NCBI GenBank assembly: GCA_025463515.1
Contig: JAODAQ010000067.1
Location: forward strand, 1-64,000
Reading direction: 5' to 3'
Source of the DNA: Rhodoglobus sp.
Lineage (GTDB): Bacteria > Actinomycetota > Actinomycetes > Actinomycetales > Microbacteriaceae
Length of the DNA: 64,000 nucleotides
The notes below the pieces were generated by a model. The model did no database searches. It saw nothing but the letters and a program-made list of their open reading frames with translations, and was not told the origin of the DNA. Below are positions 1 through 64,000 of the stretch, one piece after another. Position 1 is the first letter of the stretch. Each line of letters starts with the position of its first letter. Position numbers and translations under genes: made by a program.

Positions 1-209
1 AACTCATCAACGACGAGACCGGCATCGCGACGGACACCGTCGAGCTGGACAAGTCGTTCACCGACGACCTGGACATCGACTCCATCTCGATGATGACCAT
101 CGTCGTCAACGCTGAAGAGAAGTTCGACGTCAAGATCCCCGACGAAGAGGTCAAGAACCTCAAGACCGTCGGCGACGCCGTGAGCTTCATCACCGGCGCC
201 CAGGGCTAG
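1..209 (+). CDS. acpP: Acyl carrier protein (5' end outside window)
   Basis: The reading frame from base 3 to the stop at 207-209 gives the last 68 residues of an acyl carrier protein. It contains the D-S-I-S site, whose Ser carries the 4'-phosphopantetheine arm, followed by the acidic helix-II region that docks fatty-acid synthase enzymes. About 10-15 N-terminal residues are missing at the window edge. It lies 76 bp ahead of fabF on the same strand, the usual type II fatty acid synthase order. The protein is cytosolic and carries the growing acyl chain. Confidence 0.93.
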   Translation, partial: LINDETGIATDTVELDKSFTDDLDIDSISMMTIVVNAEEKFDVKIPDEEVKNLKTVGDAVSFITGAQG

Positions 210-285
210 GCAGTATCCGCGGGTGGCCGGCCGGATTCCCGGCTGGCCATCCCCGCAGGACAGTGTTCTCTACACAGGATGTGAC

Positions 286-1524
286 ATGACCAAGAAGATC
301 GTTGTAACAGGCATTGGCGCTACGTCGCCGCTCGGCGGCACCGCCCCCGAATCATGGGCCGCGCTGCTCGCCGGCGAGTCCGGAGCGCACACCCTGCAGC
401 ACGACTGGGTGGCAGAGCTCGAACTCCCCGTCACGTTCGCTGCGGAGGCCAAGGTGCGCCCCGAGGAGGTCCTCGAGCGCGTCGAGTCCAAGCGCCTCGA
501 CCCCTCGAGCCAGTTCGCCCTCATCTCCGCGCGCGAGGCGTGGGCCGACGCGGGCTCGCCCGATGTCGACCCGATCCGCGTCGGCGTCGACTACTCGACC
601 GGCATCGGCGGCCTCTGGACCCTGCTCGACGCCTGGGACACGCTCAAGGCCAAGGGCCCGCGCCGCGTGCTGCCCATGACCATCCCCATGCTCATGCCGA
701 ACGCCGCCTCGGCCGCGATCAGCATGTCGATCCCCTCCCGCGCCTACGCCCGCACGGATGTCTCGGCCTGCGCGTCGAGCACGGAGGCCATCGCGAACGC
801 CTACATGCACCTGCAGGAGGGGCTCGCCGACGTGGTCCTCGCCGGTGGCACGGAGGCCGTCGTGCACCCGCTCCCGATCGCCGCGTTCGCGTCGATGCAG
901 GCGCTCTCCAAGCGCAACGACTCCCCCGCGACCGCCTCGCGCCCCTACGACGTCTCGCGCGACGGCTTCGTGCTCGGCGAGGGCGCCGGCACGATCGTCC
1001 TCGAGACCGAGGAGCACGCACTCGCTCGCGGGGCCCGCATCTACGCGGAGCTCGCCGGCGGCTCGGTCACGAGCGACTCGTACCACATCACCGCACCGGA
1101 CCCGCAGGGCTCGGCCGCCGCGCGCGCCATGCTCGCCGCGATCGAGCAGGCCGGCGCATCCATCACGGATGTCGCGCACATCAACGCCCACGCCACGAGC
1201 ACGCCGGTCGGCGATATCGCAGAGTACAACGCGATGCTGCGCGTGTTCGGCGACCACCTGCCGAACATCGCGGTCTCCGCGACGAAGGGCGCCACCGGGC
1301 ACCTGCTCGGCGGCACGGGTGCGCTCGAGGCGATCTTCACGATCCTCGCGCTGCACAACCGCCTCGCGCCGCCGACGATCAACCTCACCGAGCAGGACCC
1401 GGAGATCCACCTCGACGTCGTGACGTCGCCGCGGGCGCTCGGCGACGGGCCGCTGCTCGCGCTGAGCAACTCGTTCGGGTTCGGCGGTCACAACTCGGTA
1501 GTCGCGTTCCGCTCGTACAACTAG
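286..1524 (+). CDS. fabF: Beta-ketoacyl-ACP synthase II
   Basis: This 412-residue condensing enzyme elongates acyl-ACP with malonyl-ACP. The Cys-His-His active site is complete: Cys162 in SACASS, His302 in NAHATSTPVGD and His339 in KGATGHLLGG. The frame is open from 223, but ATG 286 starts the conserved MTKKIVVTG strand and follows an AGGAT at 276-280, so I chose it. It is the last gene of the fatty-acid operon entering from the left. A copy of a genome-wide intergenic repeat follows the stop directly. Confidence 0.95.
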   Translation: MTKKIVVTGIGATSPLGGTAPESWAALLAGESGAHTLQHDWVAELELPVTFAAEAKVRPEEVLERVESKRLDPSSQFALISAREAWADAGSPDVDPIRVGVDYSTGIGGLWTLLDAWDTLKAKGPRRVLPMTIPMLMPNAASAAISMSIPSRAYARTDVSACASSTEAIANAYMHLQEGLADVVLAGGTEAVVHPLPIAAFASMQALSKRNDSPATASRPYDVSRDGFVLGEGAGTIVLETEEHALARGARIYAELAGGSVTSDSYHITAPDPQGSAAARAMLAAIEQAGASITDVAHINAHATSTPVGDIAEYNAMLRVFGDHLPNIAVSATKGATGHLLGGTGALEAIFTILALHNRLAPPTINLTEQDPEIHLDVVTSPRALGDGPLLALSNSFGFGGHNSVVAFRSYN

Positions 1525-1529
1525 CTGCA

Positions 1530-1565
1530 GGTCTCGATACGGCCGCGGGCGGGCTCTCAACCAGC
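1530..1565 (+). repeat. Interspersed intergenic repeat, copy 1
   Basis: Starts with GGTCTCGATACGGCC and ends with CTCAACCAGC. It is one of five related elements in the window (others at 2295, 32332, 32718 and 53023). The copies share GGTTTCGATACG at one end and CTACTCAACC at the other, with a variable GC-rich hairpin between. This copy overlaps the last codons of the convergent AHSA1 gene. Confidence 0.75.
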
Positions 1566-1964
1566 CAGGTACGGCGCCAGGCGGTCGAGGCAGTCGTTCC
1601 AGCCCTGCAGGTGGTTCGCGCTGTCCTCGTTGGTGTGGAAGTTCTCGTGCACGATCGTGAGCGCCGTGCCGCCGGGCACGGCGTCGAGCGTGATCGTCAC
1701 GAGCGTCTCGGTCGGCTCGCCCTCCCACTGCCAGGTCTGCACGAGCCCGTGCGGCTCGTCGAGTGAGAGGTACTCGCCCACGACCGCCATCCCGCTGACC
1801 GCGGAGGCGATGCGGAAGCGGCCGCCGACGCGCAGGTCGACCTCGCTCACGGCCTCCCACCGCCCCGGCCACATCCAGGCCGCCAGGTCGGCGGCGCTCG
1901 TGAACGCCCGCCAGACGCGCTCAGGGCTCGCCGGAATGATCCGCTCTACGCGCAACTCGGTCAT
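1557..1964 (-). CDS. SRPBCC / AHSA1-like protein
   Basis: A 135-residue protein of the START/Bet v1 fold, AHSA1 branch. It has the RIIPASPERVWRAFT opening, the W-P-G-R-W segment and the NHLQGWNDCLDRL C-terminal helix typical of the family. These are hydrophobic-cavity proteins, usually of unknown ligand, often paired with an ArsR repressor. Here its ATG overlaps the stop of the arsR gene (ATGA at 1961-1964), so the two are translationally coupled. The exact role is unknown. Confidence 0.88.
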   Translation of the reverse strand: MTELRVERIIPASPERVWRAFTSAADLAAWMWPGRWEAVSEVDLRVGGRFRIASAVSGMAVVGEYLSLDEPHGLVQTWQWEGEPTETLVTITLDAVPGGTALTIVHENFHTNEDSANHLQGWNDCLDRLAPYLAG

Positions 1965-2278
1965 GGGTTCTCCTCCAGGTGGTCGATAAGGGCGTCGAGC
2001 GACGAGTTCCAGAACTGCTCCTGAGCAGACAGCCAGGCCGTGGCATCCGTCAGCGAATGCGGCACGAGCGCGCAGGTGCGCACCCGGCCCGCCTTCGCGG
2101 TACGGATGATCCCTGCCGCCTCCAGCACGGTGATGTGCTTCCCCACGGCCGCGAGGGTCATGGTGAGGGGCTCGCCGAGCTGGCTCACGCTGAGCGGGCC
2201 GTGGCGCAGGCGCTCGAGCATCCGGCGCCTCGTCGGGTCGGAGAGAGCGGTGTAGACCGCGTCGAGATTGTTTACCAT
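1961..2278 (-). CDS. ArsR-family winged-helix repressor
   Basis: A 105-residue metalloregulator-type HTH protein. The motif ALSDPTRRRMLERL opens the domain, and the recognition helix lies around TLAAVGKHITVLE. No metal-binding Cys pair is seen, which fits the SdpR/AHSA1-linked branch of the family. The frame is open to 2461, but homology begins at MVNNLDAVYTAL. ATG 2278 sits inside a perfect inverted repeat and lacks a Shine-Dalgarno; ATG 2290 is an alternative. It is likely autoregulatory and controls the coupled AHSA1 gene. Confidence 0.88.
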   Translation of the reverse strand: MVNNLDAVYTALSDPTRRRMLERLRHGPLSVSQLGEPLTMTLAAVGKHITVLEAAGIIRTAKAGRVRTCALVPHSLTDATAWLSAQEQFWNSSLDALIDHLEENP

Positions 2279-2287
2279 TAGGTAAAC
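2270..2287. promoter_or_regulatory. Probable ArsR operator over the start codon
   Basis: GTTTACC (2270-2276) and GGTAAAC (2281-2287) form a perfect 7-bp inverted repeat with the spacer ATTA. The start codon of arsR (2276-2278) lies within it. This is the expected size and symmetry for an ArsR dimer site. Binding by the gene's own product is inferred. Confidence 0.6.
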
Positions 2288-2294
2288 CATTGTA

Positions 2295-2329
2295 GGTTTC
2301 GATACGCGCTTAGCGCTACTCAACCAGCA
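2295..2329 (+). repeat. Interspersed intergenic repeat, copy 2
   Basis: GGTTTCGATACGCGC, then TTA, then GCGCTACTCAACC. The inner GCGC/GCGC arms can form a small hairpin. It lies just upstream of arsR on the opposite strand. Confidence 0.75.
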
Positions 2330-2343
2330 CAGGCATTCAGGAC

Positions 2344-2391
2344 TCGATGAGGCTGGGGCGGCCGTCCGTGGCCACTCCCCAGCCTCATCGA
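2344..2391 (-). terminator. Hairpin terminator of the DUF3145 unit
   Basis: A perfect 15-bp stem has arms 2344-2358 and 2377-2391 (TCGATGAGGCTGGGG and its complement), and the loop carries an inner GGCC pair. It follows the minus-strand DUF3145/small-ORF unit and precedes arsR. The long U tract of E. coli terminators is absent, as is usual in actinobacteria. Confidence 0.65.
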
Positions 2392-2427
2392 CTCCCGAAT
2401 GAGAGTCGAACGAGTGCGGCGCCGCGA

Positions 2428-2580
2428 CTACACCGGCCGGCACCCGTCGTGGATGAAGCACTCGCCCCCGAAGCTGAGCAGGTCGTCCTCTGTGACCAAG
2501 CGCTCAAGCTGTTCCATGTCGATCAGTGACGGAGCCACTTCCTCGACGAGCTCCACGAGCTCCCTGTTCAACGTGTCCAT
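2428..2580 (-). CDS. Small ORF coupled to DUF3145, 50 residues, Cys-containing tail
   Basis: An ATG 3 bases after the DUF3145 stop opens a 50-codon frame ending at 2428. A GGTGGGGTGAG stretch stands just ahead of it. The product is an acidic helical region (MDTLNRELVELVEEVAP...), then LLSFGGEC, then a 12-residue tail with two Cys (C40 and C45) ending in CRPV. I recognise no family. The acidic leader, Gly-Gly and short Cys tail resemble a modified-peptide precursor, but no processing enzyme is in view, and it may simply be a small conserved partner of DUF3145. Stacking after DUF3145 with 3-bp spacing supports translation. Confidence 0.5.
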   Translation of the reverse strand: MDTLNRELVELVEEVAPSLIDMEQLERLVTEDDLLSFGGECFIHDGCRPV

Positions 2581-2583
2581 GTC

Positions 2584-3087
2584 TCACCCCACCTGGTGCA
2601 GCCACACGACTGCGCTGTCCTGGCTCGCGTGGCGGAATGCCTCGAGCTCGTCGTCCCACGCCTGGCCCAGGGCCAGCCGCAGCTCACGGTGGAGTTCGAT
2701 CGCGTTGGCGCCAGCGACGTCCATCGCGTAGCGGACGCGGTCCTCCGGGATCACCGTGTTGCCCACCGTGTCGGTCTGGGCGAAGAAGATGCCGAGGTCG
2801 GGTGTGTGCATCCACCGACCCCCGTCGGTACCGAGCCCGGCATCTTCTGTCACCTCGTACCGCAGGTGCTCCCACCCGCGCAGCGCAGAGGCCAGCTTCG
2901 CCCCGGTGCCCCGCGGGCCCTCCCAGTAGAACTCGGTGCGCTGGGATCCGGGCAGCACGGGCTGCGGGTCCCAGTCGAAATTCACGGCACGCTCGAGGGC
3001 GCGACCAGCCGCCCACTCGATATGTGGGCAGAGCGCACGAGGAGCGGAATGCACAAATAGCACTCCGCGAGCGTGTGAAGCAGTCAC
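2584..3087 (-). CDS. DUF3145 family protein
   Basis: A 167-residue soluble protein matching the actinobacterial DUF3145 family, including GVLFVHSAPRALCPHIEWA at the N-terminus and the WMHTPDLGIFF segment. The function is not established; the gene is commonly found close to fatty-acid synthase genes in this group, as here. No signal peptide or membrane segment is visible. The start at 3087 gives the full family length. A 50-codon ORF follows after 3 bp. Confidence 0.88.
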   Translation of the reverse strand: MTASHARGVLFVHSAPRALCPHIEWAAGRALERAVNFDWDPQPVLPGSQRTEFYWEGPRGTGAKLASALRGWEHLRYEVTEDAGLGTDGGRWMHTPDLGIFFAQTDTVGNTVIPEDRVRYAMDVAGANAIELHRELRLALGQAWDDELEAFRHASQDSAVVWLHQVG

Positions 3088-3279
3088 GATTTCTCCATTC
3101 CGTTGGATGCGACTTCCCCATCGACCCGTGGAACGGCTGTGACTGTGTGTGAAATTGTGCGGCGAACCGCTGGGGCCATTATCGCGGATACCTCACTCGA
3201 ATTACAAGCGTGTCATTGATGAAGATTGCCGCACAGCCGTTGCATAGACTCGGGTCTGGCCTGAAGCGGGAGGAGCCGG

Positions 3280-4488
3280 ATGCGCATCGCCATCGTGAGC
3301 GACTTCTACCTCGACTACGTCGGCGGGCTGCAGACCTCCATGCGCGAGCAGGTCGCCGCACTCGAGTCCGCGGGGCACGAGGTGGTCCTCATCTCCATGG
3401 CCCGCGCCGAGGGCGCCGAGAAGGGGCTGCAGCTGCGCCCCGCCTGGACCGTTCCGGGAGTGCTGCTTCCCGTCAAGGGCGCGACGCGCAAGCTCATCGG
3501 CCGGCTCGCGGCCTTTCTGAGCGACGAGCGCATCGATGTCGTGCACGTGCAGACCGAGTTCGGGCTCGCCCACGCCGCGATCTCGGCCGCGCACGAGCTG
3601 GGAATCCCGGCCGTCCACACCGTGCACACCTTCTACTGGCAGACCACCGGGATCGGCCCGGTGATCGCGACACCGCTCATGCGCTACGGCCTGCAGTACG
3701 TGATGCGGTACCGGATCCCCCGGCGCAGGCTCGTCCGCCGCGCGCCCGACAACCTCCTCCGCAACGTGACCCTCGCCCTCGCGCTGCGGGCCGACACGGT
3801 CGTTTCCCCCTCCGCCCACCAGGCCGACGACCTTCGCGCGGCCGGTGTGGACCAGGTCGTCGTCGTGCCGAACCCGATCGCCCTGTCGCCGCGCCCGCCG
3901 CAGCTGCTCACGGCTCCGCAGCGCCCGCGGTTCCTGTGGGTGGGCCGCTGCGAGGCGGAGAAGCGGCCGCTGGTGTTCGCCGAGGCCGTGCTCGAGGCGC
4001 TCCGCCGCACGGACGACGCGTTCGACGTCGACTTCGTGGGCGACGGGGCCGAGCTCTCCGCCCTGCGCAGGCTCGTGGGCGGGCATCCCCAGGTCACGGT
4101 GCACGGCGGCCTCGACCACGACGCCGTGATCGACCTCATGGATGCCTCGTCGGCGGTCGCCCTCACCTCGGACGGCTTCGACAACCAGCCGATGACCATT
4201 GCCGAGGCATCCAGCCGCTATCGCGGTGTGGTCTACTGCGACCCCAAGCTGCGCGAAGGGCTCAGCCACTCGGGCTACCTGGCGAGCGGGCCGGATGCCA
4301 CGGCGCTGGCCGACGCGCTGGTGCACCTGGTCACGAGCCCGACCGCCCTGCTCGAGCTCTCGGCGGGCGCCCGCACCGACAGTGCGACGTTCTCAGGTTC
4401 CGCGTACGTGGAGCGGATCCTCGCCGCCTACGACAGCGCGACCGTCGCGGGGCGGCCGCGGCGCGGCGGCTCCGCGTCGAGGCCGTAG
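3280..4488 (+). CDS. Glycosyltransferase family 4 (GT-B fold)
   Basis: A 402-residue retaining glycosyltransferase. The N-terminal acceptor domain begins IAIVSDFYLDYVGGLQTSMREQ, with the glycine-rich loop of GT4 enzymes. The C-terminal donor domain has FLWVGRCEAEKRP and the ALTSDGFDNQPMTIAEA region, where the E-x7-E motif normally lies. It resembles alpha-mannosyltransferases that glycosylate phosphatidylinositol or other cell-surface lipids, but the acceptor cannot be read from sequence. GGAGGAG stands 3 bases before the ATG. The last 61 bp overlap the convergent padR gene. Confidence 0.87.
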   Translation: MRIAIVSDFYLDYVGGLQTSMREQVAALESAGHEVVLISMARAEGAEKGLQLRPAWTVPGVLLPVKGATRKLIGRLAAFLSDERIDVVHVQTEFGLAHAAISAAHELGIPAVHTVHTFYWQTTGIGPVIATPLMRYGLQYVMRYRIPRRRLVRRAPDNLLRNVTLALALRADTVVSPSAHQADDLRAAGVDQVVVVPNPIALSPRPPQLLTAPQRPRFLWVGRCEAEKRPLVFAEAVLEALRRTDDAFDVDFVGDGAELSALRRLVGGHPQVTVHGGLDHDAVIDLMDASSAVALTSDGFDNQPMTIAEASSRYRGVVYCDPKLREGLSHSGYLASGPDATALADALVHLVTSPTALLELSAGARTDSATFSGSAYVERILAAYDSATVAGRPRRGGSASRP

Positions 4489-4982
4489 GGCTCGGCCTCC
4501 GCGAGCAGCGCTTCGCAGCGGTTGAGCCACTGCAGCTCGGCCTCCGCGGCCAGCGCCAGGGCGTCGCCGACGAGGCGCTCGGCGAGGGTGGCGGGCTCGC
4601 GGGCGAGGTGCTCCGCGAGCAGGGCGGTCGCGCGTGAGCGCTGCGCGGCGATGAGCGCGGCCGGGTCCGCGCCCGGGAGCGTCAGGGCGAGGGCGAGTTT
4701 CGTGGCGAGCTCGTCGCGCGCGGGCGGTGGCACGGCGCCGGTGAGCCATTCCCGGGCGGCGCGGCGGCCGGTATCCGTGATCTCGTAGAAGACGTGCCCC
4801 GCGGAATCCGTCTCGCCCTTCGTGACCAGTCCGTCGCGCTCGAGGCGCTCAAGGGTGGCGTAGACCTGCCCGACGTTGAGCGGCGAGGGCGCTGCGGTGC
4901 GGCGCTCGAACTCGAGCCGCAGCTGGTAGCCGTAGCACGGGCCCAGCTCGAGGATCGCGAGCAGGCTCTGGCGGATCGACAT
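4428..4982 (-). CDS. PadR-family transcriptional regulator
   Basis: A 184-residue regulator. The PadR winged helix covers about residues 1-90 (ILELGPCYGYQLRLEFE, then NVGQVYATLERLERDGLV, then YEITDTGRRAAREWL), followed by a helical dimerisation domain. The frame is open upstream, but homology begins at MSIRQSLLAI, ATG 4982. That ATG sits in a 32-bp dyad and has no Shine-Dalgarno. It follows the polymerase gene by 31 bp on the same strand. No obvious effector pump lies next to it, so the target is unclear beyond likely autoregulation. Confidence 0.88.
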   Translation of the reverse strand: MSIRQSLLAILELGPCYGYQLRLEFERRTAAPSPLNVGQVYATLERLERDGLVTKGETDSAGHVFYEITDTGRRAAREWLTGAVPPPARDELATKLALALTLPGADPAALIAAQRSRATALLAEHLAREPATLAERLVGDALALAAEAELQWLNRCEALLAEAEPYGLDAEPPRRGRPATVALS

Positions 4983-5013
4983 GCATACACGGTATTGGTC
5001 TACCGGGTATGCA
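4982..5013. promoter_or_regulatory. Dyad at the padR start, probable operator
   Basis: TGCATAC (4982-4988) pairs with GTATGCA (5007-5013), and GGTA (4991-4994) pairs with TACC (5001-5004), all about the same centre. The start codon of padR begins at its left edge and the polymerase stop codon abuts its right edge, so the whole intergenic space is this dyad. Autorepression is inferred. Confidence 0.6.
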
Positions 5014-6657
5014 CTACTTTGCCTCGCCGTAGTTGTCGACGACGGCGACGGTGAGCGGGAACGTGACCGGGAGGTCGCCGAAGAGCAGCTTTCCAGCTTC
5101 GGCCGCGGCGTCGGCGAGGAGCACCCGGACCGACTCGGCGAGGGCTGCGGGCGTGTGCACCACGACCTCGTCGTGCAGGAAGAACACGAGGTGCGGGGCA
5201 TCCGTGAACCAGCCGTCGTCGAGCTCGCGCAGGCGGCGGCGGATGCTCGCCATCCAGCACAGCGCCCACTCTGCCGCGGTGCCCTGCACGATGAAGTTGC
5301 GCGTGAACCTGCCCCACGACCGCGACCGCTCGCGGGCCCGGGAGGTGTCGGCCTCCGAGCGCGCCTCGCTCCAGCCCTCGAAGCGCTGGCCGGGCGGCGA
5401 GCTGCGCCCCAGCATCGTGCTCACGATCTCACCGCGCTCCCCCGCCCGCGCGGCCTCCTCGACCATCGCGATCGCGCGCGGGTAGGCCCTCGCGAGCCGC
5501 GGCATGAGCCGGCCGCTCTCGCCGGTCGTGGCCCCGTACATCGCCCCGAGCATCGCGACCTTGGCCTGGTCGCGCGTCTCGACGGCGCCGCTCGCGACAA
5601 TGCCGGCGTAGAGGTCGCCGGCGGCGCCCGCCTCGACCATGCCGCGGTCGGCGGACATCGCGGCGAGGATGCGGGGCTCGAGCTGGGCGGCGTCGGCAAC
5701 CACGAGCTTCCACCCGTCGTCGGCGACGACCGCGCCGCGCACCTGCTTCGGGAGCTGCAGCGCTCCCCCGCCGCTCGTCGCCCACCGGCCGGTGACCACG
5801 CCGCCCGGAACATAGTCGGGGCGGAACCGCCCGTCGACGACCCAGGTGTCGAGCCAGTGCCATCCGTTGGCGGAGAGCAGCCGCGCGAGCTTCTTGTACT
5901 CGAGCAGCGGCGCGATCGCGGGGTGCTTGAGCTGCTTGAGCTCCCACGACCGCGTGCTCGTGGCCTGAAGCCCGGCCACCCCGAGCGCCTTCAGCAGATC
6001 TGCAGGAGAATCCGGGTTCAGCTCGGGCGATTCGAGCTTCCCGCGCACGACGTCGAGAATCTCCTGCAGTTTCTGCGGGCGCGCGCCCTCCAGCGGGCGC
6101 GGGCCGAGAATCGTCTCGAGGATGGCGTCGTGGGCGTCGGCGCGCCAGGGCAGGCCGGCGAACCGCATCTCCGCGGCGATGAGCGCGCCCGCGGACTCGG
6201 CGGCGATCAGCCGCTGGATGCGGCCCGGCTCCGCGGCGCCCGCGACGGCGGCCCGCTGGAGGGTGAATTCCGCGAGCGGGTCCGCGACCACCGGCAGCAC
6301 GGGCTCCTCGAGGTCGAACAGGGCCTCGCCCGACTCGGGCCGCGGGGCGGCGGCGGCCGGGGCATCCCACACCCCCTGCGGAGCCGACGCGAGCGCCGAG
6401 CCCGCCGTGAGCGTCGAGGAGCGCAGGATCGCGTGGCACAGCCGCAGGTCGAAGCAGCGCTCGACCCGGATGCCCGCCGCGAGCATCTCCGGGTACCACG
6501 CCGCCGTGTCGTCCCACACCCAGCGCGGGTGCTGCGCCTCCTCCTTCGCGACGAAGGCCGCGAGGTCGCCCACGTACTCGACGCCAAGCGCGCCGCCCGC
6601 GTCGCTCAGCCGCGCCGCCATCGTGCGGGCATCTACGCGGGCGAGCACGATGAACAT
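5014..6657 (-). CDS. DNA polymerase I-like protein (bifunctional 3'-5' exonuclease/polymerase family)
   Basis: A 547-residue family A polymerase without the 5'-nuclease domain. Polymerase motif A is ADAAQLEPRIL (catalytic Asp322), motif B is RDQAKVAMLGAMYG (Arg362, Lys366, Tyr374), and motif C is FLHDEVVV (His495, Asp496, Glu497). The N-terminal 130 residues align with a reduced 3'-5' exonuclease fold, but I do not see the DxE metal motif, so proofreading is doubtful. Actinobacteria carry such a short paralogue besides the full-length polA. Its cellular role, presumably repair synthesis, is inferred. Confidence 0.87.
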   Translation of the reverse strand: MFIVLARVDARTMAARLSDAGGALGVEYVGDLAAFVAKEEAQHPRWVWDDTAAWYPEMLAAGIRVERCFDLRLCHAILRSSTLTAGSALASAPQGVWDAPAAAAPRPESGEALFDLEEPVLPVVADPLAEFTLQRAAVAGAAEPGRIQRLIAAESAGALIAAEMRFAGLPWRADAHDAILETILGPRPLEGARPQKLQEILDVVRGKLESPELNPDSPADLLKALGVAGLQATSTRSWELKQLKHPAIAPLLEYKKLARLLSANGWHWLDTWVVDGRFRPDYVPGGVVTGRWATSGGGALQLPKQVRGAVVADDGWKLVVADAAQLEPRILAAMSADRGMVEAGAAGDLYAGIVASGAVETRDQAKVAMLGAMYGATTGESGRLMPRLARAYPRAIAMVEEAARAGERGEIVSTMLGRSSPPGQRFEGWSEARSEADTSRARERSRSWGRFTRNFIVQGTAAEWALCWMASIRRRLRELDDGWFTDAPHLVFFLHDEVVVHTPAALAESVRVLLADAAAEAGKLLFGDLPVTFPLTVAVVDNYGEAK

Positions 6658-6682
6658 GAGTCCATCCTGCCGCGCTGAACCG

Positions 6683-9544
6683 TCAGTGGCTCGCCAGCAG
6701 CTCCGCGAGGTGGATGCCCTCGGTCGCGCCGAGCTGGCTCGCCTGCGTTCGGCACGACAGCCCGTCCGCGAGGAAGATGCTGCCCTCCGGCGCCTCGCGC
6801 AGCGCCGGCAGGAGGGAGTTCTCGGCGACCGCGACCGACACGTCGTAGTGGCCGCGCTCCATTCCGAAGTTGCCGGCGAGCCCGCAGCAGCCGGAGAGGA
6901 CGGTCGTGGTGGCGCCCAGCGCCGTGAGCAGGTGCTTGTCGGTCTCGAAGCCCATCACCGAGTGGTGGTGGCAGTGCGGCTGCACGACGAGGTCGACGCC
7001 GCTCAGGTCAGGGCGCTGCCAGTCGTCGCCCGGCCCTACCGGCTCCGCAGCGGTGAGCAGCTCCGAGAGCGTGTACGTGCTGTCGGCGAGCTGCTTCGCC
7101 CGCGGGTCGTTCGGCAGCAGCTCGAGCATGTCCGAGCGCAGGACCGCGGTGCACGAGGGTTCGAGGCCGAGCACCGGGATGCCCCGCTCGACGAACGGGT
7201 GCAGCCCGTCCAGCACCCCCGCGAGCTTGTGTCGCGCCGCGTCGAGCTGGCCGGTCGTGATCCAGGTCAGGCCGCAGCACAGCCCGGTCGGCGGGGAGAG
7301 CACTTCGTACCCGGCAGCCTCGAGCACCTCGACGGTCGCGATGCCGATCGACGGCGAGAAGTTGTCGGAGAAGGTGTCTGCCCAGAGCACCACCTGCCGC
7401 TTGGCCGACGCGCTCGCCACCGGGCCGCGGCGCCGCAGCCACGAGCGGAACGGGGTGCGCGCGAAGCGCGGGATCGAGCGGCGCGTGTCCATGCCGCCGG
7501 CGAGCAGGGCGACCTTCTCGACTAAGCGCAGCGACAGTGCGGCGTTCGCGAGGGCGGAGAAGTGCGTGGCGAGGCGTGCCCAGCGGGGCATCCAGCCGAG
7601 CGTGTAGTGGCTGATCGGGCGCAGCTTGCCGCGGTAGGTGCGGTGCAGCACCTCCGACTTGTAGGCGGCCATGTCGATGCCGGCCGGGCAGTCGCTCGAG
7701 CACGCCTTGCACGACAGGCACAGATCGAGCGACTCGTGCACCTCGGGCGCGCTCCAGCCGCCCTCGACGAGGGTGCCGTTGATCATGTCCTGCAGCACGC
7801 GCGCGCGACCGCGGGTGGAGTCCTTCTCGTCCTTCGTCGCGAGGAACGAGGGGCACATGAAGCCGCCGCTCGCGGTGTTGTCGGCCCGGCACTTCCCGAC
7901 CCCGACACAGCGGTGCACCGCCATCGTGAAGTCGCCCTGGTCGTGCGCGAATGCGAAGCCATGAGCTGCGGGGATGCTCGGGGCCGACGGCCGACGCAGG
8001 CTGCCGTCGATCGGCGCCGGGTCGACGATGATGTCGGGGTTCAAGATGTTGTCCGGGTCGAAGAGGCCCTTCACCTGGCGGAACAGCCCGATCGCCTTCT
8101 CCGAGTACATGTACGGCAGCAGCTCACTGCGGGCGCGGCCGTCGCCGTGCTCGCCCGAGAGCGAACCGCCGTGGCTCGCGATGAGGGCTGCCGCGTCCTG
8201 CATGAAGGAGCGCAGGGCTGCCCCGTCGGTCTCGAGCGGGATGTCGAGCCGCACGTGCACGCAGCCGTCGCCGAAGTGGCCGAAGGGCGTGCCGTCGAGG
8301 TTGTGGGAGGCCAGCAGCACGTCGAAGTCGCGGAGGTAGGCGCCGAGCCGCTCGGGCGGCACCGCGGCATCCTCGAGGCCCGGCCACGCCTGCCGTCCGG
8401 CGGCGGTGCGGCCGGCAAGGCCCGCGCCGTCCTCGCGGATCCGCCAGATCGCGGCAGCCTCCGGGCCGCCGTCCACGATGCGCGACTCCCCCGAGTTCGC
8501 GTCGGCCACGACTCGCGCTGCGCGCTCGAGCGCGGTCTCCTGCTCGTCGCCGACGATCTCGAGCAGGAGCCATCCGGCACCCACCGGCAGCTCGGGCACC
8601 GCGCTGTCGCCGCGCGCGCGGCGCACCGCGTCCACGATGCGCATATCGAGACCCTCGATCGCCATGGGCGAGAACCGGGTGAGCCGCGGGGCGTCGTCGG
8701 CCGCCGAGGGCATGTCGGAGTAGCCGATCACGACGAGCACCGGGTTGCGGGGAGCCTCGACGAGGTCGACGGTCGCCCGCGTGATGATGCCGAGCGTGCC
8801 CTCGGTGCCGGCGAAGGCGCGCGCGAGGTCGCGGCCGTTCTCCGGCAGCAGGTGCTCGAGCGAGTAGCCGGAGATCTGGCGGCGGAACCCGCCCAGCTCG
8901 GTCCTGATCGTCGCGAGGTTGTCGGCGACGAGCTTCTCCAGGCCGGGCACGACGTCGAGCCCGCGGCCGAGCGAGAGGGCGCGCCCCTGGCCGTCCACGA
9001 CCTCGAGCGAGCGGATGTTGTCCGCGGTGCGGCCGAACGACAGGGCGCGATGCCCGCAGGCGTTGTTGCCGATCATCCCGCCGAGCGTTGCCCGCGCCCA
9101 CGTGGAAGGATCCGGCCCGAACCGGAGGCCGTGCGGTGCTGCGAGCTTCTGCAGCGAGCCCAGGATGACGCCGGGCTCGACCACGGCGGTGCGCGCCACC
9201 GGGTCGAGGTCGTGGATGCGGTGCAGGTGGCGTGAGAGGTCGAGCACGATCCCGGTGCCGACGGCGTTGCCCGCGACGGAGGTGCCTCCGCCGCGCGGGG
9301 TGATCGGGACGCCGAGCTCGCGGGCGACGCCGATCGCGGCCGAGATCTCGTCGACATGCCGCGGGAAGGCGACGGCCTGGGGCACCACGCGGTAGTTGGA
9401 GGCATCCGTGGAGTACTCGGCCCTGCGGCGCGTCGAGGTGTCGACCTCGCTCACGCCGGCAGCGGTGAGCGCCTGCGCCACGCGCTCCTCCGGAGCGAGC
9501 GGACGGCGCAGAGCGGGTGTGGGAAGCGGCGTCGAGATGGCCAT
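6683..9544 (-). CDS. FAD- and Fe-S-binding 2-hydroxyacid dehydrogenase (YdiJ/D-lactate dehydrogenase type)
   Basis: A 953-residue fusion. First comes a FAD-linked oxidase domain (TPRGGGTSVAGNAVG, GMIGNNACGHRALSFGRT) with its C-terminal substrate cap (GHFGDGCVHVRLD, SGEHGDGR). A ferredoxin-like segment follows (CVGVGKC, CLSCKACSSDCPAG), then two CCG domains (GLCCGLTW and SGCCGLAGNFGME). Such proteins oxidise D-2-hydroxyacids and pass electrons to the quinone pool; E. coli YdiJ uses D-2-hydroxyglutarate. The frame can start at GTG 9574, ATG 9553 or ATG 9544. I prefer 9544, where family similarity begins; it has no Shine-Dalgarno. It is divergent from the aldehyde dehydrogenase, whose expected product is also 2-oxoglutarate, so a joint role is plausible. 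Confidence 0.86.
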   Translation of the reverse strand: MAISTPLPTPALRRPLAPEERVAQALTAAGVSEVDTSTRRRAEYSTDASNYRVVPQAVAFPRHVDEISAAIGVARELGVPITPRGGGTSVAGNAVGTGIVLDLSRHLHRIHDLDPVARTAVVEPGVILGSLQKLAAPHGLRFGPDPSTWARATLGGMIGNNACGHRALSFGRTADNIRSLEVVDGQGRALSLGRGLDVVPGLEKLVADNLATIRTELGGFRRQISGYSLEHLLPENGRDLARAFAGTEGTLGIITRATVDLVEAPRNPVLVVIGYSDMPSAADDAPRLTRFSPMAIEGLDMRIVDAVRRARGDSAVPELPVGAGWLLLEIVGDEQETALERAARVVADANSGESRIVDGGPEAAAIWRIREDGAGLAGRTAAGRQAWPGLEDAAVPPERLGAYLRDFDVLLASHNLDGTPFGHFGDGCVHVRLDIPLETDGAALRSFMQDAAALIASHGGSLSGEHGDGRARSELLPYMYSEKAIGLFRQVKGLFDPDNILNPDIIVDPAPIDGSLRRPSAPSIPAAHGFAFAHDQGDFTMAVHRCVGVGKCRADNTASGGFMCPSFLATKDEKDSTRGRARVLQDMINGTLVEGGWSAPEVHESLDLCLSCKACSSDCPAGIDMAAYKSEVLHRTYRGKLRPISHYTLGWMPRWARLATHFSALANAALSLRLVEKVALLAGGMDTRRSIPRFARTPFRSWLRRRGPVASASAKRQVVLWADTFSDNFSPSIGIATVEVLEAAGYEVLSPPTGLCCGLTWITTGQLDAARHKLAGVLDGLHPFVERGIPVLGLEPSCTAVLRSDMLELLPNDPRAKQLADSTYTLSELLTAAEPVGPGDDWQRPDLSGVDLVVQPHCHHHSVMGFETDKHLLTALGATTTVLSGCCGLAGNFGMERGHYDVSVAVAENSLLPALREAPEGSIFLADGLSCRTQASQLGATEGIHLAELLASH

Positions 9545-9547
9545 GAA

Positions 9548-9605
9548 TAGCATGCTAGTCACAAAAGTATTCACTGCACCGCATAGCGGGTACTAGATGC
9601 TAGTA
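9548..9605. promoter_or_regulatory. Divergent promoter region with two related palindromes
   Basis: Between the dehydrogenase pair lie TAGCATGCTA (9548-9557) and TACTAGATGCTAGTA (9591-9605, 6-bp arms). Both contain ATGCTAG. Each abuts one of the two start codons. TAGTAT at 9601-9606 lies 8 bases before ATG 9614, the spacing expected for a -10 box of a leaderless transcript. The regulator is not identified. Confidence 0.5.
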
Positions 9606-9613
9606 TTCGATAT

Positions 9614-11056
9614 ATGAAGGAACATGGCTGTTTCGTCGGGGGCTCCTGGGTCATCCCGGGCGATCCGCAGTTCACGGAGAACATCAATCCGTCCGACCAC
9701 TCCGATGTCATCGGGCGCTACCTCCGGGGCACTGCTGACCTCGTCGACGATGCCGTCACGGCGGCCCGCGACGCCTACCCGGGGTGGTCGAAGACCTCTC
9801 CCCTGACGCGCTCGAACCTGCTCGAGGCGGTGTCGGCGCAGATTCGGCTCGAGTCCGAGGAGCTCGCCGGCATCTTGGCCCGTGAAGAGGGCAAGACCCT
9901 CGAAGAGGCGCGCGGCGAGGTTGCCCGCGCGAGCCAGTTGTTCCACTTCTTCGGTGGTGAAGCGCTCCGGATGACCGGCGAGCACCAGCAGTCCACCCGC
10001 GAGGGCGTGTCCGTGGCGATCCGCCGCGAGTCCGTCGGCGTGGTCGGCATCATCACCCCGTGGAACTTCCCAATCGCGATCGCGTCGTGGAAGATGGCGC
10101 CCGCGCTCGCCTTCGGCAACACCGTGGTGCTCAAGCCCGCCGACCTCGTTCCGGCGACGGCGCACGCGCTCGTCTCAATTCTGGAGCGCGCCGGGTTCCC
10201 GCCCGGCGTGGTCAACCTCGTTACCGGCCCGGGCTCGGTGGTCGGCGAGTCGATCATCACCCACCCCGGCATCGACGCCCTCACCTTCACCGGCTCTGAG
10301 GGCGTCGGCCGCCATGTGGCGGCCGCCGGCGCCGCCAACCTGGTGCGCGTACAGCTCGAGATGGGCGGCAAGAACCCCCTGCTCGTGATGGCGGATGCAG
10401 ATCTGGACGTCGCGGTCGACGTCGCCCTCAACGGGGCCTTCTTCCAGACCGGCCAGCGCTGCACGGCCTCGAGCCGCCTGCTCGTCGACGACGCCGTCCA
10501 TGACGAGTTCGTCGAGCGCCTGGTCGGCCGGATGACCGCGCTCACGGTGGGCCACGCGCTCGACCCGAGCACGCTCATGGGCCCCGTGGTCGACGAGAAG
10601 CAGCTGGCGTCCGACGTCGAGTACATCGAGCTCGCCCGCGCCACACTCGGCTCGACCGTCTACGGCGGCGACCGCGTCACCCTGCAGCACGAGGGCAACT
10701 ACCTCTCCCCCGCGCTCATCGTCGGGCTCGACAACGACGCCCGGGTGAATCGCGAAGAGGTCTTCGGGCCGGTTGCCGGCGTGATCAGGGTCTCCGGATA
10801 CGACGAGGGCCTCGCCATCGCCAACGACACGGTCTACGGCCTGAGCGCCGGCATCTGCACCACCTCGCTGCGCTACGCCGAGCACTTCCAGGCGAACGCG
10901 GAAGCAGGAATGGTGATGGTGAACCTCCCCACGGCCGGCGTCGACCCGCACGTCCCCTTCGGCGGACGCAAGGGCTCGAGCTACGGCCCCCGCGAGCAGG
11001 GCGCCTACGCCCGCCACTTCTTCACGCAGACGAAGACCTCGTACATCCAGCCGTAG
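9614..11056 (+). CDS. Aldehyde dehydrogenase, 2-oxoglutarate-semialdehyde type
   Basis: A 480-residue NAD(P)-dependent aldehyde dehydrogenase. Active-site residues are complete: Asn151 in TPWNFP, Glu249 in QLEMGGKN and nucleophile Cys283 in GQRCTASSRL. The FFQTGQRCTASSRL stretch is characteristic of alpha-ketoglutaric semialdehyde dehydrogenases of sugar-acid and hydroxyproline pathways. Substrate assignment is by this resemblance only. No Shine-Dalgarno precedes ATG 9614, and a -10-like TAGTAT lies 8 bases upstream, so a leaderless mRNA is likely. It is divergent from the FAD/Fe-S dehydrogenase. Confidence 0.85.
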   Translation: MKEHGCFVGGSWVIPGDPQFTENINPSDHSDVIGRYLRGTADLVDDAVTAARDAYPGWSKTSPLTRSNLLEAVSAQIRLESEELAGILAREEGKTLEEARGEVARASQLFHFFGGEALRMTGEHQQSTREGVSVAIRRESVGVVGIITPWNFPIAIASWKMAPALAFGNTVVLKPADLVPATAHALVSILERAGFPPGVVNLVTGPGSVVGESIITHPGIDALTFTGSEGVGRHVAAAGAANLVRVQLEMGGKNPLLVMADADLDVAVDVALNGAFFQTGQRCTASSRLLVDDAVHDEFVERLVGRMTALTVGHALDPSTLMGPVVDEKQLASDVEYIELARATLGSTVYGGDRVTLQHEGNYLSPALIVGLDNDARVNREEVFGPVAGVIRVSGYDEGLAIANDTVYGLSAGICTTSLRYAEHFQANAEAGMVMVNLPTAGVDPHVPFGGRKGSSYGPREQGAYARHFFTQTKTSYIQP

Positions 11057-11062
11057 GCCCGG

Positions 11063-11106
11063 CCTCGCGGACCTACCCGGCCCGCCTCGCGGACCTACCC
11101 GGCCCG
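11063..11106. repeat. 22-bp tandem repeat, two copies
   Basis: The unit CCTCGCGGACCTACCCGGCC plus CG is repeated head to tail at 11063-11084 and 11085-11106, directly after the aldehyde dehydrogenase stop. It opens a 560-bp stretch without any credible gene. Confidence 0.8.
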
Positions 11107-11293
11107 CCCCGCCCGCGGTACCTCCACCCTGCCCACCCGCGCCCCGCGCCCCGCGCCCCACTGCGGCCCGCACCCGCTCGCCGCGCTCCGGCCGCACCTC
11201 CGGCCGCTCCGTCCCAGCGCACCGCCGGCCGCACCGTCCCAGCGCTCCGCCCGGCCGCTCCGCCCCAGCCTCTGTTCCGCCCGCCGACGTTCC

Positions 11294-11377
11294 GACATAA
11301 GGGCGGCCAGCCGCGCGATGGGGGCGCGTCCGCCGCGAGCGGAGCGGCCAATAGAGGTGTCGGGCCAGGTTCGCGGC
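11294..11377. repeat. 84-bp direct repeat, copy A
   Basis: It begins GACATAAGGGCGGCCAGCCG and ends GGCCAGGTTCGCGGC. It matches 11463-11546 at all but two positions (11300 and 11352). The long frames across it are GC-rich artefacts with no codon-like constraint. Confidence 0.85.
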
Positions 11378-11393
11378 ACCTCTGTTCCGCCCG

Positions 11394-11462
11394 CCGCCGT
11401 TCCGCCAACTCAGGACATAAGTTGGCAACCCTAACGAATGTCCTGAGTTGGCGGAACGGCGG
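11394..11462. repeat. 25-bp perfect inverted repeat
   Basis: Arms 11394-11418 and 11438-11462 are perfectly complementary (CCGCCGTTCCGCCAACTCAG onward), around a 19-base loop. It lies exactly between the two 84-bp copies, ending where copy B begins. A shorter form of the left arm (CTCTGTTCCGCCCGCCG) also occurs at about 11270, ahead of copy A. This looks like a REP- or MITE-like element rather than a simple terminator. Confidence 0.8.
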
Positions 11463-11546
11463 GACATAGGGGCGGCCAGCCGCGCGATGGGGGCGCGTCC
11501 GCCGCGAGCGGAGCGGCCAACAGAGGTGTCGGGCCAGGTTCGCGGC
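11463..11546. repeat. 84-bp direct repeat, copy B
   Basis: Second copy of the element at 11294-11377, 169 bp downstream, differing at 11469 and 11521. Confidence 0.85.
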
Positions 11547-11569
11547 GGCGGCTGGTGCGCGCCCGGACG

Positions 11570-11605
11570 CACGGATGCCCCGGGCCTGAGCCCGGGGCAT
11601 CCGTG
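11570..11605 (-). terminator. Strong hairpin terminator after tctA
   Basis: A perfect 16-bp stem has arms 11570-11585 and 11590-11605 with the loop CTGA. It lies 10 bp beyond the tctA stop on the minus strand and closes the transporter operon. It could also stop transcripts from the aldehyde dehydrogenase side. Confidence 0.8.
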
Positions 11606-11615
11606 TCGAAGGTGC

Positions 11616-13148
11616 TTACTCGTCGATGTCCGACATGACCGGGGTCTCCTTGCCGCGGGCCTTGCGCATCTTGACGATGACGGCCCAGAGGGAGCTGCCG
11701 ATGACCGCGAGGATCACGATGATCCAGATGCCGACCGCGATCGGGGTGGAGAGGAAGTACATCGGGTTTCCGCCGGAGATGAACATGCCCTCGCGGAAGT
11801 ACTTCTCGATCAGCGGGCCGAGCACGAGGCCGACCAGGAGCGCCGCCAAGTTGAACTTCAGCTTGCGGAACACGTAGCCGAGGGCGCCGAACACCATGAT
11901 CATGTAGATGTCGATCATGTTGTTGTGGATGCTGAAGCTGCCCACTGCCGCCACGACCACGATGATCGGGATGAGGATGTTGCGCGGCGTCTTCAGGAAC
12001 TGCACCCAGATGCCCACCATCGGAAGGTTCAGGATCAGCAGCATCACGTTGGCGATGTACATGGCCGCGATGATCGACCAGAAGATCTCCGGGTGCTGGG
12101 TGATGAGCAGCGGGCCGGGCTGCACGCCCTGCACCACCATCGCCGAGAGCATGAGCGCGAGGGTGGCCGAGAACGGCAGGCCGAGCACGAGCACGGGCGC
12201 GAGACTGGCGAGCGCGGCGGAGTTGTTCGCGGCCTCCGGGCCGGCGATGCCCTCGACGGCGCCGGTGCCGATCTCCTTGCGGTACTTCGAGACCGACTTC
12301 TCCACCTTGTAGGACGTGAAAGTCGAGAGTGATGCCGACGGGCCGGGGAGCAGGCCGAAGATGAAGCCGATGAACGAGCCGCGGATCCAGGGGGCAACGG
12401 CGCGCTTCCACTCGGTGCGCGTCGGCAGCAGCTCCTTGAGGCGGATGCGGGACGGCATCTTCACGCCGGTCTTGTCCTCGAGCATGAGCATGAGCTCCGA
12501 GATGCCGAAGAGTCCGACTGCGACGGAGGCGAGCGCGATGCCCAGCGTGAGGTCGAGGTTGCCGAAGGTGAACCGGCTGAAGCCGGTCGCGCCCTCGAGG
12601 CCGATCGTGGAGACGGCGACGCCGACGACCATCGGCACCAGGCCGTCACTGAGCGAGCCGCCCGAGATGCGGGCGAGGGCGATCAGGCCGCCGGCCGTCA
12701 GCGCGAGGAACTCCGGCGAGCCGAACGACAGCGTGACGTCGGCGAGCACTTTCGAGAAGCTCATGAGCAGGACCAGCGCGATCGTGCCGGCGATGAACGA
12801 GCCCACGGCCATGATGGTCAGCGCTGCGCCGCCACGGCCCTTCTGGGTCATCTTGTAGCCGTCGAACGTCGCAACGATCGCCGACCCCTCGCCCGGGATG
12901 TTCAGCAGCACCGAGGTTGTCGAGCCGCCGTACTGGGCGCCGAGGTAGATGCCCGCGATCATGATGAGCCCGACCGCGGGCGAGTAGCTGAAGGTGAGCG
13001 GCAGGATGATCGCCGCGCCGGCGACCGGGCCGATGCCGGGGAGCACCCCGACAAGGGTGCCGAGGACCGCTCCGATGAGTGCCGCGAGCAGGAGCTCCGG
13101 CGTGAGCGCGAGCTGGAATCCGTAGAGGATCCCCTGGATGACGTCCAT
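11616..13148 (-). CDS. tctA: Tripartite tricarboxylate transporter, large permease TctA
   Basis: A 510-residue polytopic membrane protein of the TctA family. The ALIGAVLGTLVGVLPGIGPVAGAAI segment is the hallmark TctA signature, followed by about eleven hydrophobic segments and a short charged cytoplasmic tail. With TctB and the periplasmic-type binding protein TctC it imports carboxylates in a cation-coupled manner. It is the last gene of tctCBA, 24 bp after tctB, and is followed by a strong terminator. The substrate is presumably that of the neighbouring catabolic genes. Confidence 0.93.
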   Translation of the reverse strand: MDVIQGILYGFQLALTPELLLAALIGAVLGTLVGVLPGIGPVAGAAIILPLTFSYSPAVGLIMIAGIYLGAQYGGSTTSVLLNIPGEGSAIVATFDGYKMTQKGRGGAALTIMAVGSFIAGTIALVLLMSFSKVLADVTLSFGSPEFLALTAGGLIALARISGGSLSDGLVPMVVGVAVSTIGLEGATGFSRFTFGNLDLTLGIALASVAVGLFGISELMLMLEDKTGVKMPSRIRLKELLPTRTEWKRAVAPWIRGSFIGFIFGLLPGPSASLSTFTSYKVEKSVSKYRKEIGTGAVEGIAGPEAANNSAALASLAPVLVLGLPFSATLALMLSAMVVQGVQPGPLLITQHPEIFWSIIAAMYIANVMLLILNLPMVGIWVQFLKTPRNILIPIIVVVAAVGSFSIHNNMIDIYMIMVFGALGYVFRKLKFNLAALLVGLVLGPLIEKYFREGMFISGGNPMYFLSTPIAVGIWIIVILAVIGSSLWAVIVKMRKARGKETPVMSDIDE

Positions 13149-13172
13149 GAGCTACTTTCTCGCCTGTCTGGG

Positions 13173-13727
13173 TCAGGAGCCGAAGATGATGCCCTGCGGC
13201 AGGCTCACCAGCAGGAGGTTGATGAAGATGAACGCGATACCGGCCGAGAGCACGACGCCCCACAGCACTGCGCGCCACCATGGCGTCTTGCCGAGGAACT
13301 TGATCATCGCGACCGAGTAGACGGCTCCGGTGATGTACTGGCCGAGAATCGGGAGCAGGAGGACGAACGCGAGGGTTCCGAAGAAGAAGATGATCACGAG
13401 ACGGAGCTTCTCGCCCTGCGGCAGTTCGAGGTCGTCCTCCGTCTTCTGGGTGGAGAACACGGACTCGAGGATCAGGATCAGCATGATCGCGATCGCGACG
13501 AACCCGACGATGCGGGGGAAGAACCCCGCGCCGGGGCGGTCGAGCGCCCCGGGCGGGATCTGGAATGCCTGGTAGGTGTAGCCGACGGCGACCAGGAGCA
13601 GCAGCACCCCGAGGATGAGCCGGCCCTGCCGAACCCTCCCCATCTGCGACCAGGAGATCAGCCGGAGCTTCCCGGGCTGCTCTTCTGGTGTGCTGGGCGT
13701 ACTGCTCATGGCGCCGTCGACTGACAT
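13173..13727 (-). CDS. tctB: Tripartite tricarboxylate transporter, small permease TctB
   Basis: A 184-residue membrane protein with four hydrophobic segments and a long basic/polar N-terminal extension, matching the TctB family by length, topology and position between tctC and tctA. The PPGALDRPGAGFFPRIVG segment after the first helix is the conserved TctB loop. A second Met (MSSTPSTPEEQ) could also serve as start. Confidence 0.9.
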   Translation of the reverse strand: MSVDGAMSSTPSTPEEQPGKLRLISWSQMGRVRQGRLILGVLLLLVAVGYTYQAFQIPPGALDRPGAGFFPRIVGFVAIAIMLILILESVFSTQKTEDDLELPQGEKLRLVIIFFFGTLAFVLLLPILGQYITGAVYSVAMIKFLGKTPWWRAVLWGVVLSAGIAFIFINLLLVSLPQGIIFGS

Positions 13728-13769
13728 GTCTCTACCTATCTAGCGGGTTGCTAACGCGGGTTGTGCGGA

Positions 13770-14789
13770 CTAACCGAGGTCGAGGCCTGCGGCCTGCAGC
13801 AGCTTGACGCCCTCTTCGGCATCCTTGCTCGCCTGGCGCAGTTCCGCATCGGCTTCTTCCGGCGTGGAGGCGTGGGCCGAGTAGCCGTTGGTGTCCATCC
13901 ACTCCTTGAACTCGTCGCTGGCGATGACCTTCTGGGTCGCGTCGGCGATGATGGCGAGGATGTCGTCCGGGATGCCCTTGGGGCCGTACGCGTAGTACGT
14001 GGTTTCCGCGAGGCTCGTGATCGGGAAGCCCTCGTCTGCGAACGGGGTGGACTCGGCGGGCGTGTACGGCAGCGTGCCCGAGTGGCCCAGCGAGATGAAG
14101 TCGCCGGACTCCAGGAAGCCGAGCTGGCCCGAGAGGGTTCCGTTCATGCCGTCGATCTCGCCGGCGAGCAGAGCCTTCGCAGCCTCACCCGCTCCGCCCT
14201 CGAAGGGCACGAGACGAACTCTGAAGCCCGCGACATCCATGAGCGATGCCATACCCATGGCGTTCGCACCTGAGACGCTCGAGACACCGACGGTGAGCTC
14301 GCCGGGCTTGGCCTTGGCCGCCGCGATGAAGTCGTCGAGGGTGGCCCAGCCGGAGTCAGCACGGACCATGAGGCCGTTCTGCTGGATGAGCATGCCGCCG
14401 ATCGTGGTCCAGTCGTCCGGGCCCGAGAAGCTGAGCGCGTCGGAGCTGAGCAGCGGGGTCACGGAGAGCTGCGACGACGGCGCGATGGCGATCGTGTAGC
14501 CGTCCGCCTTGCGGCCGAGCACCTCGGTGGTGGCGACCGCGCCGGAGCCGCCGGGGCGGTTCTGGACTGTCACACCCACGCCGAGCTCCTTGGCCAGCAG
14601 CAGCGCGTACTCGCGGGCGATCGGGTCGGCCGAGCCGCCCGTGTCGTAGCCCAGGTAGAGCTGGATGTCCTTCGTCGGGTAGTCCGTGGTGGGAGCCGCC
14701 GGAGCCGTGGTGCAGCCGGCAAGCACGATAGCCGCCGCGGCGACTGCCGCGGCTGCAACGAGCTTGATGGAGAATTTCTTGGCGTTCAT
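13770..14789 (-). CDS. tctC: Tripartite tricarboxylate transporter substrate-binding lipoprotein TctC
   Basis: A 339-residue Bug/TctC-type extracytoplasmic solute receptor. The signal peptide ends in the lipobox LAGC (Cys26), so it is membrane-anchored. The conserved binding-protein elements NRPGGSGAVATTEV and GGMLIQQNGLMV are present. The frame extends upstream to 14900, but the true start is ATG 14789, preceded by GAGGACAGG. It is the first gene of tctCBA; a regulatory motif shared with two other transcription units lies 96-134 bp upstream. Bug receptors usually bind di- or aromatic carboxylates. Confidence 0.93.
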   Translation of the reverse strand: MNAKKFSIKLVAAAAVAAAAIVLAGCTTAPAAPTTDYPTKDIQLYLGYDTGGSADPIAREYALLLAKELGVGVTVQNRPGGSGAVATTEVLGRKADGYTIAIAPSSQLSVTPLLSSDALSFSGPDDWTTIGGMLIQQNGLMVRADSGWATLDDFIAAAKAKPGELTVGVSSVSGANAMGMASLMDVAGFRVRLVPFEGGAGEAAKALLAGEIDGMNGTLSGQLGFLESGDFISLGHSGTLPYTPAESTPFADEGFPITSLAETTYYAYGPKGIPDDILAIIADATQKVIASDEFKEWMDTNGYSAHASTPEEADAELRQASKDAEEGVKLLQAAGLDLG

Positions 14790-14884
14790 CCTGTCCTCGT
14801 CGTTGAGTTTGGGTGCCGTGTCAGTTGGTGACCGCTGTGGGCGTCCACGGCACTGTGGATGGGCAGGAAGATTCCTGACCGTTA

Positions 14885-14923
14885 GAGATACGAACTTCAT
14901 ATCTCATGCATCGAATCTTATGG
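14885..14923. promoter_or_regulatory. Regulatory site upstream of tctCBA (shared motif, copy A)
   Basis: It contains an imperfect palindrome, GAGATACG (14885-14892), AACTT, CATATCTC (14898-14905), with one mismatch. It overlaps a 28-bp motif, TTCATATCTC...ATCTTATGG (14896-14923), that recurs upstream of the leuC-like operon (23275-23302) and the MmgE/PrpD gene (27345-27372). Confidence 0.65.
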
Positions 14924-14958
14924 CTGGGCACCTTCCGCGTCAACAGAGAAACGCCGGG

Positions 14959-15897
14959 TCATGGCAGTTCCCTCAGCGGCGTGCCCTCGAGGAAGGCGCG
15001 GATGTCCTCCACGGCGTCCGGATACGACACGCGGAAGCTGCCGTCGGTCACGTAGCCCATGTGCGGAGAGAGGAGCGTCCGCGGCGAGGTGCGCAGCCAG
15101 TGGTCGGCGGGCAGGGGCTCCTCGTCATAGACGTCGAGCCCGGCGCCCGCGATCCAGCCCTCGTCGAGGGCCCGCCGCAGCGCCGCCTGGTCGACCAGGC
15201 CCGCGCGCGCCGTGTTCACGAGGTAGGCGTCCGGCGGCATCAGCCTGAGCTCGGCGGCGCCGACGATCTCGCGCGTGCTCTCCCCCAGCACCAGGTGCAG
15301 GGAGATGAACCGGGATGCCGCGAACAGCTCGTCCTTCGCTGCCAGCCGTGCGCCGCCCTCTGCGGCGCGCTCGGCGGTGAGGTGCGGGCTCCAGGCGATC
15401 ACGTCCATGCCGAGAGCCGTCCCGACGGCCGCGACCTTCGCTCCGAGGCGCCCGAGCCCGACGAGGCCGAGCGTCTCGCCCGCGAGATCGGCGCCGACAG
15501 TCTGCTGCCAGCCTCCGGCCCGGACGCGGGCATCCTCACCCGCCACGTTCTTGGCGAGCCCGAGGATGAGAGCCCAAGCGAGCTCGGCGGCAGTGCCCGA
15601 CTTCATGCCCGTGCCCGACACGGTGATACCGAGCTCCCGGGCCGCCCCGACGTCGATGGAGGCGTTGCGCATGCCGGTGCTGACGAGCAGCCGCAGCTCG
15701 GGCAGTTGCTCGAGCACGGAGCGCGGGAAGGGGGTTCGCTCGCGCATCGCCACGACGACCGGGGCTCCCGCGAGCCGCTGGAGCAGGGCATCCCCGACCA
15801 GGTGCTCGTGCACGAAGTCGACGTCGAGGCCGGCCCAGTCCGCGCGCGACTCCGCCGCCGACTGGTAGTCGTCGAGCACGACGACCCGCGTGGTCAC
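14959..15897 (-). CDS. D-2-hydroxyacid dehydrogenase, NAD-dependent (first of three)
   Basis: A 312-residue protein. The nucleotide-binding motif is GLVGLGRLGAKVA. The catalytic set Arg (NTARAGLVD), Glu (DVYDEEPLP) and His (LSPHMGYVT) is intact. It reduces 2-oxoacids or oxidises D-2-hydroxyacids. The start is GTG 15897, which overlaps the stop of the upstream hydrolase (GTGA). It is the last gene of a nine-gene operon starting at leuC-like 23233. The substrate is unknown; the operon also has a second member of this family. Confidence 0.88.
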   Translation of the reverse strand: MTTRVVVLDDYQSAAESRADWAGLDVDFVHEHLVGDALLQRLAGAPVVVAMRERTPFPRSVLEQLPELRLLVSTGMRNASIDVGAARELGITVSGTGMKSGTAAELAWALILGLAKNVAGEDARVRAGGWQQTVGADLAGETLGLVGLGRLGAKVAAVGTALGMDVIAWSPHLTAERAAEGGARLAAKDELFAASRFISLHLVLGESTREIVGAAELRLMPPDAYLVNTARAGLVDQAALRRALDEGWIAGAGLDVYDEEPLPADHWLRTSPRTLLSPHMGYVTDGSFRVSYPDAVEDIRAFLEGTPLRELP

Positions 15898-16754
15898 CCG
15901 CCCGCCCCGATCGAGCGCAGGAAGGCTATCGACTCCGCGTTGAACCGCTCCGGGTACTCGAGCTGCGGGAAGTGCCCGCACTCCTCGAACACCGTCAGGC
16001 GCGAATCGGCGATGGCGGCATGGATGCCCTCCGCCTCCGGCACCGCGCCCATCGGGTTGAACCGGCCCCAGAAGATCTGGGTGGGAGCCGTGATGCGCCC
16101 CATCCGCTCGGGGGTGAGCAGGTTGCGCTGGCGGACCTCCATGTCCTGCATGCACAGCAGGTAGTGGAGCGCGGCTTGGAAGTCGGGCTCGTGGTAGATC
16201 CGGTACCGGACGTCGACCAGCTCTTCGCTCGCGCGCGACGGGTCGAAGAAGAGCTTCGCGAGCCGGTCGCGGGTGTAGGCCGGATCCGGGTCGTTCGCCG
16301 CGAGCTCCGTGGTGCTGCGGATGCGCGCCATCACCTCGGGCACCGCGAGGGTGCCGCCCGAGGAGACGAGCTGGAGGCTCGCGACCCTGTCCTGGTGCTC
16401 GCTCGCGAACCAGGCCGCCACCCAGCCGCCGAGAGACTCCCCGACGAGGTGCACGCGCTCGGCACCGACCGCGTCGAGGTAGTCGGAGACGTGCGCCACG
16501 TAGTCGGGGACCTCGAGGTTGCGGGTCGCCTTGTCCGAGTATCCGTGCCCCCGCATGTCGATCGCATGGGCCGCGAAGCCCGCGCGCGCGAACTCGCGCA
16601 CGTTCGGCGCGAACACCTCGAGGTGGCTGCTCGTGCCGTGCAGGAAGAGCACGAGCTCCCCCTCGCCGACCTGCAGCGCACGCGTGCGGACGCCGCCCGC
16701 CGCCACGAAGTCGAGGCGGAACGGGACGTTCGAGAGGTCGGTCCAGATGCTCAC
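15894..16754 (-). CDS. Alpha/beta hydrolase related to meta-cleavage product hydrolases
   Basis: A 286-residue alpha/beta hydrolase. The oxyanion region is LFLHGTSSH, the nucleophile Ser107 is in VGESLGG and the catalytic His261 is in ECGHFPQ. At the usual catalytic acid position (WGRxD) the sequence reads WGRFNPMG, so Asn233 replaces Asp. Related enzymes cleave carbon-carbon bonds of vinylogous 1,5-diketones or hydrolyse esters. The start is GTG 16754, overlapping the cupin stop. It sits in the catabolic operon between the cupin and a hydroxyacid dehydrogenase. Confidence 0.85.
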   Translation of the reverse strand: MSIWTDLSNVPFRLDFVAAGGVRTRALQVGEGELVLFLHGTSSHLEVFAPNVREFARAGFAAHAIDMRGHGYSDKATRNLEVPDYVAHVSDYLDAVGAERVHLVGESLGGWVAAWFASEHQDRVASLQLVSSGGTLAVPEVMARIRSTTELAANDPDPAYTRDRLAKLFFDPSRASEELVDVRYRIYHEPDFQAALHYLLCMQDMEVRQRNLLTPERMGRITAPTQIFWGRFNPMGAVPEAEGIHAAIADSRLTVFEECGHFPQLEYPERFNAESIAFLRSIGAGG

Positions 16755-17140
16755 TCGAGGCGCCTCGCGAAGGGCTTCGACGGGTCGGGCACCGGCGAGC
16801 AGATGTTGAGGTGGATGGTGTCCTCGTCGGTGGCGTTGAAGTTCTGGTGCGCCACGCCCGCGGGGAAGACCACGAGGCTGCCGGGCGCGGCGTCGAACCG
16901 GTTGCCGTCGACCTCGATGGTCATGGTGCCGGCGAGGATGTAGAACACCTGGTCGACCTCGTGCACGTGCAGGCCCTCCGGCGAGCCGCCGCCGGCCGGG
17001 GTGCGGATGTACGACACCGTCACGTGCGTCGCGCCGCTGTCGTGCGAGAGGAGCTTCTGGGAGAGCCGCTCGTCAGGGCCGAGGGCGGCGAACTTCGCGA
17101 AGTCGACGGTGCGGAGGTACTCGAATGCCGCGTCGGTCAT
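16751..17140 (-). CDS. Cupin-domain protein
   Basis: A 129-residue single cupin. Motif 1 has the metal ligands in GLHVHEVDQVFYILAG (two His, Glu position replaced by Gln in VDQVF) and motif 2 is PAGVAHQNFN. The fold can be an isomerase, dioxygenase or decarboxylase; no finer assignment is possible. The frame extends upstream, but ATG 17140 begins the fold and overlaps the stop of the carboxymuconolactone decarboxylase-like gene (ATGA). Confidence 0.83.
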   Translation of the reverse strand: MTDAAFEYLRTVDFAKFAALGPDERLSQKLLSHDSGATHVTVSYIRTPAGGGSPEGLHVHEVDQVFYILAGTMTIEVDGNRFDAAPGSLVVFPAGVAHQNFNATDEDTIHLNICSPVPDPSKPFARRLE

Positions 17141-17763
17141 GGTGTTTCCTTTCGGTGGTGCAGGTCGTCCCAGGGGGCAGTCTCGCCCACGGGAAGGGGA
17201 ACGTCGAAGGTGTTGAGGAGGAATGACGAGAGGCAGTAGTAGCCGGTGAGCGCAACGGCGTCGATGAGCTTGCGCTCCCCCAGCGCCGCGAGAGCTGCGG
17301 CGTAGGCGTGATCGTCGACGGCACCGGTCGCGAGCAGCTGCCTGACGACGGTGTGCAGCGCCTGGTCCCGCGGGCTCTCGAGCACCGGCCGGTCGCCGCG
17401 CGCGATCGCCGCGACGACCTCGGCCGGAATGCCCTCGCGCGCGGCGTAGATCTCGTGCCGCAGCCAGGCGTAGCGCGCCCGCCAGTGGCCGGCGACCGTC
17501 ACGATCACGAGCTCGGTCTCGTACAGGTCGAGGCTCGAGTCGAACCGCAGCCGGGCGCCGAGCTCCGAGACAGCGAGGCCGATGCCGGGCGAGCGCAGCA
17601 GCACGTCGAAGGGGCCGGTGAGCTGGCCGCCCTCGCGCACCGCCGTCGCCGCGCGCGGGCCTGCCGCGATCGCGTCCCACATCGCGCGCTGCTCGGGGTC
17701 GAGCCCTTCGTCGCGCATCGGTGTGAGTCTGCGGCTCGCGGCGCTGCCCAGTTGCCCGGCCAT
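17137..17763 (-). CDS. Carboxymuconolactone decarboxylase-like protein
   Basis: A 208-residue all-helical protein of the CMD/AhpD superfamily, recognised by the ELVIVTVAGHWRARYAWLRHEIYA helix pair. In AhpD this position carries a CxxC peroxidatic pair; none is present, so a lyase or decarboxylase-like role is more likely than peroxide reduction. The homologous part begins at ATG 17763, two bases after the SDR stop. It is a central gene of the catabolic operon. Confidence 0.82.
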   Translation of the reverse strand: MAGQLGSAASRRLTPMRDEGLDPEQRAMWDAIAAGPRAATAVREGGQLTGPFDVLLRSPGIGLAVSELGARLRFDSSLDLYETELVIVTVAGHWRARYAWLRHEIYAAREGIPAEVVAAIARGDRPVLESPRDQALHTVVRQLLATGAVDDHAYAAALAALGERKLIDAVALTGYYCLSSFLLNTFDVPLPVGETAPWDDLHHRKETP

Positions 17764-17765
17764 GG

Positions 17766-18641
17766 CTACTTCGCGGCGACGCGCTCGCGCGCCGCCTTCG
17801 CTGCCGCTGCCTCTTCCTTGACCTCGGCCTCGGAGGGCGCGCGGCCGATCTGCACGCTCTGGCCGCCGTCGACGGGGAGCGTGACACCGGTCACGAACGA
17901 CGCCTCGTCCGACGCGAGCCAGAGGGCGGCGTTGGCGATGTCCCAGGCCGTGCCCATCTTCTTGCGCAGCGGAACCTCCTTGTCGCGCATGGCCACGACC
18001 TCCTCGTACGTGAGGTCGAACTTGCGCATGCGGTTCTCGACGGCTGTCGGAGTATTGAGCAGCCCGGGCAGGATGACGTTCGCGCGCACGCCGTACTCGG
18101 CGTTGCGGATCGCCACGTGCTGGGTCAGCGCGACGACGGCTGCCTTGGACGTCTTGTAGCCGACGTACGGGTAGTTGTTGAAGGCCGCGGCCGACGAGAT
18201 GTTGATGATCGAGCCGGAGCCCTGCTCGCGCATGATCGGGATGATGTGCTTGCAGGTGAGGACCATCGAGCGCAGGTTGATGTTGATGACGCGGTCGAAC
18301 GCCTCCGTCGTGATCTCGGTGATCACGGCGTCCCCCGCCGCGATGCTCACGCCGACGTTGTTGTGCAGGATGTCGATCTTGCCCCACATCTTGTACACGG
18401 CGTCCACTGCCGCGATGATCGTGTCCTCCTCGGTCACGTCCGCGACGAACGGCTCGGCGATGCCGCCGGCCTCGCGGATCCCGTTGACCGTGTCCTGCGC
18501 GGCCTCCAGGTTGTTGTCGACGCAGAACACCTTCGCGCCCTCGCGGGCGAACGTGAGGGCGGTGGCCTTGCCGTTGCCGACGGTCCTGCCCGCCTGCTGG
18601 CCGGCTCCGAAGATGATTGCGACTTTGCCTTCGAGTCTCAT
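17766..18641 (-). CDS. Short-chain dehydrogenase/reductase
   Basis: A 291-residue classical SDR. The cofactor motif is GAGQQAGRTVGNG, Asp42 in the FCVDNN loop suggests NAD preference, and NNVG, Ser of NISSAAAF and Y-x3-K (in GYKTSKAA) form the catalytic set. The C-terminus has an Ala/Glu-rich helical extension of about 35 residues not needed for the fold. It belongs to the operon, between the TPP enzyme and the CMD-like gene, and presumably oxidises a hydroxy intermediate. Confidence 0.87.
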   Translation of the reverse strand: MRLEGKVAIIFGAGQQAGRTVGNGKATALTFAREGAKVFCVDNNLEAAQDTVNGIREAGGIAEPFVADVTEEDTIIAAVDAVYKMWGKIDILHNNVGVSIAAGDAVITEITTEAFDRVININLRSMVLTCKHIIPIMREQGSGSIINISSAAAFNNYPYVGYKTSKAAVVALTQHVAIRNAEYGVRANVILPGLLNTPTAVENRMRKFDLTYEEVVAMRDKEVPLRKKMGTAWDIANAALWLASDEASFVTGVTLPVDGGQSVQIGRAPSEAEVKEEAAAAKAARERVAAK

Positions 18642-18677
18642 TGCTGTTGCTCCTTCTGGTGGTATTGGTGGTCTGGG

Positions 18678-20441
18678 TCAGCTGGCGGCGGTCGCGGCCG
18701 CAGCCGCCACCGGTGCCCCTGCGGACATGAGCGGGGTGCGGAGGTCGACGAAGGTCTGCTCCGTGGAGATGTCGACGACCACGATCGAGGGCACGTTGCT
18801 CGCGACGCTCGTCGCGAGGGCCGTGCGCAACTCGTCCGGGGTGGAGACGCGGTGGGCGGCGAACCCGACGGCCTCGCCGATGCCCGCGTAGTCGAAGCGG
18901 CGGAGGGCCGAGTTGAACTCGAGCTCGCCGCGCATGCGCTGGCTGTGGCGCACCCAGCCCAGGATCCCGTTGTCGAAGACGACCACGATGATGGGGAGGT
19001 TCTCCTCGCTCGCTGACAGCAGCGCCGGCAGCGACATGCTAAACCCGCCGTCGCCGCAGACCGCGACGACCGTGCGGTCGGGCGCGAACACCTTCGCGCC
19101 GATGGCGGCCGGGATGCCGTAGCCCATGCCGCCCGCACCTGCAGGCTGGAGGTAGCCGCCGCCGGCGCGCGACGGGAAGTACCGGCCCATGAGGAGGCGG
19201 TTCTCGCCCGCGTCGGCGCAGATGATCACGTCGTCGGGGAGGGCTGCGCGCAGTTCCGCGATAGCACGCTGCGGATGCACGGGGCTCGACTCCGACGCAC
19301 CGTGCAGCGCGTCGTCCGCGAAGCGGCCGCGGGCCTCGGCGATCGACTCGACCCGCGCGGAGGCGGTGCCGGCCGGAACGTCGAGCACACCGAGCAGGCT
19401 CTCGAGGGCCGCGCCGATGTCGGCGACGACCACCTCGTCCGTCGGCATGGTCCACGCCGCGTTGAGCTGCTCGATGTCGACCTGGATGATGCGCTGGCGG
19501 CCCGGGTTGAACAGGCCGGGGTTCTCGTTGGCGGTGTCGCTCGGACCGAGCTTGCTACCGAGCACGAGCAGCACGTCGGCCGCCGCGACCAGGTCGTTGG
19601 CGAGCGGGTTGCCGAAGTTGCCGAACACGCCCCCGGAGTTGGCGTGGTCCTCGGGGAAGGTCCCCTTGCCCGCCGGGCTCGTCACCACGCCGGCACCGGT
19701 GGCGGCGGCGACCTTGAGCAGCAGGTCCTCGGCGCGGGCGAGCCGCACGCCGCCGCCGGAGACGATGACGGGAGCCGCGGCATCCCGCAGCGCACTGGCC
19801 ACCACCGACATGTCGGGTGCCGCGACGGGCGTCTCGGTCAGGTAGTACTTCGTCGAGTAGAGGCGCGGCAGCGACTCGGGGCCGACCTCGCCCGCGAGGG
19901 AGGTGGAGCTGAAGAGCACGGCGACCGGGCCGGGCTGGCCTGCGAGGGCGTGCTTGATGCCGAGCTGCACCGACTGGACGGCCTCGGCGGGCGTCTGGGC
20001 GACGAAGACGCGCTTGGTGACGGCGCTGAAGGCGGCGTGGGCGTTCCAGGCGTTGTAGTCCGCGGTGCCGGCCTGGTACGGCGCGTGCCCCGAGTACGGG
20101 CGGCCGTCGGTGAGGTCGACGAGCAGGAGCATGGGCGTGCCGCTGGCGAGCGCCTCGAGGACGCCGACGAGGCCCTGGCCCAGCACCCAGGCGCCCTGGC
20201 CCATCGCGACGCCGATCTTCCCGGAAGCGCGCGCGTACGACTCGGCAGCCGAGGTCGAGTGCGACTCGTTGCGCACGAGGACCGTGCGCACGTCGTCGGT
20301 GTGGTGGGCGAGGCGGCTGAAGATGCGTCCTGTGTCGCCGCCGGAGAGACCGAAGACGGTGTCGACCCCGGCCTCCTTGAGGGCGCGGACGATCCCCTCG
20401 GTGACGTGGATCGGCGTATCGGTGAACGGTGTTGCAGGCAT
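18678..20441 (-). CDS. Thiamine-diphosphate enzyme, acetolactate synthase/benzoylformate decarboxylase superfamily
   Basis: A 587-residue three-domain TPP enzyme. The Pyr domain has the putative catalytic Glu in VRNESHSTSAAESYAR, the middle domain follows at about 200-340, and the PP domain has the GDG...N cofactor motif (CGDGGFSMSLPAL, then VVFDNG). Family members decarboxylate a 2-oxoacid and either release an aldehyde or ligate it to a second carbonyl. Its position next to two 2-hydroxyacid dehydrogenases, which supply 2-oxoacids, fits decarboxylation. The substrate is not deducible. Confidence 0.87.
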   Translation of the reverse strand: MPATPFTDTPIHVTEGIVRALKEAGVDTVFGLSGGDTGRIFSRLAHHTDDVRTVLVRNESHSTSAAESYARASGKIGVAMGQGAWVLGQGLVGVLEALASGTPMLLLVDLTDGRPYSGHAPYQAGTADYNAWNAHAAFSAVTKRVFVAQTPAEAVQSVQLGIKHALAGQPGPVAVLFSSTSLAGEVGPESLPRLYSTKYYLTETPVAAPDMSVVASALRDAAAPVIVSGGGVRLARAEDLLLKVAAATGAGVVTSPAGKGTFPEDHANSGGVFGNFGNPLANDLVAAADVLLVLGSKLGPSDTANENPGLFNPGRQRIIQVDIEQLNAAWTMPTDEVVVADIGAALESLLGVLDVPAGTASARVESIAEARGRFADDALHGASESSPVHPQRAIAELRAALPDDVIICADAGENRLLMGRYFPSRAGGGYLQPAGAGGMGYGIPAAIGAKVFAPDRTVVAVCGDGGFSMSLPALLSASEENLPIIVVVFDNGILGWVRHSQRMRGELEFNSALRRFDYAGIGEAVGFAAHRVSTPDELRTALATSVASNVPSIVVVDISTEQTFVDLRTPLMSAGAPVAAAAATAAS

Positions 20442-20471
20442 GCTGTGCTCCTGTGTGGCTCGTGGGTTGGT

Positions 20472-21407
20472 CTAGAGGTGTTCGATCATGAAGTCCGCGG
20501 CGGCGGCGGCGATGCCCGCCATCACGGTGTCGCTGTACCCGCCGTTGTGCGGCGAGAGCACCACGTGGGGCGCGATGAGAAGGGGGGACCCGGTCGGGGG
20601 CTCGTCGGCGAAGACGTCGAGGGCGGCGGAGGTGACCTTGCCGGAGTGCAGTGCCTCGGCGAGGGCCGCTTCGTCGACGACTTCACCGCGCGCGGTGTTG
20701 ACGATGACGACGCCGTCGCGCATCCGCGCGATCTGCTCCCGGCCGATGAGGTGGCGGGTGTCGTCGGTGAGCGGCACGTGCACGCTGATGAAGTCCGAGG
20801 CCGCGAGCAGCTCGTCGAGCCCGACCGTGCGGATGCCCAGCGCCGCGTCGGAGGCGGGGTCCGGATGCCGGCGGTACACGATCACGTCCATGTCGAAGCC
20901 GCGCGCCTTCGGGACCATGGCGCCCCCGATCGCGCCGAAGCCGAGGAGCCCGAGCGTGCGGCCGCCGAGGTGGCGGCCGGTGAACCGGGTCCACTCCCCC
21001 TTGCGCATCGAGGCGTCGGCCTCGGGGATGCGCCGGGCTGCCGCGAGCAGAAGCGCGAACGCGTACTCCGCCACCGCGTCGGCATTGAGGCCGGCGAGGT
21101 TGGACGCGACGATGCCGCGCTTGCGGGCCTCCTCCACGTCGACGTTGTCGAGGCCGGTGCCGACCCGCAGCACGTACTTGAGCCGGGGCGCCGCCTCGAA
21201 GAGCGCGCGGTCGACGGGCTGCAGTCCCACGACGAGTCCGTCGATCCCGGCGGCTACCGCATGCCACGCGGCGAGGCCGTCGGGGCCGGCCATGAGCGCG
21301 TCATAGCCCGCGAGGTCGATCGCGACGTCGATGCCGGCGTCGGCCAGGCGCGCCCGTGCGGACGCGTCGTTGCCGACAATGCGTGTCAGCAGTGCGACGG
21401 TGGTCAT
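20472..21407 (-). CDS. D-2-hydroxyacid dehydrogenase, NAD-dependent (second of three)
   Basis: A 311-residue protein of the phosphoglycerate dehydrogenase-like branch. The cofactor loop is GLLGFGAIGGAM, followed by the basic residues YRRHPDP. The catalytic Arg is in NTARGEVVD, Glu in DVFADEPP and His in LSPHNGG. It lies between the TPP enzyme (30 bp) and the small aconitase-like subunit (39 bp) in the operon. Arginines after the second beta strand may allow NADP use. Confidence 0.88.
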   Translation of the reverse strand: MTTVALLTRIVGNDASARARLADAGIDVAIDLAGYDALMAGPDGLAAWHAVAAGIDGLVVGLQPVDRALFEAAPRLKYVLRVGTGLDNVDVEEARKRGIVASNLAGLNADAVAEYAFALLLAAARRIPEADASMRKGEWTRFTGRHLGGRTLGLLGFGAIGGAMVPKARGFDMDVIVYRRHPDPASDAALGIRTVGLDELLAASDFISVHVPLTDDTRHLIGREQIARMRDGVVIVNTARGEVVDEAALAEALHSGKVTSAALDVFADEPPTGSPLLIAPHVVLSPHNGGYSDTVMAGIAAAAADFMIEHL

Positions 21408-21446
21408 GCTCTCTCCCTTGAGATCATCGGATTCATCCCGGGCGGC

Positions 21447-21941
21447 CTACAGGTACCCGTCGCGGCGGAGCACGGCATGGGTGCCGCCCGCCGCGATCGT
21501 GTCGAGCAGCATGGACGGCATCGCCTCGCCCCGGGCCGAGACGCCGGTGGTGCGGTTGTCGAAGGTGCCCAGCTCGATGTCGACCGAGACGGTGTCGCCC
21601 TCGGTCACGATCGACAGCACGCCGGGCAGCTCGAGGACGGGCAGGGCGTAGCTCACGCAGTTGCGGAAGAAGATCTCCCCCACCGACTCCGAGACGACCG
21701 CGGCGATCCCGAGGCGCGTGAGCATCGTGGGCGCCGGCCTGCTGGAGCCGGTACCGAAGGCGCGGCCCGTGATCAGGATGTCGCCGGGCTGAACGAGCAT
21801 CGCCCAGCCGGGCCGGATCGTGGCGAGCACGAGCGACTCCTGCTCGCGGGGCGCCATGTCGTAGCCGCGGTGCGGCATCATCGCGTCGGTGTTGATGTAG
21901 TCGTTCGGGATGACCCAGGCCTTGCCGGTCAGCGTGCTCAT
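21447..21941 (-). CDS. Aconitase-family small subunit (LeuD-like)
   Basis: A 164-residue swivel domain of a heterodimeric hydro-lyase. GRAFGTGSSRPAP is the conserved GxxxGxGSSR substrate loop and FRNCVSYALPVLELP the second signature. ATG 21941 overlaps the stop of the large subunit (ATGA), so subunits are made together. In leucine synthesis this would be isopropylmalate isomerase, but the catabolic setting suggests another 2- or 3-hydroxy di/tricarboxylate, as for dimethylmalate or maleate hydratases of the same family. Confidence 0.88.
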   Translation of the reverse strand: MSTLTGKAWVIPNDYINTDAMMPHRGYDMAPREQESLVLATIRPGWAMLVQPGDILITGRAFGTGSSRPAPTMLTRLGIAAVVSESVGEIFFRNCVSYALPVLELPGVLSIVTEGDTVSVDIELGTFDNRTTGVSARGEAMPSMLLDTIAAGGTHAVLRRDGYL

Positions 21942-23233
21942 GCCGACTCCCGTGCCGTATCGCGAAGCGCGAGGAGCGCCGGCATCGGGTCGGCGATGTA
22001 GCCGGCGAGCGCGGAGGCCGCGACCGCGGCGGACGACCCCATGTAGATCTCCGCGTCGGGGCTGCCCATGCGGCCCTTGAAGTTGCGGGTGCTCGAGGTG
22101 ATACACACCTCGCCCGCCGCGAGGACGCCCATGTGGCCGCCGGCGCACGCACCGCAGGTCGAGCTCGTGACCAGCGCGCCGGCCGCGGCGAGGGTCTCGA
22201 TGTATCCGAGGCGGATCGCGTCGAGGTAGATCTGCTGCGAGCCCGGCGTGACGATGAAGCGCACGCCTTCAGCGACCCGCTTGCCGCGGACGATGTCGGC
22301 GGCAACCCGCAGGTCGGAGAGCTTGCCGTTCGCGCACGATCCGATGAAGGCCTGGTCGATCGCGATCCGCTCCTCGCCGATCGAGCTCGCCGACCGCACG
22401 TTCCGGTTCATGGCGTTCGGCATCGCGATGCCGGAGGAGATGTCATCGAGGTTCACCACGTAGATGGCGGCGTACTCGGCATCCTCGTCCGCCTCGACCG
22501 GGATGTAGGGCGCGTCGGTGACGGAGGCGATGTGCTCGCGCACCAGGCGGTCCGCGGGCATCATCACGAAGTTGGCGTTGAGCTCGGTGCACATCGTCGA
22601 GAGCGTCGCGCGGTCGTCGAGCGGCATCGACTCCAGGCCGGGGCCCTCGAACTCGATGTCGTGGCCCTCCTGGCTGCCGTAGAGCTGGGCGATGTGCAGG
22701 AATACGTCCTTGCCGTAGACCCCGAACGGCAGGGACCCCTCGAGCCGGAACTTTATCGTCGGGGAGACCTTGTACCAGGTCTTGCCGGTGCAGGCGAGCT
22801 GGATGATGTCGGCCATGCCGAGCCCGCGCGCCGCGCAGTTGAGCACGCCCGCCGCGCTCGTGTGCGAGTCATTGGACGCGACGAGCTGCCCGGGCAGCGC
22901 GAGGCACTCCTCGAAGATGAGCTGGTGCTCGATGCCGCCCTTGCCGACCTCCGCCATGCGGCCGAAGCCGAGCCGCTTGGCGTGCTCTCGAGCGCGCTTG
23001 TGGGCGGTCGCGTACTTGATGTTCGGCGCCGGAACCGCGTGGTCCATGAGCACCGCGATGCGCTCCGGGTGCGCGACCTTCTTGATGTCGGTCGGCAGGC
23101 GCTCCGGCTCGGGGTTGAACACCGAGTCGGCGAGCACGATCAGGTCGACGTCCGTGACTACGATCTGGCCGGGATGCACCTCGGCCAGGCCGCTGCGTGC
23201 CGCGAGCACTTTGTGCACCATGGTCATCCCCAT
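21938..23233 (-). CDS. Aconitase-family large subunit (LeuC-like)
   Basis: A 431-residue [4Fe-4S] hydro-lyase. Cluster ligands lie in GSCANGKLSD and STCGACAGGH. The catalytic His region is SNDSHTSAAGVLNCAARGLG. It catalyses reversible dehydration/hydration of a hydroxyacid together with the LeuD-like subunit. The frame can begin at TTG 23266; I chose ATG 23233, where MGMTMVHKVL aligns with the family start. It is the first gene of the nine-gene operon, with shared motif copy B 42-69 bp upstream. Confidence 0.88.
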   Translation of the reverse strand: MGMTMVHKVLAARSGLAEVHPGQIVVTDVDLIVLADSVFNPEPERLPTDIKKVAHPERIAVLMDHAVPAPNIKYATAHKRAREHAKRLGFGRMAEVGKGGIEHQLIFEECLALPGQLVASNDSHTSAAGVLNCAARGLGMADIIQLACTGKTWYKVSPTIKFRLEGSLPFGVYGKDVFLHIAQLYGSQEGHDIEFEGPGLESMPLDDRATLSTMCTELNANFVMMPADRLVREHIASVTDAPYIPVEADEDAEYAAIYVVNLDDISSGIAMPNAMNRNVRSASSIGEERIAIDQAFIGSCANGKLSDLRVAADIVRGKRVAEGVRFIVTPGSQQIYLDAIRLGYIETLAAAGALVTSSTCGACAGGHMGVLAAGEVCITSSTRNFKGRMGSPDAEIYMGSSAAVAASALAGYIADPMPALLALRDTARESA

Positions 23234-23274
23234 GGTGTCACCGGGTTCCCCGAGAACGAAGGGCAACTTTGCAC

Positions 23275-23302
23275 TTCATATCTCATACTTCGCATCCTAT
23301 TG
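23275..23302 (-). promoter_or_regulatory. Shared 28-bp motif upstream of leuC-like operon (copy B)
   Basis: TTCATATCTCATACTTCG followed by CATCCTATTG on the plus strand. It matches copy A at 22 of 28 positions. It lies in the 92-bp gap between the FAH gene stop and the leuC-like start. Confidence 0.65.
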
Positions 23303-23325
23303 CTTGTGGGGGGTGCGCGGCAAGG

Positions 23326-24171
23326 TCAGCCGGCCACGACCGGGTTGGTGAGCGCGACGAATCCGGGAATGCGGCACTCCGCGACATCCCCGGCCCTGAT
23401 CACGACGGCGCCCGGCGTGCCGGTCGAGATGATGTCGCCCGGATACAGCGGCATCACCTTGCTGTGAAAACTCACCAGGTGCCGCGGCGAGTAGGTCATG
23501 TTGTTCACCGTGTTCTTGCGGTGCAGCTCGCCGTTCACCATCGTGGAGACCTCGAGGTCGCCGATATCGCCACTCGGAACGGCCTCGTCCATCGTGACCA
23601 CCTGCGGCCCGAACGAGAAGAAGCCGGGGAAGTTCTTGGAGCGGGTGAGGAACCGGGGGTTGCGCTGGAGGATGTCCTCGGCGGTCTGGTCGAGGATCGT
23701 GACGAGGCCGAAGACGTAGTCGAGGGCGTCCGCCTCCTCGACGTTGCGGCAGTACTTCCCGATGATCAGCCCGACCTCGGCCTCGGCGGTCACACGCTCG
23801 CTCTGCACGGGCAGCGGGATCGGGTCACCGGGACCGATGATCGTGTGGTCGGCCTTGATGAAGGAGGCGGGCTCCTCCGGCAGCGGCGCGTCGAGGTCGT
23901 TGGCGTGATCGCGGTAGTTGAGGCCGATCCCCCAGATCATGCGCGGGTGCAGGTACGGTGCGCCGTAGCGCACTCCGGACTCGCGGACGAAGGCCGAGGA
24001 ATCCGCCCGCTCTGCCGCGACTGCGACCTCGTCGAGCCTGCCGCTCGCGATGAAGTCCATGAGGTCGCCGTTCGACCCCGGCAGCAGGGTCGCGAGGGGC
24101 GCGAGCCCTCGAGCGTGCACGAGGACTGCCGTGCGCGTGCCGTCCGGCTCGATGGTGGTTGCAAAGCGCAT
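23326..24171 (-). CDS. Fumarylacetoacetate hydrolase family protein
   Basis: A 281-residue FAH-fold enzyme. The C-terminal domain has the substrate entry GIGLNYRDHAND, the metal-binding acidic residues in TAEAEVGLIIGK and the GTPGAVV loop near the end. Family members hydrolyse or decarboxylate 2,4-dioxo or 2-oxo-enoic acids with Mg2+ or Mn2+. The SDR 23 bp upstream forms a two-gene unit with it. It fits late ring-fission-type or oxoacid steps of the local pathway. Confidence 0.88.
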   Translation of the reverse strand: MRFATTIEPDGTRTAVLVHARGLAPLATLLPGSNGDLMDFIASGRLDEVAVAAERADSSAFVRESGVRYGAPYLHPRMIWGIGLNYRDHANDLDAPLPEEPASFIKADHTIIGPGDPIPLPVQSERVTAEAEVGLIIGKYCRNVEEADALDYVFGLVTILDQTAEDILQRNPRFLTRSKNFPGFFSFGPQVVTMDEAVPSGDIGDLEVSTMVNGELHRKNTVNNMTYSPRHLVSFHSKVMPLYPGDIISTGTPGAVVIRAGDVAECRIPGFVALTNPVVAG

Positions 24172-24194
24172 GTGATCTCTCCTGTTGGCGTGAA

Positions 24195-24971
24195 TCAGAA
24201 ACCGCGGACCAGGCCGCCGTCGACGCGCAGCTGCTCGCCCGTGATGTAGGCGGCGCTGTCGCTCGCGAGGAACGCGACGACCGCGCCGAACTCGTCGGGC
24301 TCGCCGTACCGCCCGGCCGGGATCGTCGCACGCGAGTCGCTCGCGACCTGGTCGACCGAGACCCCGCGCGCCGCGGCGGCGGCCCCGTCCAGGCTCGCCA
24401 CCCGGTCGGTCGCGATGCGGCCCGGGATGACCATGTTCACCGTGACCCCGTCGGCTGCGACCTCGTGCGCGAGGGTCTTGAGGTACGCGGCGAGGGCTGC
24501 ACGGCCGATGTTGGACGAGGCCAGCCCGGGGATCGGCTGCTGGACGCCGGTCGATCCCACTGCGAGGATGCGCCCCCAGCGCTGCTCGATCATGCGCGGC
24601 AGCACCTCGGCCACGAGTCGAACGCCGGGCAGCATGAGCTGGGCTACGGCCTCAGCTGCGGCATCCGCGGAGAGTTGGGCAGCAGTGCCCGGCTTGGGGC
24701 CGCCGCCGTTGATCAGCACCACATCCGCGCCGCCGAAGCGGGCCGCCGCCGCGACCGCCTCCCTGATCGTCCGCGGGTCGAGCAGGTCGCCTGCCACGCC
24801 GATTGCCGAGGGAAGAGTCGCGGACAGCTCTTCGAGGAGTTCTGCGCGCCGGCCCACCAGCACGAGGTTCAGGCCGGCCGCCCCCAGGGCGCGCGCGCTG
24901 GCGGCACCGAGCCCGGCGGTGGCGCCGCACACGATCGCCGTGCGCACGATGGCCCGGGCAACGTCGACCAT
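24195..24971 (-). CDS. SDR-family protein lacking the usual Tyr-x3-Lys
   Basis: A 258-residue Rossmann protein with the cofactor motif GATAGLGAASA and GRRAE, then LINGGGPKPG in place of NNAG. In the catalytic helix, where classical SDRs have Y-x3-K, it reads SSNIGRAALAAY: Asn and Arg replace Tyr and Lys. A recognisable SDR subgroup shares this pattern. Its chemistry may therefore differ from hydride transfer with Tyr as acid. It is the first gene of the SDR-FAH unit, divergent from the GntR regulator. Confidence 0.85.
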   Translation of the reverse strand: MVDVARAIVRTAIVCGATAGLGAASARALGAAGLNLVLVGRRAELLEELSATLPSAIGVAGDLLDPRTIREAVAAAARFGGADVVLINGGGPKPGTAAQLSADAAAEAVAQLMLPGVRLVAEVLPRMIEQRWGRILAVGSTGVQQPIPGLASSNIGRAALAAYLKTLAHEVAADGVTVNMVIPGRIATDRVASLDGAAAAARGVSVDQVASDSRATIPAGRYGEPDEFGAVVAFLASDSAAYITGEQLRVDGGLVRGF

Positions 24972-25009
24972 CGGATCTCCTCGTCATCGAGAGGTCTCGC
25001 ATATCGTTG

Positions 25010-25028
25010 ATATACGGAATTCGTATAT
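25010..25028. promoter_or_regulatory. Palindrome between the SDR and gntR genes
   Basis: ATATACG (25010-25016), GAATT, CGTATAT (25022-25028) is a perfect inverted repeat with 5-bp spacing. Arm sequence and spacing match the palindrome upstream of tctC (ATACG-N5-CATAT). A further half-site, CGTATATC, lies at 25113-25120 before gntR. It is a probable operator for the divergent pair. Confidence 0.65.
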
Positions 25029-25177
25029 TGAATCTAGTCGACCGGGCTACCCGAGGTCAACTGTGGCACGCCCGACAATTGCGGCACGGCACTAGGTCGC
25101 AGTCAGATAGGGCGTATATCGTATGCACAGAAGCGTTCCCGACTACTCGTCGGCCAAGCAGACCGGAAGTGTGAAAA

Positions 25178-25879
25178 GTGAGCATTCTGAAGCCCATCGC
25201 CAGCAGGCCGGCGAGCCTCACCGAGATGGTGCAGGACGCCATCCGCGACGCGATCGTCTCGCGACGACTCTCCCCCGGCGACCGCATCACTGAGGCTGCG
25301 CTCGCCAAACAGCTCGAAGTCAGCAAGACCCCGGTGCGCGAGGCGCTCCTCAAGCTCGAGTACATCGGCCTCATCGAGTCCGACGGCGGCCGCGGTGGCC
25401 GCATCATCACGCCCTCCCTTGAGTCGATCAGGGCCGCGTACCAGGTGCGCATCGGCCTCGAGACCCAGGGCGCACGAATCCTCGCCGAGAGCGACGGCCG
25501 CCGCACCGGCGACGCGCGCGCGCACGCCGAAGCCTGCCTGCGCGCGGCCGAGGTCGACGACCGCTCCGGATTCCGTGAGTACGACCGCAAGTTCCACATG
25601 TCCCTCGCTGAGGCCACCGGCAACCCGCTGCTCGAGCGCCTCATCCACGACGCGTTCGACCTCACCTGGACGCTTCGCGACCGCGAGGTCCCCGTGACGG
25701 ACGACTCGCTGAACTGCGCCCACCAGCACATCGACGTCATGGTCGCCATCGAGGCCAGCCAGCCCGATCAGGCCGACAACGCCATGCGCCGCCACATCGA
25801 GAACGTGCAGGACCTCGTGCTCACTACCTTCTCGGAACAACTGGCCAACGCGCGGAACTTCACACCCGCCATCGGCTGA
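25178..25879 (+). CDS. GntR-family regulator, FadR/FCD subgroup
   Basis: A 233-residue regulator. The N-terminal winged helix spans about 10-75 (AIRDAIVSRRLSPGDRITEAALAKQL, then SKTPVREALLKLE). The C-terminal all-helical FCD domain has metal-ligand positions in EYDRKFHMSLAEATGN and in the two later His residues. Start is GTG 25178 with GGAAG 8 bases ahead. FCD regulators bind small carboxylates. It is the only regulator in the 16-kb catabolic region and the natural candidate for the shared palindromes. A perfect terminator follows. Confidence 0.9.
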   Translation: MSILKPIASRPASLTEMVQDAIRDAIVSRRLSPGDRITEAALAKQLEVSKTPVREALLKLEYIGLIESDGGRGGRIITPSLESIRAAYQVRIGLETQGARILAESDGRRTGDARAHAEACLRAAEVDDRSGFREYDRKFHMSLAEATGNPLLERLIHDAFDLTWTLRDREVPVTDDSLNCAHQHIDVMVAIEASQPDQADNAMRRHIENVQDLVLTTFSEQLANARNFTPAIG

Positions 25880-25893
25880 TCCAGAACATCCGC

Positions 25894-25928
25894 AGAAGGG
25901 CCCCGGTCGCGATGACCGGGGCCCTTCT
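25894..25928. terminator. Bidirectional terminator between gntR and MmgE/PrpD
   Basis: A perfect 15-bp stem with arms 25894-25908 and 25914-25928 (AGAAGGGCCCCGGTC and complement) and a 5-base loop. It lies between converging genes and runs into T-rich sequence on both sides. Confidence 0.85.
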
Positions 25929-25970
25929 TGCTGGGGTGCCCGGTCACTGCACCGGCCACTCGCCCCTGCG

Positions 25971-27314
25971 CTAACTCAGCAGATCCAGGCCCTCGATGAT
26001 CGACGGCTGCTCGGCGAGCGACCACCAGAACGCCAGGCCGGCGTCGACCTTGCGCTCGTCGAGAGTGACGAGCTTGCGGTACTTGTCGCTGGTCTCCTCG
26101 GGCGACATGCGGTTGAGCGCGTGCCCCCGGGCCTTGTCGGTGTAGATGTCGATGGTCTCGCCCGACTTCGTCTTTGCCTGGATCTTCATGGCGATCACCC
26201 GCGGGAAGAGCTCGTTGAGCTCGTCGTCCTCCCCCGCTGTCACCAGGTTCATGACCGGCCGGATGTCTGCTGCGAGGTACTTGTCCTCGTCGAATGACCC
26301 GATCGTGATCTCACCGTCGACAAGGGCTCTCGAGAAGATGTACGGGAGGCTGTGGTCAGCGGTCTCGCGGGTGGTCGGATCCCACTTGTCCTTCTCGCTG
26401 GCAGTCTCGTGCCAGGCCGACCAGTAGGTCATGAGATGCACCGACTCGAGGTCGGCGATGTCGACCTTCTCGCGCAGCTCCCGAGCGCCCCAGACCGCGA
26501 CCTGGGTGTTGAACTCGACCGGCCAGTACTTGAGGTGCGCGTTCGTCAAGAACAGGTAGTCGCCGCCCTCGCTCGGGAACGGGCGGAACGTGAACGGCCC
26601 GGTGATGATCTCCCAGATGCCGTGCCGGCCCTCGAACGGCTGCGGGGGGCCGGTGAGCCCCTTCTCCGCGAGCGCGGTGAGGAACACGGTCTCGCGCACG
26701 GCCTCCGCAGTCGCGGCGCCCTTCCATGCGGAGATGGTGCCGGCGCGGGTGGCGCGCAGCGAGATGCAGGTGACGGTTGCGAGGGAGACGGCGTGGCCGA
26801 TGCGCTCGGCATCCATGCCCAGCATCGTGCCCAGGCCTGCTGCGAGTGCGATGCCCACCGTGACGCCCTGGTCGTAGCCCTTCTTGCGCACGTAGGCCGA
26901 CTCGCCGAACCGCGCGAAGACCTCGTAGGCGGAGACGAAGGCGGTGATGAGCTGCTTGCCCGTGGTGCCTCGTCCCGCCGCGACGGCGAGGAGGCCGCCG
27001 AGGCAGTCGCTCGGGTGGCCGCCGGGCACCATCGTGTCGCTGTAGTCGAAGTACCGGATCGCAGCGGCGTTCACGAAGCCCGCGATGTCGGCGGCGACCG
27101 TGGCGGTGGAGCCGATCATCCGGCCGGTGAACTCGCCCGACACCTCGTGAGCGAGCGTGCGCGCGATCGCCGCGGCGTCGCAGTCGCGGGCGCCGTAGCC
27201 GCAGGCGAGCGAGTCCACGATGTGCTGGATCGCGATCTGTCGGACATCCTCAGGGATGTCCTCGTAGGTGAGGTTGGCGGCGAACTCGCTGATCTGCCTG
27301 GTCGTTGCATCCAC
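25971..27314 (-). CDS. MmgE/PrpD family protein
   Basis: A 447-residue protein of the 2-methylcitrate dehydratase/aconitate decarboxylase fold. The signatures HIVDSLACGYGA, SDTMVPGGHPSDCLGGLLA and LRATRAGTISAWKGAATAEA lie in the helical domain, and the smaller lid domain follows. Known members dehydrate 2-methylcitrate or decarboxylate cis-aconitate. Start is GTG 27314. It is transcribed alone from a promoter carrying the shared motif copy C 31-58 bp upstream, which ties it to the tct and leuC-like operons. Confidence 0.88.
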   Translation of the reverse strand: MDATTRQISEFAANLTYEDIPEDVRQIAIQHIVDSLACGYGARDCDAAAIARTLAHEVSGEFTGRMIGSTATVAADIAGFVNAAAIRYFDYSDTMVPGGHPSDCLGGLLAVAAGRGTTGKQLITAFVSAYEVFARFGESAYVRKKGYDQGVTVGIALAAGLGTMLGMDAERIGHAVSLATVTCISLRATRAGTISAWKGAATAEAVRETVFLTALAEKGLTGPPQPFEGRHGIWEIITGPFTFRPFPSEGGDYLFLTNAHLKYWPVEFNTQVAVWGARELREKVDIADLESVHLMTYWSAWHETASEKDKWDPTTRETADHSLPYIFSRALVDGEITIGSFDEDKYLAADIRPVMNLVTAGEDDELNELFPRVIAMKIQAKTKSGETIDIYTDKARGHALNRMSPEETSDKYRKLVTLDERKVDAGLAFWWSLAEQPSIIEGLDLLS

Positions 27315-27344
27315 GTCGCTGTGTAGCCCTTCGCATTTGGGTAT

Positions 27345-27372
27345 TTCATATCTCGTGTGTCACATCTTATGG
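27345..27372 (-). promoter_or_regulatory. Shared 28-bp motif upstream of MmgE/PrpD (copy C)
   Basis: TTCATATCTCGTGTGTCA followed by CATCTTATGG on the plus strand. It has the same invariant TTCATATCTC and ATC-TAT blocks, with identical spacing, as copies A and B. Confidence 0.65.
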
Positions 27373-27399
27373 CACGACGAAACCAAATCAAGTGCGATG

Positions 27400-29355
27400 C
27401 TACGGGCGCGCAGGTGCGCAGCAGTCGAGCGCATCCTCCACCACGGCCCCGAGGTAGGGCGCCAGCGTCCGCGAGAACGTCGCGGTGAGGTGGTGGTCGT
27501 CGAAGTACACGACGACTCCCCCGATCACCGAGTGGCAGGTCGTCGGGCCGCACAGGTAGGGCAGCAGCGAGAAGGTCCGGATGCCCGGGGTCGCCGACGC
27601 CGCCCGGCTCTCGACATTGGCATCCTCAAGCGCATCGGGAGAACGCGGCAGCGCGCACGGATCGTACCTGCCGCCGTGCCGGTACACGCACTCCGGTGCC
27701 GGCACCGGCTTCGTCCCCGGCACATCCCCCACGACCACCACGGCCTTGCCCGACGCCTCGACGGCCGCGAGGTTCGCGGAGATGTCGTCCTCCAGGGCCG
27801 CCTCGGTCTCCGCTGAGGGATGCGCGGCGGTGAGGTAGTGCAGCGCGTTCTTGTGCGACACGAAAAGCACGGCGTCAAACTCCGTAGAGCTAACGAGCTC
27901 GTCGAGTACCGCGCGGGTCCACGATGCGCACGGCTGTCCGCCGGAGCCGGTCGCGTCGACCGTCGAGACCCCCAGGCAGTCCGTCTTGCGGAACAGCACG
28001 ACCCGCCAGTCGTGCTCGAGCGCGTACGCCTCCAGCCCCGGGATGAGCGCGCCCGCGTGCGAGTTTCCGACGACGGCGATCGTGCGCACCGGGTCGTCCG
28101 CCCCGAACTCGCAGCGCACGACAGCAGTGCCGTTCGAGTTGCACGGTGTGGTGCCGAGGATCCCGCGGTCTTGCGCGGCGAAGGCAGTATCGACGCCCGC
28201 GGCGCTGAACGGCGAAGCGCAGTCCTCGACCAGGGCTGCAGCACCGAAGCACGCCTCGGACGCAAGGCTCTCCTCCGCGGACGCCGCGGAGGCCGACACG
28301 CCCAGCTGCACCGTCGACCAGGTGGCGGTTCCCGCGAGGACGACGACGAGCGCAGCCGCGACCGCGAGCCGATACGGGCGACGGATGCTCCGGCGCAACG
28401 GCGCCTCGACGAACCGCGTGGTCCCCCACGCCAGCACGAGTGTCGCCGGCAGCGCGACGAGCGGCCACCACCAGCCGAGTACCGGCAGCACCACGAGCAG
28501 CGGCCAGTGCCACAGGTATACGGAGTAGGAGATGCCGCCCACGAACTGCAGCGGGCGAACGGCCGCCACCCGGTTCGCCCCGCCCGCGATCACGAGCAGC
28601 GCGCCCGCCACGGGCAGCAGCGCGGTCGCGCCGGGGAACGGGGTGCCGCCCGAGTAGAGCAGCGCGGCCGCGGCGATCAGTGCAACGCCGGCGAGGGGCA
28701 TCCATCGCGACTTCAGGGCCGGCGCGAACGACAGCAGCCCGCCGAGCGCGAACTCCCACGCGCGGCCGCCCGTGTTGAAGTAGCCGGAGGGGTTGCCGGT
28801 GAGCAGCACGGAGTACACGAACGACCCGACCGCCAGCACGGCGAAAGCCCCGATCACGACGGACTTCCGACGGCGGCCGAGCACCACGGCGAGCAGCAGT
28901 ACGAGCGGCCAGACCAGGTAGAACTGCTCCTCGACGGAGAGCGACCAGTAGTGCTGCACGAGGGTCGGCGTGCCCTCGGCGGCGAGGTAGTCGACCGAGC
29001 CCGCCGCGAGCACCCAGTTCTGCACGTAGAGAGCGCTCGCGCCGACCTGCACGACAGTCTCCTGCCACAGTGGGCGGGGCACCAGGGCGAGCATGAGCAC
29101 GAGAGAGGCGACGAGCACGACGGATGCCGCGGGCAGCAGTCGCCGGATCCGGCGGGCCCAGAAGTCCCGCAACGAGACGCGCCCGGTACGCGCTACCTCC
29201 GCCCACAGGCTGCCGGTGATGAGGTACCCGGAGATCACGAAGAACACGTCGACGCCGACGTAGCCGCCCGGGAGGGCATCCGGCCAGAAGTGGAAGACCA
29301 CCACGAGCCCGACCGCCACCGCGCGCAGGGCCTGGATCTCGGGGCGAAAGGACAT
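27400..29355 (-). CDS. Acyltransferase 3 / SGNH-domain membrane protein (OafA type)
   Basis: A 651-residue two-part protein. Residues 1-350 form about ten membrane helices of acyltransferase family 3: RPEIQALRAVAVGLVVVFHFW has the catalytic His, and GGYVGVDVFFVISGYLI follows. The rest is an extracellular SGNH-like domain (block I VVGNSHAGAL, terminal DDHHLT). Such proteins O-acetylate cell-surface polysaccharides. The gene stands alone on the minus strand just upstream of the MmgE promoter. Its glycan target is unknown. Confidence 0.9.
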   Translation of the reverse strand: MSFRPEIQALRAVAVGLVVVFHFWPDALPGGYVGVDVFFVISGYLITGSLWAEVARTGRVSLRDFWARRIRRLLPAASVVLVASLVLMLALVPRPLWQETVVQVGASALYVQNWVLAAGSVDYLAAEGTPTLVQHYWSLSVEEQFYLVWPLVLLLAVVLGRRRKSVVIGAFAVLAVGSFVYSVLLTGNPSGYFNTGGRAWEFALGGLLSFAPALKSRWMPLAGVALIAAAALLYSGGTPFPGATALLPVAGALLVIAGGANRVAAVRPLQFVGGISYSVYLWHWPLLVVLPVLGWWWPLVALPATLVLAWGTTRFVEAPLRRSIRRPYRLAVAAALVVVLAGTATWSTVQLGVSASAASAEESLASEACFGAAALVEDCASPFSAAGVDTAFAAQDRGILGTTPCNSNGTAVVRCEFGADDPVRTIAVVGNSHAGALIPGLEAYALEHDWRVVLFRKTDCLGVSTVDATGSGGQPCASWTRAVLDELVSSTEFDAVLFVSHKNALHYLTAAHPSAETEAALEDDISANLAAVEASGKAVVVVGDVPGTKPVPAPECVYRHGGRYDPCALPRSPDALEDANVESRAASATPGIRTFSLLPYLCGPTTCHSVIGGVVVYFDDHHLTATFSRTLAPYLGAVVEDALDCCAPARP

Positions 29356-29388
29356 CGGGCGAACGCTACACGCTCCGGGTTAACCCCT

Positions 29389-30213
29389 CTACACCTCGTG
29401 CAGCAGCGAGCCGTCCTTCTTCAGCACGTTCTTCTCGCCGGCCTCGATGGCGACGGTGAAGCGGTTCTGCTTCGGCGGCATCGGGCAGTTGAAGTTGTAG
29501 CTGAACGCGCAGGGCGGGAGCACGGCGAGGTTGAAGTCGAGCGTGATGGTGCCGTCGGGGTTCGGCGCGAGGAACAGGAAGCGGCCGACGCTGTAGGTGT
29601 CGACGCCGTTCGTGGCGTCCGCGTAGACGAGCTGGAGCGCGCGGCCCGACTTGAACGCCACCAGGTTGTAGTCGGCGCCGTCTTTCGTGAAGGTGATCTC
29701 GCCCGGGATCACCTGCTCCTTGGTCTTCCCGTTGTCTTTGAGGTGCTCGAAGCCCATCGTGGTGCCCGCGGGGTTCTCGGTGAAGGTCGCCGTGATCACC
29801 CAGTCGGGGTTGTACGGGTAGGCGTCGATGCTGCCGAACTCCTGGATGCCCTCGGACTTCGCGTCCCACACGCGCAGCGCGTAGTTGCCCTCGTCGCCGG
29901 CGATGACGAAGCCGCTGACGGTGTCGCTGAAGCTGATCTCGCTCGGGTTCGGGTCGTCTTTGCCGCGCACGAGCGCCGAGCCGTCGACGAGGACGCCGTC
30001 GACGACGATGTTGTCTGACGCGGCTGCCGTCACCGTCAGCCCGCCCTCGGCGGGAGCCCACGAGCCGGGCACGCCCCAGATCGTCTGCTCGGAGTCGATC
30101 CACTGGGTGTTCACGAGCGCGAGGCTGCCCTTGGGCTGCACCACCGATTCCTCGCGGCGCGAGTGGAACGTGGCCAGGCGGGCTTCGGGAGTGATTGTCG
30201 CGGTGTCGGTCAT
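29389..30213 (-). CDS. DUF1684 family protein
   Basis: A 274-residue soluble protein. The C-terminal two thirds match DUF1684: DGADYNLVAFKSG, FLFLAPNPDGTITLDFNLA, PPCAFSYNFNCPMPP. The family folds as a beta-rich domain and has no proven function. The frame extends upstream to 30372, but MTDTATITPEARLATFH at ATG 30213 is the sensible start. No signal peptide. No operon partner is evident. Confidence 0.85.
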   Translation of the reverse strand: MTDTATITPEARLATFHSRREESVVQPKGSLALVNTQWIDSEQTIWGVPGSWAPAEGGLTVTAAASDNIVVDGVLVDGSALVRGKDDPNPSEISFSDTVSGFVIAGDEGNYALRVWDAKSEGIQEFGSIDAYPYNPDWVITATFTENPAGTTMGFEHLKDNGKTKEQVIPGEITFTKDGADYNLVAFKSGRALQLVYADATNGVDTYSVGRFLFLAPNPDGTITLDFNLAVLPPCAFSYNFNCPMPPKQNRFTVAIEAGEKNVLKKDGSLLHEV

Positions 30214-30288
30214 TCGTCCATCCTTGTCGAGTCTGACTGTGCCAACCACCGCCGACACGGCGTTATTTCCGCGCCATATGCTTGGCGC

Positions 30289-30480
30289 ATGGATCCCATC
30301 ACCATCAGCGGCATCGTCGGCCTGATCATCTTCATCATCACGGTGATCTCGATCGCGAACAATCCGAATCACGGCGTGGGCGGCAAGGTCCTCTGGATCC
30401 TCGTCGCCCTCGTGCTCTCGATCATCGGGTCGATCCTGTGGCTGATCTTCGGCCGAGGCAAGGTGCCGAAGCGCGGCTAG
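30289..30480 (+). CDS. Small two-helix membrane protein, PLDc_N-like
   Basis: A 63-residue protein with two hydrophobic segments (about 8-22 and 35-55) separated by NNPNHGVGGKVLW and ending IFGRGKVPKRG. This is the phospholipase D nuclease N-terminal (PLDc_N) pattern of small actinobacterial membrane proteins. No Shine-Dalgarno is seen before ATG 30289; TATGCT 8-13 bases upstream could be a -10 box of a leaderless mRNA. Its stop codon directly abuts that of the convergent DUF7882 gene. Confidence 0.78.
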   Translation: MDPITISGIVGLIIFIITVISIANNPNHGVGGKVLWILVALVLSIIGSILWLIFGRGKVPKRG

Positions 30481-30822
30481 CTACGGGATGACCGGGATCG
30501 TGCCGGTCGCCGGGTCGCCGTTCTCCGCCGGCTCGTCGAGGATGACGAGGCCCGTCCCGCTGCTGGCGACGAGCGAGAGCTCCTCGAGCCAGCGCCGGTT
30601 GAGCGTCGGGCCCTTGCTGCCGTCGAACTCGAAGTGCAGCGCGATCTCCGGCGAGAGCCAGATCGTGGCCCGGCCGTGGCCCTCGGTGCGGCTCTTGACC
30701 CAGGAGAACGTGAACGACTCGCCTCGGCGCAGCTTGTTCACGATGACGACCTTGATGTGCGCGAGTGCCCTGTCGTCAATGGGGATCGGCAGTCTGGAAT
30801 CCCCGTAATACAGCGTTCCCAC
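30481..30822 (-). CDS. DUF7882-type small protein
   Basis: A 113-residue protein starting MGTLYYGDSRLPIPIDDRAL, a family almost confined to Microbacteriaceae and sometimes mislabelled ATP-dependent DNA ligase. It shows no ligase motif. The core is a small alpha/beta domain with an AHIKVVIVNKLRRGESF helix-strand. Function is unknown. It is convergent with the PLDc_N-like gene with no spacer. Confidence 0.82.
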   Translation of the reverse strand: MGTLYYGDSRLPIPIDDRALAHIKVVIVNKLRRGESFTFSWVKSRTEGHGRATIWLSPEIALHFEFDGSKGPTLNRRWLEELSLVASSGTGLVILDEPAENGDPATGTIPVIP

Positions 30823-30877
30823 TGTGCCCTCTCCCAGAAGTTGTGCACAACGGTACCAAACGTCGGGGATTCCGCGG

Positions 30878-31657
30878 CTATCCCCAGTGGGCCGGTCGGG
30901 CCAGGCGGTCCGGCAGCAGGGTCAGCGAATCGCCGCGCGCCGCGTTCATCTGCCCCTGCGTGATGAACATCGCACCGGTGAGGTCGGCGCCAGACAGGTC
31001 GGCATCCCGAAGGTCCGCGCCGATGAGGTCGGCCCCGCGCAGGCTTGCCCCGCGGAGGTCGGCCGCGATGAGGTAGGCGCCGCGGAGGCTCGCGCGATCG
31101 AGGGCCGCGCCGCGCAGCCGGGCTCCCATGAGGTCGGCGCCGCGGTGATCCGGGCCTGCCGGGACTCGGGCGGCGGAGCTCACGCGCAGGAGCAGGTCTC
31201 TCGCCCGTGCGTGGTGGGCCGGGGCATCCAGCGCAAGAATCTCGACCGCGGGAAGCAGGGTCATCGCCTCGGTCTCGTCGAGTAGCCCACGGGCCTCGGA
31301 GGAGCCCGCGAGCTCCACAGCCTCGGTGAGGTACCACAGCAGTTCGTGCAGCTCCCGCATGACGGGGAACACCGCGAACATCTCGCCGCGGGTCTCGGGC
31401 CGCTCGCGCCAGCTGGTGCCGCCGTAGGTGTGCTGCGAGACCTTCTGGCCGGCACCGCCGCAGTCGAAGACCGTGCAGCCCCTCATCCCGACGTCGCGCA
31501 GCTCGGGGTGGATGCCGCAGCGGAAGTCGTCCAGGAGGTTGCGGCAGGGATCGGTGGCCCCCTTGTCGAACGCGAAATCGGCCGAGCGCGTGAACGCCAG
31601 CGCGACGCAGCACAGTGCGAAGCAGTTCGCGCAGTCCGCGGTGAGTTCCGATGCCAT
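30878..31657 (-). CDS. Pentapeptide-repeat protein with Cys-rich N-terminus
   Basis: A 259-residue protein. The first 80 residues contain eight or more Cys ([34 protein letters not shown]), suggesting a metal or Fe-S site. The C-terminal 90 residues are pentapeptide repeats (A-D/N-L-x-x pattern, [19 protein letters not shown] and on), which fold as a right-handed beta helix. This two-part design is shared by uncharacterised actinobacterial proteins. The frame may start at 31690, but ATG 31657 (MASELTADC) is the better start. Confidence 0.83.
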
Positions 31658-31911
31658 CGGCCCCGACTCTAGCGGTCTTAAGGAAGCCACTTTTCCGTCC
31701 GCGCGGGGGATTCCGTTTGCGCCCGACCAGTGCCAAGGTTGAGGCAGGTGCCCTAGCCCTTGGACCGCCTTTCGGCTGGTCGTCGAGATACACGGATCCT
31801 CTCGGCGGCCAGTCTCCAGGGCTCATCCGGCTATCGAGCAGTTCTGGATAAGCGGCGTCAGGCCTCCTCCCCTAGCTTGGACTTGTCGGTCCACAGTCGA
31901 AGGGGAAGCAC
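31658..31911. other. Intergenic, no gene seen
   Basis: 254 bp between the divergent pentapeptide-repeat and DUF1801 genes. Frames through it are short and shared with neighbours. It presumably holds the two promoters; I could not define them. Confidence 0.5.
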
Positions 31912-32337
31912 ATGGCCAAGAACGAGGGATTCAGCGCCGAAGAGCGCGCCGCAATGAAGGAGCACGCCAAAGAGCTCAAGGCCGCCGCGGAGAACGCGGA
32001 CCAGGCCAAGCTCATGGCGGAGAAGATCGCCGAGCTGGATGAGCCTGACCGCAGCATGGCGCAGCGGCTGCACGAGATCATCACGGCCGCCGTGCCGACG
32101 CTCGCGCCGAAGACCTACTACGGCATGCCGGGCTGGACGAAGGACGGCAAGATGCTCGTCTTCTACCAGCCTGCGACCAAGTTCAAGACCCGGTACGGCA
32201 CCCTCGGCTTCCAGGACGTCGCCATGCTCGACGAGGGCACGTTCTGGCCGAACGCCTTCGCGCTCACGGAGCTCACGCCCGCGAACGAGAAGGCGATCGT
32301 CGCCCTCGTGAAGAAGGCGGCCAGTGAGGCGGGTTGA
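31912..32337 (+). CDS. DUF1801 (YdhG-like) protein
   Basis: A 141-residue protein. The N-terminal 45 residues form a charged, probably coiled helix (AEERAAMKEHAKELKAAAENAD). The DUF1801 core follows with the hallmark KTYYGMPGWTKDGKMLVFYQP, a TBP-like fold. Function is unknown. AAGGGGAAGC precedes the ATG. One copy of the interspersed repeat overlaps its stop codon. Confidence 0.88.
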   Translation: MAKNEGFSAEERAAMKEHAKELKAAAENADQAKLMAEKIAELDEPDRSMAQRLHEIITAAVPTLAPKTYYGMPGWTKDGKMLVFYQPATKFKTRYGTLGFQDVAMLDEGTFWPNAFALTELTPANEKAIVALVKKAASEAG

Positions 32338-32366
32338 GTAGGCCGCCCGCGGCCGTATCGAAACCT
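32332..32366 (-). repeat. Interspersed intergenic repeat, copy 3
   Basis: GGTTGAGTAGGCCGCC then CGCGGCCGTATCGAAACCT on the plus strand. It is nearly identical to copy 4 at 32718, and the two flank the small membrane-protein gene in direct orientation. Confidence 0.8.
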
Positions 32367-32614
32367 CACTCCTGTCGGCGACGCTTGCCCGCGATCGCGC
32401 GGACGAGCCCCACGAGCGACACTCCCGCCCACACCCCTTCGAGCAGTAGGAACCCCCACTGCTGGCCGAGAAGGGCGTCGACGGCGAGGATGCCCGAGCC
32501 CACGACATTCGCGGCAAGGAAGCTGATGCGGGTCGGGGTGAGCTTGCCAGCCTGCACGAGCACGAAGGGCACGAGCACGAAGAGCGAGCCGACGATCTGA
32601 ACGATGGCGTCCAT
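32366..32614 (-). CDS. Small membrane protein (CBU_0592-like)
   Basis: An 82-residue protein with three hydrophobic helices and a basic tail (AGKRRRQE). It contains [13 protein letters not shown] and the [22 protein letters not shown] segment typical of the CBU_0592 family. Function is unknown. The start is taken at ATG 32614 (MDAIVQIVG); the frame extends upstream without homology. The gene is bracketed by repeat copies 3 and 4. Confidence 0.8.
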
Positions 32615-32717
32615 GAGGGACTTCCTCGCATCGTCGTGTCTGGCCGGGTACGGTGCGACTCGTCCGGGGCGGTGCTGGTGCACCTGGGGCCGGGAGCAAT
32701 TCTCTCACGACCGTCCG

Positions 32718-32752
32718 GGTTGAGTAGGCCGCCCACGGCCGTATCGAAACCT
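32718..32752 (-). repeat. Interspersed intergenic repeat, copy 4
   Basis: GGTTGAGTAGGCCGCC then CACGGCCGTATCGAAACCT on the plus strand. It differs from copy 3 by one base in the hairpin. Confidence 0.8.
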
Positions 32753-32758
32753 AGCTCG

Positions 32759-33022
32759 CTAGTCGTACACCCGCATGAGCCGCCACTCCTCGCCTGACTT
32801 CCGCACGTCGAACATGTGGCTGTACCCCGCGTCATCCGTGCCCTGAAAGCGCCAGCCCGTGAGGTTGAGCCGGTAGGTGAGCTCGGGCTCGTCGTCCTCG
32901 AGGCGTGTTGGCGTGTCGGTGACCCGGTACCGGATGCCCTCATGGACCAGCCGCGCCGGAACCCCGTTGGTCATCCAGATCGCGACTGCAGTACCCGCCC
33001 GGGCCGGGTGCGTGAGGCTCAT
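32759..33022 (-). CDS. DUF6504 family protein
   Basis: An 87-residue protein with the family pattern VAIWMTNGVPARLVHEGIRYRV and a C-terminal W-R-L-M-R-V-Y segment. DUF6504 genes often sit next to translesion polymerase genes in actinobacteria. ATG 33022 (MSLTHPARAG) follows AAGGAG at good spacing. An SOS-box-like site lies 18 bp upstream, consistent with damage induction. Confidence 0.83.
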   Translation of the reverse strand: MSLTHPARAGTAVAIWMTNGVPARLVHEGIRYRVTDTPTRLEDDEPELTYRLNLTGWRFQGTDDAGYSHMFDVRKSGEEWRLMRVYD

Positions 33023-33039
33023 ATTGACTCCTTGGACAT

Positions 33040-33055
33040 TCGAACATATCTTCGA
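33040..33055. promoter_or_regulatory. SOS-box-like site before DUF6504
   Basis: TCGAAC-ATAT-CTTCGA matches the actinobacterial LexA box TCGAAC-N4-GTTCGA at 11 of 12 fixed positions. It lies 18-33 bp upstream of the DUF6504 start and 51 bp before the divergent small gene at 33106. LexA control is inferred. Confidence 0.55.
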
Positions 33056-33105
33056 GAGCACGAGAGTAACCCCGGCTCTCGCGACACGCCAAGAAAGAGT
33101 TCCGG

Positions 33106-33381
33106 ATGACCCACCACTGGCGCCCCAGCGACGGCCTCATCGCCGGCCCGCGCCCGGGCGGCGAGTGGTTCCTCTACGACCGGAGCCTGTTCATCGGCAC
33201 CATCCAGACCGGCAAAGTGGGCAGGAAGCGGGCGTTCCGGTCGCTCACCCCGGCAGAAGACCTGATCGGCTACGCCTGGACCCTCGAGGCCGCGTGCGAC
33301 CGGCTCTGGGCGTGGCACGTGCTCGTCCGCACGGGAGGTGAGCATGTCAGCCTGGCCCTGGCCACCCATCCAGATCAGTGA
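33106..33381 (+). CDS. Small hypothetical protein, 91 residues
   Basis: A Trp-rich protein (GEWFLYDRSLFIGTIQTGK, RAFRSLTPAEDLIGYAWTLEAACDRLWAWH) of no family I can name. It has good codon use and overlaps the next gene by 38 bp. The next gene has a similar layout (short W/R-rich strand, then a basic G-R-Y-R-S-L-E-A-A segment), so the two may be diverged duplicates. GAAAGAGTTCCGG before the ATG is only a weak ribosome site. Confidence 0.6.
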   Translation: MTHHWRPSDGLIAGPRPGGEWFLYDRSLFIGTIQTGKVGRKRAFRSLTPAEDLIGYAWTLEAACDRLWAWHVLVRTGGEHVSLALATHPDQ

Positions 33382-33652
33382 CTGCGAGTGGATCGTCATG
33401 CGCCACGACCGGGCCCGCCCGAAGGCGGTCGTGCGCCGGTTCGAGGCGAACCCGCCGTACTACCGGGTCGTGACGTGGGCGGCGCGGTCGGAGGACCGAA
33501 AGCTCATCGGGCGCTATCGGTCGCTGGAGGCGGCGGACGAAGCGGTGCTCGTCGACTCCCCCACGCAGATCACGGATGCCACGGACCGGGACCGGCGCGC
33601 CGGAACGCCGAAGCGGGCCGGTTCAGAACGAACCGACCCGCAACGGCGCTAG
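33344..33652 (+). CDS. Small hypothetical protein, 102 residues
   Basis: ATG 33344 follows GGGAGGTGAG inside the end of the previous gene, so translation is coupled. The product has RRFEANPPYYRVVTWAARSED and LIGRYRSLEAADEAVL, then a polar, Arg/Asp-rich tail that looks disordered. No family is recognised. It is convergent with the metallophosphoesterase gene, 7 bp away. Confidence 0.6.
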   Translation: MSAWPWPPIQISDCEWIVMRHDRARPKAVVRRFEANPPYYRVVTWAARSEDRKLIGRYRSLEAADEAVLVDSPTQITDATDRDRRAGTPKRAGSERTDPQRR

Positions 33653-33659
33653 TTGCCCG

Positions 33660-36600
33660 CTACTGCGTCACTCGCCTCCGTCTGACGACCAGGAGGACGA
33701 GGGCACCGACAAGCAGTAGCCCACCAGCGAGGCCCAGCTGCCAACCCAGGTTGCTACCCGTGTAGGCGAGCTCCGTCACGCTCAGCCCCGACCACCCGAT
33801 CAGGGAGCCGTCGGGGGCCTGGATCACGAGGCGGTGCGAGCCCGCGGGGATGCCCGCCGGGAGCGTCACCGTCACCGTGCCCGCGCTGCTGACCCGGAAG
33901 GTGCCCAGGAGCGTCGGCGTGGAGTGGAGCCAGACCAGCACATCCTGCCCGGCGTACGCGACGCCGACCGTGATGACGACCTTCTCCCCTGCCGTTGCCG
34001 TCGACGCTCCCGTGGTGACACCGCCGGTCGGCGCGCTGTCGAGCACCGAGTCGGGCACCGGCTCGGGCTCCGGCTCCGCGCCCGGCGCAGCAGGTGCGAC
34101 GGTCACCGAGTACGGCACCGAGTTGTCGTTGCCCGCCCCGTCGGTGGCCGCGTACACGAGCGTGTATGTGCCCGCGACGCGCGGCGTGAAGACGCCCGCA
34201 GCGCCGGTGGTCGACGCGAGCCGGTTGCCCGACGGCCCCGTGACCGCGATCGAGGTCGTCGCGACCACGCCCGAGTCGTCGACCGACTCGAGCTTCGGGA
34301 AGGCGAACGGCACGCCCGCCGTGCCGGTGGTCGCCGGCGCGGAGATCGCGCGCACCGCGGGCAGGACGAAGTCCGTGCTCGGCTGCGCCTGGTGGGCGAT
34401 GCGGGCCATCTCGATGTCCGTGAGGGCCGTCGAGTAGGCCGCCGCGACGGTCAGTTCGCCGGCGAACGGCTTGACGATGTTGCCCGCGCCGTCCGTCGAG
34501 CCGCCGGCGACCATGTAGTACGGGTACTGCGGGGCCGCCATGATCGCGAGGAGCGCCGGCTCGACATCCGTTCCGCCGACGTTCTCGCCGTTGAACCAGA
34601 TGGTCATGTCGGTGCCGTCGAAGCGCAGGGCGACCTGGTACGGCTGGCCGTACGTGATCACCTGGCGCACGAGCTCGTACTCGGCGCCCTGGATGACCGC
34701 GATATCGGTCAGGGTGCCGCGAGTCGCGTTCAGCGGGATGATCCGCATCACGTTCGACACGAGCGCCGGGTTGCCGTAGGTGAAGACGTCGCCGGGGCCG
34801 GTCGCGACGAACGCCGCGCTCGTGGTGTAGCCGTCGATGAGCTTCAGCTTGTCGGCAGCGCTCACCAGGATCTGCGCCGGCTGGCCGGTCGCGGGAGCGG
34901 TTCCGGTCGCGTTCAGCAGCGAGTACGGCACCGGGTTGGTCGAGGCATCCTTGACCGTGCCGAAGTCGATGTCGAGCATGTCGGCGACGGGCACCGGGGC
35001 GCTGTGGTCGTCGAAGGTCGACGTCTCCTTGGTGCTCGTGCCCGTCGTGGTGAAGGTCGTGGTCAGCGGCGCACCGGCCTTCGACCAGGCGTTGATCGGA
35101 GTGATCTGCACCCGGTAGTCAGTGCCGGGCTCCAGGTCCCACACCTCGTGCCCGACCGTGGCCGGCAGGGGCATGACGTAGTACTGCGACCAGCGGTAGA
35201 ACGAGAGCGCCGTCTGCGACGTCTCAGCGTTCACCACCTCGACGAGGTACTTCTGCACGATGTCGTGCACGTCGTTCGGCGCAGCAGCGGCCTGAGTCCA
35301 GTCGACCTGGGCGCCGGTGTCGGTGACGGCGGTCACGGCGATCGAGTCGCTGCCGTCCCAGACCGGAGCCGTCGTGTGGTCGGCACGCGCGTCGCCGAGC
35401 GGGAAGCGCTCCTCGAACGTCTTGGTCGTGTCGATCGAGTCGGCGACATCCCACTCCCAGACCGTCGGCTCCCACATGTCGGCCTGGAGGTCGTAGTTCG
35501 TGATCTTCACCTTGCTGCCGTCGACCTCCACGATCGCGGTCTCGCGGTTGTTGCCCGCGTCATCCGGAGTGGAGTCGGAGATGTCGTTCGAGATCGAGCT
35601 GACGACGCCGGTCTCCATCTCGTAGTACGCCAGCGGCGGGGCGTTGACGGTGGTGAAGCCACCGCCGGCCTCGGTGCCCTGCCAGAGGGAGGTGGGGATG
35701 TGGTTCGGCGTGTGGATGTGGCCGGACCAGACGACCGCCTGCGGATAGCTCTCGAACAGCGAGTTGAAGTTGTCACCGCAGCCCGTGGCCAGGCCGGAGC
35801 CGTACCACTCGTTGGATACGTAGTGCGTGCAGCGCAGCGGGGCGTGCACCAGGACGAAGATGGGCTTCTCCGGTGCCGCGGCGGAGTCCGCCGCGAGACG
35901 CGTGTTGAGCCAGGTAGCCGCGTACCCGTAGGAACCGCTGGAGGCGACCGTGGGGATACCGGATGAGTCGGTGCCGGGGGCGGCGGTGGCGTCCTCGTTG
36001 AACGCGCCCGAGCCGGGGCTCACCGTGATCACGTGGTAGCCGTTCACCGTGTAGTCCGCGTTCGGGCGCTGCCCGGTCGCGGTCTCGAACAGCGCGTAGT
36101 CCCCGAGGTCGGCGCCACTCGTGGTGTCGTGGTTGCCGAGCGAGACGTAGTGCTCGATGCCGTAGTGGTCCTCGGAGTCGATGACGTCCTTGAGCTGGGC
36201 GTACTCCTCCTCGGAGTTGCCGTTGGTGAGGTCACCGGGCCAGAGGGTGGTCTCGACGCCCTGGGTGGCCCAGAAGTCGTAGGCCTCCTTCAGCTCGTCC
36301 CAGTTGTCGTGGATGTCGCCGATCGCCGAGAACTTCCAGTCGGTCGTGCCGTCGGCGGTCGAGCCGGATGCCGCGGCGGCACGCTGCGTGTCGCGGGGCT
36401 TCACCGTCCCGACGGAGACCGAGTAGCTGGCCGTGCCCACGTTGCCGGCGGCGTCGACCGCCTGGTAGTCGAGCGTGTAGACGCCGTTCGTCTCCGGGGT
36501 GAATGCGCGCGTCTCCAGGTCGAGCGGCGCGGTGACGCCGTCCGGGCCAGTGACCGAGATCGAGAGGCTCGGCTCGGGGTCGAGCTCGTCGGTCGCCTCG

Positions 36601-37481
36601 ATCTCGGGCGCGACGAACTCGACGTTCAGGTCAGCGTGCTCGGCAGGGGTCGTGGCCGCGCTCACGTCGGGCGCGACCGTGTCCTCGGCGAAGCCGCTCG
36701 AGGCTGCGAGGCGGTAGGCCTCCGACTCGCCGATCGGCTCGGAGTAGACGCGAGCGACGGCGAGGTCGCCCACGAGTCCGGTCGAGCCGTCGACGTCGCC
36801 GCCGACGCCCCAGGCCTGGTGGTCGGCATCCGGGGTCGCCAGCGCGGCCGAGTCGGCCGACTGCTCGCTCGCGAGGGCGCCGTCGACGTAGACCGCCGTC
36901 CCGGCGCCGTCGAACGTGGCGACGACGTGCACCCACTCGCCGTAGGAGAAGCTCGCGGTCGGCAGCTCGCTGGTGCTGGCGTAGACCTCGATGGCGCCGT
37001 GCTCGGCATCCGGACCGGGGACCAGCTCGATGCTCATGGACTGCTTGTTGCCGAGCAGATTCTGCGCGCCGCCGGTGATCGGGGCGTCAATCTTGAATAC
37101 TGCCTCGAGGGAGACGCCGTCGCTCGCGAGAGCGTAGTCGCCGCCGGTCCAGCCGGCGGCCCAGGCCTGCGAGCCGTCGAGGGTCGAGACCCATCGGCTG
37201 AAGCCCGCTTCTTCGCTCGTGGTGCCCGCGGCGGGCATCGGGGTGAGCGCGTGCGCTGCCGCCGAGACATCCGTGGCCGCGCCGTCGGCGCCGAACTCGA
37301 CGTCGAGGAGGTCAGCGGTGGCGGCGCTGGCTTCCGCTGCAGCACCGGACTGGGCGGGGGCTGCGAAGGCCGGGGCGGTGGCCACGAACGCGGAGGTCGC
37401 GAGCGCGGCCGTGATCGTCACCGCGATTCCGCCGCGCATCAGCGTGCGCAGCGCGGGTGGTTGGGATGGGAGTAGATACAT
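33660..37481 (-). CDS. Cell-wall-anchored metallophosphoesterase with LamG and Ig-like domains
   Basis: A 1273-residue exported protein. In order: a signal peptide ending near residue 40 (APAFA), a LamG/concanavalin domain (about 55-265), an Ig-like module (about 285-358), a calcineurin-type phosphoesterase (D389-I-H391, GD417L, GN450H451D, GHIH), a fibronectin-III-like segment, a second LamG domain, another Ig-like module, and a sorting signal LAYTG at 1238 with a hydrophobic helix and RRRR tail. LAxTG is the sortase E type. It likely acts on an extracellular phosphoester. The substrate is unknown. The frame extends upstream, but ATG 37481 begins the signal peptide. A palindrome shared with the HupE-like gene lies about 120 bp upstream. 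Confidence 0.88.
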   Translation of the reverse strand: MYLLPSQPPALRTLMRGGIAVTITAALATSAFVATAPAFAAPAQSGAAAEASAATADLLDVEFGADGAATDVSAAAHALTPMPAAGTTSEEAGFSRWVSTLDGSQAWAAGWTGGDYALASDGVSLEAVFKIDAPITGGAQNLLGNKQSMSIELVPGPDAEHGAIEVYASTSELPTASFSYGEWVHVVATFDGAGTAVYVDGALASEQSADSAALATPDADHQAWGVGGDVDGSTGLVGDLAVARVYSEPIGESEAYRLAASSGFAEDTVAPDVSAATTPAEHADLNVEFVAPEIEATDELDPEPSLSISVTGPDGVTAPLDLETRAFTPETNGVYTLDYQAVDAAGNVGTASYSVSVGTVKPRDTQRAAAASGSTADGTTDWKFSAIGDIHDNWDELKEAYDFWATQGVETTLWPGDLTNGNSEEEYAQLKDVIDSEDHYGIEHYVSLGNHDTTSGADLGDYALFETATGQRPNADYTVNGYHVITVSPGSGAFNEDATAAPGTDSSGIPTVASSGSYGYAATWLNTRLAADSAAAPEKPIFVLVHAPLRCTHYVSNEWYGSGLATGCGDNFNSLFESYPQAVVWSGHIHTPNHIPTSLWQGTEAGGGFTTVNAPPLAYYEMETGVVSSISNDISDSTPDDAGNNRETAIVEVDGSKVKITNYDLQADMWEPTVWEWDVADSIDTTKTFEERFPLGDARADHTTAPVWDGSDSIAVTAVTDTGAQVDWTQAAAAPNDVHDIVQKYLVEVVNAETSQTALSFYRWSQYYVMPLPATVGHEVWDLEPGTDYRVQITPINAWSKAGAPLTTTFTTTGTSTKETSTFDDHSAPVPVADMLDIDFGTVKDASTNPVPYSLLNATGTAPATGQPAQILVSAADKLKLIDGYTTSAAFVATGPGDVFTYGNPALVSNVMRIIPLNATRGTLTDIAVIQGAEYELVRQVITYGQPYQVALRFDGTDMTIWFNGENVGGTDVEPALLAIMAAPQYPYYMVAGGSTDGAGNIVKPFAGELTVAAAYSTALTDIEMARIAHQAQPSTDFVLPAVRAISAPATTGTAGVPFAFPKLESVDDSGVVATTSIAVTGPSGNRLASTTGAAGVFTPRVAGTYTLVYAATDGAGNDNSVPYSVTVAPAAPGAEPEPEPVPDSVLDSAPTGGVTTGASTATAGEKVVITVGVAYAGQDVLVWLHSTPTLLGTFRVSSAGTVTVTLPAGIPAGSHRLVIQAPDGSLIGWSGLSVTELAYTGSNLGWQLGLAGGLLLVGALVLLVVRRRRVTQ

Positions 37482-37599
37482 GATGCTCCGATTGCGTGTG
37501 GGATGGACAGGACCAGACCAGCGGCGCAAAGCGACGCCGAGGTGAACGGATGCGGTCAAGAGGGCCGCGCCGCGCGGGCGGCGGGCGATTTCGGCGGCC

Positions 37600-37613
37600 C
37601 ACTGTGCGCAGTG
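37600..37613. promoter_or_regulatory. CACTG-N4-CAGTG site upstream of the phosphoesterase
   Basis: CACTGTGCGCAGTG lies within CCCACTGTGCGCAGTGAG. It has the same arms as the perfect palindrome at 38970-38987. It is 119 bp upstream of the phosphoesterase start, in the 152-bp gap after the HupE-like gene. Confidence 0.55.
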
Positions 37614-37633
37614 AGCCCCGAACGAGGGGTGGG

Positions 37634-38878
37634 TCAGGCGGCGCTCACGAGGCGCTCGACCACCCAGTAGAGGCCGACGACGGCGACGCCCGCGGATACC
37701 GCGACCCCGATCCAGAAGCCGGCCGGCGACGCGCGGCGGCGCAGGAGGGAGAGGATCGGGAACACGAGTGCGATGAGGCTCAGCTGCACGACCTCGATGC
37801 CGACGTTGAAGACCAGCAGCGCGCCGAGGAGCCCCCAGCTGAACGGCTCCGAGATGCCGAGCGCGCCCGCGAAGCCGATGCCGTGGATGAGCCCGAAGAG
37901 GAACACCACGCCGATCCGCAGCCGGTCCGCGCCGCGCATCGGCACGCGCGCCGGTACTGCCGCAGTGTCCGCGATCACGGTGGCGCGGCGCCGCCAGACC
38001 CCGTACAGGTACCAGAGCGCCACAAAGGCGATGGATGCCGCGATGATCGGCTCGACGATGATCGCCGGCACCGACACGACGCCGAGGGCGGCCAGGACGA
38101 ACGTCAGCGAGTGCGCCACCGTGAAGGCCGACGCCGCGAGCACGATGTCGCGCAGCCGGCGGGAGCCGACGATCAGCGCGAGCAGGAACAGGATGTGGTC
38201 GAGGCCGGTGAGCAGGTGCTCCACGCCGAGGAGGAAGAACTCCCACATGCGCGAGCCCCAGTCCTGCACGGTCGTCACCGTCGGGCTCGTGTCGGTGTCG
38301 AGGTTCGCGACACCCGAACCGGCCTTCGTGTCGTAGGTGACGATCGTGGTGGTCTGGCCGGCGGGGCCGGTGGCGGGGAACAGCGCGGTCGTGATCCGGT
38401 AGGCCGTAGCCGCAGCACCGACCGAGTCGCGGCAGTCGTAGTCGAGCACGAACCGGGCGTGCGGCACGTTCTCGATCAGCACGATCGAGAGCGGTTCGGC
38501 GAGGATGCTCGGGCAGCCCTCCGCGTCGTCATCCTGTGCGGGCGCGATCGTGAACCGCGGCTGCACGTAGCCGAGCACGGTGTCCTGGTACTCATCCAGC
38601 ACGCTCGGGGTGAGCTTGGTCGGATCCTGCCCGCTCGCCTGCACGTCCTCGTAGGCGGCCTCCGTGAAGTCGGAGTCATCCATTGCCGCGCCGCCGTCGA
38701 CCGCGAGCAGCACGTACTCGACATCCAGGACCGCGCGCACGAGCCCCGGCTCGGGCTCGGTGATGTCGGCGTAGACCGTTGCCGAGTAGTTGTGCGCTGA
38801 CGCGGGAGCCGCCGGCAGCAGCGCCACGAGAGCGGCGAACAACACGGCGAGGAGGGGGATGGATCGTTGACGGGGCAT
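37634..38878 (-). CDS. HupE/UreJ-like membrane protein
   Basis: A 414-residue protein with a signal peptide ending ASAHN, an exported domain of about 170 residues rich in Asp, then seven membrane helices of the HupE/UreJ_2 family (GVEHLLTGLDHILFLLAL, HGIGFAGAL). HupE relatives are thought to move nickel or other metals. It sits between its GntR-type regulator and the wall-anchored phosphoesterase on one strand, so these three probably form a functional set. Confidence 0.85.
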   Translation of the reverse strand: MPRQRSIPLLAVLFAALVALLPAAPASAHNYSATVYADITEPEPGLVRAVLDVEYVLLAVDGGAAMDDSDFTEAAYEDVQASGQDPTKLTPSVLDEYQDTVLGYVQPRFTIAPAQDDDAEGCPSILAEPLSIVLIENVPHARFVLDYDCRDSVGAAATAYRITTALFPATGPAGQTTTIVTYDTKAGSGVANLDTDTSPTVTTVQDWGSRMWEFFLLGVEHLLTGLDHILFLLALIVGSRRLRDIVLAASAFTVAHSLTFVLAALGVVSVPAIIVEPIIAASIAFVALWYLYGVWRRRATVIADTAAVPARVPMRGADRLRIGVVFLFGLIHGIGFAGALGISEPFSWGLLGALLVFNVGIEVVQLSLIALVFPILSLLRRRASPAGFWIGVAVSAGVAVVGLYWVVERLVSAA

Positions 38879-38919
38879 GCCGTCAAGCGCAGTCTGCCCG
38901 CGTGACCCGGAGGTGAACG

Positions 38920-39786
38920 TCACGCGACCAGTTCGCTCCCGGCCTCCGCGAGCGCGAGCGCCGTCGCGACCCACTGTGCACAGTGGGCTATCAGCACGCC
39001 GATGATGACGGCGGCGGTGCCGCGCATCCCGGGCACCATCCTGAGTTCTGGCTCGGCAGGCTCTGCAGTCCCTGCCGCCTGTGCCTCGAACACGATCGTG
39101 CTCGGCAGGTAGCGGTCAACGCCGAGCTCGACGACCCGCCCGTCTTTCGCGAACACCTCGCGCCGCACCTGCAGCAGCGGGCTCGACCGCCGCACCCCGA
39201 GCAGCCGCGCCTCCTCGCTCGAGGCTGCAACTGCCTCGATCCGGTGGTTGCCGAACACCACCGAGACGCCGACCTCGGCGAGCGCGCGGGTCGAGGAGAC
39301 CGCGTCATCCGGAAACGCATCAAGCAGCGGCGCCACCCACGGCGCCCAGCTCGACCGCTCCAGCATGACAACCCGGTCGTCGAGGGTGCGGACGCGGCTC
39401 CAGCGCAGCACGTCAGCCCCCACGGGGATGCGCAGCAGCTGCGCCTCCCGCTCCGTCGCCGGCCCGTGCTCCCGGTTCACCATGCGCGCGCCCGCGACCA
39501 GACCGCGACCCTCAGCCCACTGCGTGAACGAGCGCAGCTTGTCGAACCCCTGCACCTGGTGGGGCGCCCGGATGAACCAGCCGATGTTGCGCCGGGCCGT
39601 GACCAGCCCCCGCTGCTCAAGCCAGCGCAGCGCATTGCGCACGACCGTGCGCGTGACACCGTACTCGTCGGCGAGCGCCTGCTCCCCCGGCAGCGAATCT
39701 CCCGGGGCGAACTCCCCCGCATCGATCCGCGTGCGCAGGACGTCAGCTAGCTCCCGATACCGCGGCCCCTCCTGCATGGGAGCCAT
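38920..39786 (-). CDS. GntR-family regulator with UTRA domain
   Basis: A 288-residue HutC-type regulator. The N-terminal winged helix (YRELADVLRTRIDAGEFAPGDSLPGEQALADEYGV, TVVRNALRWLEQRGLV) is followed by a UTRA ligand-binding domain (about 95-240). The last 45 residues form an extra Ala-rich hydrophobic helix that is unusual for the family. The codons for HCAQW in this tail lie within the perfect palindrome 38970-38987. The start is ATG 39786; ATG 39777 is possible. Confidence 0.88.
   Translation of the reverse strand: MAPMQEGPRYRELADVLRTRIDAGEFAPGDSLPGEQALADEYGVTRTVVRNALRWLEQRGLVTARRNIGWFIRAPHQVQGFDKLRSFTQWAEGRGLVAGARMVNREHGPATEREAQLLRIPVGADVLRWSRVRTLDDRVVMLERSSWAPWVAPLLDAFPDDAVSSTRALAEVGVSVVFGNHRIEAVAASSEEARLLGVRRSSPLLQVRREVFAKDGRVVELGVDRYLPSTIVFEAQAAGTAEPAEPELRMVPGMRGTAAVIIGVLIAHCAQWVATALALAEAGSELVA
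38970..38987. promoter_or_regulatory. Perfect 18-bp palindrome upstream of the HupE-like gene
   Basis: CCCACTGTGCACAGTGGG lies inside the 3' end of the GntR gene, 92 bp before the HupE-like start. A variant with identical CACTG/CAGTG arms lies before the phosphoesterase gene. It is a candidate operator for the adjacent GntR/UTRA protein. Confidence 0.6.
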
Positions 39787-39887
39787 GGTGCCCCGGGGGT
39801 GTGAACGGCGGGTTGCCGTGGGGTGACGCGGGGTGTGGCAACTCATCAACCAAGGCGCGTATGACACAACCGAAGCCAAGGTGCTCG

Positions 39888-39961
39888 TAGGGCGGACGGG
39901 ACTTGAACCCGTGACCGACGGATTATGAGTCCGCTGCTCTAACCAGCTGAGCTACCGCCCC
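39888..39961 (-). tRNA. tRNA-Met (anticodon CAU)
   Basis: Folds as a 74-nt cloverleaf on the minus strand. The acceptor is GGGGCGG/CCGCCCT, the D arm GCTC/GAGC, the anticodon loop CTCATAA, and the T arm ACGGG-TTCAAGT-CCCGT. CCA is not encoded. The GGACTCATAATCC anticodon arm is that of elongator tRNA-Met; a lysidine-type tRNA-Ile2 is less likely. Confidence 0.9.
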
Positions 39962-40083
39962 GCGCCCGCGAGGAGCGGGCGGATTCTTACGATACAGGCA
40001 GCGGGACGCGGCATCCGTTACCACGCAGCGGCGGTGCGGTCGACCCCTCGCCGCCGTGTGAGGCCCCGACGTACCGTGAAGAC

Positions 40084-40623
40084 ATGACCGACACCAAGCA
40101 GACCACCAAGGCACCCGCCGGCTCCGGAGCGCGCGTCACGCGCCAGCAGAACGCCGAGTCGGGGTTCAAGGCCTCCAAGAAGCTCACCGACAACCTGCAG
40201 AAGGTGCTCGTCGACCTGCTCGAGCTGCAGATGCAGGGCAAGCAGGCGCACTGGAACGTGGTCGGCAAGAACTTCCGAGACACCCACCGCGTGCTGGACG
40301 AGATCATCGAGGATGCCCGCACTTTCAGCGACACGGTGGCGGAGCGCCTTCGCGCGCTCCACGCCGTGCCCGACGGCCGTAGCGACACAGTGGCCGCGAC
40401 CACGTCGCTGCAGGAGTACCCGAACGGCGAGATCGACACCGCCGCGACGGTCGACCTGGTGACCGAGCGGCTCGAGGCCACGGTCGCGACCATGCGCGAG
40501 GTGCACGACGAGGTCGACGAGGAGGATCCGACGAGCGCGGACATCCTGCACGCGATCATCGAGCGGCTCGAGCAGTTCGCGTGGATGGTCTCTGCCGAGA
40601 ACAGGACTCCCGCGAAGGGCTAG
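40084..40623 (+). CDS. dps: Dps-family DNA-binding ferritin-like protein
   Basis: A 179-residue four-helix bundle that forms dodecamers, oxidises and stores iron and protects DNA. The ferroxidase motif has His and Trp in KQAHWNVVGKNF, then DTHRVLDEIIEDARTFSDTVAER with the acidic ligands. The N-terminal 25 residues are basic and disordered (KQTTKAPAGSGARVTRQQ), the usual DNA-binding tail. It stands alone downstream of divergent tRNA-Met. Confidence 0.94.
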   Translation: MTDTKQTTKAPAGSGARVTRQQNAESGFKASKKLTDNLQKVLVDLLELQMQGKQAHWNVVGKNFRDTHRVLDEIIEDARTFSDTVAERLRALHAVPDGRSDTVAATTSLQEYPNGEIDTAATVDLVTERLEATVATMREVHDEVDEEDPTSADILHAIIERLEQFAWMVSAENRTPAKG

Positions 40624-40666
40624 TCGACCCGAGTGACGCTCAAGTAGCCCGTCTAGGATGACGGGC

Positions 40667-43600
40667 ATGGCGACCTGGGGTGACAGAGCTGCACAACATC
40701 TACTCGACTTCACGGTCTGCCCGAGATGCGATTCCCGGCTTCGGGCGGGCGGCCTGTGCGAACGGTGCGGTGCCGATCTGAGCGGCGATGCCGGTGTCGA
40801 GATCTGGGAGGCGTCGAAGCAGGCGGCGGAAGCGCTTCGGTCGCGAGAGCTGCTGGTCGCCGCGCTGCCTGCCGAGCGCGCTACCGTGGCGGCACCTGCG
40901 CGCGCGGAGCGGCCGGTGTTCCTTCCGCCGCGCGACGTGCCCGCGCGGGAGGGCTCGAGCGTGAGCATCCAGTCGGTCCTCGCTGTCGCCGGGGCCGGCC
41001 TGCTCGCCGTCGCCGCGATCGTGTTCACGTTCCTCAACCCCGACCTGACGGACTTCGCCACGCGCACCCTCATCATCGTGGGCATCACCGCCGTGTTCCT
41101 CGGCGGCGCGTGGGCGCTGGCTCGCGCGAAGCTGCAGTTCTCCGCGGAATCCGTGGGGGCTCTCGGCGCCGTCTTCGTCGCGCTCGACCTCTGGGCGCTG
41201 TCGCAGGTCGCGCCCGTCGGCGTGAGCGGCTGGTGGCCGGTCGCGGTCGGCACGCTCGTGGGCTCGGTGGGGCTCATCGTGCTGGCGAGGGCGGCGCGCA
41301 TCCGCACCTGGTCGTGGGCGGGCATCCTCGGGGTCGCTCTCACGCCCGCGTTCGTCGGCTACGCGGTGAACACGCCCTGGACCGCGATCCTCGGCCACCT
41401 CGTCGCGGGCTTCGCCGCACTCGCGCTCCACGAGCTGGTGAAGCGGCTCGCCCCCAGGTTCACCGGGCCGCTCGATCTCGAGCGTGTCACCCTCACCGTG
41501 CTGCAGGGGCTGGCGACAGTACTGGTGCTGGGTGAGCTGCTGTTCTTCGCGGGCTCCACCATCCTCGCCGCGTCGGGCGTGGTGCTAGCCCTGGCGGCGA
41601 TGGCCCTCCTCTCGACCCGCAACGAGGGCGGCCGCTTCTGGAGCTTCGTGTCCGGCGCGCTCGGCGTGACCGCGATCGCGATCCTTCCCCTCCTGCTGAC
41701 CGGCATCGACCTGAGCTGGATGCTCGCGCTCATCCCCCTCGCCGCAGCCCTCGCCCTCGTGGCCCTGAGCGCCGTGCCCCTGCCCGCGTTCGCGCACCGC
41801 CCGACCCTCGTCCTCGGCGCGTGGACCCCCGCGCTCCTCACCGCCCTCCCCGCCGTCGGGATGGCGCTGCTCCAGCTCCTCCGCCCCCAGCAGCCGTTCG
41901 CGGGGCTTGTCTCGCTGCTCGGCCTCCTGGCCGTCGCTCTCGGCTCGGCCGGGATGGGCTCCCTGATGCGGGCGCACCCGCGCCTCTCGGAGCGCGCGAC
42001 GACGACCGCCCTCTGGCTGGGCGTGCTCGCCGTCGTGACGCTCGAACTGTGGACAGCCCTCCCGCCCGCCGCACAGGCAGGCATCGGCGTCGCCATCGCC
42101 CTCGGTGCGACGTGGCTGCTACTGCACTTGGCCTCGGGCTGGCCGGCCTGGCAGCGCGCGGCCCTGTTCTTCGCCGCCCACGCCGTCCTGCTGATCGCCG
42201 CGCTTATCACCTGGTTCGAGCCCTCGCTGGCCGTTGCCGGCGGCGCGCTCGTCGCCGCCGCGCTGCTCGTGGTGTCGCGCGCGGTTCCGGTGGCGATCCG
42301 CCCGCTGCATGTCGCGCTGAGCTACGCCTGGGCACTCGCGGTGTTCGCGCACGGGCTCGCCCTCGTGCACGTCGAGCCGATCGCGATCCTGTGCCTTACT
42401 ACCACTCTCGCCTCGCTGGGCGCCCTCGCCGCGACGCTGGTCCATCGCCTGCCGGCGCGCGCCTGGTACGCGATCCTGCTCGTGACGTCAGTGCCCTTCG
42501 TGCTCGGAATCACCTCCGTTATCGCGGAGCGCAGCGGTTGGACAGCCCTCTCCACCGGGGTCACCTTCCTCCTCGCCGCGACGCTCGTCACCACGCGCCG
42601 CCCCGGCCTCAATCGGGCGGTGCGCACCCTCGCCGCCGGACTCCTCGTGCCCGCCCTGGCCGTCGTCGTCATCTGCCTCGGCGCCCAGGTGCTGCTCGTG
42701 AGCGCCTCGCCCATCACCCTCCCGGTCATCGCCGCGATCGTCGCCGTCGCCCTGCCGAGCACCGCGGCAATCGGCCGCGCGCTGGTGGCGCGGGGCATCC
42801 CGGATGCCGACGCCCGAGCCGCGCGCATCGCCATCGAGGTCTCGTCCCTGCTCACCGCCGCCATCGCCGTGCTGCTGGCCCTGGTCAGGGCCGCCGCGGG
42901 CCTCGGTACGAGTTTCACGGTGCTCGTGATCCTCGGGGTGGGCGCCGCGGTCGCCGGTCTCCTCACCCGCCGCCGCTACGCCTGGGCGGTGAGCGCGCTG
43001 AGCTTCACGGGAGCGCTGTGGTCGCTGCTCGCGCTGCTCGGCGTCGGGGTGCTCGAGCCGTACGTGCTGCCGCCCGCCCTCGGCGCGGCTCTCGTGGGCG
43101 CCGTGCTCGCCTGGCGGGGGTTCCGCGGCCGGGAGCTCTACGCGATCGGGCTCGGCGCGGGCATCCTGTCGGTCCTCGGTGCTCTTGCCGTGCTAGGGCA
43201 GTCCGATGCGTACAGCACCTGGCGGGTCGTGGGCCTGCTTGCCGGCTCGGCGCTTCTCGTGCTCGGCGGTGCCCTCGTGCGGCGGGTGCCGTCGCTGCGC
43301 GTGCCCACACTCCTAGCGGCTATCCTCGCGGCGTCCGGCGGTATCGTGCAGGCCATCCGCTTCGGGACGGGCGCGGATGTCTCGGTGATCAGGGACGCGG
43401 TCATGATCCCGGTGCTCGGCCTCACCGCGCTGGCCGTGGCCCTCGCGGTCGCCTCCGGTCTCGTGCTCGCCCGGCTGCGGCCCTCCCGCTGGGTCTACGC
43501 GCCGGCCGTGCTGTTCGCGGTGATCGGCCCCATCACGGCGAGCCGCCACACCTGGTTCTCGATCATCACCCTGTTCGTTCTCGCCCTCGCGCTGCTCGCC

Positions 43601-44185
43601 CTCCTGCTCGTGACGGTCGTGCGCGCGCGGACCCGCGACGTGACGCTGCCGCCGGTGTGGTTCCTGTTCGCCGCAGCCTGGCTCGCGGCGGTGTCGAGCT
43701 GGAGCCAGCGGGAGCTGCGGGTGGAGGCGTACTCCCTGCCGCTCGGGCTCGCGCTCGTGGCCGCGGGAGTGATCGCGTCCCGATCGGAGCGCACGGGCGG
43801 CACTCTGGCCTCGTGGCCGGTGGGCTACCGCGGGTCCTGGCGGCTGCTGGCGCCGGGCATCCTCGTGACCTTCGTGCCGAGCATCCTCGCCACCGGTACC
43901 GACCCCCGCACCGAGCGGGCGATCCTCGTGATCGTCCTGGCGCTGGCCGCCATCCTGATCGGGTCGCTGCGCAAGCTCGCGGCGCCGTTCATCCTCGGCG
44001 TCATCGTCCTGCCGGTCGAGAACCTCGTCGTCTTCCTCGTGCGGCTCGGCCGCTCGATCGAGGCGGCGCCGTGGTGGATCACGCTTGCCACCGCCGGCGC
44101 GGTGCTGCTCGTGATCGCCGTCACGTCGGAGCGAAGAGCCAGCGGCGCGCGCGGAGTCGCCGCACGACTGAGGGACCTGACCTGA
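40667..44185 (+). CDS. Large multi-spanning membrane protein with N-terminal zinc ribbon (SCO7613 C-terminal type)
   Basis: A 1172-residue protein. A zinc ribbon at the N-terminus (FTVCPRCDSRL and LCERCGADL) is followed by a 60-residue soluble linker and then some 30 hydrophobic segments to the end. It matches SCO7613-type actinobacterial membrane proteins, of unknown function. ATG 40667 has AGGA about 10 bases upstream; ATG 40658 lies in the same frame. Its TGA shares a base with the ATG of the next gene (TGATG), so the two are coupled. Confidence 0.82.
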   Translation: MATWGDRAAQHLLDFTVCPRCDSRLRAGGLCERCGADLSGDAGVEIWEASKQAAEALRSRELLVAALPAERATVAAPARAERPVFLPPRDVPAREGSSVSIQSVLAVAGAGLLAVAAIVFTFLNPDLTDFATRTLIIVGITAVFLGGAWALARAKLQFSAESVGALGAVFVALDLWALSQVAPVGVSGWWPVAVGTLVGSVGLIVLARAARIRTWSWAGILGVALTPAFVGYAVNTPWTAILGHLVAGFAALALHELVKRLAPRFTGPLDLERVTLTVLQGLATVLVLGELLFFAGSTILAASGVVLALAAMALLSTRNEGGRFWSFVSGALGVTAIAILPLLLTGIDLSWMLALIPLAAALALVALSAVPLPAFAHRPTLVLGAWTPALLTALPAVGMALLQLLRPQQPFAGLVSLLGLLAVALGSAGMGSLMRAHPRLSERATTTALWLGVLAVVTLELWTALPPAAQAGIGVAIALGATWLLLHLASGWPAWQRAALFFAAHAVLLIAALITWFEPSLAVAGGALVAAALLVVSRAVPVAIRPLHVALSYAWALAVFAHGLALVHVEPIAILCLTTTLASLGALAATLVHRLPARAWYAILLVTSVPFVLGITSVIAERSGWTALSTGVTFLLAATLVTTRRPGLNRAVRTLAAGLLVPALAVVVICLGAQVLLVSASPITLPVIAAIVAVALPSTAAIGRALVARGIPDADARAARIAIEVSSLLTAAIAVLLALVRAAAGLGTSFTVLVILGVGAAVAGLLTRRRYAWAVSALSFTGALWSLLALLGVGVLEPYVLPPALGAALVGAVLAWRGFRGRELYAIGLGAGILSVLGALAVLGQSDAYSTWRVVGLLAGSALLVLGGALVRRVPSLRVPTLLAAILAASGGIVQAIRFGTGADVSVIRDAVMIPVLGLTALAVALAVASGLVLARLRPSRWVYAPAVLFAVIGPITASRHTWFSIITLFVLALALLALLLVTVVRARTRDVTLPPVWFLFAAAWLAAVSSWSQRELRVEAYSLPLGLALVAAGVIASRSERTGGTLASWPVGYRGSWRLLAPGILVTFVPSILATGTDPRTERAILVIVLALAAILIGSLRKLAAPFILGVIVLPVENLVVFLVRLGRSIEAAPWWITLATAGAVLLVIAVTSERRASGARGVAARLRDLT

Positions 44186-45291
44186 TGCGCGATCTCCGTG
44201 CCCTCCTGCCCGCCGCGGTCGTCGCCGCCGTGCTCTGGCTCGCCAGCGCGCTTGCCTACCGAGCGCTCAGCACCATCAACCCCGGCCCCCACCAGTTCCT
44301 CGAGCACCTGGCGCCCAAGAACTTCTCCCCGGTCGTCTGGGAGTGGGCGCCGGCGTGGGCGGTCCTCGCGGTCCTCCTCTCGATGGCAGTGCTCGCGATC
44401 GCCTACCTGCTTGTCGGCCGCGTCTCCTACGGGGTCGGCGCACGCGCTCCGCGCTTGCTCGTGCTGTGGTTCGCCGCTGTCGTGGCAGGTGCCGCGGCGA
44501 CTCTGCCGTGGGCGATCGGCATCACCCTCGCGACCTACCCGCCCGCGCGTCCCGCGTTCCTCTTCAACGCCGTCGACGACCTCGTGCTTCAGAGCGCGTA
44601 CTGGGGCCTCATCTGGGGCTGGGTGCCCGCGCTCGTCGGTGTGAGACGGGCCTGGGATGCCGCGCGCTCCCGCCGCACGACCACCGCCCTAGTGGGCGCG
44701 CTCGTGGCCGCCGTCGTCCTGGCATCCGCGCCCTTCGCCCTCGCGGTGCCCGCCGGATCGGACGAGCCGGTCAGCATCCCCGAGGCCATCGTGCCCTCGG
44801 AGCCGGTGACTCCCCCGCCCACGCTCGCCCCCGGCGCTGGGCCCATCGACCCGGAGTGGTGCACGCCCGACCAGTCGGCGCTGCTCTGGGGCTTCCACGA
44901 CGCCGCGACCGGCCACCGGATGCAGACCATCAGGCTGATGAACTTCTCCGAGGGCCCGTGCGTGCTCGAGGGCTACGCCGACCTCGCGTTCGCCGACGCC
45001 GCCGGGTCAGCCCTCGACATCACCGTGACGCACGGCCGCTCGTTCATGGCTGAGGACCCGGGGCCGACCCGAGTGGTGGTGCCCGCGGGTGGGTACGCGA
45101 CCTTCACGATGGGCTGGGACGCAGGTTCCGGCTCCGACGACGAGCAGGTGGCAGCGGTGTTCGGGGCGGCGTACCCGGGCTATCCGCGCGGGTCGTGGCC
45201 GGAGGATCCGGACATCTTCGCCGGCCAGGAAGTGACCATCACGGCGTGGACGCTCGACCCGCTCAACGGGCAGGACCCGGGACCGGGCTAG
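44185..45291 (+). CDS. Membrane protein with C-terminal DUF4232 domain
   Basis: A 368-residue protein. Five membrane helices (about 8-200) precede a Pro-rich linker and an extracytoplasmic DUF4232 domain (EWCTPDQSALLWG, SEGPCVLEGYADLAF) with two Cys likely forming a disulphide. Function is unknown; coupling to the large membrane protein suggests a joint envelope complex. Its stop shares the tetramer CTAG with the stop of the convergent glycosyltransferase. Confidence 0.82.
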   Translation: MRDLRALLPAAVVAAVLWLASALAYRALSTINPGPHQFLEHLAPKNFSPVVWEWAPAWAVLAVLLSMAVLAIAYLLVGRVSYGVGARAPRLLVLWFAAVVAGAAATLPWAIGITLATYPPARPAFLFNAVDDLVLQSAYWGLIWGWVPALVGVRRAWDAARSRRTTTALVGALVAAVVLASAPFALAVPAGSDEPVSIPEAIVPSEPVTPPPTLAPGAGPIDPEWCTPDQSALLWGFHDAATGHRMQTIRLMNFSEGPCVLEGYADLAFADAAGSALDITVTHGRSFMAEDPGPTRVVVPAGGYATFTMGWDAGSGSDDEQVAAVFGAAYPGYPRGSWPEDPDIFAGQEVTITAWTLDPLNGQDPGPG

Positions 45292-46526
45292 GAGCGCTTC
45301 TTCGCCTCGCTGGGCGCGGGGATGTCGACCGTCTCGCCGCGGTACAGGCTCTCGAACGTGTCGAGGGTGCGCTGGATGTCGTGCGACTCGACGATGCGCA
45401 GGCTCTCCTTCTTGAGGGACTGCAGCTCCTTCTCAGGCATGGTCAGCACGCGGGTGAGCTTCTCGGCCAGGTCGTCGACGTTGCCGGGCTCGAACAGGAA
45501 CCCGTTCTCGCCGTCGTGCACGAGGTGCGGCAGCGCCATGGCGTTCGCCGCGACGATCGGCAGGCCGGAGGCCATGGCCTCCATCGTCGAGATGCTCTGC
45601 AGCTCGGCCACCGAGGGCATCGCGAACACGGTGGCGCGCGTGAGGGCGTTACGGAGGTATGCCTCGTCGACGTAGCCCGTGAATTTCACATCCGCGGTCA
45701 CGCCAAGAGACGCGGTGAGGGCCTTGAGCTTGGCCTCCTGGTCGCCGCCGCCCACGATCTCGAGCTTCGCCCCCAGCGACGGGTCGAGTTTCGCGAACGC
45801 CCGGATCAGCTTGTCGATCTGCTTCTCCTCGACCACGCGACCGAGGAACACGATCAGGTTGTCGGTGCGCGGCTTCATGTTCGGCGTGTAGTTGTGGGCG
45901 TCGAGGCCGCAGGAGATCGCGAGCACGTGCGCCACGGAGGTATTCGCCTCGAGGTAGTCGGCAGCCTTCTGCGTGGGGGTGGTCACACGCTCGGCACGGC
46001 GGAACGAGCGGTCGGCCGCGTTCCAGGCCTTCTGGATCGCCCAGTCGTGCAGGAACGGCGGAATGATGAAGGTGTACTCCATCAGGTTCTCCGGCATGAA
46101 ATGGTTCGTGCCGATCAGCCGGATGCCGCGCTTCTGCCCCTCGATGGTCATCCCTCGACCGACCACGATGTGCGACTGGAAGTGCACCACATCGGGCTTC
46201 ACGAGGTCGAGGATCTTCGCGCTGTTCTGCTTGATGCGCCACGGCAGCGAGAACCTCAGCCAGGGGTGCGGGTACCAGCGCCACGAGTAGATGCGGTGCA
46301 CCGTGATCTTCTGGCCCTCGTGCTCCTCGATCTGCGGGCCGAGCTTCTTGTTCGAGTACGACGGCGCCGCGATGTGCACGTCGTGGCCGCGCTCGGCGAG
46401 ACCCGCGCCGAGGCGCGCGATGAAGGTCGCCGCGCCGTTGATCTCGGGCCAGAAAGTATCGGCGCCGATCAGGATGCGAAGCCGGGGCTTGCCCTCGTGG
46501 GGGGAGGTTCGAGTGCCAGAAGTCAT
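45288..46526 (-). CDS. Glycosyltransferase family 4
   Basis: A 412-residue GT-B enzyme. It begins RILIGADTFWPEINGAATF, with the acceptor-side glycine loop, and has FLGRVVEEKQIDKLI and the E-x7-E region SISTMEAMASGLPI in the donor domain. It resembles alpha-mannosyl or alpha-glucosyl transferases acting on lipid acceptors such as diacylglycerol or PIM-like lipids. The start is ATG 46526 (MTSGTRTSP), 18 bp after the DMT transporter stop. Confidence 0.88.
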   Translation of the reverse strand: MTSGTRTSPHEGKPRLRILIGADTFWPEINGAATFIARLGAGLAERGHDVHIAAPSYSNKKLGPQIEEHEGQKITVHRIYSWRWYPHPWLRFSLPWRIKQNSAKILDLVKPDVVHFQSHIVVGRGMTIEGQKRGIRLIGTNHFMPENLMEYTFIIPPFLHDWAIQKAWNAADRSFRRAERVTTPTQKAADYLEANTSVAHVLAISCGLDAHNYTPNMKPRTDNLIVFLGRVVEEKQIDKLIRAFAKLDPSLGAKLEIVGGGDQEAKLKALTASLGVTADVKFTGYVDEAYLRNALTRATVFAMPSVAELQSISTMEAMASGLPIVAANAMALPHLVHDGENGFLFEPGNVDDLAEKLTRVLTMPEKELQSLKKESLRIVESHDIQRTLDTFESLYRGETVDIPAPSEAKKRS

Positions 46527-46544
46527 ATTGGGTTTCAAAGTACC

Positions 46545-47534
46545 TTACGGATGCTGTGCAGGGCCTTCGACCACGTCGGCAAGCGTCGTATTGGCCAAGG
46601 ACTGCGGGTGGTGCCGCGAGAGCGACACGACCCCCCAGATCGCGGCTGCCGCGGCGGCGGCGAAGGCGAAGATCGCCCAGAGCGGGGCAGTCGAGGCCTC
46701 GCCGAGCACGACGATGCCGATCGAGACTGCCACGATCGGGTCGATGACGGTCAGGCCCGCGACCACCAGGTCTGGCGGGTTCGACGAGTGCGCAGTCTGC
46801 ACGAAGTAGGTGCCGAGGAGGGCCGCGGCGGCGAGGCCCACGACGCACACGAGGGTGAGGATGTCGGCGGAGTCGAACCCGAAGCCCGTGGTGAGGATGG
46901 TCTGCACGCGCCCGATGACGACGTTGGCGAGAGTGACCACGAACCCGAACAGCACGCCGGCGGCGATCACGTAGAAGATCGGACGCGGCGCGCGGCGCCT
47001 CATCAGGATGAACAGCGTCACGAACACCGCGAGCACCACGGCCAGGATGATGAGTACCACCGAGAGCTGCGTGGCGGTGATCGGATGGCGCTCGGTCGTG
47101 AACGCGGCGATCGTCACGAAGGCCGCGACGCCGATCACGCACACGAGGATCGCGCGGATGGACACGCGGTCGAGCGGCACCTTGCTCACGCGCGAGTTGA
47201 CGATCGAGGTGATGACGAGGGCGATCGCGCCGAGCGGCTGCACCACCGTCAGCGGCGCGAACGTGAGGCTCGTCAGCTGCAGGACGATCGCGAGCCCGAG
47301 CAGCAGGGTGCCGATGACCCAGGACGGACGGGCGAGCAGGCTCGTTAGCTGGCCGAAGCTGAGCCCGGTCTTGCCCTTGCCGCCGCTCTTCTCCCCCACG
47401 ATCACGACACCGCGGTTCTGGAACTGGGTTCCGAACGCGAGCAGCACGGCCGCGACGACCGCGAGGGCGATGCCGATACCAGACTGAGTATTGAGGGTCA
47501 GTTGGCTTGCTATGTCCTGGAAGTCCGGCGGCAC
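46545..47534 (-). CDS. DMT-superfamily (EamA-like) membrane transporter
   Basis: A 329-residue protein with nine to ten membrane helices arranged as two repeats. The TFAPLTVVQPLGAIALVITSIVN segment is typical of actinobacterial DMT/NIPA-like permeases, and VVAGLTVIDPIVAVSIGIVVLGE is the matching second-repeat segment. Substrate unknown. Start is GTG 47534. It directly precedes the glycosyltransferase gene and is divergent from def. Confidence 0.86.
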   Translation of the reverse strand: MPPDFQDIASQLTLNTQSGIGIALAVVAAVLLAFGTQFQNRGVVIVGEKSGGKGKTGLSFGQLTSLLARPSWVIGTLLLGLAIVLQLTSLTFAPLTVVQPLGAIALVITSIVNSRVSKVPLDRVSIRAILVCVIGVAAFVTIAAFTTERHPITATQLSVVLIILAVVLAVFVTLFILMRRRAPRPIFYVIAAGVLFGFVVTLANVVIGRVQTILTTGFGFDSADILTLVCVVGLAAAALLGTYFVQTAHSSNPPDLVVAGLTVIDPIVAVSIGIVVLGEASTAPLWAIFAFAAAAAAAIWGVVSLSRHHPQSLANTTLADVVEGPAQHP

Positions 47535-47574
47535 CCGTCGAATCTACCCGTTCCGCGCCCGTTATTCTGGGTGA

Positions 47575-48141
47575 ATGGCCGTTCTCCCCATTCGAATCAC
47601 CGGCGAGGCGGTGCTGCACTCGGTAGCCGAGGAGGTCACCGAGTTCGACGATTCCCTCCGCCAGCTGGTCGACGACATGTTCGAGACCATGAAGGAAGCG
47701 CCCGGCGTGGGCCTTGCCGCGCCGCAGGTCGGCGTCGGTCTTCGCCTCTTCGTCTACAACTGGACCGACGACGAGGGCGTCCTCTGGCGGGGCGTCGCGA
47801 TCAACCCCGAGGTCTGGCTCTCGCCCACCCCGACCGGCGAGGCCGACGAGGACGACGAGTCAGAGGGATGCCTCTCCCTCCCCGGCGAGCGGTTCCCGTT
47901 GAGGCGTGCCGAGCACGCGATCCTCCGTGCCGTCGACCTCGACCAGAAGCGCTTCGAGATCGTCGCTGAGGGCTGGCTCGCCCGCATCTTCCAGCACGAG
48001 AACGACCACCTCGACGGCGTGCTCTACGTCGACCGCCTCGAGCACGACTACACGAAGGCCGTCGCCAAGGTCATCAAGAAGAAGGGCTGGGGCGTGCCCG
48101 GCCAGACCTGGCTGCCGGGCGAGGACCACCTAGAGGACTAG
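47575..48141 (+). CDS. def: Peptide deformylase
   Basis: A 188-residue metalloenzyme removing the formyl group from nascent N-terminal Met. All three motifs are present: GVGLAAPQ (44-51), EGCLS with ligand Cys99, and H141-E-N-D-H145. The acidic insert ADEDDESEG before motif 2 marks it as an actinobacterial type. Its TAG shares CTAG with the stop of the convergent azlD gene. Confidence 0.95.
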   Translation: MAVLPIRITGEAVLHSVAEEVTEFDDSLRQLVDDMFETMKEAPGVGLAAPQVGVGLRLFVYNWTDDEGVLWRGVAINPEVWLSPTPTGEADEDDESEGCLSLPGERFPLRRAEHAILRAVDLDQKRFEIVAEGWLARIFQHENDHLDGVLYVDRLEHDYTKAVAKVIKKKGWGVPGQTWLPGEDHLED

Positions 48142-48443
48142 GTCCACAGCCGGATCAGCGCGGCCACGAGTGCCGCTGCGCCCACCACGACGATGAACGG
48201 CACCCGCAGGGCGAACAGCCCGGCCGCGACTACGAGCGCGGGCACCCGCGCGTCGAGCACGATCCCCTGCCCTCCCCCGACCGTCTGCACCACGATCAGC
48301 GCGGCGAGCAGCGCGACGGTGAGCAGGTTCGCGACCCGGGCGGGCGTGGGCTTCTCCACCAGCGCCGGCGGAACCAGGTAGCCGAGCAGCTTCAGGGCGA
48401 GCACCGCGATCGACGCGAGGATGATCGTCTGCCAGATCGTCAT
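48138..48443 (-). CDS. azlD: Branched-chain amino acid exporter, small subunit AzlD
   Basis: A 101-residue protein with four membrane helices. LKLLGYLVPPAL and the VVAAGLFALRVPFIVVVGAA segment match AzlD. With AzlC it forms an exporter for branched-chain amino acids. ATG 48443 overlaps the azlC stop (ATGA). Confidence 0.9.
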   Translation of the reverse strand: MTIWQTIILASIAVLALKLLGYLVPPALVEKPTPARVANLLTVALLAALIVVQTVGGGQGIVLDARVPALVVAAGLFALRVPFIVVVGAAALVAALIRLWT

Positions 48444-49144
48444 AGCTCCGCCTCCCGCCGCGGCCCCAGCCAGTTGGTGAGGCCGACCACGACGGCGACC
48501 ACCGCCGCCGCGAGCACGGGGATCCCCGCCGGGACGAACGGGATGAGCACGGCCGCGACCACGGCGGCTCCGATCGCGACGACGACCGGCTGCAGCTGCT
48601 TGAGCCGGGGCCACAGGAGCCCCAGGAAAGCGGCGGCGGCAGCGGCATCCAGACCGTACTGGCTCACATCGCCCAGCAGGTCGCCGATGAGCGCGCCGAG
48701 GAGGGTGGTGAGGTTCCAGCCGACGTAGATGATGACGCCCGTCCACCAGAAGCCTGCGCGCTGCCCTGCGACGGTCTTCTGCGCTGTGGAGACGGCCGTG
48801 GTCTCGTCGATGGTCCAGTGCGCGGCGAGGACCTTCTTCGGCCACGGGCCGCCGATGAACGGCGCGACCCGGAGGGCGTAGAGGGCGTTGCGGGTGCCGA
48901 GCAGGGCGCCGCTCGCGATCGCGGCTCCCCCGGCCGCCGCCCCGCCCGAGGCGAGGATGCCGATGACGGCGAACTGGGAGCCGCCCGAGAACATGATGAG
49001 GCTGAGGAAGCAGGTCTGCCAGATGTCGAGGCCGGATGCCACGCTCAGCGCCCCGAACGAGATGCCGTAGGCCGCCACGGCCAGGCCCACGGCGAAGCTC
49101 GCGCGAATGGCGGCTCGGCGCTCGAGGGCTACAGGGTCTGACAA
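48440..49144 (-). CDS. azlC: Branched-chain amino acid exporter, large subunit AzlC
   Basis: A 234-residue membrane protein. FAVGLAVAAYGISFGALSVASGL opens the AzlC fold, and FSGGSQFAVIGILASGG is its signature. The frame is open upstream without homology. The best start is TTG 49144, preceded by GGAGGGAG about 10 bases upstream. That ribosome site lies in the 3' arm of a hairpin (49153-49182), so translation may be controlled by structure. Confidence 0.88.
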   Translation of the reverse strand: MSDPVALERRAAIRASFAVGLAVAAYGISFGALSVASGLDIWQTCFLSLIMFSGGSQFAVIGILASGGAAAGGAAIASGALLGTRNALYALRVAPFIGGPWPKKVLAAHWTIDETTAVSTAQKTVAGQRAGFWWTGVIIYVGWNLTTLLGALIGDLLGDVSQYGLDAAAAAAFLGLLWPRLKQLQPVVVAIGAAVVAAVLIPFVPAGIPVLAAAVVAVVVGLTNWLGPRREAEL

Positions 49145-49152
49145 ACGAAGAA

Positions 49153-49182
49153 CTCCCTCCGGACCGGGTGGTCCGAAGGGAG
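49153..49182 (-). terminator. Hairpin between the SHOCT gene and azlC, covering the azlC ribosome site
   Basis: Arms 49153-49165 and 49170-49182 (CTCCCTCCGGACC against GGTCCGAAGGGAG) pair with one mismatch around GGGT. Read on the minus strand it ends GGAGGGAGTTCTTCG, giving a T-rich tail and containing the azlC Shine-Dalgarno. It may be a terminator, an attenuator or a translational switch. Confidence 0.6.
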
Positions 49183-49199
49183 ACTCTATCGCGGGCCGG

Positions 49200-49517
49200 C
49201 TACTTGGCCGGCGGCGTGAAGGTGTTGTTGGCGCGCAGCACCTCGAGGCGTGCGCGGTACTCCTTCTCGTCGATGTCGCCCTGCGCGAAGCGCTCGGCGA
49301 GCGTCGACTCAGCACCGCGGGCAGCGGCGCCCCACGGGCCGTAGCCGCCCTGGAAGTGGTGGCCGGGGCCCCACCCGCCGCGGCTCCAGCGACGGCGCGC
49401 GAGGCTGACGATGAGGATCACGACGGCGATCCAGAACAGCGGGATGAGGAAGAAGAGCCAGCCGAAGCCGAACCCGGGGCCGCCCAGGTGGGCGGCGAGA
49501 GCAGTAGCTGTAAACAC
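49200..49517 (-). CDS. Small membrane protein with C-terminal SHOCT domain
   Basis: A 105-residue protein with one long hydrophobic segment (about 15-40), a Gly/Trp/His-rich cytoplasmic linker and a SHOCT motif (LAERFAQGDIDEKEYRARLEVL) at the end. SHOCT segments mediate oligomerisation. A TACTCC-N4-GG site resembling that before the histidine kinase lies about 100 bp upstream, so it may belong to the neighbouring two-component regulon. Confidence 0.83.
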   Translation of the reverse strand: MFTATALAAHLGGPGFGFGWLFFLIPLFWIAVVILIVSLARRRWSRGGWGPGHHFQGGYGPWGAAARGAESTLAERFAQGDIDEKEYRARLEVLRANNTFTPPAK

Positions 49518-49612
49518 GAGGTTTCCATTCCGTTAGGGCCCCGGTTGGGCCGTTGACTCAACACTCGTCGAGTCGGGCGGAAAGGGAATCTGCCCTGCGG
49601 TGGCACCTGCAG

Positions 49613-49628
49613 TACTCCCGTGGGTGTG
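49613..49628. promoter_or_regulatory. Candidate response-regulator site before the SHOCT gene
   Basis: TACTCC-CGTG-GGTGTG. The left arm is identical to, and the right arm matches 4 of 6 bases of, the palindrome at 51584-51599. Confidence 0.4.
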
Positions 49629-49636
49629 GGTTCGCG

Positions 49637-50302
49637 CTACTCCGTACGCCCGGCGCGGACCAGGCCGGTCTCGTAGGCGATCACGACGAGCTGCACGCGG
49701 TCGCGCGCGCCGAGCTTCGACATGATGCGCGACACATGGGTCTTCGCGGTGAGCGGGCTGAGGAACAGCGACTTGCCGATCTCGTCGTTCGTGAGGCCCT
49801 GGCCGACGAGGGCGAGCACCTCCCGCTCGCGCTCGGTGATGACGCCCAGCTGGGTGGTGTCGGGCGCCTCACGGAGCTGCCCGGAGATGCGCTCGAGCAG
49901 GCGCCTCGTGACGCCCGGGCTGAGCAGGGCGTCCCCGCCGGCCACGACGCGCACCGCGCGGATCAGCTCAACGGGCTCGGTGTCTTTCACCAGGAACCCG
50001 CTGGCGCCCGCGCGAATGGCTCTGCCGACGTACTCGTCGAGCTCGAACGTCGTCACGATGACGATATGGGTGTCTTTCAAGTCGGGCTTCTGCACGATCT
50101 GCTCGGTCGCCCAGAGGCCGTCGCCGTCGGGCATCCGGATGTCCATGAGCACGACGTCGGGCCGGGTCGCGGTGACCAGGGCGACCGCTTCGGCACCGGA
50201 TCCGGCCTCCCCCACGATCTCGATGTCGGGCTCCGCCTCGAGCAGGCTGCGGAACCCGCCGCGGATGAGCTGCTGGTCGTCGGCGATGGCTACGCGGATC
50301 AT
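49637..50302 (-). CDS. NarL/LuxR-type response regulator
   Basis: A 221-residue regulator. The receiver domain has acidic pocket DD8-9, phospho-acceptor Asp54 in VLMDIRMP and Lys in FLVKDTEP. The C-terminal LuxR HTH is EREVLALVGQGLTNDEIGKSLFLSPLTAKTHVSRIMSKL. ATG 50302 overlaps the end of the histidine kinase gene (ATGA). DNA targets may include the palindromes at 51584 and 49613. Confidence 0.93.
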   Translation of the reverse strand: MIRVAIADDQQLIRGGFRSLLEAEPDIEIVGEAGSGAEAVALVTATRPDVVLMDIRMPDGDGLWATEQIVQKPDLKDTHIVIVTTFELDEYVGRAIRAGASGFLVKDTEPVELIRAVRVVAGGDALLSPGVTRRLLERISGQLREAPDTTQLGVITEREREVLALVGQGLTNDEIGKSLFLSPLTAKTHVSRIMSKLGARDRVQLVVIAYETGLVRAGRTE

Positions 50303-51525
50303 TCGTGCTCCTTGACCGGGATTCGTGCGGTGATCTGCAGGCCGCCGAGCGGCGAGACGGCGGTCGCGAGGGTGCCGCCGAGCAGCTCGGCCCGCTCGCG
50401 CATCCCGAGGAGGCCGCGGCCGCCCGTCGACTCCTCGGTGAGGCCCTTGCCGTCGTCGTCAACCACGACCACGTAGTGGTGGGCGTCGGCAGAAACCGAG
50501 ACCGTGGCGTTGGTCGCCTTCGCGTGCCGTACGACGTTCGTGAGCGACTCCTGCACGATGCGGTACACGGCGAGCTGCACGGCCTTCGGCGCCTCGGCGA
50601 CCTCGTTGGCGAGCGTCACGTCCACCCCCTGCGAGGTGACGGATGCCACGAGCCCCGGCAGTCGCGACAGATCGGGCTCAGGCACTAGAGGAGCCGAGGG
50701 ATCCTGCCCGCCCTCCGCCCGCAGCACGCCGAGAACGGAGCGGACCTCGTCGAGCGCCGTCTTGCTCGTCTCCTTGATGCTCGCGAGGGCCTCGGCGGCC
50801 TTCTCGGGCTGCTTGTCCATGAGGTGGAGGCCCACGCCCGCCTGCACGTTGATCTGGCTGAGGGAGTGCGCGAGCACGTCGTGCAGCTCGCGGGCGATCC
50901 GCACGCGCTCGGCCTGCACCTCGCTCTGCTTGCGCTGCGCCACGACCGAGCGGATCTTCTCGAAGTGCTCGTTGCGATTGCGCAGGCCCTCGCCGATGCC
51001 GAAGGTGACCAGGATGCCGAGGGTCGTGACAGCGATCCGCGCGGGATGCCAGTCGATGCCGATGATCAGGCCGGCGCTCACGGTGCCCACCCACAGGGCG
51101 CCCACGGAGATCCACGCCCACGCGCGGGCGCCGTGCACGATCGACGACACGACAGCGAACGCGAGCGCCACGTACGGCGGCCCCTGCGTCGCATCGGAGA
51201 GGAAGAAGTCGACGCACGCTCCGGCTGCGACGAACGCGACGACCGGCCCGGGGAACCGGCGCCGGAACAGCAGCGCGACGGGGCCGACGACGGCCAGCGC
51301 GACACTCAGCCACGCGGTCGGCGCAGGGGCGTGCACGAGCCAGAACAGGCTCGCCGGCACCTGGATGATGAGGGAGAACACGAACGGGATCAGGAGGCGC
51401 GCGCGCCGTGACATCCGTTGCGAGTGCTGGCGGCGCAGCACCAGTTCCTCGGTGAGCTGGTCCCTCTGCCACTGGTGGTAGCCGCCCGCCCACCGGGGCG
51501 TGTGGGTGCGGCCGGGGTGTTGCAT
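50299..51525 (-). CDS. Sensor histidine kinase (HisKA_3 type)
   Basis: A 408-residue membrane kinase. Six hydrophobic segments span about 43-175, with no large extracellular loop, so it may sense the membrane itself. The HisKA_3 phospho-acceptor His215 lies in ARELHDVLAHSLSQ, and the ATPase domain has VVDDDGKGL and GRGLLGMRERAELLGG. It is coupled to its response regulator. A perfect palindrome 59-74 bp upstream suggests autoregulation. Confidence 0.92.
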   Translation of the reverse strand: MQHPGRTHTPRWAGGYHQWQRDQLTEELVLRRQHSQRMSRRARLLIPFVFSLIIQVPASLFWLVHAPAPTAWLSVALAVVGPVALLFRRRFPGPVVAFVAAGACVDFFLSDATQGPPYVALAFAVVSSIVHGARAWAWISVGALWVGTVSAGLIIGIDWHPARIAVTTLGILVTFGIGEGLRNRNEHFEKIRSVVAQRKQSEVQAERVRIARELHDVLAHSLSQINVQAGVGLHLMDKQPEKAAEALASIKETSKTALDEVRSVLGVLRAEGGQDPSAPLVPEPDLSRLPGLVASVTSQGVDVTLANEVAEAPKAVQLAVYRIVQESLTNVVRHAKATNATVSVSADAHHYVVVVDDDGKGLTEESTGGRGLLGMRERAELLGGTLATAVSPLGGLQITARIPVKEHE

Positions 51526-51583
51526 GAGTCGATCGTAGTTGCGGGGGTGTGCGCGGGGCGTCGGCTCGGCGGTGTGACGCGGC

Positions 51584-51599
51584 TACTCCTGTGGGAGTA
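51584..51599. promoter_or_regulatory. Perfect palindrome upstream of the histidine kinase
   Basis: TACTCC-TGTG-GGAGTA has 6-bp arms and 4-bp spacing. It lies in the 82-bp gap between the YtrA-type gene and the kinase. Recognition by the adjacent NarL-type regulator is inferred. Confidence 0.5.
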
Positions 51600-51607
51600 C
51601 GACCGGG

Positions 51608-51934
51608 CTAGTCCTTCCAGACCTGGCGCAGCGCCGCGACCACCTCGTCCTCAGTGGCGGACTCGCGCTTGGCGATCGCGGCCAGCTCGCGGATGCGCGC
51701 CACCACGCTCGCCGGGAGCACCGCCGGCGTAGCCGAGACGCGGGTACCCGCACCGGCGCGGGTCGTCACGAGGCCCTCGGCCTCGAGCAGCTTGTACGCC
51801 TTCGCCGCGGTCCCGATCGCGACGCCGAGGTCGTTGGCCACCTGGCGCACGGATGCCAGTCGCTCGCCGCTGCCGAGACGGCCGGAGAGGATCATCCCCC
51901 GGTACTGCTCGTAGATGTCGGCAGCCTCGGTCAT
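51608..51934 (-). CDS. GntR-family regulator, YtrA subgroup
   Basis: A 108-residue short GntR protein: winged helix (YEQYRGMILSGRLGSGERLASVRQVANDLGV, GTAAKAYKLLEAEGLV) plus a two-helix C-terminal dimerisation part and no ligand domain. This is the YtrA type, which usually represses its own membrane-protein operon. Its ATG overlaps the stop of the upstream membrane gene (ATGA), and a perfect palindrome stands before that gene. Confidence 0.9.
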   Translation of the reverse strand: MTEAADIYEQYRGMILSGRLGSGERLASVRQVANDLGVAIGTAAKAYKLLEAEGLVTTRAGAGTRVSATPAVLPASVVARIRELAAIAKRESATEDEVVAALRQVWKD

Positions 51935-52842
51935 GACGCGGCCCGCTTCCGGCCGCTGAAGATGCCGAGAAGGAGGATGAGCACTCCCGCGAGCTCGAGG
52001 ACCTCGCCGACGATCTCGATCGGGAAGGCGAAGGACGAGTAGCCCAACGACCACCTGAAGTCGCCGACACCCGGGATGCCGATGCCCGTCTGGCCCATGC
52101 CCGCACCGCCGATCTGCGTGAGCGCGCCGCCGAGCGGCAGGAGGACTGCCGCGATGTAGAGGCGCAGGAGGGCGCTGGCAACCTGCTCGCGCTCGAGGGT
52201 CTCCTGCGCAACGGTATCCGGCCGGCGGAACGCGGGCAGTGCGCTCGCGCGCAGGGCGAGCCAGACCAGGAGCGAGAGCACGGCGATGCCCACCATCACC
52301 GGGACGGAATAGGCCCAGCCGTAGAAGGTGGCGGTGCCCCCGCGCTCCCCCTCGGGCCCCGGGAACTCGATCAGGATGTGGAGCCCGGCGTCATTCGTCA
52401 CCGAAGCGAGACCGGCTGCGACAGAGACGGCGATCAGGACGCCCGCGCTGACGATCGCGACCACGAGTTCGCGCCTGTTCGTGAACGTGGTCCATCCCCG
52501 CGGGGCGATCGGGACGACGGGCACCTCCGACTTGGCCGTGCGCCGGTTCAGCGCGACCAGGACGACGACCGCCGTGATGACCGCTCCGACGATCGGGAAG
52601 GGATACTGCCACCACGCGTACCCGAATGGGACAGTCGACGGAACGTGAAGCCAGGGCAGGAAGCGCTCCGCGAGGTACAGCAGGGGCAGGCCGAACACCG
52701 CCAGGAACGGCACGAGCACGGCGAGCGAGCCGAACAGCGAGATGCGGCGGGCGAGCGCCGACTGCTCGGCTCCCCTCCCGCGCCGGGCGATGAACCAGAT
52801 CGCGAACGCGACCATGATCAGGACTATCAGCGGATATAGCAT
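51931..52842 (-). CDS. Polytopic membrane protein paired with the YtrA-type regulator
   Basis: A 303-residue protein with seven or eight hydrophobic segments, beginning MLYPLIVLIMVAFAIWFIARR and ending in a basic tail (SGRKRAAS). I recognise no transport family. The pairing with a YtrA regulator, coupled by ATGA, is typical of envelope-stress or export modules, but here no ABC ATPase accompanies it. Confidence 0.78.
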   Translation of the reverse strand: MLYPLIVLIMVAFAIWFIARRGRGAEQSALARRISLFGSLAVLVPFLAVFGLPLLYLAERFLPWLHVPSTVPFGYAWWQYPFPIVGAVITAVVVLVALNRRTAKSEVPVVPIAPRGWTTFTNRRELVVAIVSAGVLIAVSVAAGLASVTNDAGLHILIEFPGPEGERGGTATFYGWAYSVPVMVGIAVLSLLVWLALRASALPAFRRPDTVAQETLEREQVASALLRLYIAAVLLPLGGALTQIGGAGMGQTGIGIPGVGDFRWSLGYSSFAFPIEIVGEVLELAGVLILLLGIFSGRKRAAS

Positions 52843-52858
52843 GCGGCTCCCCGTCAGT

Positions 52859-52880
52859 TTGTATCACTTGCTTGATACAA
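52859..52880. promoter_or_regulatory. Probable YtrA-type operator
   Basis: TTGTATCA (52859-52866) and TGATACAA (52873-52880) form a perfect 8-bp inverted repeat with a 6-bp spacer, 17 bp upstream of the membrane-protein start. Sequence and spacing fit YtrA-subgroup operators. Confidence 0.65.
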
Positions 52881-53022
52881 TACGGGAACGGGGATGCGCG
52901 GCGCAACGGCCTCGGACCGGAGGGGCACGGCACGAGACCTCGTCGAGAGGGGAGTTTCTGCGAGCGTCGCGGGCGATCGCGTCAGAACTGGCGCGGCGGG
53001 CGGGCGCGGGAGGCGAGCCGAT

Positions 53023-53059
53023 GGTTTCGATACGCGCGCCAGAGCGCGCTACTCAACCC
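53023..53059 (+). repeat. Interspersed intergenic repeat, copy 5
   Basis: GGTTTCGATACGCGCG then CCAGA then GCGCGCTACTCAACCC. The inner arms form an 8-bp-class hairpin. It lies in the gene-free stretch left of the tRNA-Asn island. Confidence 0.8.
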
Positions 53060-53073
53060 GCCGGGGACGCAAA

Positions 53074-53103
53074 TAGGCCCAGACCGTGGAGGGTCTGGGC
53101 CTA
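53074..53103 (-). terminator. Hairpin, ancestral tRNA-Asn terminator
   Basis: A perfect 12-bp stem, TAGGCCCAGACC and complement, around GTGGAG. It follows the displaced tRNA-Asn 3' fragment on the minus strand, so before the island inserted it would have ended the tRNA-Asn transcript. Confidence 0.65.
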
Positions 53104-53127
53104 ACTGGTCAGAAAGTGAATTCTGTG

Positions 53128-53165
53128 CTCCCCGACTTGGACTCGAACCAAGAACCTACGCATTA
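53128..53165 (-). pseudogene. 3' fragment of tRNA-Asn (attachment-site copy)
   Basis: Identical to the 3' half of the intact tRNA-Asn at 57210-57282, from the anticodon loop to the discriminator base. It lacks the D arm and the 5' acceptor strand and cannot fold as a tRNA. Confidence 0.85.
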
Positions 53166-53315
53166 CCTGTTCGGGGACACGACCGCTAACGTCGAAAAAC
53201 GAAAAGCAGGTCAGGGCCAGTATGGCATAACGACCGGTATCGTCAGACATCGTCCATTCACGACCAATCTGCGGAGTATATGCGGAGTGGTAGCGCCCGA
53301 AGTCAGGAAGTAGCA

Positions 53316-54155
53316 GTGCTAGGTATCCGTGCAGCAGTGGCGTCAGACCATGTAATCGATCAGCTCCGCGAGTCGCTGTCGCGCCTGGACACAGCAACCA
53401 ATGCTGACTCCGTGGCGCGAGCGCTCGCTGCCTATCTGACGTGGGTGAATGACTGCTGCCGAACCCTCGGCCCGATCCTGTCCAGCGAGGAGCTGGATCG
53501 CTTGGTTCTGACGCGACGGTACTGGGCGCTTCTCGGGGTCGTTTCGATCGAGGTGTCGAAGATTCTTTGGGACGTGATCCGTATAGAGATCGCCGAGCGA
53601 CGTGAAGCGTTCGGAATCGCAATCGACGAGCTGCGCGGCATGCAATCGCCCCATTCAGCGCGGGCCAGCGTGATACCGGACACGAATGTTTGGATGCGTC
53701 ATCACGATTCGCTCGGAAGTCTGCCTTGGGAGGATCACTTAGACCTCAGAGGTGGCGTAGACCTCGTGATCTGGATTCCTTCGGTTGTACTGGAGGAGCT
53801 GGATTCGTTGAAGCGTGACCGGGGTGAAATGTTTATCGACGGTAAACGAGTTCCCCGCCGCACTCTCGCGCGCAACGCATTGAGGACGATCACGGGCTGG
53901 TTCGGTTCGAACCCCGAGTGGCCCCACGCGTTTCAGTCGACGGAGTCTCGCCCGCGCAACGTGCAGGTACGAGTGCTGACCGAGGGTCGCGACCACGTCC
54001 GACTGCGAACAGCGGACGCCGAACTGATCGACGTTGCTCAGAGCATGAGTCCTTTCTTCGTTAAGACGTTCATGATGACGTACGACGTGTCCCTTGCGTT
54101 TCGCGCACGGGCCATCGGGCAGAAGGCCGTGCTCCTCGACGAGCCCAGCGATTGA
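53316..54155 (+). CDS. PIN-like nuclease-domain protein
   Basis: About 279 residues from GTG 53316, which has AGGAAG five bases ahead; ATG 53280 is an alternative without a good ribosome site. Residues 1-115 are helical and of unknown type. Residues 118-275 read as a PIN domain: Asp122 in IPDTNVW, Glu160 in VVLEELDSLK, acidic residues in DAELIDVAQ, and Asp257 in TYDVSLAFRARAIG. These are the metal-binding positions of PIN ribonucleases. No small antitoxin precedes it. In an island next to a HEPN-like protein, an RNA-targeting defence role is plausible but unproven. Confidence 0.72.
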   Translation: MLGIRAAVASDHVIDQLRESLSRLDTATNADSVARALAAYLTWVNDCCRTLGPILSSEELDRLVLTRRYWALLGVVSIEVSKILWDVIRIEIAERREAFGIAIDELRGMQSPHSARASVIPDTNVWMRHHDSLGSLPWEDHLDLRGGVDLVIWIPSVVLEELDSLKRDRGEMFIDGKRVPRRTLARNALRTITGWFGSNPEWPHAFQSTESRPRNVQVRVLTEGRDHVRLRTADAELIDVAQSMSPFFVKTFMMTYDVSLAFRARAIGQKAVLLDEPSD

Positions 54156-54274
54156 CGATACAAACTGCGGTACAACGACTTCGTTACCCGTACGCCCTGT
54201 CAGCCGCTATACGCGGAGCGGGGGCTCGTATGGACGGGGAGGGTTGGGGGGTCAACGCCGCGCTGCGATGGCTA

Positions 54275-55576
54275 CTAGAGCTTCGCGTTCGGTGTGGCTC
54301 CATATTCGTCGGGCCAGTAATGGATTGAGCGCCACGCTCCCCCGTCTTCAAACTCTGGTACGGAATGTCGAGCATCGTCCTCTCGATACCATCGCGTCTC
54401 ATTCAAGAACTGTCTACCGTCGACAGTGAGAGTGGCAGTGATGACCGCTACCGATGAGGTGAGCATATCCACACGCTCAATCCGAAACTCATCCAGATTG
54501 ACTCCCTCGAATCGGCGTCGGACGTCGCCTGTGAACTTGGCCATTTCACTTTTCTTCGGTGCCTCGCGAAGGAACGAGGCCAGTTGTCCGTAGTTTCTTG
54601 ATTTCCACGAGTGAAACAATTTGTGGGCGGCAATCACGGCGGGTTCGCTGGAAAAATCCGCTGAGCCGAACGCTACCGAGCGATGCTCCCAGTCTCTGAG
54701 ACGGGAGGTTCGCCGAGCGGTCGCCGCGAGCTTCACCACCGACTCTGCTATCGACGGGGTCGGAGGCGGCGGCGGTTGACTGGCCGCGTCAAGCGAGCGA
54801 GCCCAGTCCTTCACCGCCATGAGTCGATTCCACGCTTTCGAGGCAACGACGGCATTGTTGAAATTCGGGAGCGTTCCGTGAACGATGCCATTGCGGTGGA
54901 GCGTGGTGATTTCGTCCGTTGACGTGGCTTTGAATGTCTTCGTGAAGGAGCGGTGAGCTGCCTTCAGCCCCAGGTGATGCCCGACAACGCTGTTCCACGG
55001 GTTGATCTCGTCGGCGTCTCGGGAGGAAAGTCCGCGTCGCGCCCTTTCGATCTCATTTACAAACCCGTCCATGACTGCCAGGAGGGTAAGCGTCGTAGCG
55101 TAATAGCGCCCCGCCAAGTGGTCCTCGCGGGCGAGGCGAACCAAATGCATCCGCTCAGGCATGTTCGGCTCAACGCCCAGTTGACGTATCAAGCGGTCGA
55201 GCTGTTGAGGGTCGCCGTAGAAGTCGATCAGCGTCGCTTCGAGGGCGTCAGGGTCTTTGGCATCGATCGGCCCACGCATGAGTTCTACATTGAGCTGATC
55301 GTGGTAGACCCAATCTCGTCCTTCAAGCAACGTGTAAAACCCGTCAACGCTGTCTGTTAGGGATCGAAGTGACCTCTCCAGTTCGCGAGCTTGAGGTCGC
55401 ATCTTCGGTTGCACAAAAGCAATGACCCTGATCGCTCTCAGTTTCTCCTCGAGTTCCGCGAACAGGGGTAGGTCACGCGCGCTTGGGTAGCCGTCATCTG
55501 GGGCAGGGTCGTCGTCACCCCTGCCCGGTCGGCGCGAGTTGGTCACGATGGGGACTCTAGCTGTCGCATCCGTCAT
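54275..55576 (-). CDS. Protein with HEPN-like R-x4-H motif and C-terminal NTF2-like region
   Basis: A 433-residue protein. Residues about 35-255 are helical and end in TTLHRNGIVHGTL, an R-x4-H motif (Arg228, Asn229, His233) like that of HEPN ribonucleases. A Pro-rich linker (PPPPPTP, about 270) leads to a helix pair and a strand-rich region (about 345-430) resembling an NTF2-like domain. Start is ATG 55576; a GTG 30 bases later is possible. The region of its start overlaps the divergent gene's frame. It is convergent with the PIN gene (119-bp gap). I assign no function beyond possible RNase. Confidence 0.62.
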   Translation of the reverse strand: MTDATARVPIVTNSRRPGRGDDDPAPDDGYPSARDLPLFAELEEKLRAIRVIAFVQPKMRPQARELERSLRSLTDSVDGFYTLLEGRDWVYHDQLNVELMRGPIDAKDPDALEATLIDFYGDPQQLDRLIRQLGVEPNMPERMHLVRLAREDHLAGRYYATTLTLLAVMDGFVNEIERARRGLSSRDADEINPWNSVVGHHLGLKAAHRSFTKTFKATSTDEITTLHRNGIVHGTLPNFNNAVVASKAWNRLMAVKDWARSLDAASQPPPPPTPSIAESVVKLAATARRTSRLRDWEHRSVAFGSADFSSEPAVIAAHKLFHSWKSRNYGQLASFLREAPKKSEMAKFTGDVRRRFEGVNLDEFRIERVDMLTSSVAVITATLTVDGRQFLNETRWYREDDARHSVPEFEDGGAWRSIHYWPDEYGATPNAKL

Positions 55577-56483
55577 AGGCGCTAGTCCGCACTATGTGGC
55601 GGACGTTCACATTCACTGCCATCCTTTCGGGGTGGCTCAACTGACGGACGACGATCGACTTGTTCAACACATTTTCGCGCTAGAGAGGTGGGCGCGTCAT
55701 ATCCAACGAACGCGCTCAGTGGTGCGGGAATCCTCAGACGCAGAGGCCGATATCACGTTGGCGGGTGGTGGCTGGATGGTGCCCGCTGGAATTATTGAAG
55801 GACTGATCAATTCCGCCGTCGACCACATGCTGGCCTGGCACGACAAGTGCATCACGCAAGACGATCCGCCCGAAGTAAGGCTCTCCGCGTACGCCGACTA
55901 CACGCTCCTTCGCCCCGCGATCGAAAGTCTCGCCAATGTGGTTTGGATGGTCAGTCCGGACGAGTCCCGCGAGAGAGTTCTTCGAAGCCTGAAGTTCACG
56001 AATATTGAGCTTCAGCATGGCAAGAAACTCGTCGCTGCACTGGCCGCCGCCGGAACCCCCGATGTTGAGATGGGGATGTTGTTCGAACGAGCTGAGCCAC
56101 GACTTATAGCCGCAGCGACGGCGGCCGGCCTAGACCCCGACGCAGTCTTGAGCGCCCGACGAATCGTTGATGAGACGAAGATCTTGCGCACCATCGGGGC
56201 TCTTGTGGGCGGGCCTACCTATGAAACCCTTAAGCACTGGGCTCGCGCATCCGCACACGCGCACAGCCAGGTACTCACAACGTTGTTGCTTGCTACCCGC
56301 GAGACGCGATCGGATGATCACGGGGAGTACTTGTATGCAGAGGTCGACACCGCGCTGTTGGCAGACACCTGCGCTCTTCTCCTGCAACTCATGAATGTAG
56401 CGGTCGATTTCCTCAATCGACGCGGCTATGAGCGGGTGGGTACTACACAGCCGAACTCGGCGGAACGCCCTGGTAACGCATAG
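55548..56483 (+). CDS. Helical hypothetical protein of the island
   Basis: About 312 residues from ATG 55548; the frame opens at TTG 55539, and GTG 55596 or 55632 are also possible, since the upstream starts overlap the divergent gene. It is mostly helical, with DYTLLRPAIESLANVVWMVSP and LKHWARASAHAHSQVL. The last segment recalls the S-x2-x-H type helices of HEPN-like and AbiV-like proteins, but this is weak. No other domain recognised. Codon use is less GC-biased than the chromosome outside. Confidence 0.55.
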   Translation: MGTLAVASVIGASPHYVADVHIHCHPFGVAQLTDDDRLVQHIFALERWARHIQRTRSVVRESSDAEADITLAGGGWMVPAGIIEGLINSAVDHMLAWHDKCITQDDPPEVRLSAYADYTLLRPAIESLANVVWMVSPDESRERVLRSLKFTNIELQHGKKLVAALAAAGTPDVEMGMLFERAEPRLIAAATAAGLDPDAVLSARRIVDETKILRTIGALVGGPTYETLKHWARASAHAHSQVLTTLLLATRETRSDDHGEYLYAEVDTALLADTCALLLQLMNVAVDFLNRRGYERVGTTQPNSAERPGNA

Positions 56484-56517
56484 ATAGCGCGCGTCCACGG
56501 CGCTCGCCTAACGATGT

Positions 56518-56934
56518 CTACCCGCCCCGCAGGAACGAACAAGAACCCGTCGAGGTACAACGACGGCGTGCATATCCATCCAGCTCCCCGAGGCCGGTGT
56601 TTAGGCGCGCGCGGCGTCCCAAAGCATCCAGTTCGGCATCGCTCGGTGCGAGCCGTCCCGACGCCACGGCCTTGTCGAGTCGGTAGGTGTAGAGCCCTTC
56701 GGTCTCGCTGAGAAGTCCGTCGGGATTGCGGAACACTCGGGCGAGCATGTCCGCCTCTATTGAGATGACTTGCGCGCGATAGTCGGGATCGGTGGCTCGC
56801 TCGATCAGGTCGGGGACGAGTGCGATCAAGAGGGCTTCGGCGCGTTCCAATAGTGACGGCGCGTAGTGCGCCTCATTGGCGGTGAGCGGGCGCAAGAGTG
56901 AGATGGGTAGGTCGGCGAGGGTTGCGAAAGTCAA
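56518..56934 (-). CDS. Phage Gp19/Gp15-like head-tail connector, remnant
   Basis: About 138 residues from TTG 56934, with GGAG six bases ahead. The pattern FATLADLPISLLRPLTANEAHYAPSLLERAEALLIALVPDL, then MLARVFRNPDGLLSETEGLYTYRL and LAPSDAELDALGRRA, is that of actinophage head-tail connector proteins of the Gp19/Gp15/Gp42 family. It follows the last codons of a capsid gene, the usual phage order. All other structural genes are missing, so it is a relic. Confidence 0.7.
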   Translation of the reverse strand: MTFATLADLPISLLRPLTANEAHYAPSLLERAEALLIALVPDLIERATDPDYRAQVISIEADMLARVFRNPDGLLSETEGLYTYRLDKAVASGRLAPSDAELDALGRRARLNTGLGELDGYARRRCTSTGSCSFLRGG

Positions 56935-56952
56935 GGGCGTCTCCGTGGGTGC

Positions 56953-56982
56953 GCCGGGGCTCAGCGCGAGCTGAACCCCGGC
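56953..56982 (-). terminator. Hairpin between capsid remnant and connector gene
   Basis: GCCGGGG (56953-56959) plus TCAGC pair with GCTGA plus CCCCGGC (56976-56982) around GCGA, with one mismatch. Strong hairpins of this kind commonly follow phage major capsid genes. Confidence 0.5.
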
Positions 56983-56995
56983 GACGGGTGAGGTT

Positions 56996-57055
56996 TTAGC
57001 TGACAGTGATCTTCTGGATTGCGGCGGGGCGGGTGAAGGCGAACCCGGCGCGCAG
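56996..57055 (-). pseudogene. C-terminal remnant of a phage major capsid protein
   Basis: The last 19 codons, ending RAGFAFTRPAAIQKITVS and stop, match the C-terminus usual in HK97-type capsid proteins (R-P-x-A-I-x-K-[IL]-T). Upstream similarity ends at once, within 20 bp. The rest of the gene was deleted when the prophage decayed. Confidence 0.5.
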
Positions 57056-57173
57056 TGGCGCGGGGCGGCGGCTCGGGGAAGGTCGCTGACGTGCTCTCGG
57101 AGGTGCTGTCCGTCGAGTAAGTGCGGGACCAATCTGCGGAGTAAGTGCGGGAATTGGTACCAAAAACAAAACA

Positions 57174-57199
57174 GGCCAGAGGGTAAATACCCTCTGGCC
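57174..57199 (-). terminator. Terminator of tRNA-Asn, island copy
   Basis: A perfect 12-bp stem, GGCCAGAGGGTA and complement, with loop AA, 11 bp beyond the tRNA-Asn 3' end. It was brought in by the island and replaces the ancestral one at 53074. Confidence 0.75.
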
Positions 57200-57209
57200 T
57201 GGACTTGTG

Positions 57210-57282
57210 CTCCCCGACTTGGACTCGAACCAAGAACCTACGCATTAACAGTGCGTTGCTCTGCCAATTGAGCTATCGAGGA
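57210..57282 (-). tRNA. tRNA-Asn (anticodon GUU)
   Basis: A 73-nt cloverleaf. The acceptor is TCCTCGA/TCGGGGA, D arm GCTC/GAGC, anticodon stem ACGCA/TGCGT with loop CTGTTAA, and T arm CTTGG-TTCGAGT-CCAAG. CCA is not encoded. Its 3' half lies in the attachment repeat, so the island restored a functional tRNA on insertion. Confidence 0.94.
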
Positions 57283-57334
57283 TTGCGATTGAGCTTGTCT
57301 ACATTACCAAACCTTCGGCCTGCGCCAAACCGAC

Positions 57335-58321
57335 TCACGCACGCGCGAGCAGGTAGTTCGGCGAGGGCACCTCGGTCGGCTCCGCGATGAGGCTCGGCAT
57401 GCCGTCGGAGCCCAGGCGGAAGCTGGCGATCGAGTTCGAGACCTGGTTCGCGACGTGCAGCACGTCGCCGTCGACGGTGTGGCCGCGCGGCCACTCCCCC
57501 TCGCTGGAGACCCATCCGACCGGCGTGAGCTCGGAGCCGTCGTCGCTCGCGCGCAGCACCCCGATGCGGTGGCTGCCGCGCAGCCCGGTGTAGACGTAGC
57601 GCCCGCCGGCGCCGATGCTGATTCCCGCGCCGTCGTCGCCCTCGAGCGCGCCCGGCACCCCCGCCGACGACACGATCTCCAGGCCCGTGCCCGTCCAGCG
57701 CAGCACGAACAGCTTGTGGCCGAGCTCGCCGAGCACGTAGAGCAGCCCAGAGGGATGGCGCACGATATCGCGCGGTCCGGTGCCCGGCGGCAGCGCGAAG
57801 GATGCCGCTAGCGCGAGCCCCGGCCGGTGCACCAGTACGCGGTCCGATCCGAGGTCGAGGCTGAGCATCGTGTCCTCCGCCACGGAGAAGACGGCGTGCG
57901 CGTGCGGGCCCTGCTGGCGCTCGTGCGGGCCCGAGCCGTCGCCCTGCCGAGTCTCGACCAGCCCCGTCACCGCTCCGGTCTCGTCCACCCCGACCAGCGC
58001 GACAGAGCCGTCGAAGTAGTTGGCCACGGCGATGCCGCCCGCGACGAACTCGAGGTTGCACGGCCAGGTGCCGCCGGTGGGGGCTGAGCCGTCGCGCACG
58101 AGGGCGTGGCCACCGCTGCGGCGGAACGACTCGACTGTCCCGGCGCCCTCGGCCACCGCGTAGACGTGGTCGCCGCGCTGCAGGAGGTACGACGGGGAGG
58201 GCGTCTCGACCGCCGTCCCTACGAGCTCGAGGGTGCCGGCATCCGTGGTCCGCATCGCGAGGATGCCCGTCAGAGTGCCCGACATGTCAGGGCTGTAGCC
58301 GCCCACCCAGAAGTCGGTCAT
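57335..58321 (-). CDS. Lactonase family protein (6-phosphogluconolactonase-like beta propeller)
   Basis: A 328-residue seven-bladed propeller of the YbhE/lactonase family: WVGGYSPDMSGTLTGI, GPHERQQGPHAHAVF with the active-site His/Arg region, GTGPRDIVRHPSGLLYVLGE and SNSIASFRLGSDG. Members hydrolyse sugar lactones such as 6-phosphogluconolactone. Coupling by ATGA to a D-2-hydroxyacid dehydrogenase and an ABC importer suggests use of a sugar acid or lactone. It is the last gene of the polycistron. Confidence 0.87.
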   Translation of the reverse strand: MTDFWVGGYSPDMSGTLTGILAMRTTDAGTLELVGTAVETPSPSYLLQRGDHVYAVAEGAGTVESFRRSGGHALVRDGSAPTGGTWPCNLEFVAGGIAVANYFDGSVALVGVDETGAVTGLVETRQGDGSGPHERQQGPHAHAVFSVAEDTMLSLDLGSDRVLVHRPGLALAASFALPPGTGPRDIVRHPSGLLYVLGELGHKLFVLRWTGTGLEIVSSAGVPGALEGDDGAGISIGAGGRYVYTGLRGSHRIGVLRASDDGSELTPVGWVSSEGEWPRGHTVDGDVLHVANQVSNSIASFRLGSDGMPSLIAEPTEVPSPNYLLARA

Positions 58322-59316
58322 CAGTACCCCGACTCGGGGTCGACGCGGCCGACGAAGCCCCCGCCCGTGACCAGCGCGGCGACGTTCGCGCGGATGCGCT
58401 CGGCGAGCAGCGGCTCGGTCATCTCCGGGGTGTCCGCGGAGTGCGAGGTGATGACGATGCGCGGCGCGGTCCAGAGCGGATGCCCCTCCGGCAGCGGCTC
58501 CGGAGTCGTGACGTCGAGGCCCGCGCCGGCGAGGCGGCCCGACTCGAGCGCGGCCACGAGCGCGTCCTGGTCGACGAGCGATCCCCGCGCGATGTTGATG
58601 AGCGCGGCAGACGGCTTGAGCAGCGCGAGCTGCTCTGCGCCGATCAGGTGGGCGGTCTCGGCGGTGGCAGCAGCAGCGAGGATGAGCACGTCGGCATCCG
58701 GCAGCACCTCGGCGAGCCGCGCCACGGGCACGGTGCGATCGGCGCCGGGCAGCGGGTCGGTGCCGCGACGCACGATCGTCACGTCGACCTCCCACGGCGC
58801 GAGCAGGCGCAGCAGCTCGACGGCGATGCCGCCCGCGCCCACGATGACGACGCGGCGGCCGTACAGCGAGATGCCGATCTTGGGATGCTGCCAGCTGGTG
58901 CCCCGCGCCTTCTCGGGCAGGCCGCGCAGCACCGCGAGCGTGAGACCGAGCGCGTGCTCGGCGACGGGCTCCGCGAACGAGCCCTTGGCGCTCGTCCAGA
59001 CCGGGAGCGGGGTCGCGCCCTGGGCGGCGAAGATCGCGGCGAAGGCCTCGATGCCCGCGAGGGGCAGCTGCACCCATTCGATGCCGGGATGCTCGGCGAG
59101 CACGGCCGCGAGGGCGGGGCCGTCCGGGGTGAGCCACACGAGGCCGCGGGTCGCGTCCGAGAGCGGCTCGACGACTCCTCCGCCGGAGACCACTGCCGCC
59201 TCGAACGCCGCGTGGGCGAACGGCAGCACGGCCACGGGCCCGGCCTGCGGGCGGGGGCCGTCGAGAAGTACGGGGGCGAGCGGATCCCGGTGCTGGCCCG
59301 GGGTTCGTGTCGTCAT
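58321..59316 (-). CDS. D-2-hydroxyacid dehydrogenase, NAD-dependent (third of three)
   Basis: A 331-residue protein with cofactor motif IVGAGGIAVELLR, catalytic Arg in NIARGSLVD, acid in DVTTPEPLP and His in ITSHSADT. The Ala in GAG and the short glycine loop (G-A-G-G-I-A) are as in the GyaR/hydroxypyruvate reductase-like branch. It overlaps the TfoX-like gene (ATGA) upstream and the lactonase downstream. Confidence 0.87.
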   Translation of the reverse strand: MTTRTPGQHRDPLAPVLLDGPRPQAGPVAVLPFAHAAFEAAVVSGGGVVEPLSDATRGLVWLTPDGPALAAVLAEHPGIEWVQLPLAGIEAFAAIFAAQGATPLPVWTSAKGSFAEPVAEHALGLTLAVLRGLPEKARGTSWQHPKIGISLYGRRVVIVGAGGIAVELLRLLAPWEVDVTIVRRGTDPLPGADRTVPVARLAEVLPDADVLILAAAATAETAHLIGAEQLALLKPSAALINIARGSLVDQDALVAALESGRLAGAGLDVTTPEPLPEGHPLWTAPRIVITSHSADTPEMTEPLLAERIRANVAALVTGGGFVGRVDPESGY

Positions 59317-59546
59317 TGCTTGGGTGCTTTCCTCTTCTTCGGGGCGGGCTCGGGGAGAGCGTCCGCCGTCGACTCAATCGCAGCATGAAGCCAGTCGCGG
59401 TTCTCGAGCAGGTCGCCCGGCACCGTGTGGTAGTCCTTCGAGCCCGGATACGCCTGGGCGTACTCGCCGAACATCCTGCCGGTGCGCACGGGCAGGCCCG
59501 CGAGCTGGTCCTCGATGTAGGCGGCGGTCTCAGGCTTGGTCGACAA
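59313..59546 (-). CDS. Shortened TfoX-N-domain-like protein
   Basis: A 77-residue protein. The N-terminus MSTKPETAAYIEDQLAGL and RMFGEYA and the C-terminus DLLENRDWLHAAIESTA with a Pro/Lys tail both match TfoX N-terminal-domain proteins, which are usually about 110 residues. The central strands (30-35 residues) are missing, as if by an in-frame deletion between FGEYA and YPGSKDY. Start is TTG 59546, 17 bp inside the ATPase gene. It may be non-functional or a shortened variant. Confidence 0.65.
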   Translation of the reverse strand: MSTKPETAAYIEDQLAGLPVRTGRMFGEYAQAYPGSKDYHTVPGDLLENRDWLHAAIESTADALPEPAPKKRKAPKQ

Positions 59547-60363
59547 GCTCGCCCCGCCTGTTCAGGTGGTCAAGCGAGCGGGCAAGATCGCGCACGTACG
59601 GGTGGTGCGGGTCGGCGAGCACCTCCTCGAGTTCGCCGATCCCGACGAAGACCCCCCGGTGCATGATCGCGACCCGGTTGCTGATCCGGCGCACCTCGCC
59701 GAGGTCCGCGGTGACGACGAGGGCGGAGAAGCCGCGCTCGCGCTGCAGGGACACGATGATGTCGAGGATGGCCGCCCGGACCGTCACGTCGATGCCCGCC
59801 GTCGGGTCGTCGGCGACGAGCACCTTCGGCTCGAGGATCATCGCCCGCGCGATCGCGACCCGCTGCCGCTGGCCCTTGCTGAGCTCGTGCGGGTACTTGT
59901 TCATCGTCGAGAGCGGCAGCCGCACGGCGTCGATGAGAGTCGCGACTGCCTCGCCCGCCTCGTCCTGGTCGAAGTGGCGGTCGCGCGAGAAGATCGGCTC
60001 CGCGACGTTCTCGCCGATGGTCAGGCGCGGCTCGAGGAAGTCTCCGGCCTCTTGGCGGAGGTAGCCCACATACAGGCCGAGGCGGTCGCGCTTGCGGCCG
60101 CTCACCCCGCGCAGCTGGGTGCCGATGACCTCGAGGCTGCCGCCGGTGATCTTCGGGGAGTCGGCATCCGCGAGATCGGCCTGCAGCGCCACCGCCTTCG
60201 CGAGGCTGCTCTTTCCAGAGCCGGTCTCGCCGACCACGGCGAGGACCTCGCCGGGCGCGATGTCGAAGCTCAGGCCGTTCACGGCGATCGAGCGGGTCTG
60301 CGGATTCGTCGACGGGTACAGCAGCGAGAGATCGCGCGCGCGTACCGCCGCCCCGTCGGTCAT
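59530..60363 (-). CDS. ABC transporter ATP-binding protein with degenerate active site
   Basis: A 277-residue Dpp/Opp-type ATPase domain. Walker A GETGSGKS (45-52) is intact. The signature reads LSKGQ (161-165). Walker B reads VLVADDP, with Asp186 in place of the catalytic Glu, and the switch His is Ala219 (VVTADLGEV for the usual THDLG). Hydrolysis should be weak or absent. It is coupled (ATGA) to the upstream fused double ATPase, which is canonical, so this may be a regulatory or asymmetric subunit. Confidence 0.82.
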   Translation of the reverse strand: MTDGAAVRARDLSLLYPSTNPQTRSIAVNGLSFDIAPGEVLAVVGETGSGKSSLAKAVALQADLADADSPKITGGSLEVIGTQLRGVSGRKRDRLGLYVGYLRQEAGDFLEPRLTIGENVAEPIFSRDRHFDQDEAGEAVATLIDAVRLPLSTMNKYPHELSKGQRQRVAIARAMILEPKVLVADDPTAGIDVTVRAAILDIIVSLQRERGFSALVVTADLGEVRRISNRVAIMHRGVFVGIGELEEVLADPHHPYVRDLARSLDHLNRRGELVDQA

Positions 60364-62036
60364 TCGCTCGCCTTCAGGGCCCTGAGCTGGTCGCGACGCG
60401 CGGCCTGCTCCGCCGGGTCGGGCACGGGCAGGGAGGCGAGGAGGCGCTGGGTGTACGGATGCTGCGGCGCGCCGAGCACCTGATCCCCCGTTCCTTCCTC
60501 GACGAGCCGGCCCTGGTACAGCACCGCGATGCGGTCGGAGAGCATGTCGACGACGGCGAGGTCGTGGCTGATGAACAGCGCGGCGAAGCCGAACTCCTGC
60601 TGCAGCTCCGCGAACAGCTCGAGCACGCGCGCCTGCACCGAGACGTCGAGCGCACTCGTGGGCTCGTCCGCGATGAGGAGGCTCGGCTCGAGGGCGAGCG
60701 AGCGGGCGAGGCTCGCGCGCTGGCGCTGGCCGCCGCTGAGCTCGTGCGGATAGCGGTCGCCGAACGCGCGCGGCAGCTGCACGGCCTCGAGCAGCTCGTT
60801 CACCCGCGGACGAGCTGCACGGGCATCCCGGGCCTTGCCGTGCACGATGAGGGGCTCGGCGACGCACTCGGCGATGGTCAGGAGCGGGTTGAAGCTCGAC
60901 GCCGGGTCTTGGAATACGAAGCCGATGTCGCTGCGGACGGGCTTGAAGGCGCGCTCCTTGATGCCGAGCATCTCGTGCCCGAGCACCTGCAGCGAGCCGC
61001 CGGTGATCTTCGTGAGGCCGCCGATGGCGCGGCCGATCGTGGTCTTGCCAGAGCCGCTCTCGCCGACCAGGCCGAGAACCTCGCCGGGCGAGATCGTGAA
61101 GCTCACGCCGTCCACCGCGCGGAAGCCGCCCCGGCCCAGGCGGCCCGAGTACTCGATGACCAGGTCCTTCGCGACGACGACCGGCTCGGCGTTGTTGACG
61201 GTTCCCGAGGCGATCCGCTCCTCGATGCGGGCCTTCGCGCGCGCGCCGCCCGTGCCGATGCGGGGCACCGCGGCGAGCAGCTTCTGGGTGTACGGATGCT
61301 CGGGCGAGGCAAACAGCTTCTCGACCGAGGCCTGCTCGACGAGCTTGCCCTCGAACATCACGGCGACCCGGTCCGCCAGGTCGGCGACGATGCCCATGTT
61401 GTGGGTGATGAGGATGATCGCGGCGCCGAACTCGTCGCGGCAGCGCCGCAGCAGATCGAGGATCTCGGCCTGCACGGTCACGTCGAGCGCCGTGGTCGGC
61501 TCGTCCGCGATGATCAGCTCGGGCTCGAGCACGAGCGCCATCGCGATGACCACGCGCTGCTTCTGCCCGCCGGAGAACTGGTGCGGGTAGTAGTCGATGC
61601 GCTTCTCGGGCTCGGGGATGCCGACCCGGCTGAGCATGTCGATGGCCTTCGCGCGGGCATCCTTCTTGCTGATGCCCTTGTGCGCCCGGAGGCCCTCGAT
61701 GATCTGCCAGCCCACGGTGAATACCGGGTTGAGCGCGAGCGAGGGCTCCTGGAACACCATCGCGGCGTCCGTGCCACGGATCGAGCGCAGCTTCTCGCCC
61801 GTGAGCCCCACGACCTCGCGGTCGTTCAGCAGGATCGCGCCCGTGGTGGTCGCGGTCTCGGGCAGCAGGCCGATGATCGACTTGGCGGTGACGGACTTGC
61901 CGCTGCCGCTCTCGCCGACGATCGCGAGCACCTCGCCCGAATCGACGGAGAGGGTGACGCCGTCAACAGCCGCGACGGAGCCGCCGTCGGTCGAGAAGGT
62001 GACGTCGAGGTTGGTGATGTCGACTACGCGGGTCAT
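60360..62036 (-). CDS. Fused double ATP-binding subunit, peptide/nickel-type ABC transporter
   Basis: A 558-residue fusion of DppD- and DppF-like halves. NBD1 has GESGSGKS, FSGGQKQRVVIA, IIADEPTTALD and ITHNMG; NBD2 has GESGSGKT, LSGGQRQRASLA, LIADEPTSALD and ISHDLA. All catalytic residues are present, and each half keeps the HPYTQ-LL oligopeptide C-terminal motif. The start is ATG 62036, overlapping the permease stop (ATGA). It powers import through the two permeases encoded upstream. The solute-binding protein must lie right of the window. Confidence 0.9.
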   Translation of the reverse strand: MTRVVDITNLDVTFSTDGGSVAAVDGVTLSVDSGEVLAIVGESGSGKSVTAKSIIGLLPETATTTGAILLNDREVVGLTGEKLRSIRGTDAAMVFQEPSLALNPVFTVGWQIIEGLRAHKGISKKDARAKAIDMLSRVGIPEPEKRIDYYPHQFSGGQKQRVVIAMALVLEPELIIADEPTTALDVTVQAEILDLLRRCRDEFGAAIILITHNMGIVADLADRVAVMFEGKLVEQASVEKLFASPEHPYTQKLLAAVPRIGTGGARAKARIEERIASGTVNNAEPVVVAKDLVIEYSGRLGRGGFRAVDGVSFTISPGEVLGLVGESGSGKTTIGRAIGGLTKITGGSLQVLGHEMLGIKERAFKPVRSDIGFVFQDPASSFNPLLTIAECVAEPLIVHGKARDARAARPRVNELLEAVQLPRAFGDRYPHELSGGQRQRASLARSLALEPSLLIADEPTSALDVSVQARVLELFAELQQEFGFAALFISHDLAVVDMLSDRIAVLYQGRLVEEGTGDQVLGAPQHPYTQRLLASLPVPDPAEQAARRDQLRALKASE

Positions 62037-63040
62037 GGGGTGGCGTCCGTTCCCTCGAGGATCGCGGAGGATTCGGCGGTGGGCGCCGGCACGATGCTCG
62101 CCTTCCGGCGCGTGCGCAGGCGCGGGTCTGCGAGGTCGTTGAGGCTCTCGCCGACGAGGGTGATGCCGAGCACCACCAGCACGATCGAGACGCCCGGGAA
62201 CACCGAGGTCCACCAGATGCCGCTCGTGACGTCGGAGATCGAGCGGTTGAGGTCGTAGCCCCACTCTGCCGCCGCCGTCGGCTCGATGCCGAACCCGAGG
62301 AAGCCCAGGCCCGCGAGAGTCAGGATCGCCTCGGAGCTGTTGAGGGTGAACAGCAGCGGCAGCGTGCGCGTCGCGTTGCGGAACACGTGGCGGAACATGA
62401 TCCTGCCCGTGCTCGACCCGACGACCTTGGCCGACTCGACGTAGGCCTCCGACTTGATGCGCACGGTCTCCGCGCGGATCACTCGGAAGTACTGCGGGAT
62501 GTACACGACGGTGATGGAGAGCGCCGCCGCGAAGACGCCGCCCCACAGGCTGGACTGGCCGCCGCTGATCGCGATGGCCGCGACGATCGCGAGCAGGAGC
62601 GTCGGGAACGCGAACACCGCGTCGGCGATGACCACGAGCACGCGGTCGAGCCAGCCGCCGATGTAGCCGGAGACGAGCCCGAGGATGACCCCGGCGAAGA
62701 TCGACAGGATGACCGCGACCACGATCACGGAGAGCGCCGTCTGGCTCCCCCAGATCACGCGGGAGAGCACGTCGTAGCCGCCGACAGTCGTGCCGAGCAG
62801 ATGCTCGCCGCCGGGCGGGACCTGCGCGCCGAACGGGGCGCCGTCCGCGTCCTTGAGCTGCGCGTAGCCGTACGGCGCGAGGAGCGGCGCGAAGATCGCG
62901 GTCAGGATGAAGATCCCCGTGATCACGAGGCCGACGATCAGCATGCCGCGCTGCAGGCCCACGCTCTGGCGCAGCTGGTGCACGACGGGAAGGCGCTGCC
63001 AGAGGGTCACCCGGCGGCGGGGCTCGGTGGTGGTCGTCAT
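62033..63040 (-). CDS. ABC transporter permease, DppC/OppC type
   Basis: A 335-residue permease with an N-terminal DppC helix, then PGGEHLLGTTVGGYDVLSRVIWGSQTAL and the EAYVESAKVVGSSTGRIMFRHVFRN coupling-helix (EAA) loop, and a total of six helices. The LGTTVGGYDV variant replaces the usual LGTDELGRD. ATG 63040 lies 2 bp after the stop of the other permease. The C-terminal 40 residues are a polar extension. Confidence 0.9.
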   Translation of the reverse strand: MTTTTEPRRRVTLWQRLPVVHQLRQSVGLQRGMLIVGLVITGIFILTAIFAPLLAPYGYAQLKDADGAPFGAQVPPGGEHLLGTTVGGYDVLSRVIWGSQTALSVIVVAVILSIFAGVILGLVSGYIGGWLDRVLVVIADAVFAFPTLLLAIVAAIAISGGQSSLWGGVFAAALSITVVYIPQYFRVIRAETVRIKSEAYVESAKVVGSSTGRIMFRHVFRNATRTLPLLFTLNSSEAILTLAGLGFLGFGIEPTAAAEWGYDLNRSISDVTSGIWWTSVFPGVSIVLVVLGITLVGESLNDLADPRLRTRRKASIVPAPTAESSAILEGTDATP

Positions 63041-63042
63041 GA

Positions 63043-64000
63043 TCAGTACCTCACCCTCGGGTCGATGAGCGCGGCTATAACGTCCACGATGAAGTTGCTC
63101 AGCGCGACGATCACCGCCAGGAGGGCGACGATGCCCTGCACTGCCACGAAGTCGCGCGCCGTCAGGTACTCGGCGAGCTTGAAGCCGAGCCCCTTCCACT
63201 CGAACGTCGTCTCGGTGAGCACGGCGCCGCCGAGCAGCATGGCGATCTGCAGGCCGATCACCGTGATGATCGGGACCAGCGCGGGCTTGTAGGCGTGCTT
63301 GCGGACGAGGCGGAACTCGCTCACGCCGCGCGAGCGCGCGGCATCCACGTAGTCCATGGAGAGCGTGCCGATGACGTTCGTGCGCACCAGCCGCAGGAAG
63401 ACTCCCGCGGTCAGGAGGCCGAGCGCGAGGCCCGGGAGCACCGCGTGCTGCAGCACGTCGCCGATCGCGGCCGGGCTGCCGAGCTGGATCGCGTCGATGA
63501 GGTAGATGCCCGTGCGGCGGTCGCCGAGCTTGCTCATGTTGAGCTCGGTGCGGGTGGAGGCCCGTCCCGCGACGGGAAGCACCTTCAGCCAGACCGAGAA
63601 CACGAGCTTGAGCAGAAGGCCGGCGAAGAACACCGGGGTCGCGTAGCAGAGGATCGCGAAGACGCGGAGGATGGCATCCGGCCACTTGTCGCGCAGGTAG
63701 GCGGCGAGCATGCCGAGCGGGATGCCCACGATGAACGCGACGATGAGGGCGTAGAACGCCAGCTCGAGCGTCGCGCCGCCGTAGGTGAGCAGGAGCTCCG
63801 TCACCGGGCGGCCGTCGCTGATCGCGGTGCCGAAGTTGCCCGTGAACACCTGGCCGATGTACTCGAAGTACTGGACGAAGATCGGCCGGTCGTATCCGGC
63901 GTCATGGATGCGCTCCGCCAGCTGATCGGCGGTGAGCCGCCCGCCCAGGGCCGCCGTGATCGGGTCGCCGATCGAGCGCATGAGCACGAACACCATCGTG
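63043..64000 (-). CDS. ABC transporter permease, DppB/OppB type (5' end outside window)
   Basis: At least 317 residues of a DppB-like permease. The N-terminal first helix is cut off at the window edge: the family begins some 15-20 residues before MVFVLMRSIGDP. The extracytoplasmic part DRPIFVQYFEYIGQVFTGNFGTAI, and the EAA-like loop MDYVDAARSRGVSEFRLVRKHA, are typical. An insert of about 30 residues around STRTELNMSKLGDRRTG lengthens one periplasmic loop. Confidence 0.88.
   Translation of the reverse strand, partial: TMVFVLMRSIGDPITAALGGRLTADQLAERIHDAGYDRPIFVQYFEYIGQVFTGNFGTAISDGRPVTELLLTYGGATLELAFYALIVAFIVGIPLGMLAAYLRDKWPDAILRVFAILCYATPVFFAGLLLKLVFSVWLKVLPVAGRASTRTELNMSKLGDRRTGIYLIDAIQLGSPAAIGDVLQHAVLPGLALGLLTAGVFLRLVRTNVIGTLSMDYVDAARSRGVSEFRLVRKHAYKPALVPIITVIGLQIAMLLGGAVLTETTFEWKGLGFKLAEYLTARDFVAVQGIVALLAVIVALSNFIVDVIAALIDPRVRY

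Follow-up and report, generated by a model that had tools for sequence, protein, structure and literature searches.

A regulated carboxylate-catabolic island with a new gene combination in Rhodoglobus sp.

The window analyzed here, a 64,000-nucleotide stretch of a Rhodoglobus sp. contig, contains a block of about 15 genes in one species that looks equipped for the uptake and degradation of an organic acid. Its reading as a carboxylate-catabolic island under regulation has good support: it has a tripartite tricarboxylate transporter (TTT) for import, closely spaced genes, and a GntR/FCD regulator that diverges from them, it occupies a variable chromosomal locus, and the nearest relatives examined have catabolic contexts. 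The enzyme families are familiar and the new element is their combination, the parts recurring elsewhere as modules (SDR1-CMD, LeuCD with ICL-type/PrpD genes, ABH with genes of meta-cleavage, and a clade of ThDP enzymes with a GQGxW motif). The reading favored here, with a probability of about one-half, is that an acquired, regulated operon codes for one pathway acting on an unsaturated or hydroxylated di- or tricarboxylate, with TctCBA import followed by LeuCD, HADH, ThDP, SDR1/CMD, and FAH/ABH steps.

Organization of the island and its regulator

Fourteen genes lie on the minus strand from 24971 down to 11616, in the order SDR2, FAH, LeuC, LeuD, HADH2, ThDP enzyme, SDR1, CMD-like, cupin, ABH, HADH1, TctC, TctB, and TctA. 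The features, with gene starts set by a simple script and inspection, are as follows.

6683..9481, minus strand: YdiJ-like FAD/Fe-S dehydrogenase (longest ORF from 9574; 417 bits to NCBIfam YdiJ, whose cut-off is 1350)
9614..11056, plus strand: aldehyde dehydrogenase, ALDH (scores below the cut-offs of its two nearest models, 2,5-dioxovalerate dehydrogenase and alpha-ketoglutaric semialdehyde dehydrogenase)
11616..13148, minus strand: TctA, TTT large permease (Pfam PF01970, 472 bits)
13173..13727, minus strand: TctB, TTT small permease (Pfam PF07331)
13770..14789, minus strand: TctC, TTT solute-binding protein (start at 14789 fits a lipoprotein signal; longest ORF from 14900)
14959..15897, minus strand: HADH1, D-2-hydroxyacid dehydrogenase with Arg/Glu/His motifs (Pfam; a protein on S. 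cattleyicolor pSCAT is 57% identical)
15894..16754, minus strand: ABH, MhpC-like alpha/beta hydrolase (Pfam; Asn at the presumed catalytic-acid position)
16751..17140, minus strand: small cupin, 129 aa, with His motifs (Pfam match in a longer ORF)
17137..17763, minus strand: CMD-like protein, probable AhpD/CMD fold, no CxxC (weak Pfam match; predicted structure and Foldseek)
17766..18641, minus strand: SDR1, classical SDR with YxxxK (Pfam; nearest compared relatives are CMD-linked SDRs)
18678..20441, minus strand: three-domain ThDP enzyme (Pfam), GQGxW clade, with the Glu retained
20472..21407, minus strand: HADH2, D-2-hydroxyacid dehydrogenase with Arg/Glu/His motifs (Pfam)
21447..21941, minus strand: LeuD-type small subunit with a GSSRP motif (translation and alignment; adjoins LeuC)
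21938..23233, minus strand: LeuC-type large subunit (NCBIfam; Cys300, 360, and 363 present in all 26 aligned rows)
23326..24171, minus strand: FAH-family enzyme, metal-site motifs retained (Pfam, motifs)
24195..24971, minus strand: SDR2, SDR family, SSNIGR in place of YxxxK (motif comparison)
25010..25028, no strand: inverted repeat ATATACG-N5-CGTATAT, candidate operator, with perfect 7-bp arms, between the regulator gene and the operon
25178..25879, plus strand: GntR/FCD regulator of transcription, its gene divergent to the operon
25971..27314, minus strand: MmgE/PrpD-family protein, a separate unit past the regulator (best solved relative 2-methylcitrate dehydratase)

Genes from SDR2 to HADH1 are separated by 2 to 92 bp or overlap by 4 nt, with four such overlaps (LeuC/LeuD, CMD/cupin, cupin/ABH, and ABH/HADH1). 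A promoter-like site is present at 25060-25031 on the minus strand with the inverted repeat directly downstream, and a second such site at 14943-14915 precedes tctC, suggesting that tctCBA may also be transcribed separately; these are the two promoter-like sites in 15 kb, compared with 0.8 in shuffled sequence. The first-pass annotation had proposed a catabolic island of novel composition, nine of its genes forming one operon with overlaps. The overlaps are confirmed, the number of colinear genes rises to 14, and the divergent regulator had been overlooked; the MmgE/PrpD gene that it counted in the set does belong to that family by Pfam but lies outside the operon. Pfam likewise backs its assignments of the three transporter components, both D-2-hydroxyacid dehydrogenases, both SDRs, the large subunit of the aconitase family, the FAH enzyme, the alpha/beta hydrolase, the cupin, and the ThDP enzyme, in which it finds three domains.

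Enzyme families and their nearest relatives

The families are certain and the functions uncertain, because among the matches listed the HADHs, FAH, ABH, SDRs, and ThDP enzyme all fall below NCBIfam equivalog cut-offs. Most catalytic residues are present, including the Fe-S cysteines, the Arg/Glu/His of the HADHs, the FAH metal motifs, and the ThDP Glu. The transporter is complete, with all three components, and the genome has three genes of the TctC family, this one included. Substrates given for TTT systems in the excerpted text of PMC5812351 are citrate, terephthalate, sulfolactate, galactarate/glucarate, C6-C9 dicarboxylates, and others. Systems named there (citrate, sulfolactate, terephthalate, galactarate/glucarate, and adipate) have a full TctCBA beside catabolic genes, as here, but the enzyme set in the window is unlike any TTT-linked system named in that excerpt.

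LeuC belongs to the aconitase/3-isopropylmalate dehydratase large-subunit family by its subfamily score, its three conserved Cys residues, and its paired LeuD. It scores above the cut-offs of two broad subfamily models, NF001614 (420 versus 385) and TIGR01343, but below those of leuC/LEU2 models (NCBIfam TIGR00170, 156 versus 560; TIGR02083, 366 versus 611). Two other genes of the genome match the aconitase family far more strongly (592 and 546 bits, versus 233 for the island LeuC), and by size they are read as the biosynthetic LeuC and aconitase. A role as the 3-isopropylmalate isomerase of leucine biosynthesis is thus unlikely. The island LeuC falls in a six-row group with support of 100/100, in a tree from which L065 was excluded and in which long branches lead to the window, Ancylobacter, Peribacillus, and Roseomonas rows and to the genome's own LeuC. 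In all five other rows of the group a PEP-mutase/ICL-family lyase adjoins LeuCD or lies close by, and three of the five have PrpD, with the neighbors of one (L005) partly scanned. These LeuCD clusters with ICL/PEPM (and PrpD or PrpF) genes, from Rhodococcus, Streptantibioticus, Ancylobacter, and two actinobacteria, share the LeuC group and the GSSRP small subunit with the window, but in the window operon the ICL-type lyase and PrpF are missing and there are additional HADHs, ThDP enzyme, FAH, SDRs, CMD, and ABH. No ICL/PEPM-type lyase was found by Pfam among the island genes, and two PEP-mutase/ICL-family genes are present elsewhere in the genome. More remote LeuC relatives neighbor TctC, TcuA, PrpF, or ICL.

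The ThDP enzyme shares its three-domain architecture with BbmA and acetolactate synthase. Its best solved match is BbmA (E 4.3e-61), for which no function was found in the literature, and it scores well below the acetolactate synthase cut-off (TIGR00118, 266 bits versus 538). It carries GQGxW, whereas BbmA and synthase-like rows carry GPG, and the clades are separate: the GQGxW clade, named here, is monophyletic with 7 of 25 rows, the window included (support 100/99). Its members come from Chloroflexota, Actinomycetota, a haloarchaeon, and two plasmids of Rhodobacterales. Four of the seven, counting the window, have an SDR gene as immediate neighbor and the other three do not, and the adjacent SDRs do not form one orthologous group.

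The CMD-like protein is a weak match to Pfam CMD (12.6 bits against a cut-off of 23, E 0.14), and an unrelated PqqF domain matches it better, at E 0.027. Foldseek rows 1 to 32 (probability 0.97-1.00) carry CMD/AhpD, peroxidase-related, antioxidant-defence, unknown-function, or debrominase titles, obtained with a low-confidence model (mean pLDDT 64, three-row alignment) and with a best E of 9.4e-3, none at or below 0.001; entries with the last four kinds of title we take to be of AhpD fold. The closest compared relatives of SDR1 (38-42% identity) adjoin CMD genes in Cupriavidus, Rhizobium, and Variovorax, and an SDR1 relative of at least 38% lies beside CMD in 3 of 20 CMD loci; of the 17 CMD places outside the window's genome, those of G174 and G141 were left out, and the L143 CMD match was absent at the cut-off used for this count. 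The three plasmid SDR-CMD(-amidohydrolase) clusters share the SDR1-CMD adjacency and a GNG insertion with the window, and the Cupriavidus cluster also has TctC and PrpD; the Variovorax cluster has a small annotated ORF between SDR and CMD. The clusters differ from the island in having no LeuCD, ThDP, or HADH match, and the island has no amidohydrolase. No CMD relatives were found in viral contigs scanned with CMD.

ABH is 41-44% identical to MhpC-type meta-cleavage-product hydrolases in three relatives, and its relatives occur with meta-cleavage genes. In an alignment with six relatives it retains the nucleophile Ser and the His of the Ser-His-Asp triad but has Asn where all six have the presumed catalytic-acid Asp. 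With this substitution, and with SDR2 lacking the classical YxxxK, two members may not catalyze their presumed chemistry. The extradiol dioxygenase of meta-cleavage systems was not found in the operon, and no member of the LigB family of such enzymes was found in the window's genome, which is 95% complete.

A variable locus and the search for the whole set

The distance between anchor genes, measured between alignment ends rather than gene ends, ranges from 11 bp to 10.7 kb in 23 same-genus genomes and is 22.7 kb here. Relatives have different DNA or nearly none at the corresponding spot, and no match to the operon proteins was found there in the 23 genomes. The island first placed at 11616-27314 is upheld, but its left limit is not, the variable block starting at about 6.66 kb and including YdiJ and the aldehyde dehydrogenase (6683-11056). 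By GC3 and codon distance the island genes resemble flanking genes, the regulator being the sole outlier. Recent transfer thus leaves no trace in composition, and the evidence for acquisition is the variable locus. Contamination or misbinning of the contig was considered and rejected: positions 3000-6657 are 81% identical in DNA over the entire stretch in one same-genus genome, two others show 80-82% identity over 2.2-2.3 kb, and 3000-11100 is matched in all 26 other genus genomes searched, with a short match only in one (G002).

No operon-level relative was found in family, phylum, and genus genomes or in contig and plasmid searches. Outside its own genome, which is counted in both totals, the ThDP protein had no match among 398 genomes of the family at E 1e-60 or among 396 of the phylum at E 1e-70, searches that scored few candidates per genome (ThDP 3, LeuC 4, CMD 7) and that weak matches can escape; in a 60-genome search the one match was the window's own. 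ThDP relatives in one genome-contig scan are at most 44% identical, none with the operon, and plasmid searches with LeuC, ThDP, CMD, and ABH gave partial resemblances only in the neighborhoods examined. No description of the gene combination was found in open-licence full text. The earlier view that no described pathway has this combination therefore agrees with these limited searches, and the best matches, rather than falling in one described operon, are spread over differing contexts.

Carried by one species, not found at that locus in relatives, and accompanied by a regulator of its own, the operon is a testable unit, and the ThDP clade and SDR1-CMD pair are its most testable parts. The SDR-CMD pair recurs on proteobacterial plasmids, and the searches attached no function to the GQGxW clade; an inducer, if found, would supply a substrate for several uncharacterized protein groups together.

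A candidate pathway and its rivals

In the favored single-pathway reading, the GntR/FCD protein probably represses the operon, and TctCBA would import a carboxylate for breakdown in the cytoplasm. The core order is taken from the consecutive genes leuC-leuD-HADH2-ThDP-SDR1. LeuCD would convert an unsaturated or hydroxylated di- or tricarboxylate to a D-2-hydroxy acid by hydration or isomerization, HADH2 (or HADH1) would oxidize this to a 2-oxo acid, and the ThDP enzyme would decarboxylate or cleave it. SDR1 and the CMD-like protein may then adjust the carbonyl or alcohol formed, and FAH and ABH may cut C-C bonds of a longer or branched intermediate. The scheme is plausible, with the FAH/hydrolase cleavage placed last in the first-pass annotation being one of several possible orders.

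Against a single pathway are that no orthologous operon was found, that the LeuCD-linked lyase is missing, and that the nearest contexts of the modules differ, so that a mosaic fits too. The altered motifs of ABH and SDR2, the ThDP-clade members with no SDR next to them, the low share of CMD loci with an SDR1 relative (3 of 20), and the possible separate promoter of tctCBA also count against it. A serious rival, although improbable as it stands, is that at least two substrates are served, with LeuCD, HADH2, FAH, and SDR2 acting on one acid, ThDP, SDR1, CMD, cupin, and ABH on another, and the TTT shared. This would account for LeuCD going with ICL/PrpD, ABH with meta-cleavage genes, SDR1-CMD with an amidohydrolase, and ThDP with SDR or lactonase genes, as well as for a promoter that tctC perhaps has of its own; however, spacing is tight across the module borders, including the 4-nt overlaps from CMD to HADH1, and there is a single divergent regulator. 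HbzF/HbzIJ is a precedent for a gentisate-like direct-hydrolysis route, in which FAH would act on maleylpyruvate (or a homologue), LeuCD would convert maleate to D-malate, and HADH would yield oxaloacetate. FAH does adjoin leuCD, and it matches the maleylpyruvate hydrolase 6jvv (E 6.8e-21), behind HpaG-type and other PDB chains. This tail is nonetheless unlikely to be the function here: the 129-aa cupin has no gentisate dioxygenase among its 16 PDB matches, no ring-cleaving dioxygenase was found in the operon by Pfam or PDB matches, the LeuCD group is the ICL/PrpD-linked one, and the ThDP enzyme, SDRs, and CMD are left without a role.

That same LeuCD group, with its ICL-family and PrpD neighbors, recalls a 2-methylcitrate or 2,3-dimethylmalate-like route, in which LeuCD and MmgE/PrpD would process an alkylcitrate or alkylmalate and a lyase coded elsewhere would cleave it. 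The adjacency of MmgE/PrpD to the regulator, its best solved relative, and the two PEP-mutase/ICL-family genes outside the island are consistent with this, but the PrpD is a separate unit weakly related to the LeuCD-linked PrpDs (28% over 184 residues; 23%), the island lacks the lyase, and the ThDP enzyme, HADHs, and C-C hydrolases would be superfluous, making it very unlikely. A bolder and quite doubtful idea is that the GQGxW ThDP enzymes are a novel kind of C-C hydrolase or lyase that, with an SDR and a CMD-like protein, would cleave, without oxygen, the carbon skeleton of a 2-hydroxyketone or dione that is alicyclic or branched; the island would then be an oxygen-independent counterpart of meta-cleavage with MhpC- and FAH-type enzymes acting after the ThDP cut.

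The neighboring ALDH and YdiJ genes are probably a module of their own within the variable locus, whose enzymes may complete the breakdown of semialdehydes and 2-hydroxyacids formed in the single pathway favored above. In another genome of the genus a YdiJ homologue (63% identical) lies beside a 65% identical ALDH with tctBA about 5 kb onward, and with this pairing the two genes may be unrelated to the operon.

Organization of the operon and its locus

Translation and domain scanning of the catabolic island bear out the gene list of the first-pass annotation. In order of transcription (minus strand), the genes code for SDR2 (one of two SDR-family enzymes), an FAH-family enzyme, the aconitase-family subunits LeuC and LeuD, HADH2 (one of two D-2-hydroxyacid dehydrogenases), a three-domain thiamine-diphosphate (ThDP) enzyme, SDR1, a carboxymuconolactone-decarboxylase-like protein (CMD), a cupin, an MhpC-like alpha/beta hydrolase (ABH), HADH1, and TctC, TctB, and TctA of a TTT transporter. 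Four junctions have 4-nt overlaps and the remaining gaps as far as HADH1 are 2 to 92 bp; the HADH1-TctC gap is 169 bp, given a TctC start at 14789, and contains a promoter-like site. The inventory was incomplete, having overlooked a GntR/FCD regulator gene at 25178-25879, divergent from the operon. The regulator-SDR2 gap contains the following:

25060-25031, minus strand: promoter-like site, from the promoter scan
25010-25028: inverted repeat, ATATACG-N5-CGTATAT

The left arm of the repeat is found again, inverted, at 25113-25120. Together, the divergent regulator, promoter-like site, and inverted repeat have the layout of an operon predicted to be under its own regulator, with the repeat as a candidate operator. 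The 15 kb scanned contain two promoter-like sites (shuffle mean, 0.8) and no terminator-like sites (shuffle mean, 3.5), and the scan is thus weak evidence in both directions.

The island is flanked by two anchor genes that in part of the genus lie close together:

5014-6657: DNA polymerase A family gene, the anchor before the island
29389-30213: DUF1684 gene, the anchor after the island

Among 25 same-genus stretches compared (a 26th relative, G002, was left out), both anchors are present on 23, and one anchor is off the stretch in two (G014 and G018). The anchor gap in the 23 ranges from 11 bp to 10.7 kb (six gaps of ≤129 bp and 17 of 4.7 to 10.7 kb) and is 22.7 kb in the window (variable locus 6658-29388). 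Operon proteins are matched at the locus in none of the 25 stretches (E 1e-30, 60% of length), and an aldehyde dehydrogenase (ALDH) 35-36% identical to that of the island is found in 8. Locus content therefore varies within the genus, and this species carries as its cargo the block spanning ∼6.66 kb to 27.3 kb, perhaps together with the acyltransferase at 27400-29355, which has relatives at the same locus in G014 (81%) and G007 (59%). The island proposed earlier is real, but its extent was understated and it is somewhat larger than claimed. The YdiJ and ALDH genes (6683-11056) look like a separate module, because the pair (63% and 65% identical) is co-located at another place in G017, near an aminotransferase, an ECH, GntR regulators, two DAO-family oxidases, and TctBA.

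Distribution and relatives of the enzymes

The ThDP protein is matched only in the window's own genome among 60 relatives and 398 family genomes (both E 1e-60) and 396 phylum genomes (E 1e-70), and its best match in 72,556 plasmid records is 43%. A single scan of genome contigs with this protein as sole query, by a method that finds close relatives only, gives 32 loci, three (L014-L016) at 41-44% identity and the others at 25-31%. LeuC is matched in 18/396 phylum genomes (own included; E 1e-90), with best matches of 49% outside its own genome and 53% on plasmids, and CMD in 15/396 (own included; E 1e-12).

The island ThDP enzyme retains the Glu (RNE) and GDG...N motifs and has a GQGxW loop, where most acetolactate-synthase-like rows have GPG. 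The GQGxW rows form one group (7 of 25 rows, support 100/99) drawn from Chloroflexota, Actinomycetota, two Rhodobacterales plasmids, and one haloarchaeon. Four of the seven members, the window included, have an SDR gene as immediate neighbor; these SDRs do not form a single orthologous group (30-34% to SDR1). In the two Rhodobacterales plasmids the SDR is several kilobases away in a divergent set, with a partial SDR-like match also present past the lactonase gene in one (L008), and no SDR was matched at the haloarchaeal locus. Both plasmid loci (L008 and L009) have a conserved GntR-ThDP-lactonase set, with a second ThDP gene, an ABC importer, ADH, SDR, and quinone oxidoreductase on the divergent side. 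Looser ThDP relatives (27-31%) at L025 and L037 have a neighboring CMD gene. The solved protein that best matches the island ThDP enzyme is BbmA (E 4.3e-61), for which a literature search found no publication.

Of 11 SDRs compared, those nearest to SDR1 are CMD-adjacent plasmid SDRs, two at 42% (Cupriavidus and Rhizobium) and one at 38% (Variovorax, where the two genes are separated by a small annotated ORF). All three have in common with SDR1 a GNG insertion in the loop that binds the nucleotide. Across 20 CMD loci (14 on phylum-genome stretches and 6 on plasmids, the latter out of 104 records), a close SDR1 relative is beside CMD in three, a 33% SDR is near CMD in one (L136), and the remaining 16 have no SDR1 match within ∼2 kb. 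The Cupriavidus cluster also codes for five TctC-like matches (three Pfam-confirmed) and an MmgE/PrpD-family protein (PrpD). At L143 (actinobacterium G108), ALDH (34%), ThDP (25%), and SDR1 (33%) matches lie side by side near the CMD place.

LeuC groups with those of Rhodococcus, Streptantibioticus, Ancylobacter, and two further actinobacteria (6 of 26 rows, support 100/100). Small subunits of this group share a GSSRP motif, with GSSRE or GSGRE in four other LeuDs, and the window LeuD differs from its group immediately after GSSRP. In each of the other five members an isocitrate-lyase/PEP-mutase (ICL/PEPM)-family lyase adjoins LeuCD or lies nearby, and three also have PrpD (one locus, L005, was partly scanned); in contrast, the lyase is not among the island genes. 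More distant LeuCD pairs neighbor TctC, TcuA, and PrpF; ICL and TctC; or CoA-transferase, HMG-CoA lyase, and tartrate dehydrogenase; one has no comparable context at its locus. In two other actinobacteria (L147 and L148), LeuCD pairs at ∼41% are immediately preceded by an SDR, giving a common SDR-LeuC-LeuD order; ThDP-domain and POR-type genes lie upstream in L147, and HMGL, TetR, CoA-transferase, and ECH genes precede it in L148.

Of 56 plasmid records with ABH relatives, six were inspected, and each places the gene in a cluster for aromatic ring cleavage, ring hydroxylation, or a meta pathway; the presumed catalytic-acid position is Asp in all six and Asn in the window, and no LigB-family dioxygenase was found in the window's genome. 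FAH retains its metal motifs, and its nearest chains are HpaG-type and diketo-rhamnonate-hydrolase. SDR2 lacks YxxxK, and its chemistry may thus not be classical.

A putative pathway and a mosaic alternative

The consecutive leuC-leuD-HADH2-ThDP-SDR1 genes are a chemically coherent run, for which we infer a reaction order from gene order and family knowledge. Following import by TctCBA, LeuCD would add water to the substrate, HADH2 would oxidize a D-2-hydroxy acid, the ThDP enzyme would cut beside the 2-oxo group, and SDR1 would reduce or oxidize the product, with C-C hydrolysis by FAH and ABH. According to PMC5812351, substrates of TTT systems include citrate, terephthalate, sulfolactate, galactarate/glucarate, and C6-C9 dicarboxylates. 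As substrate of the island we favor a di- or tricarboxylate, unsaturated or hydroxylated and either branched or alicyclic.

A serious rival to this single pathway is that the island is a mosaic whose genes serve more than one acid. Genome and plasmid searches found no orthologous operon that would tie the genes together, and the nearest relatives of the modules point to differing contexts. The missing lyase, the altered catalytic residues in two island enzymes, and the small counts behind the module links likewise count against the single-pathway reading. The island is a new combination within a known kind of system, with the ThDP clade marked by GQGxW and the pairing of SDR1 with CMD as its most interesting leads.

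Other features of the window

A Guanidine-III riboswitch is present at 32625-32689 (minus strand; 49 bits, above the gathering score), and the next called gene downstream on the same strand is a small ORF at 32366-32614. The gene-poor stretch at ∼52800-57300 has lower GC (0.59 at 54-56 kb versus ∼0.69), adjoins tRNA-Asn (57209-57282), and may be another insertion; its two large ORFs have no PDB match. A large surface-type protein (33660-37481, minus strand) has laminin-G-like and Ig-like domain matches and a weak LPXTG-anchor match. A 1089-aa protein (40916-44185, plus strand) has no Pfam family above cut-off and is 57% and 52% identical to matches on stretches of two relatives.
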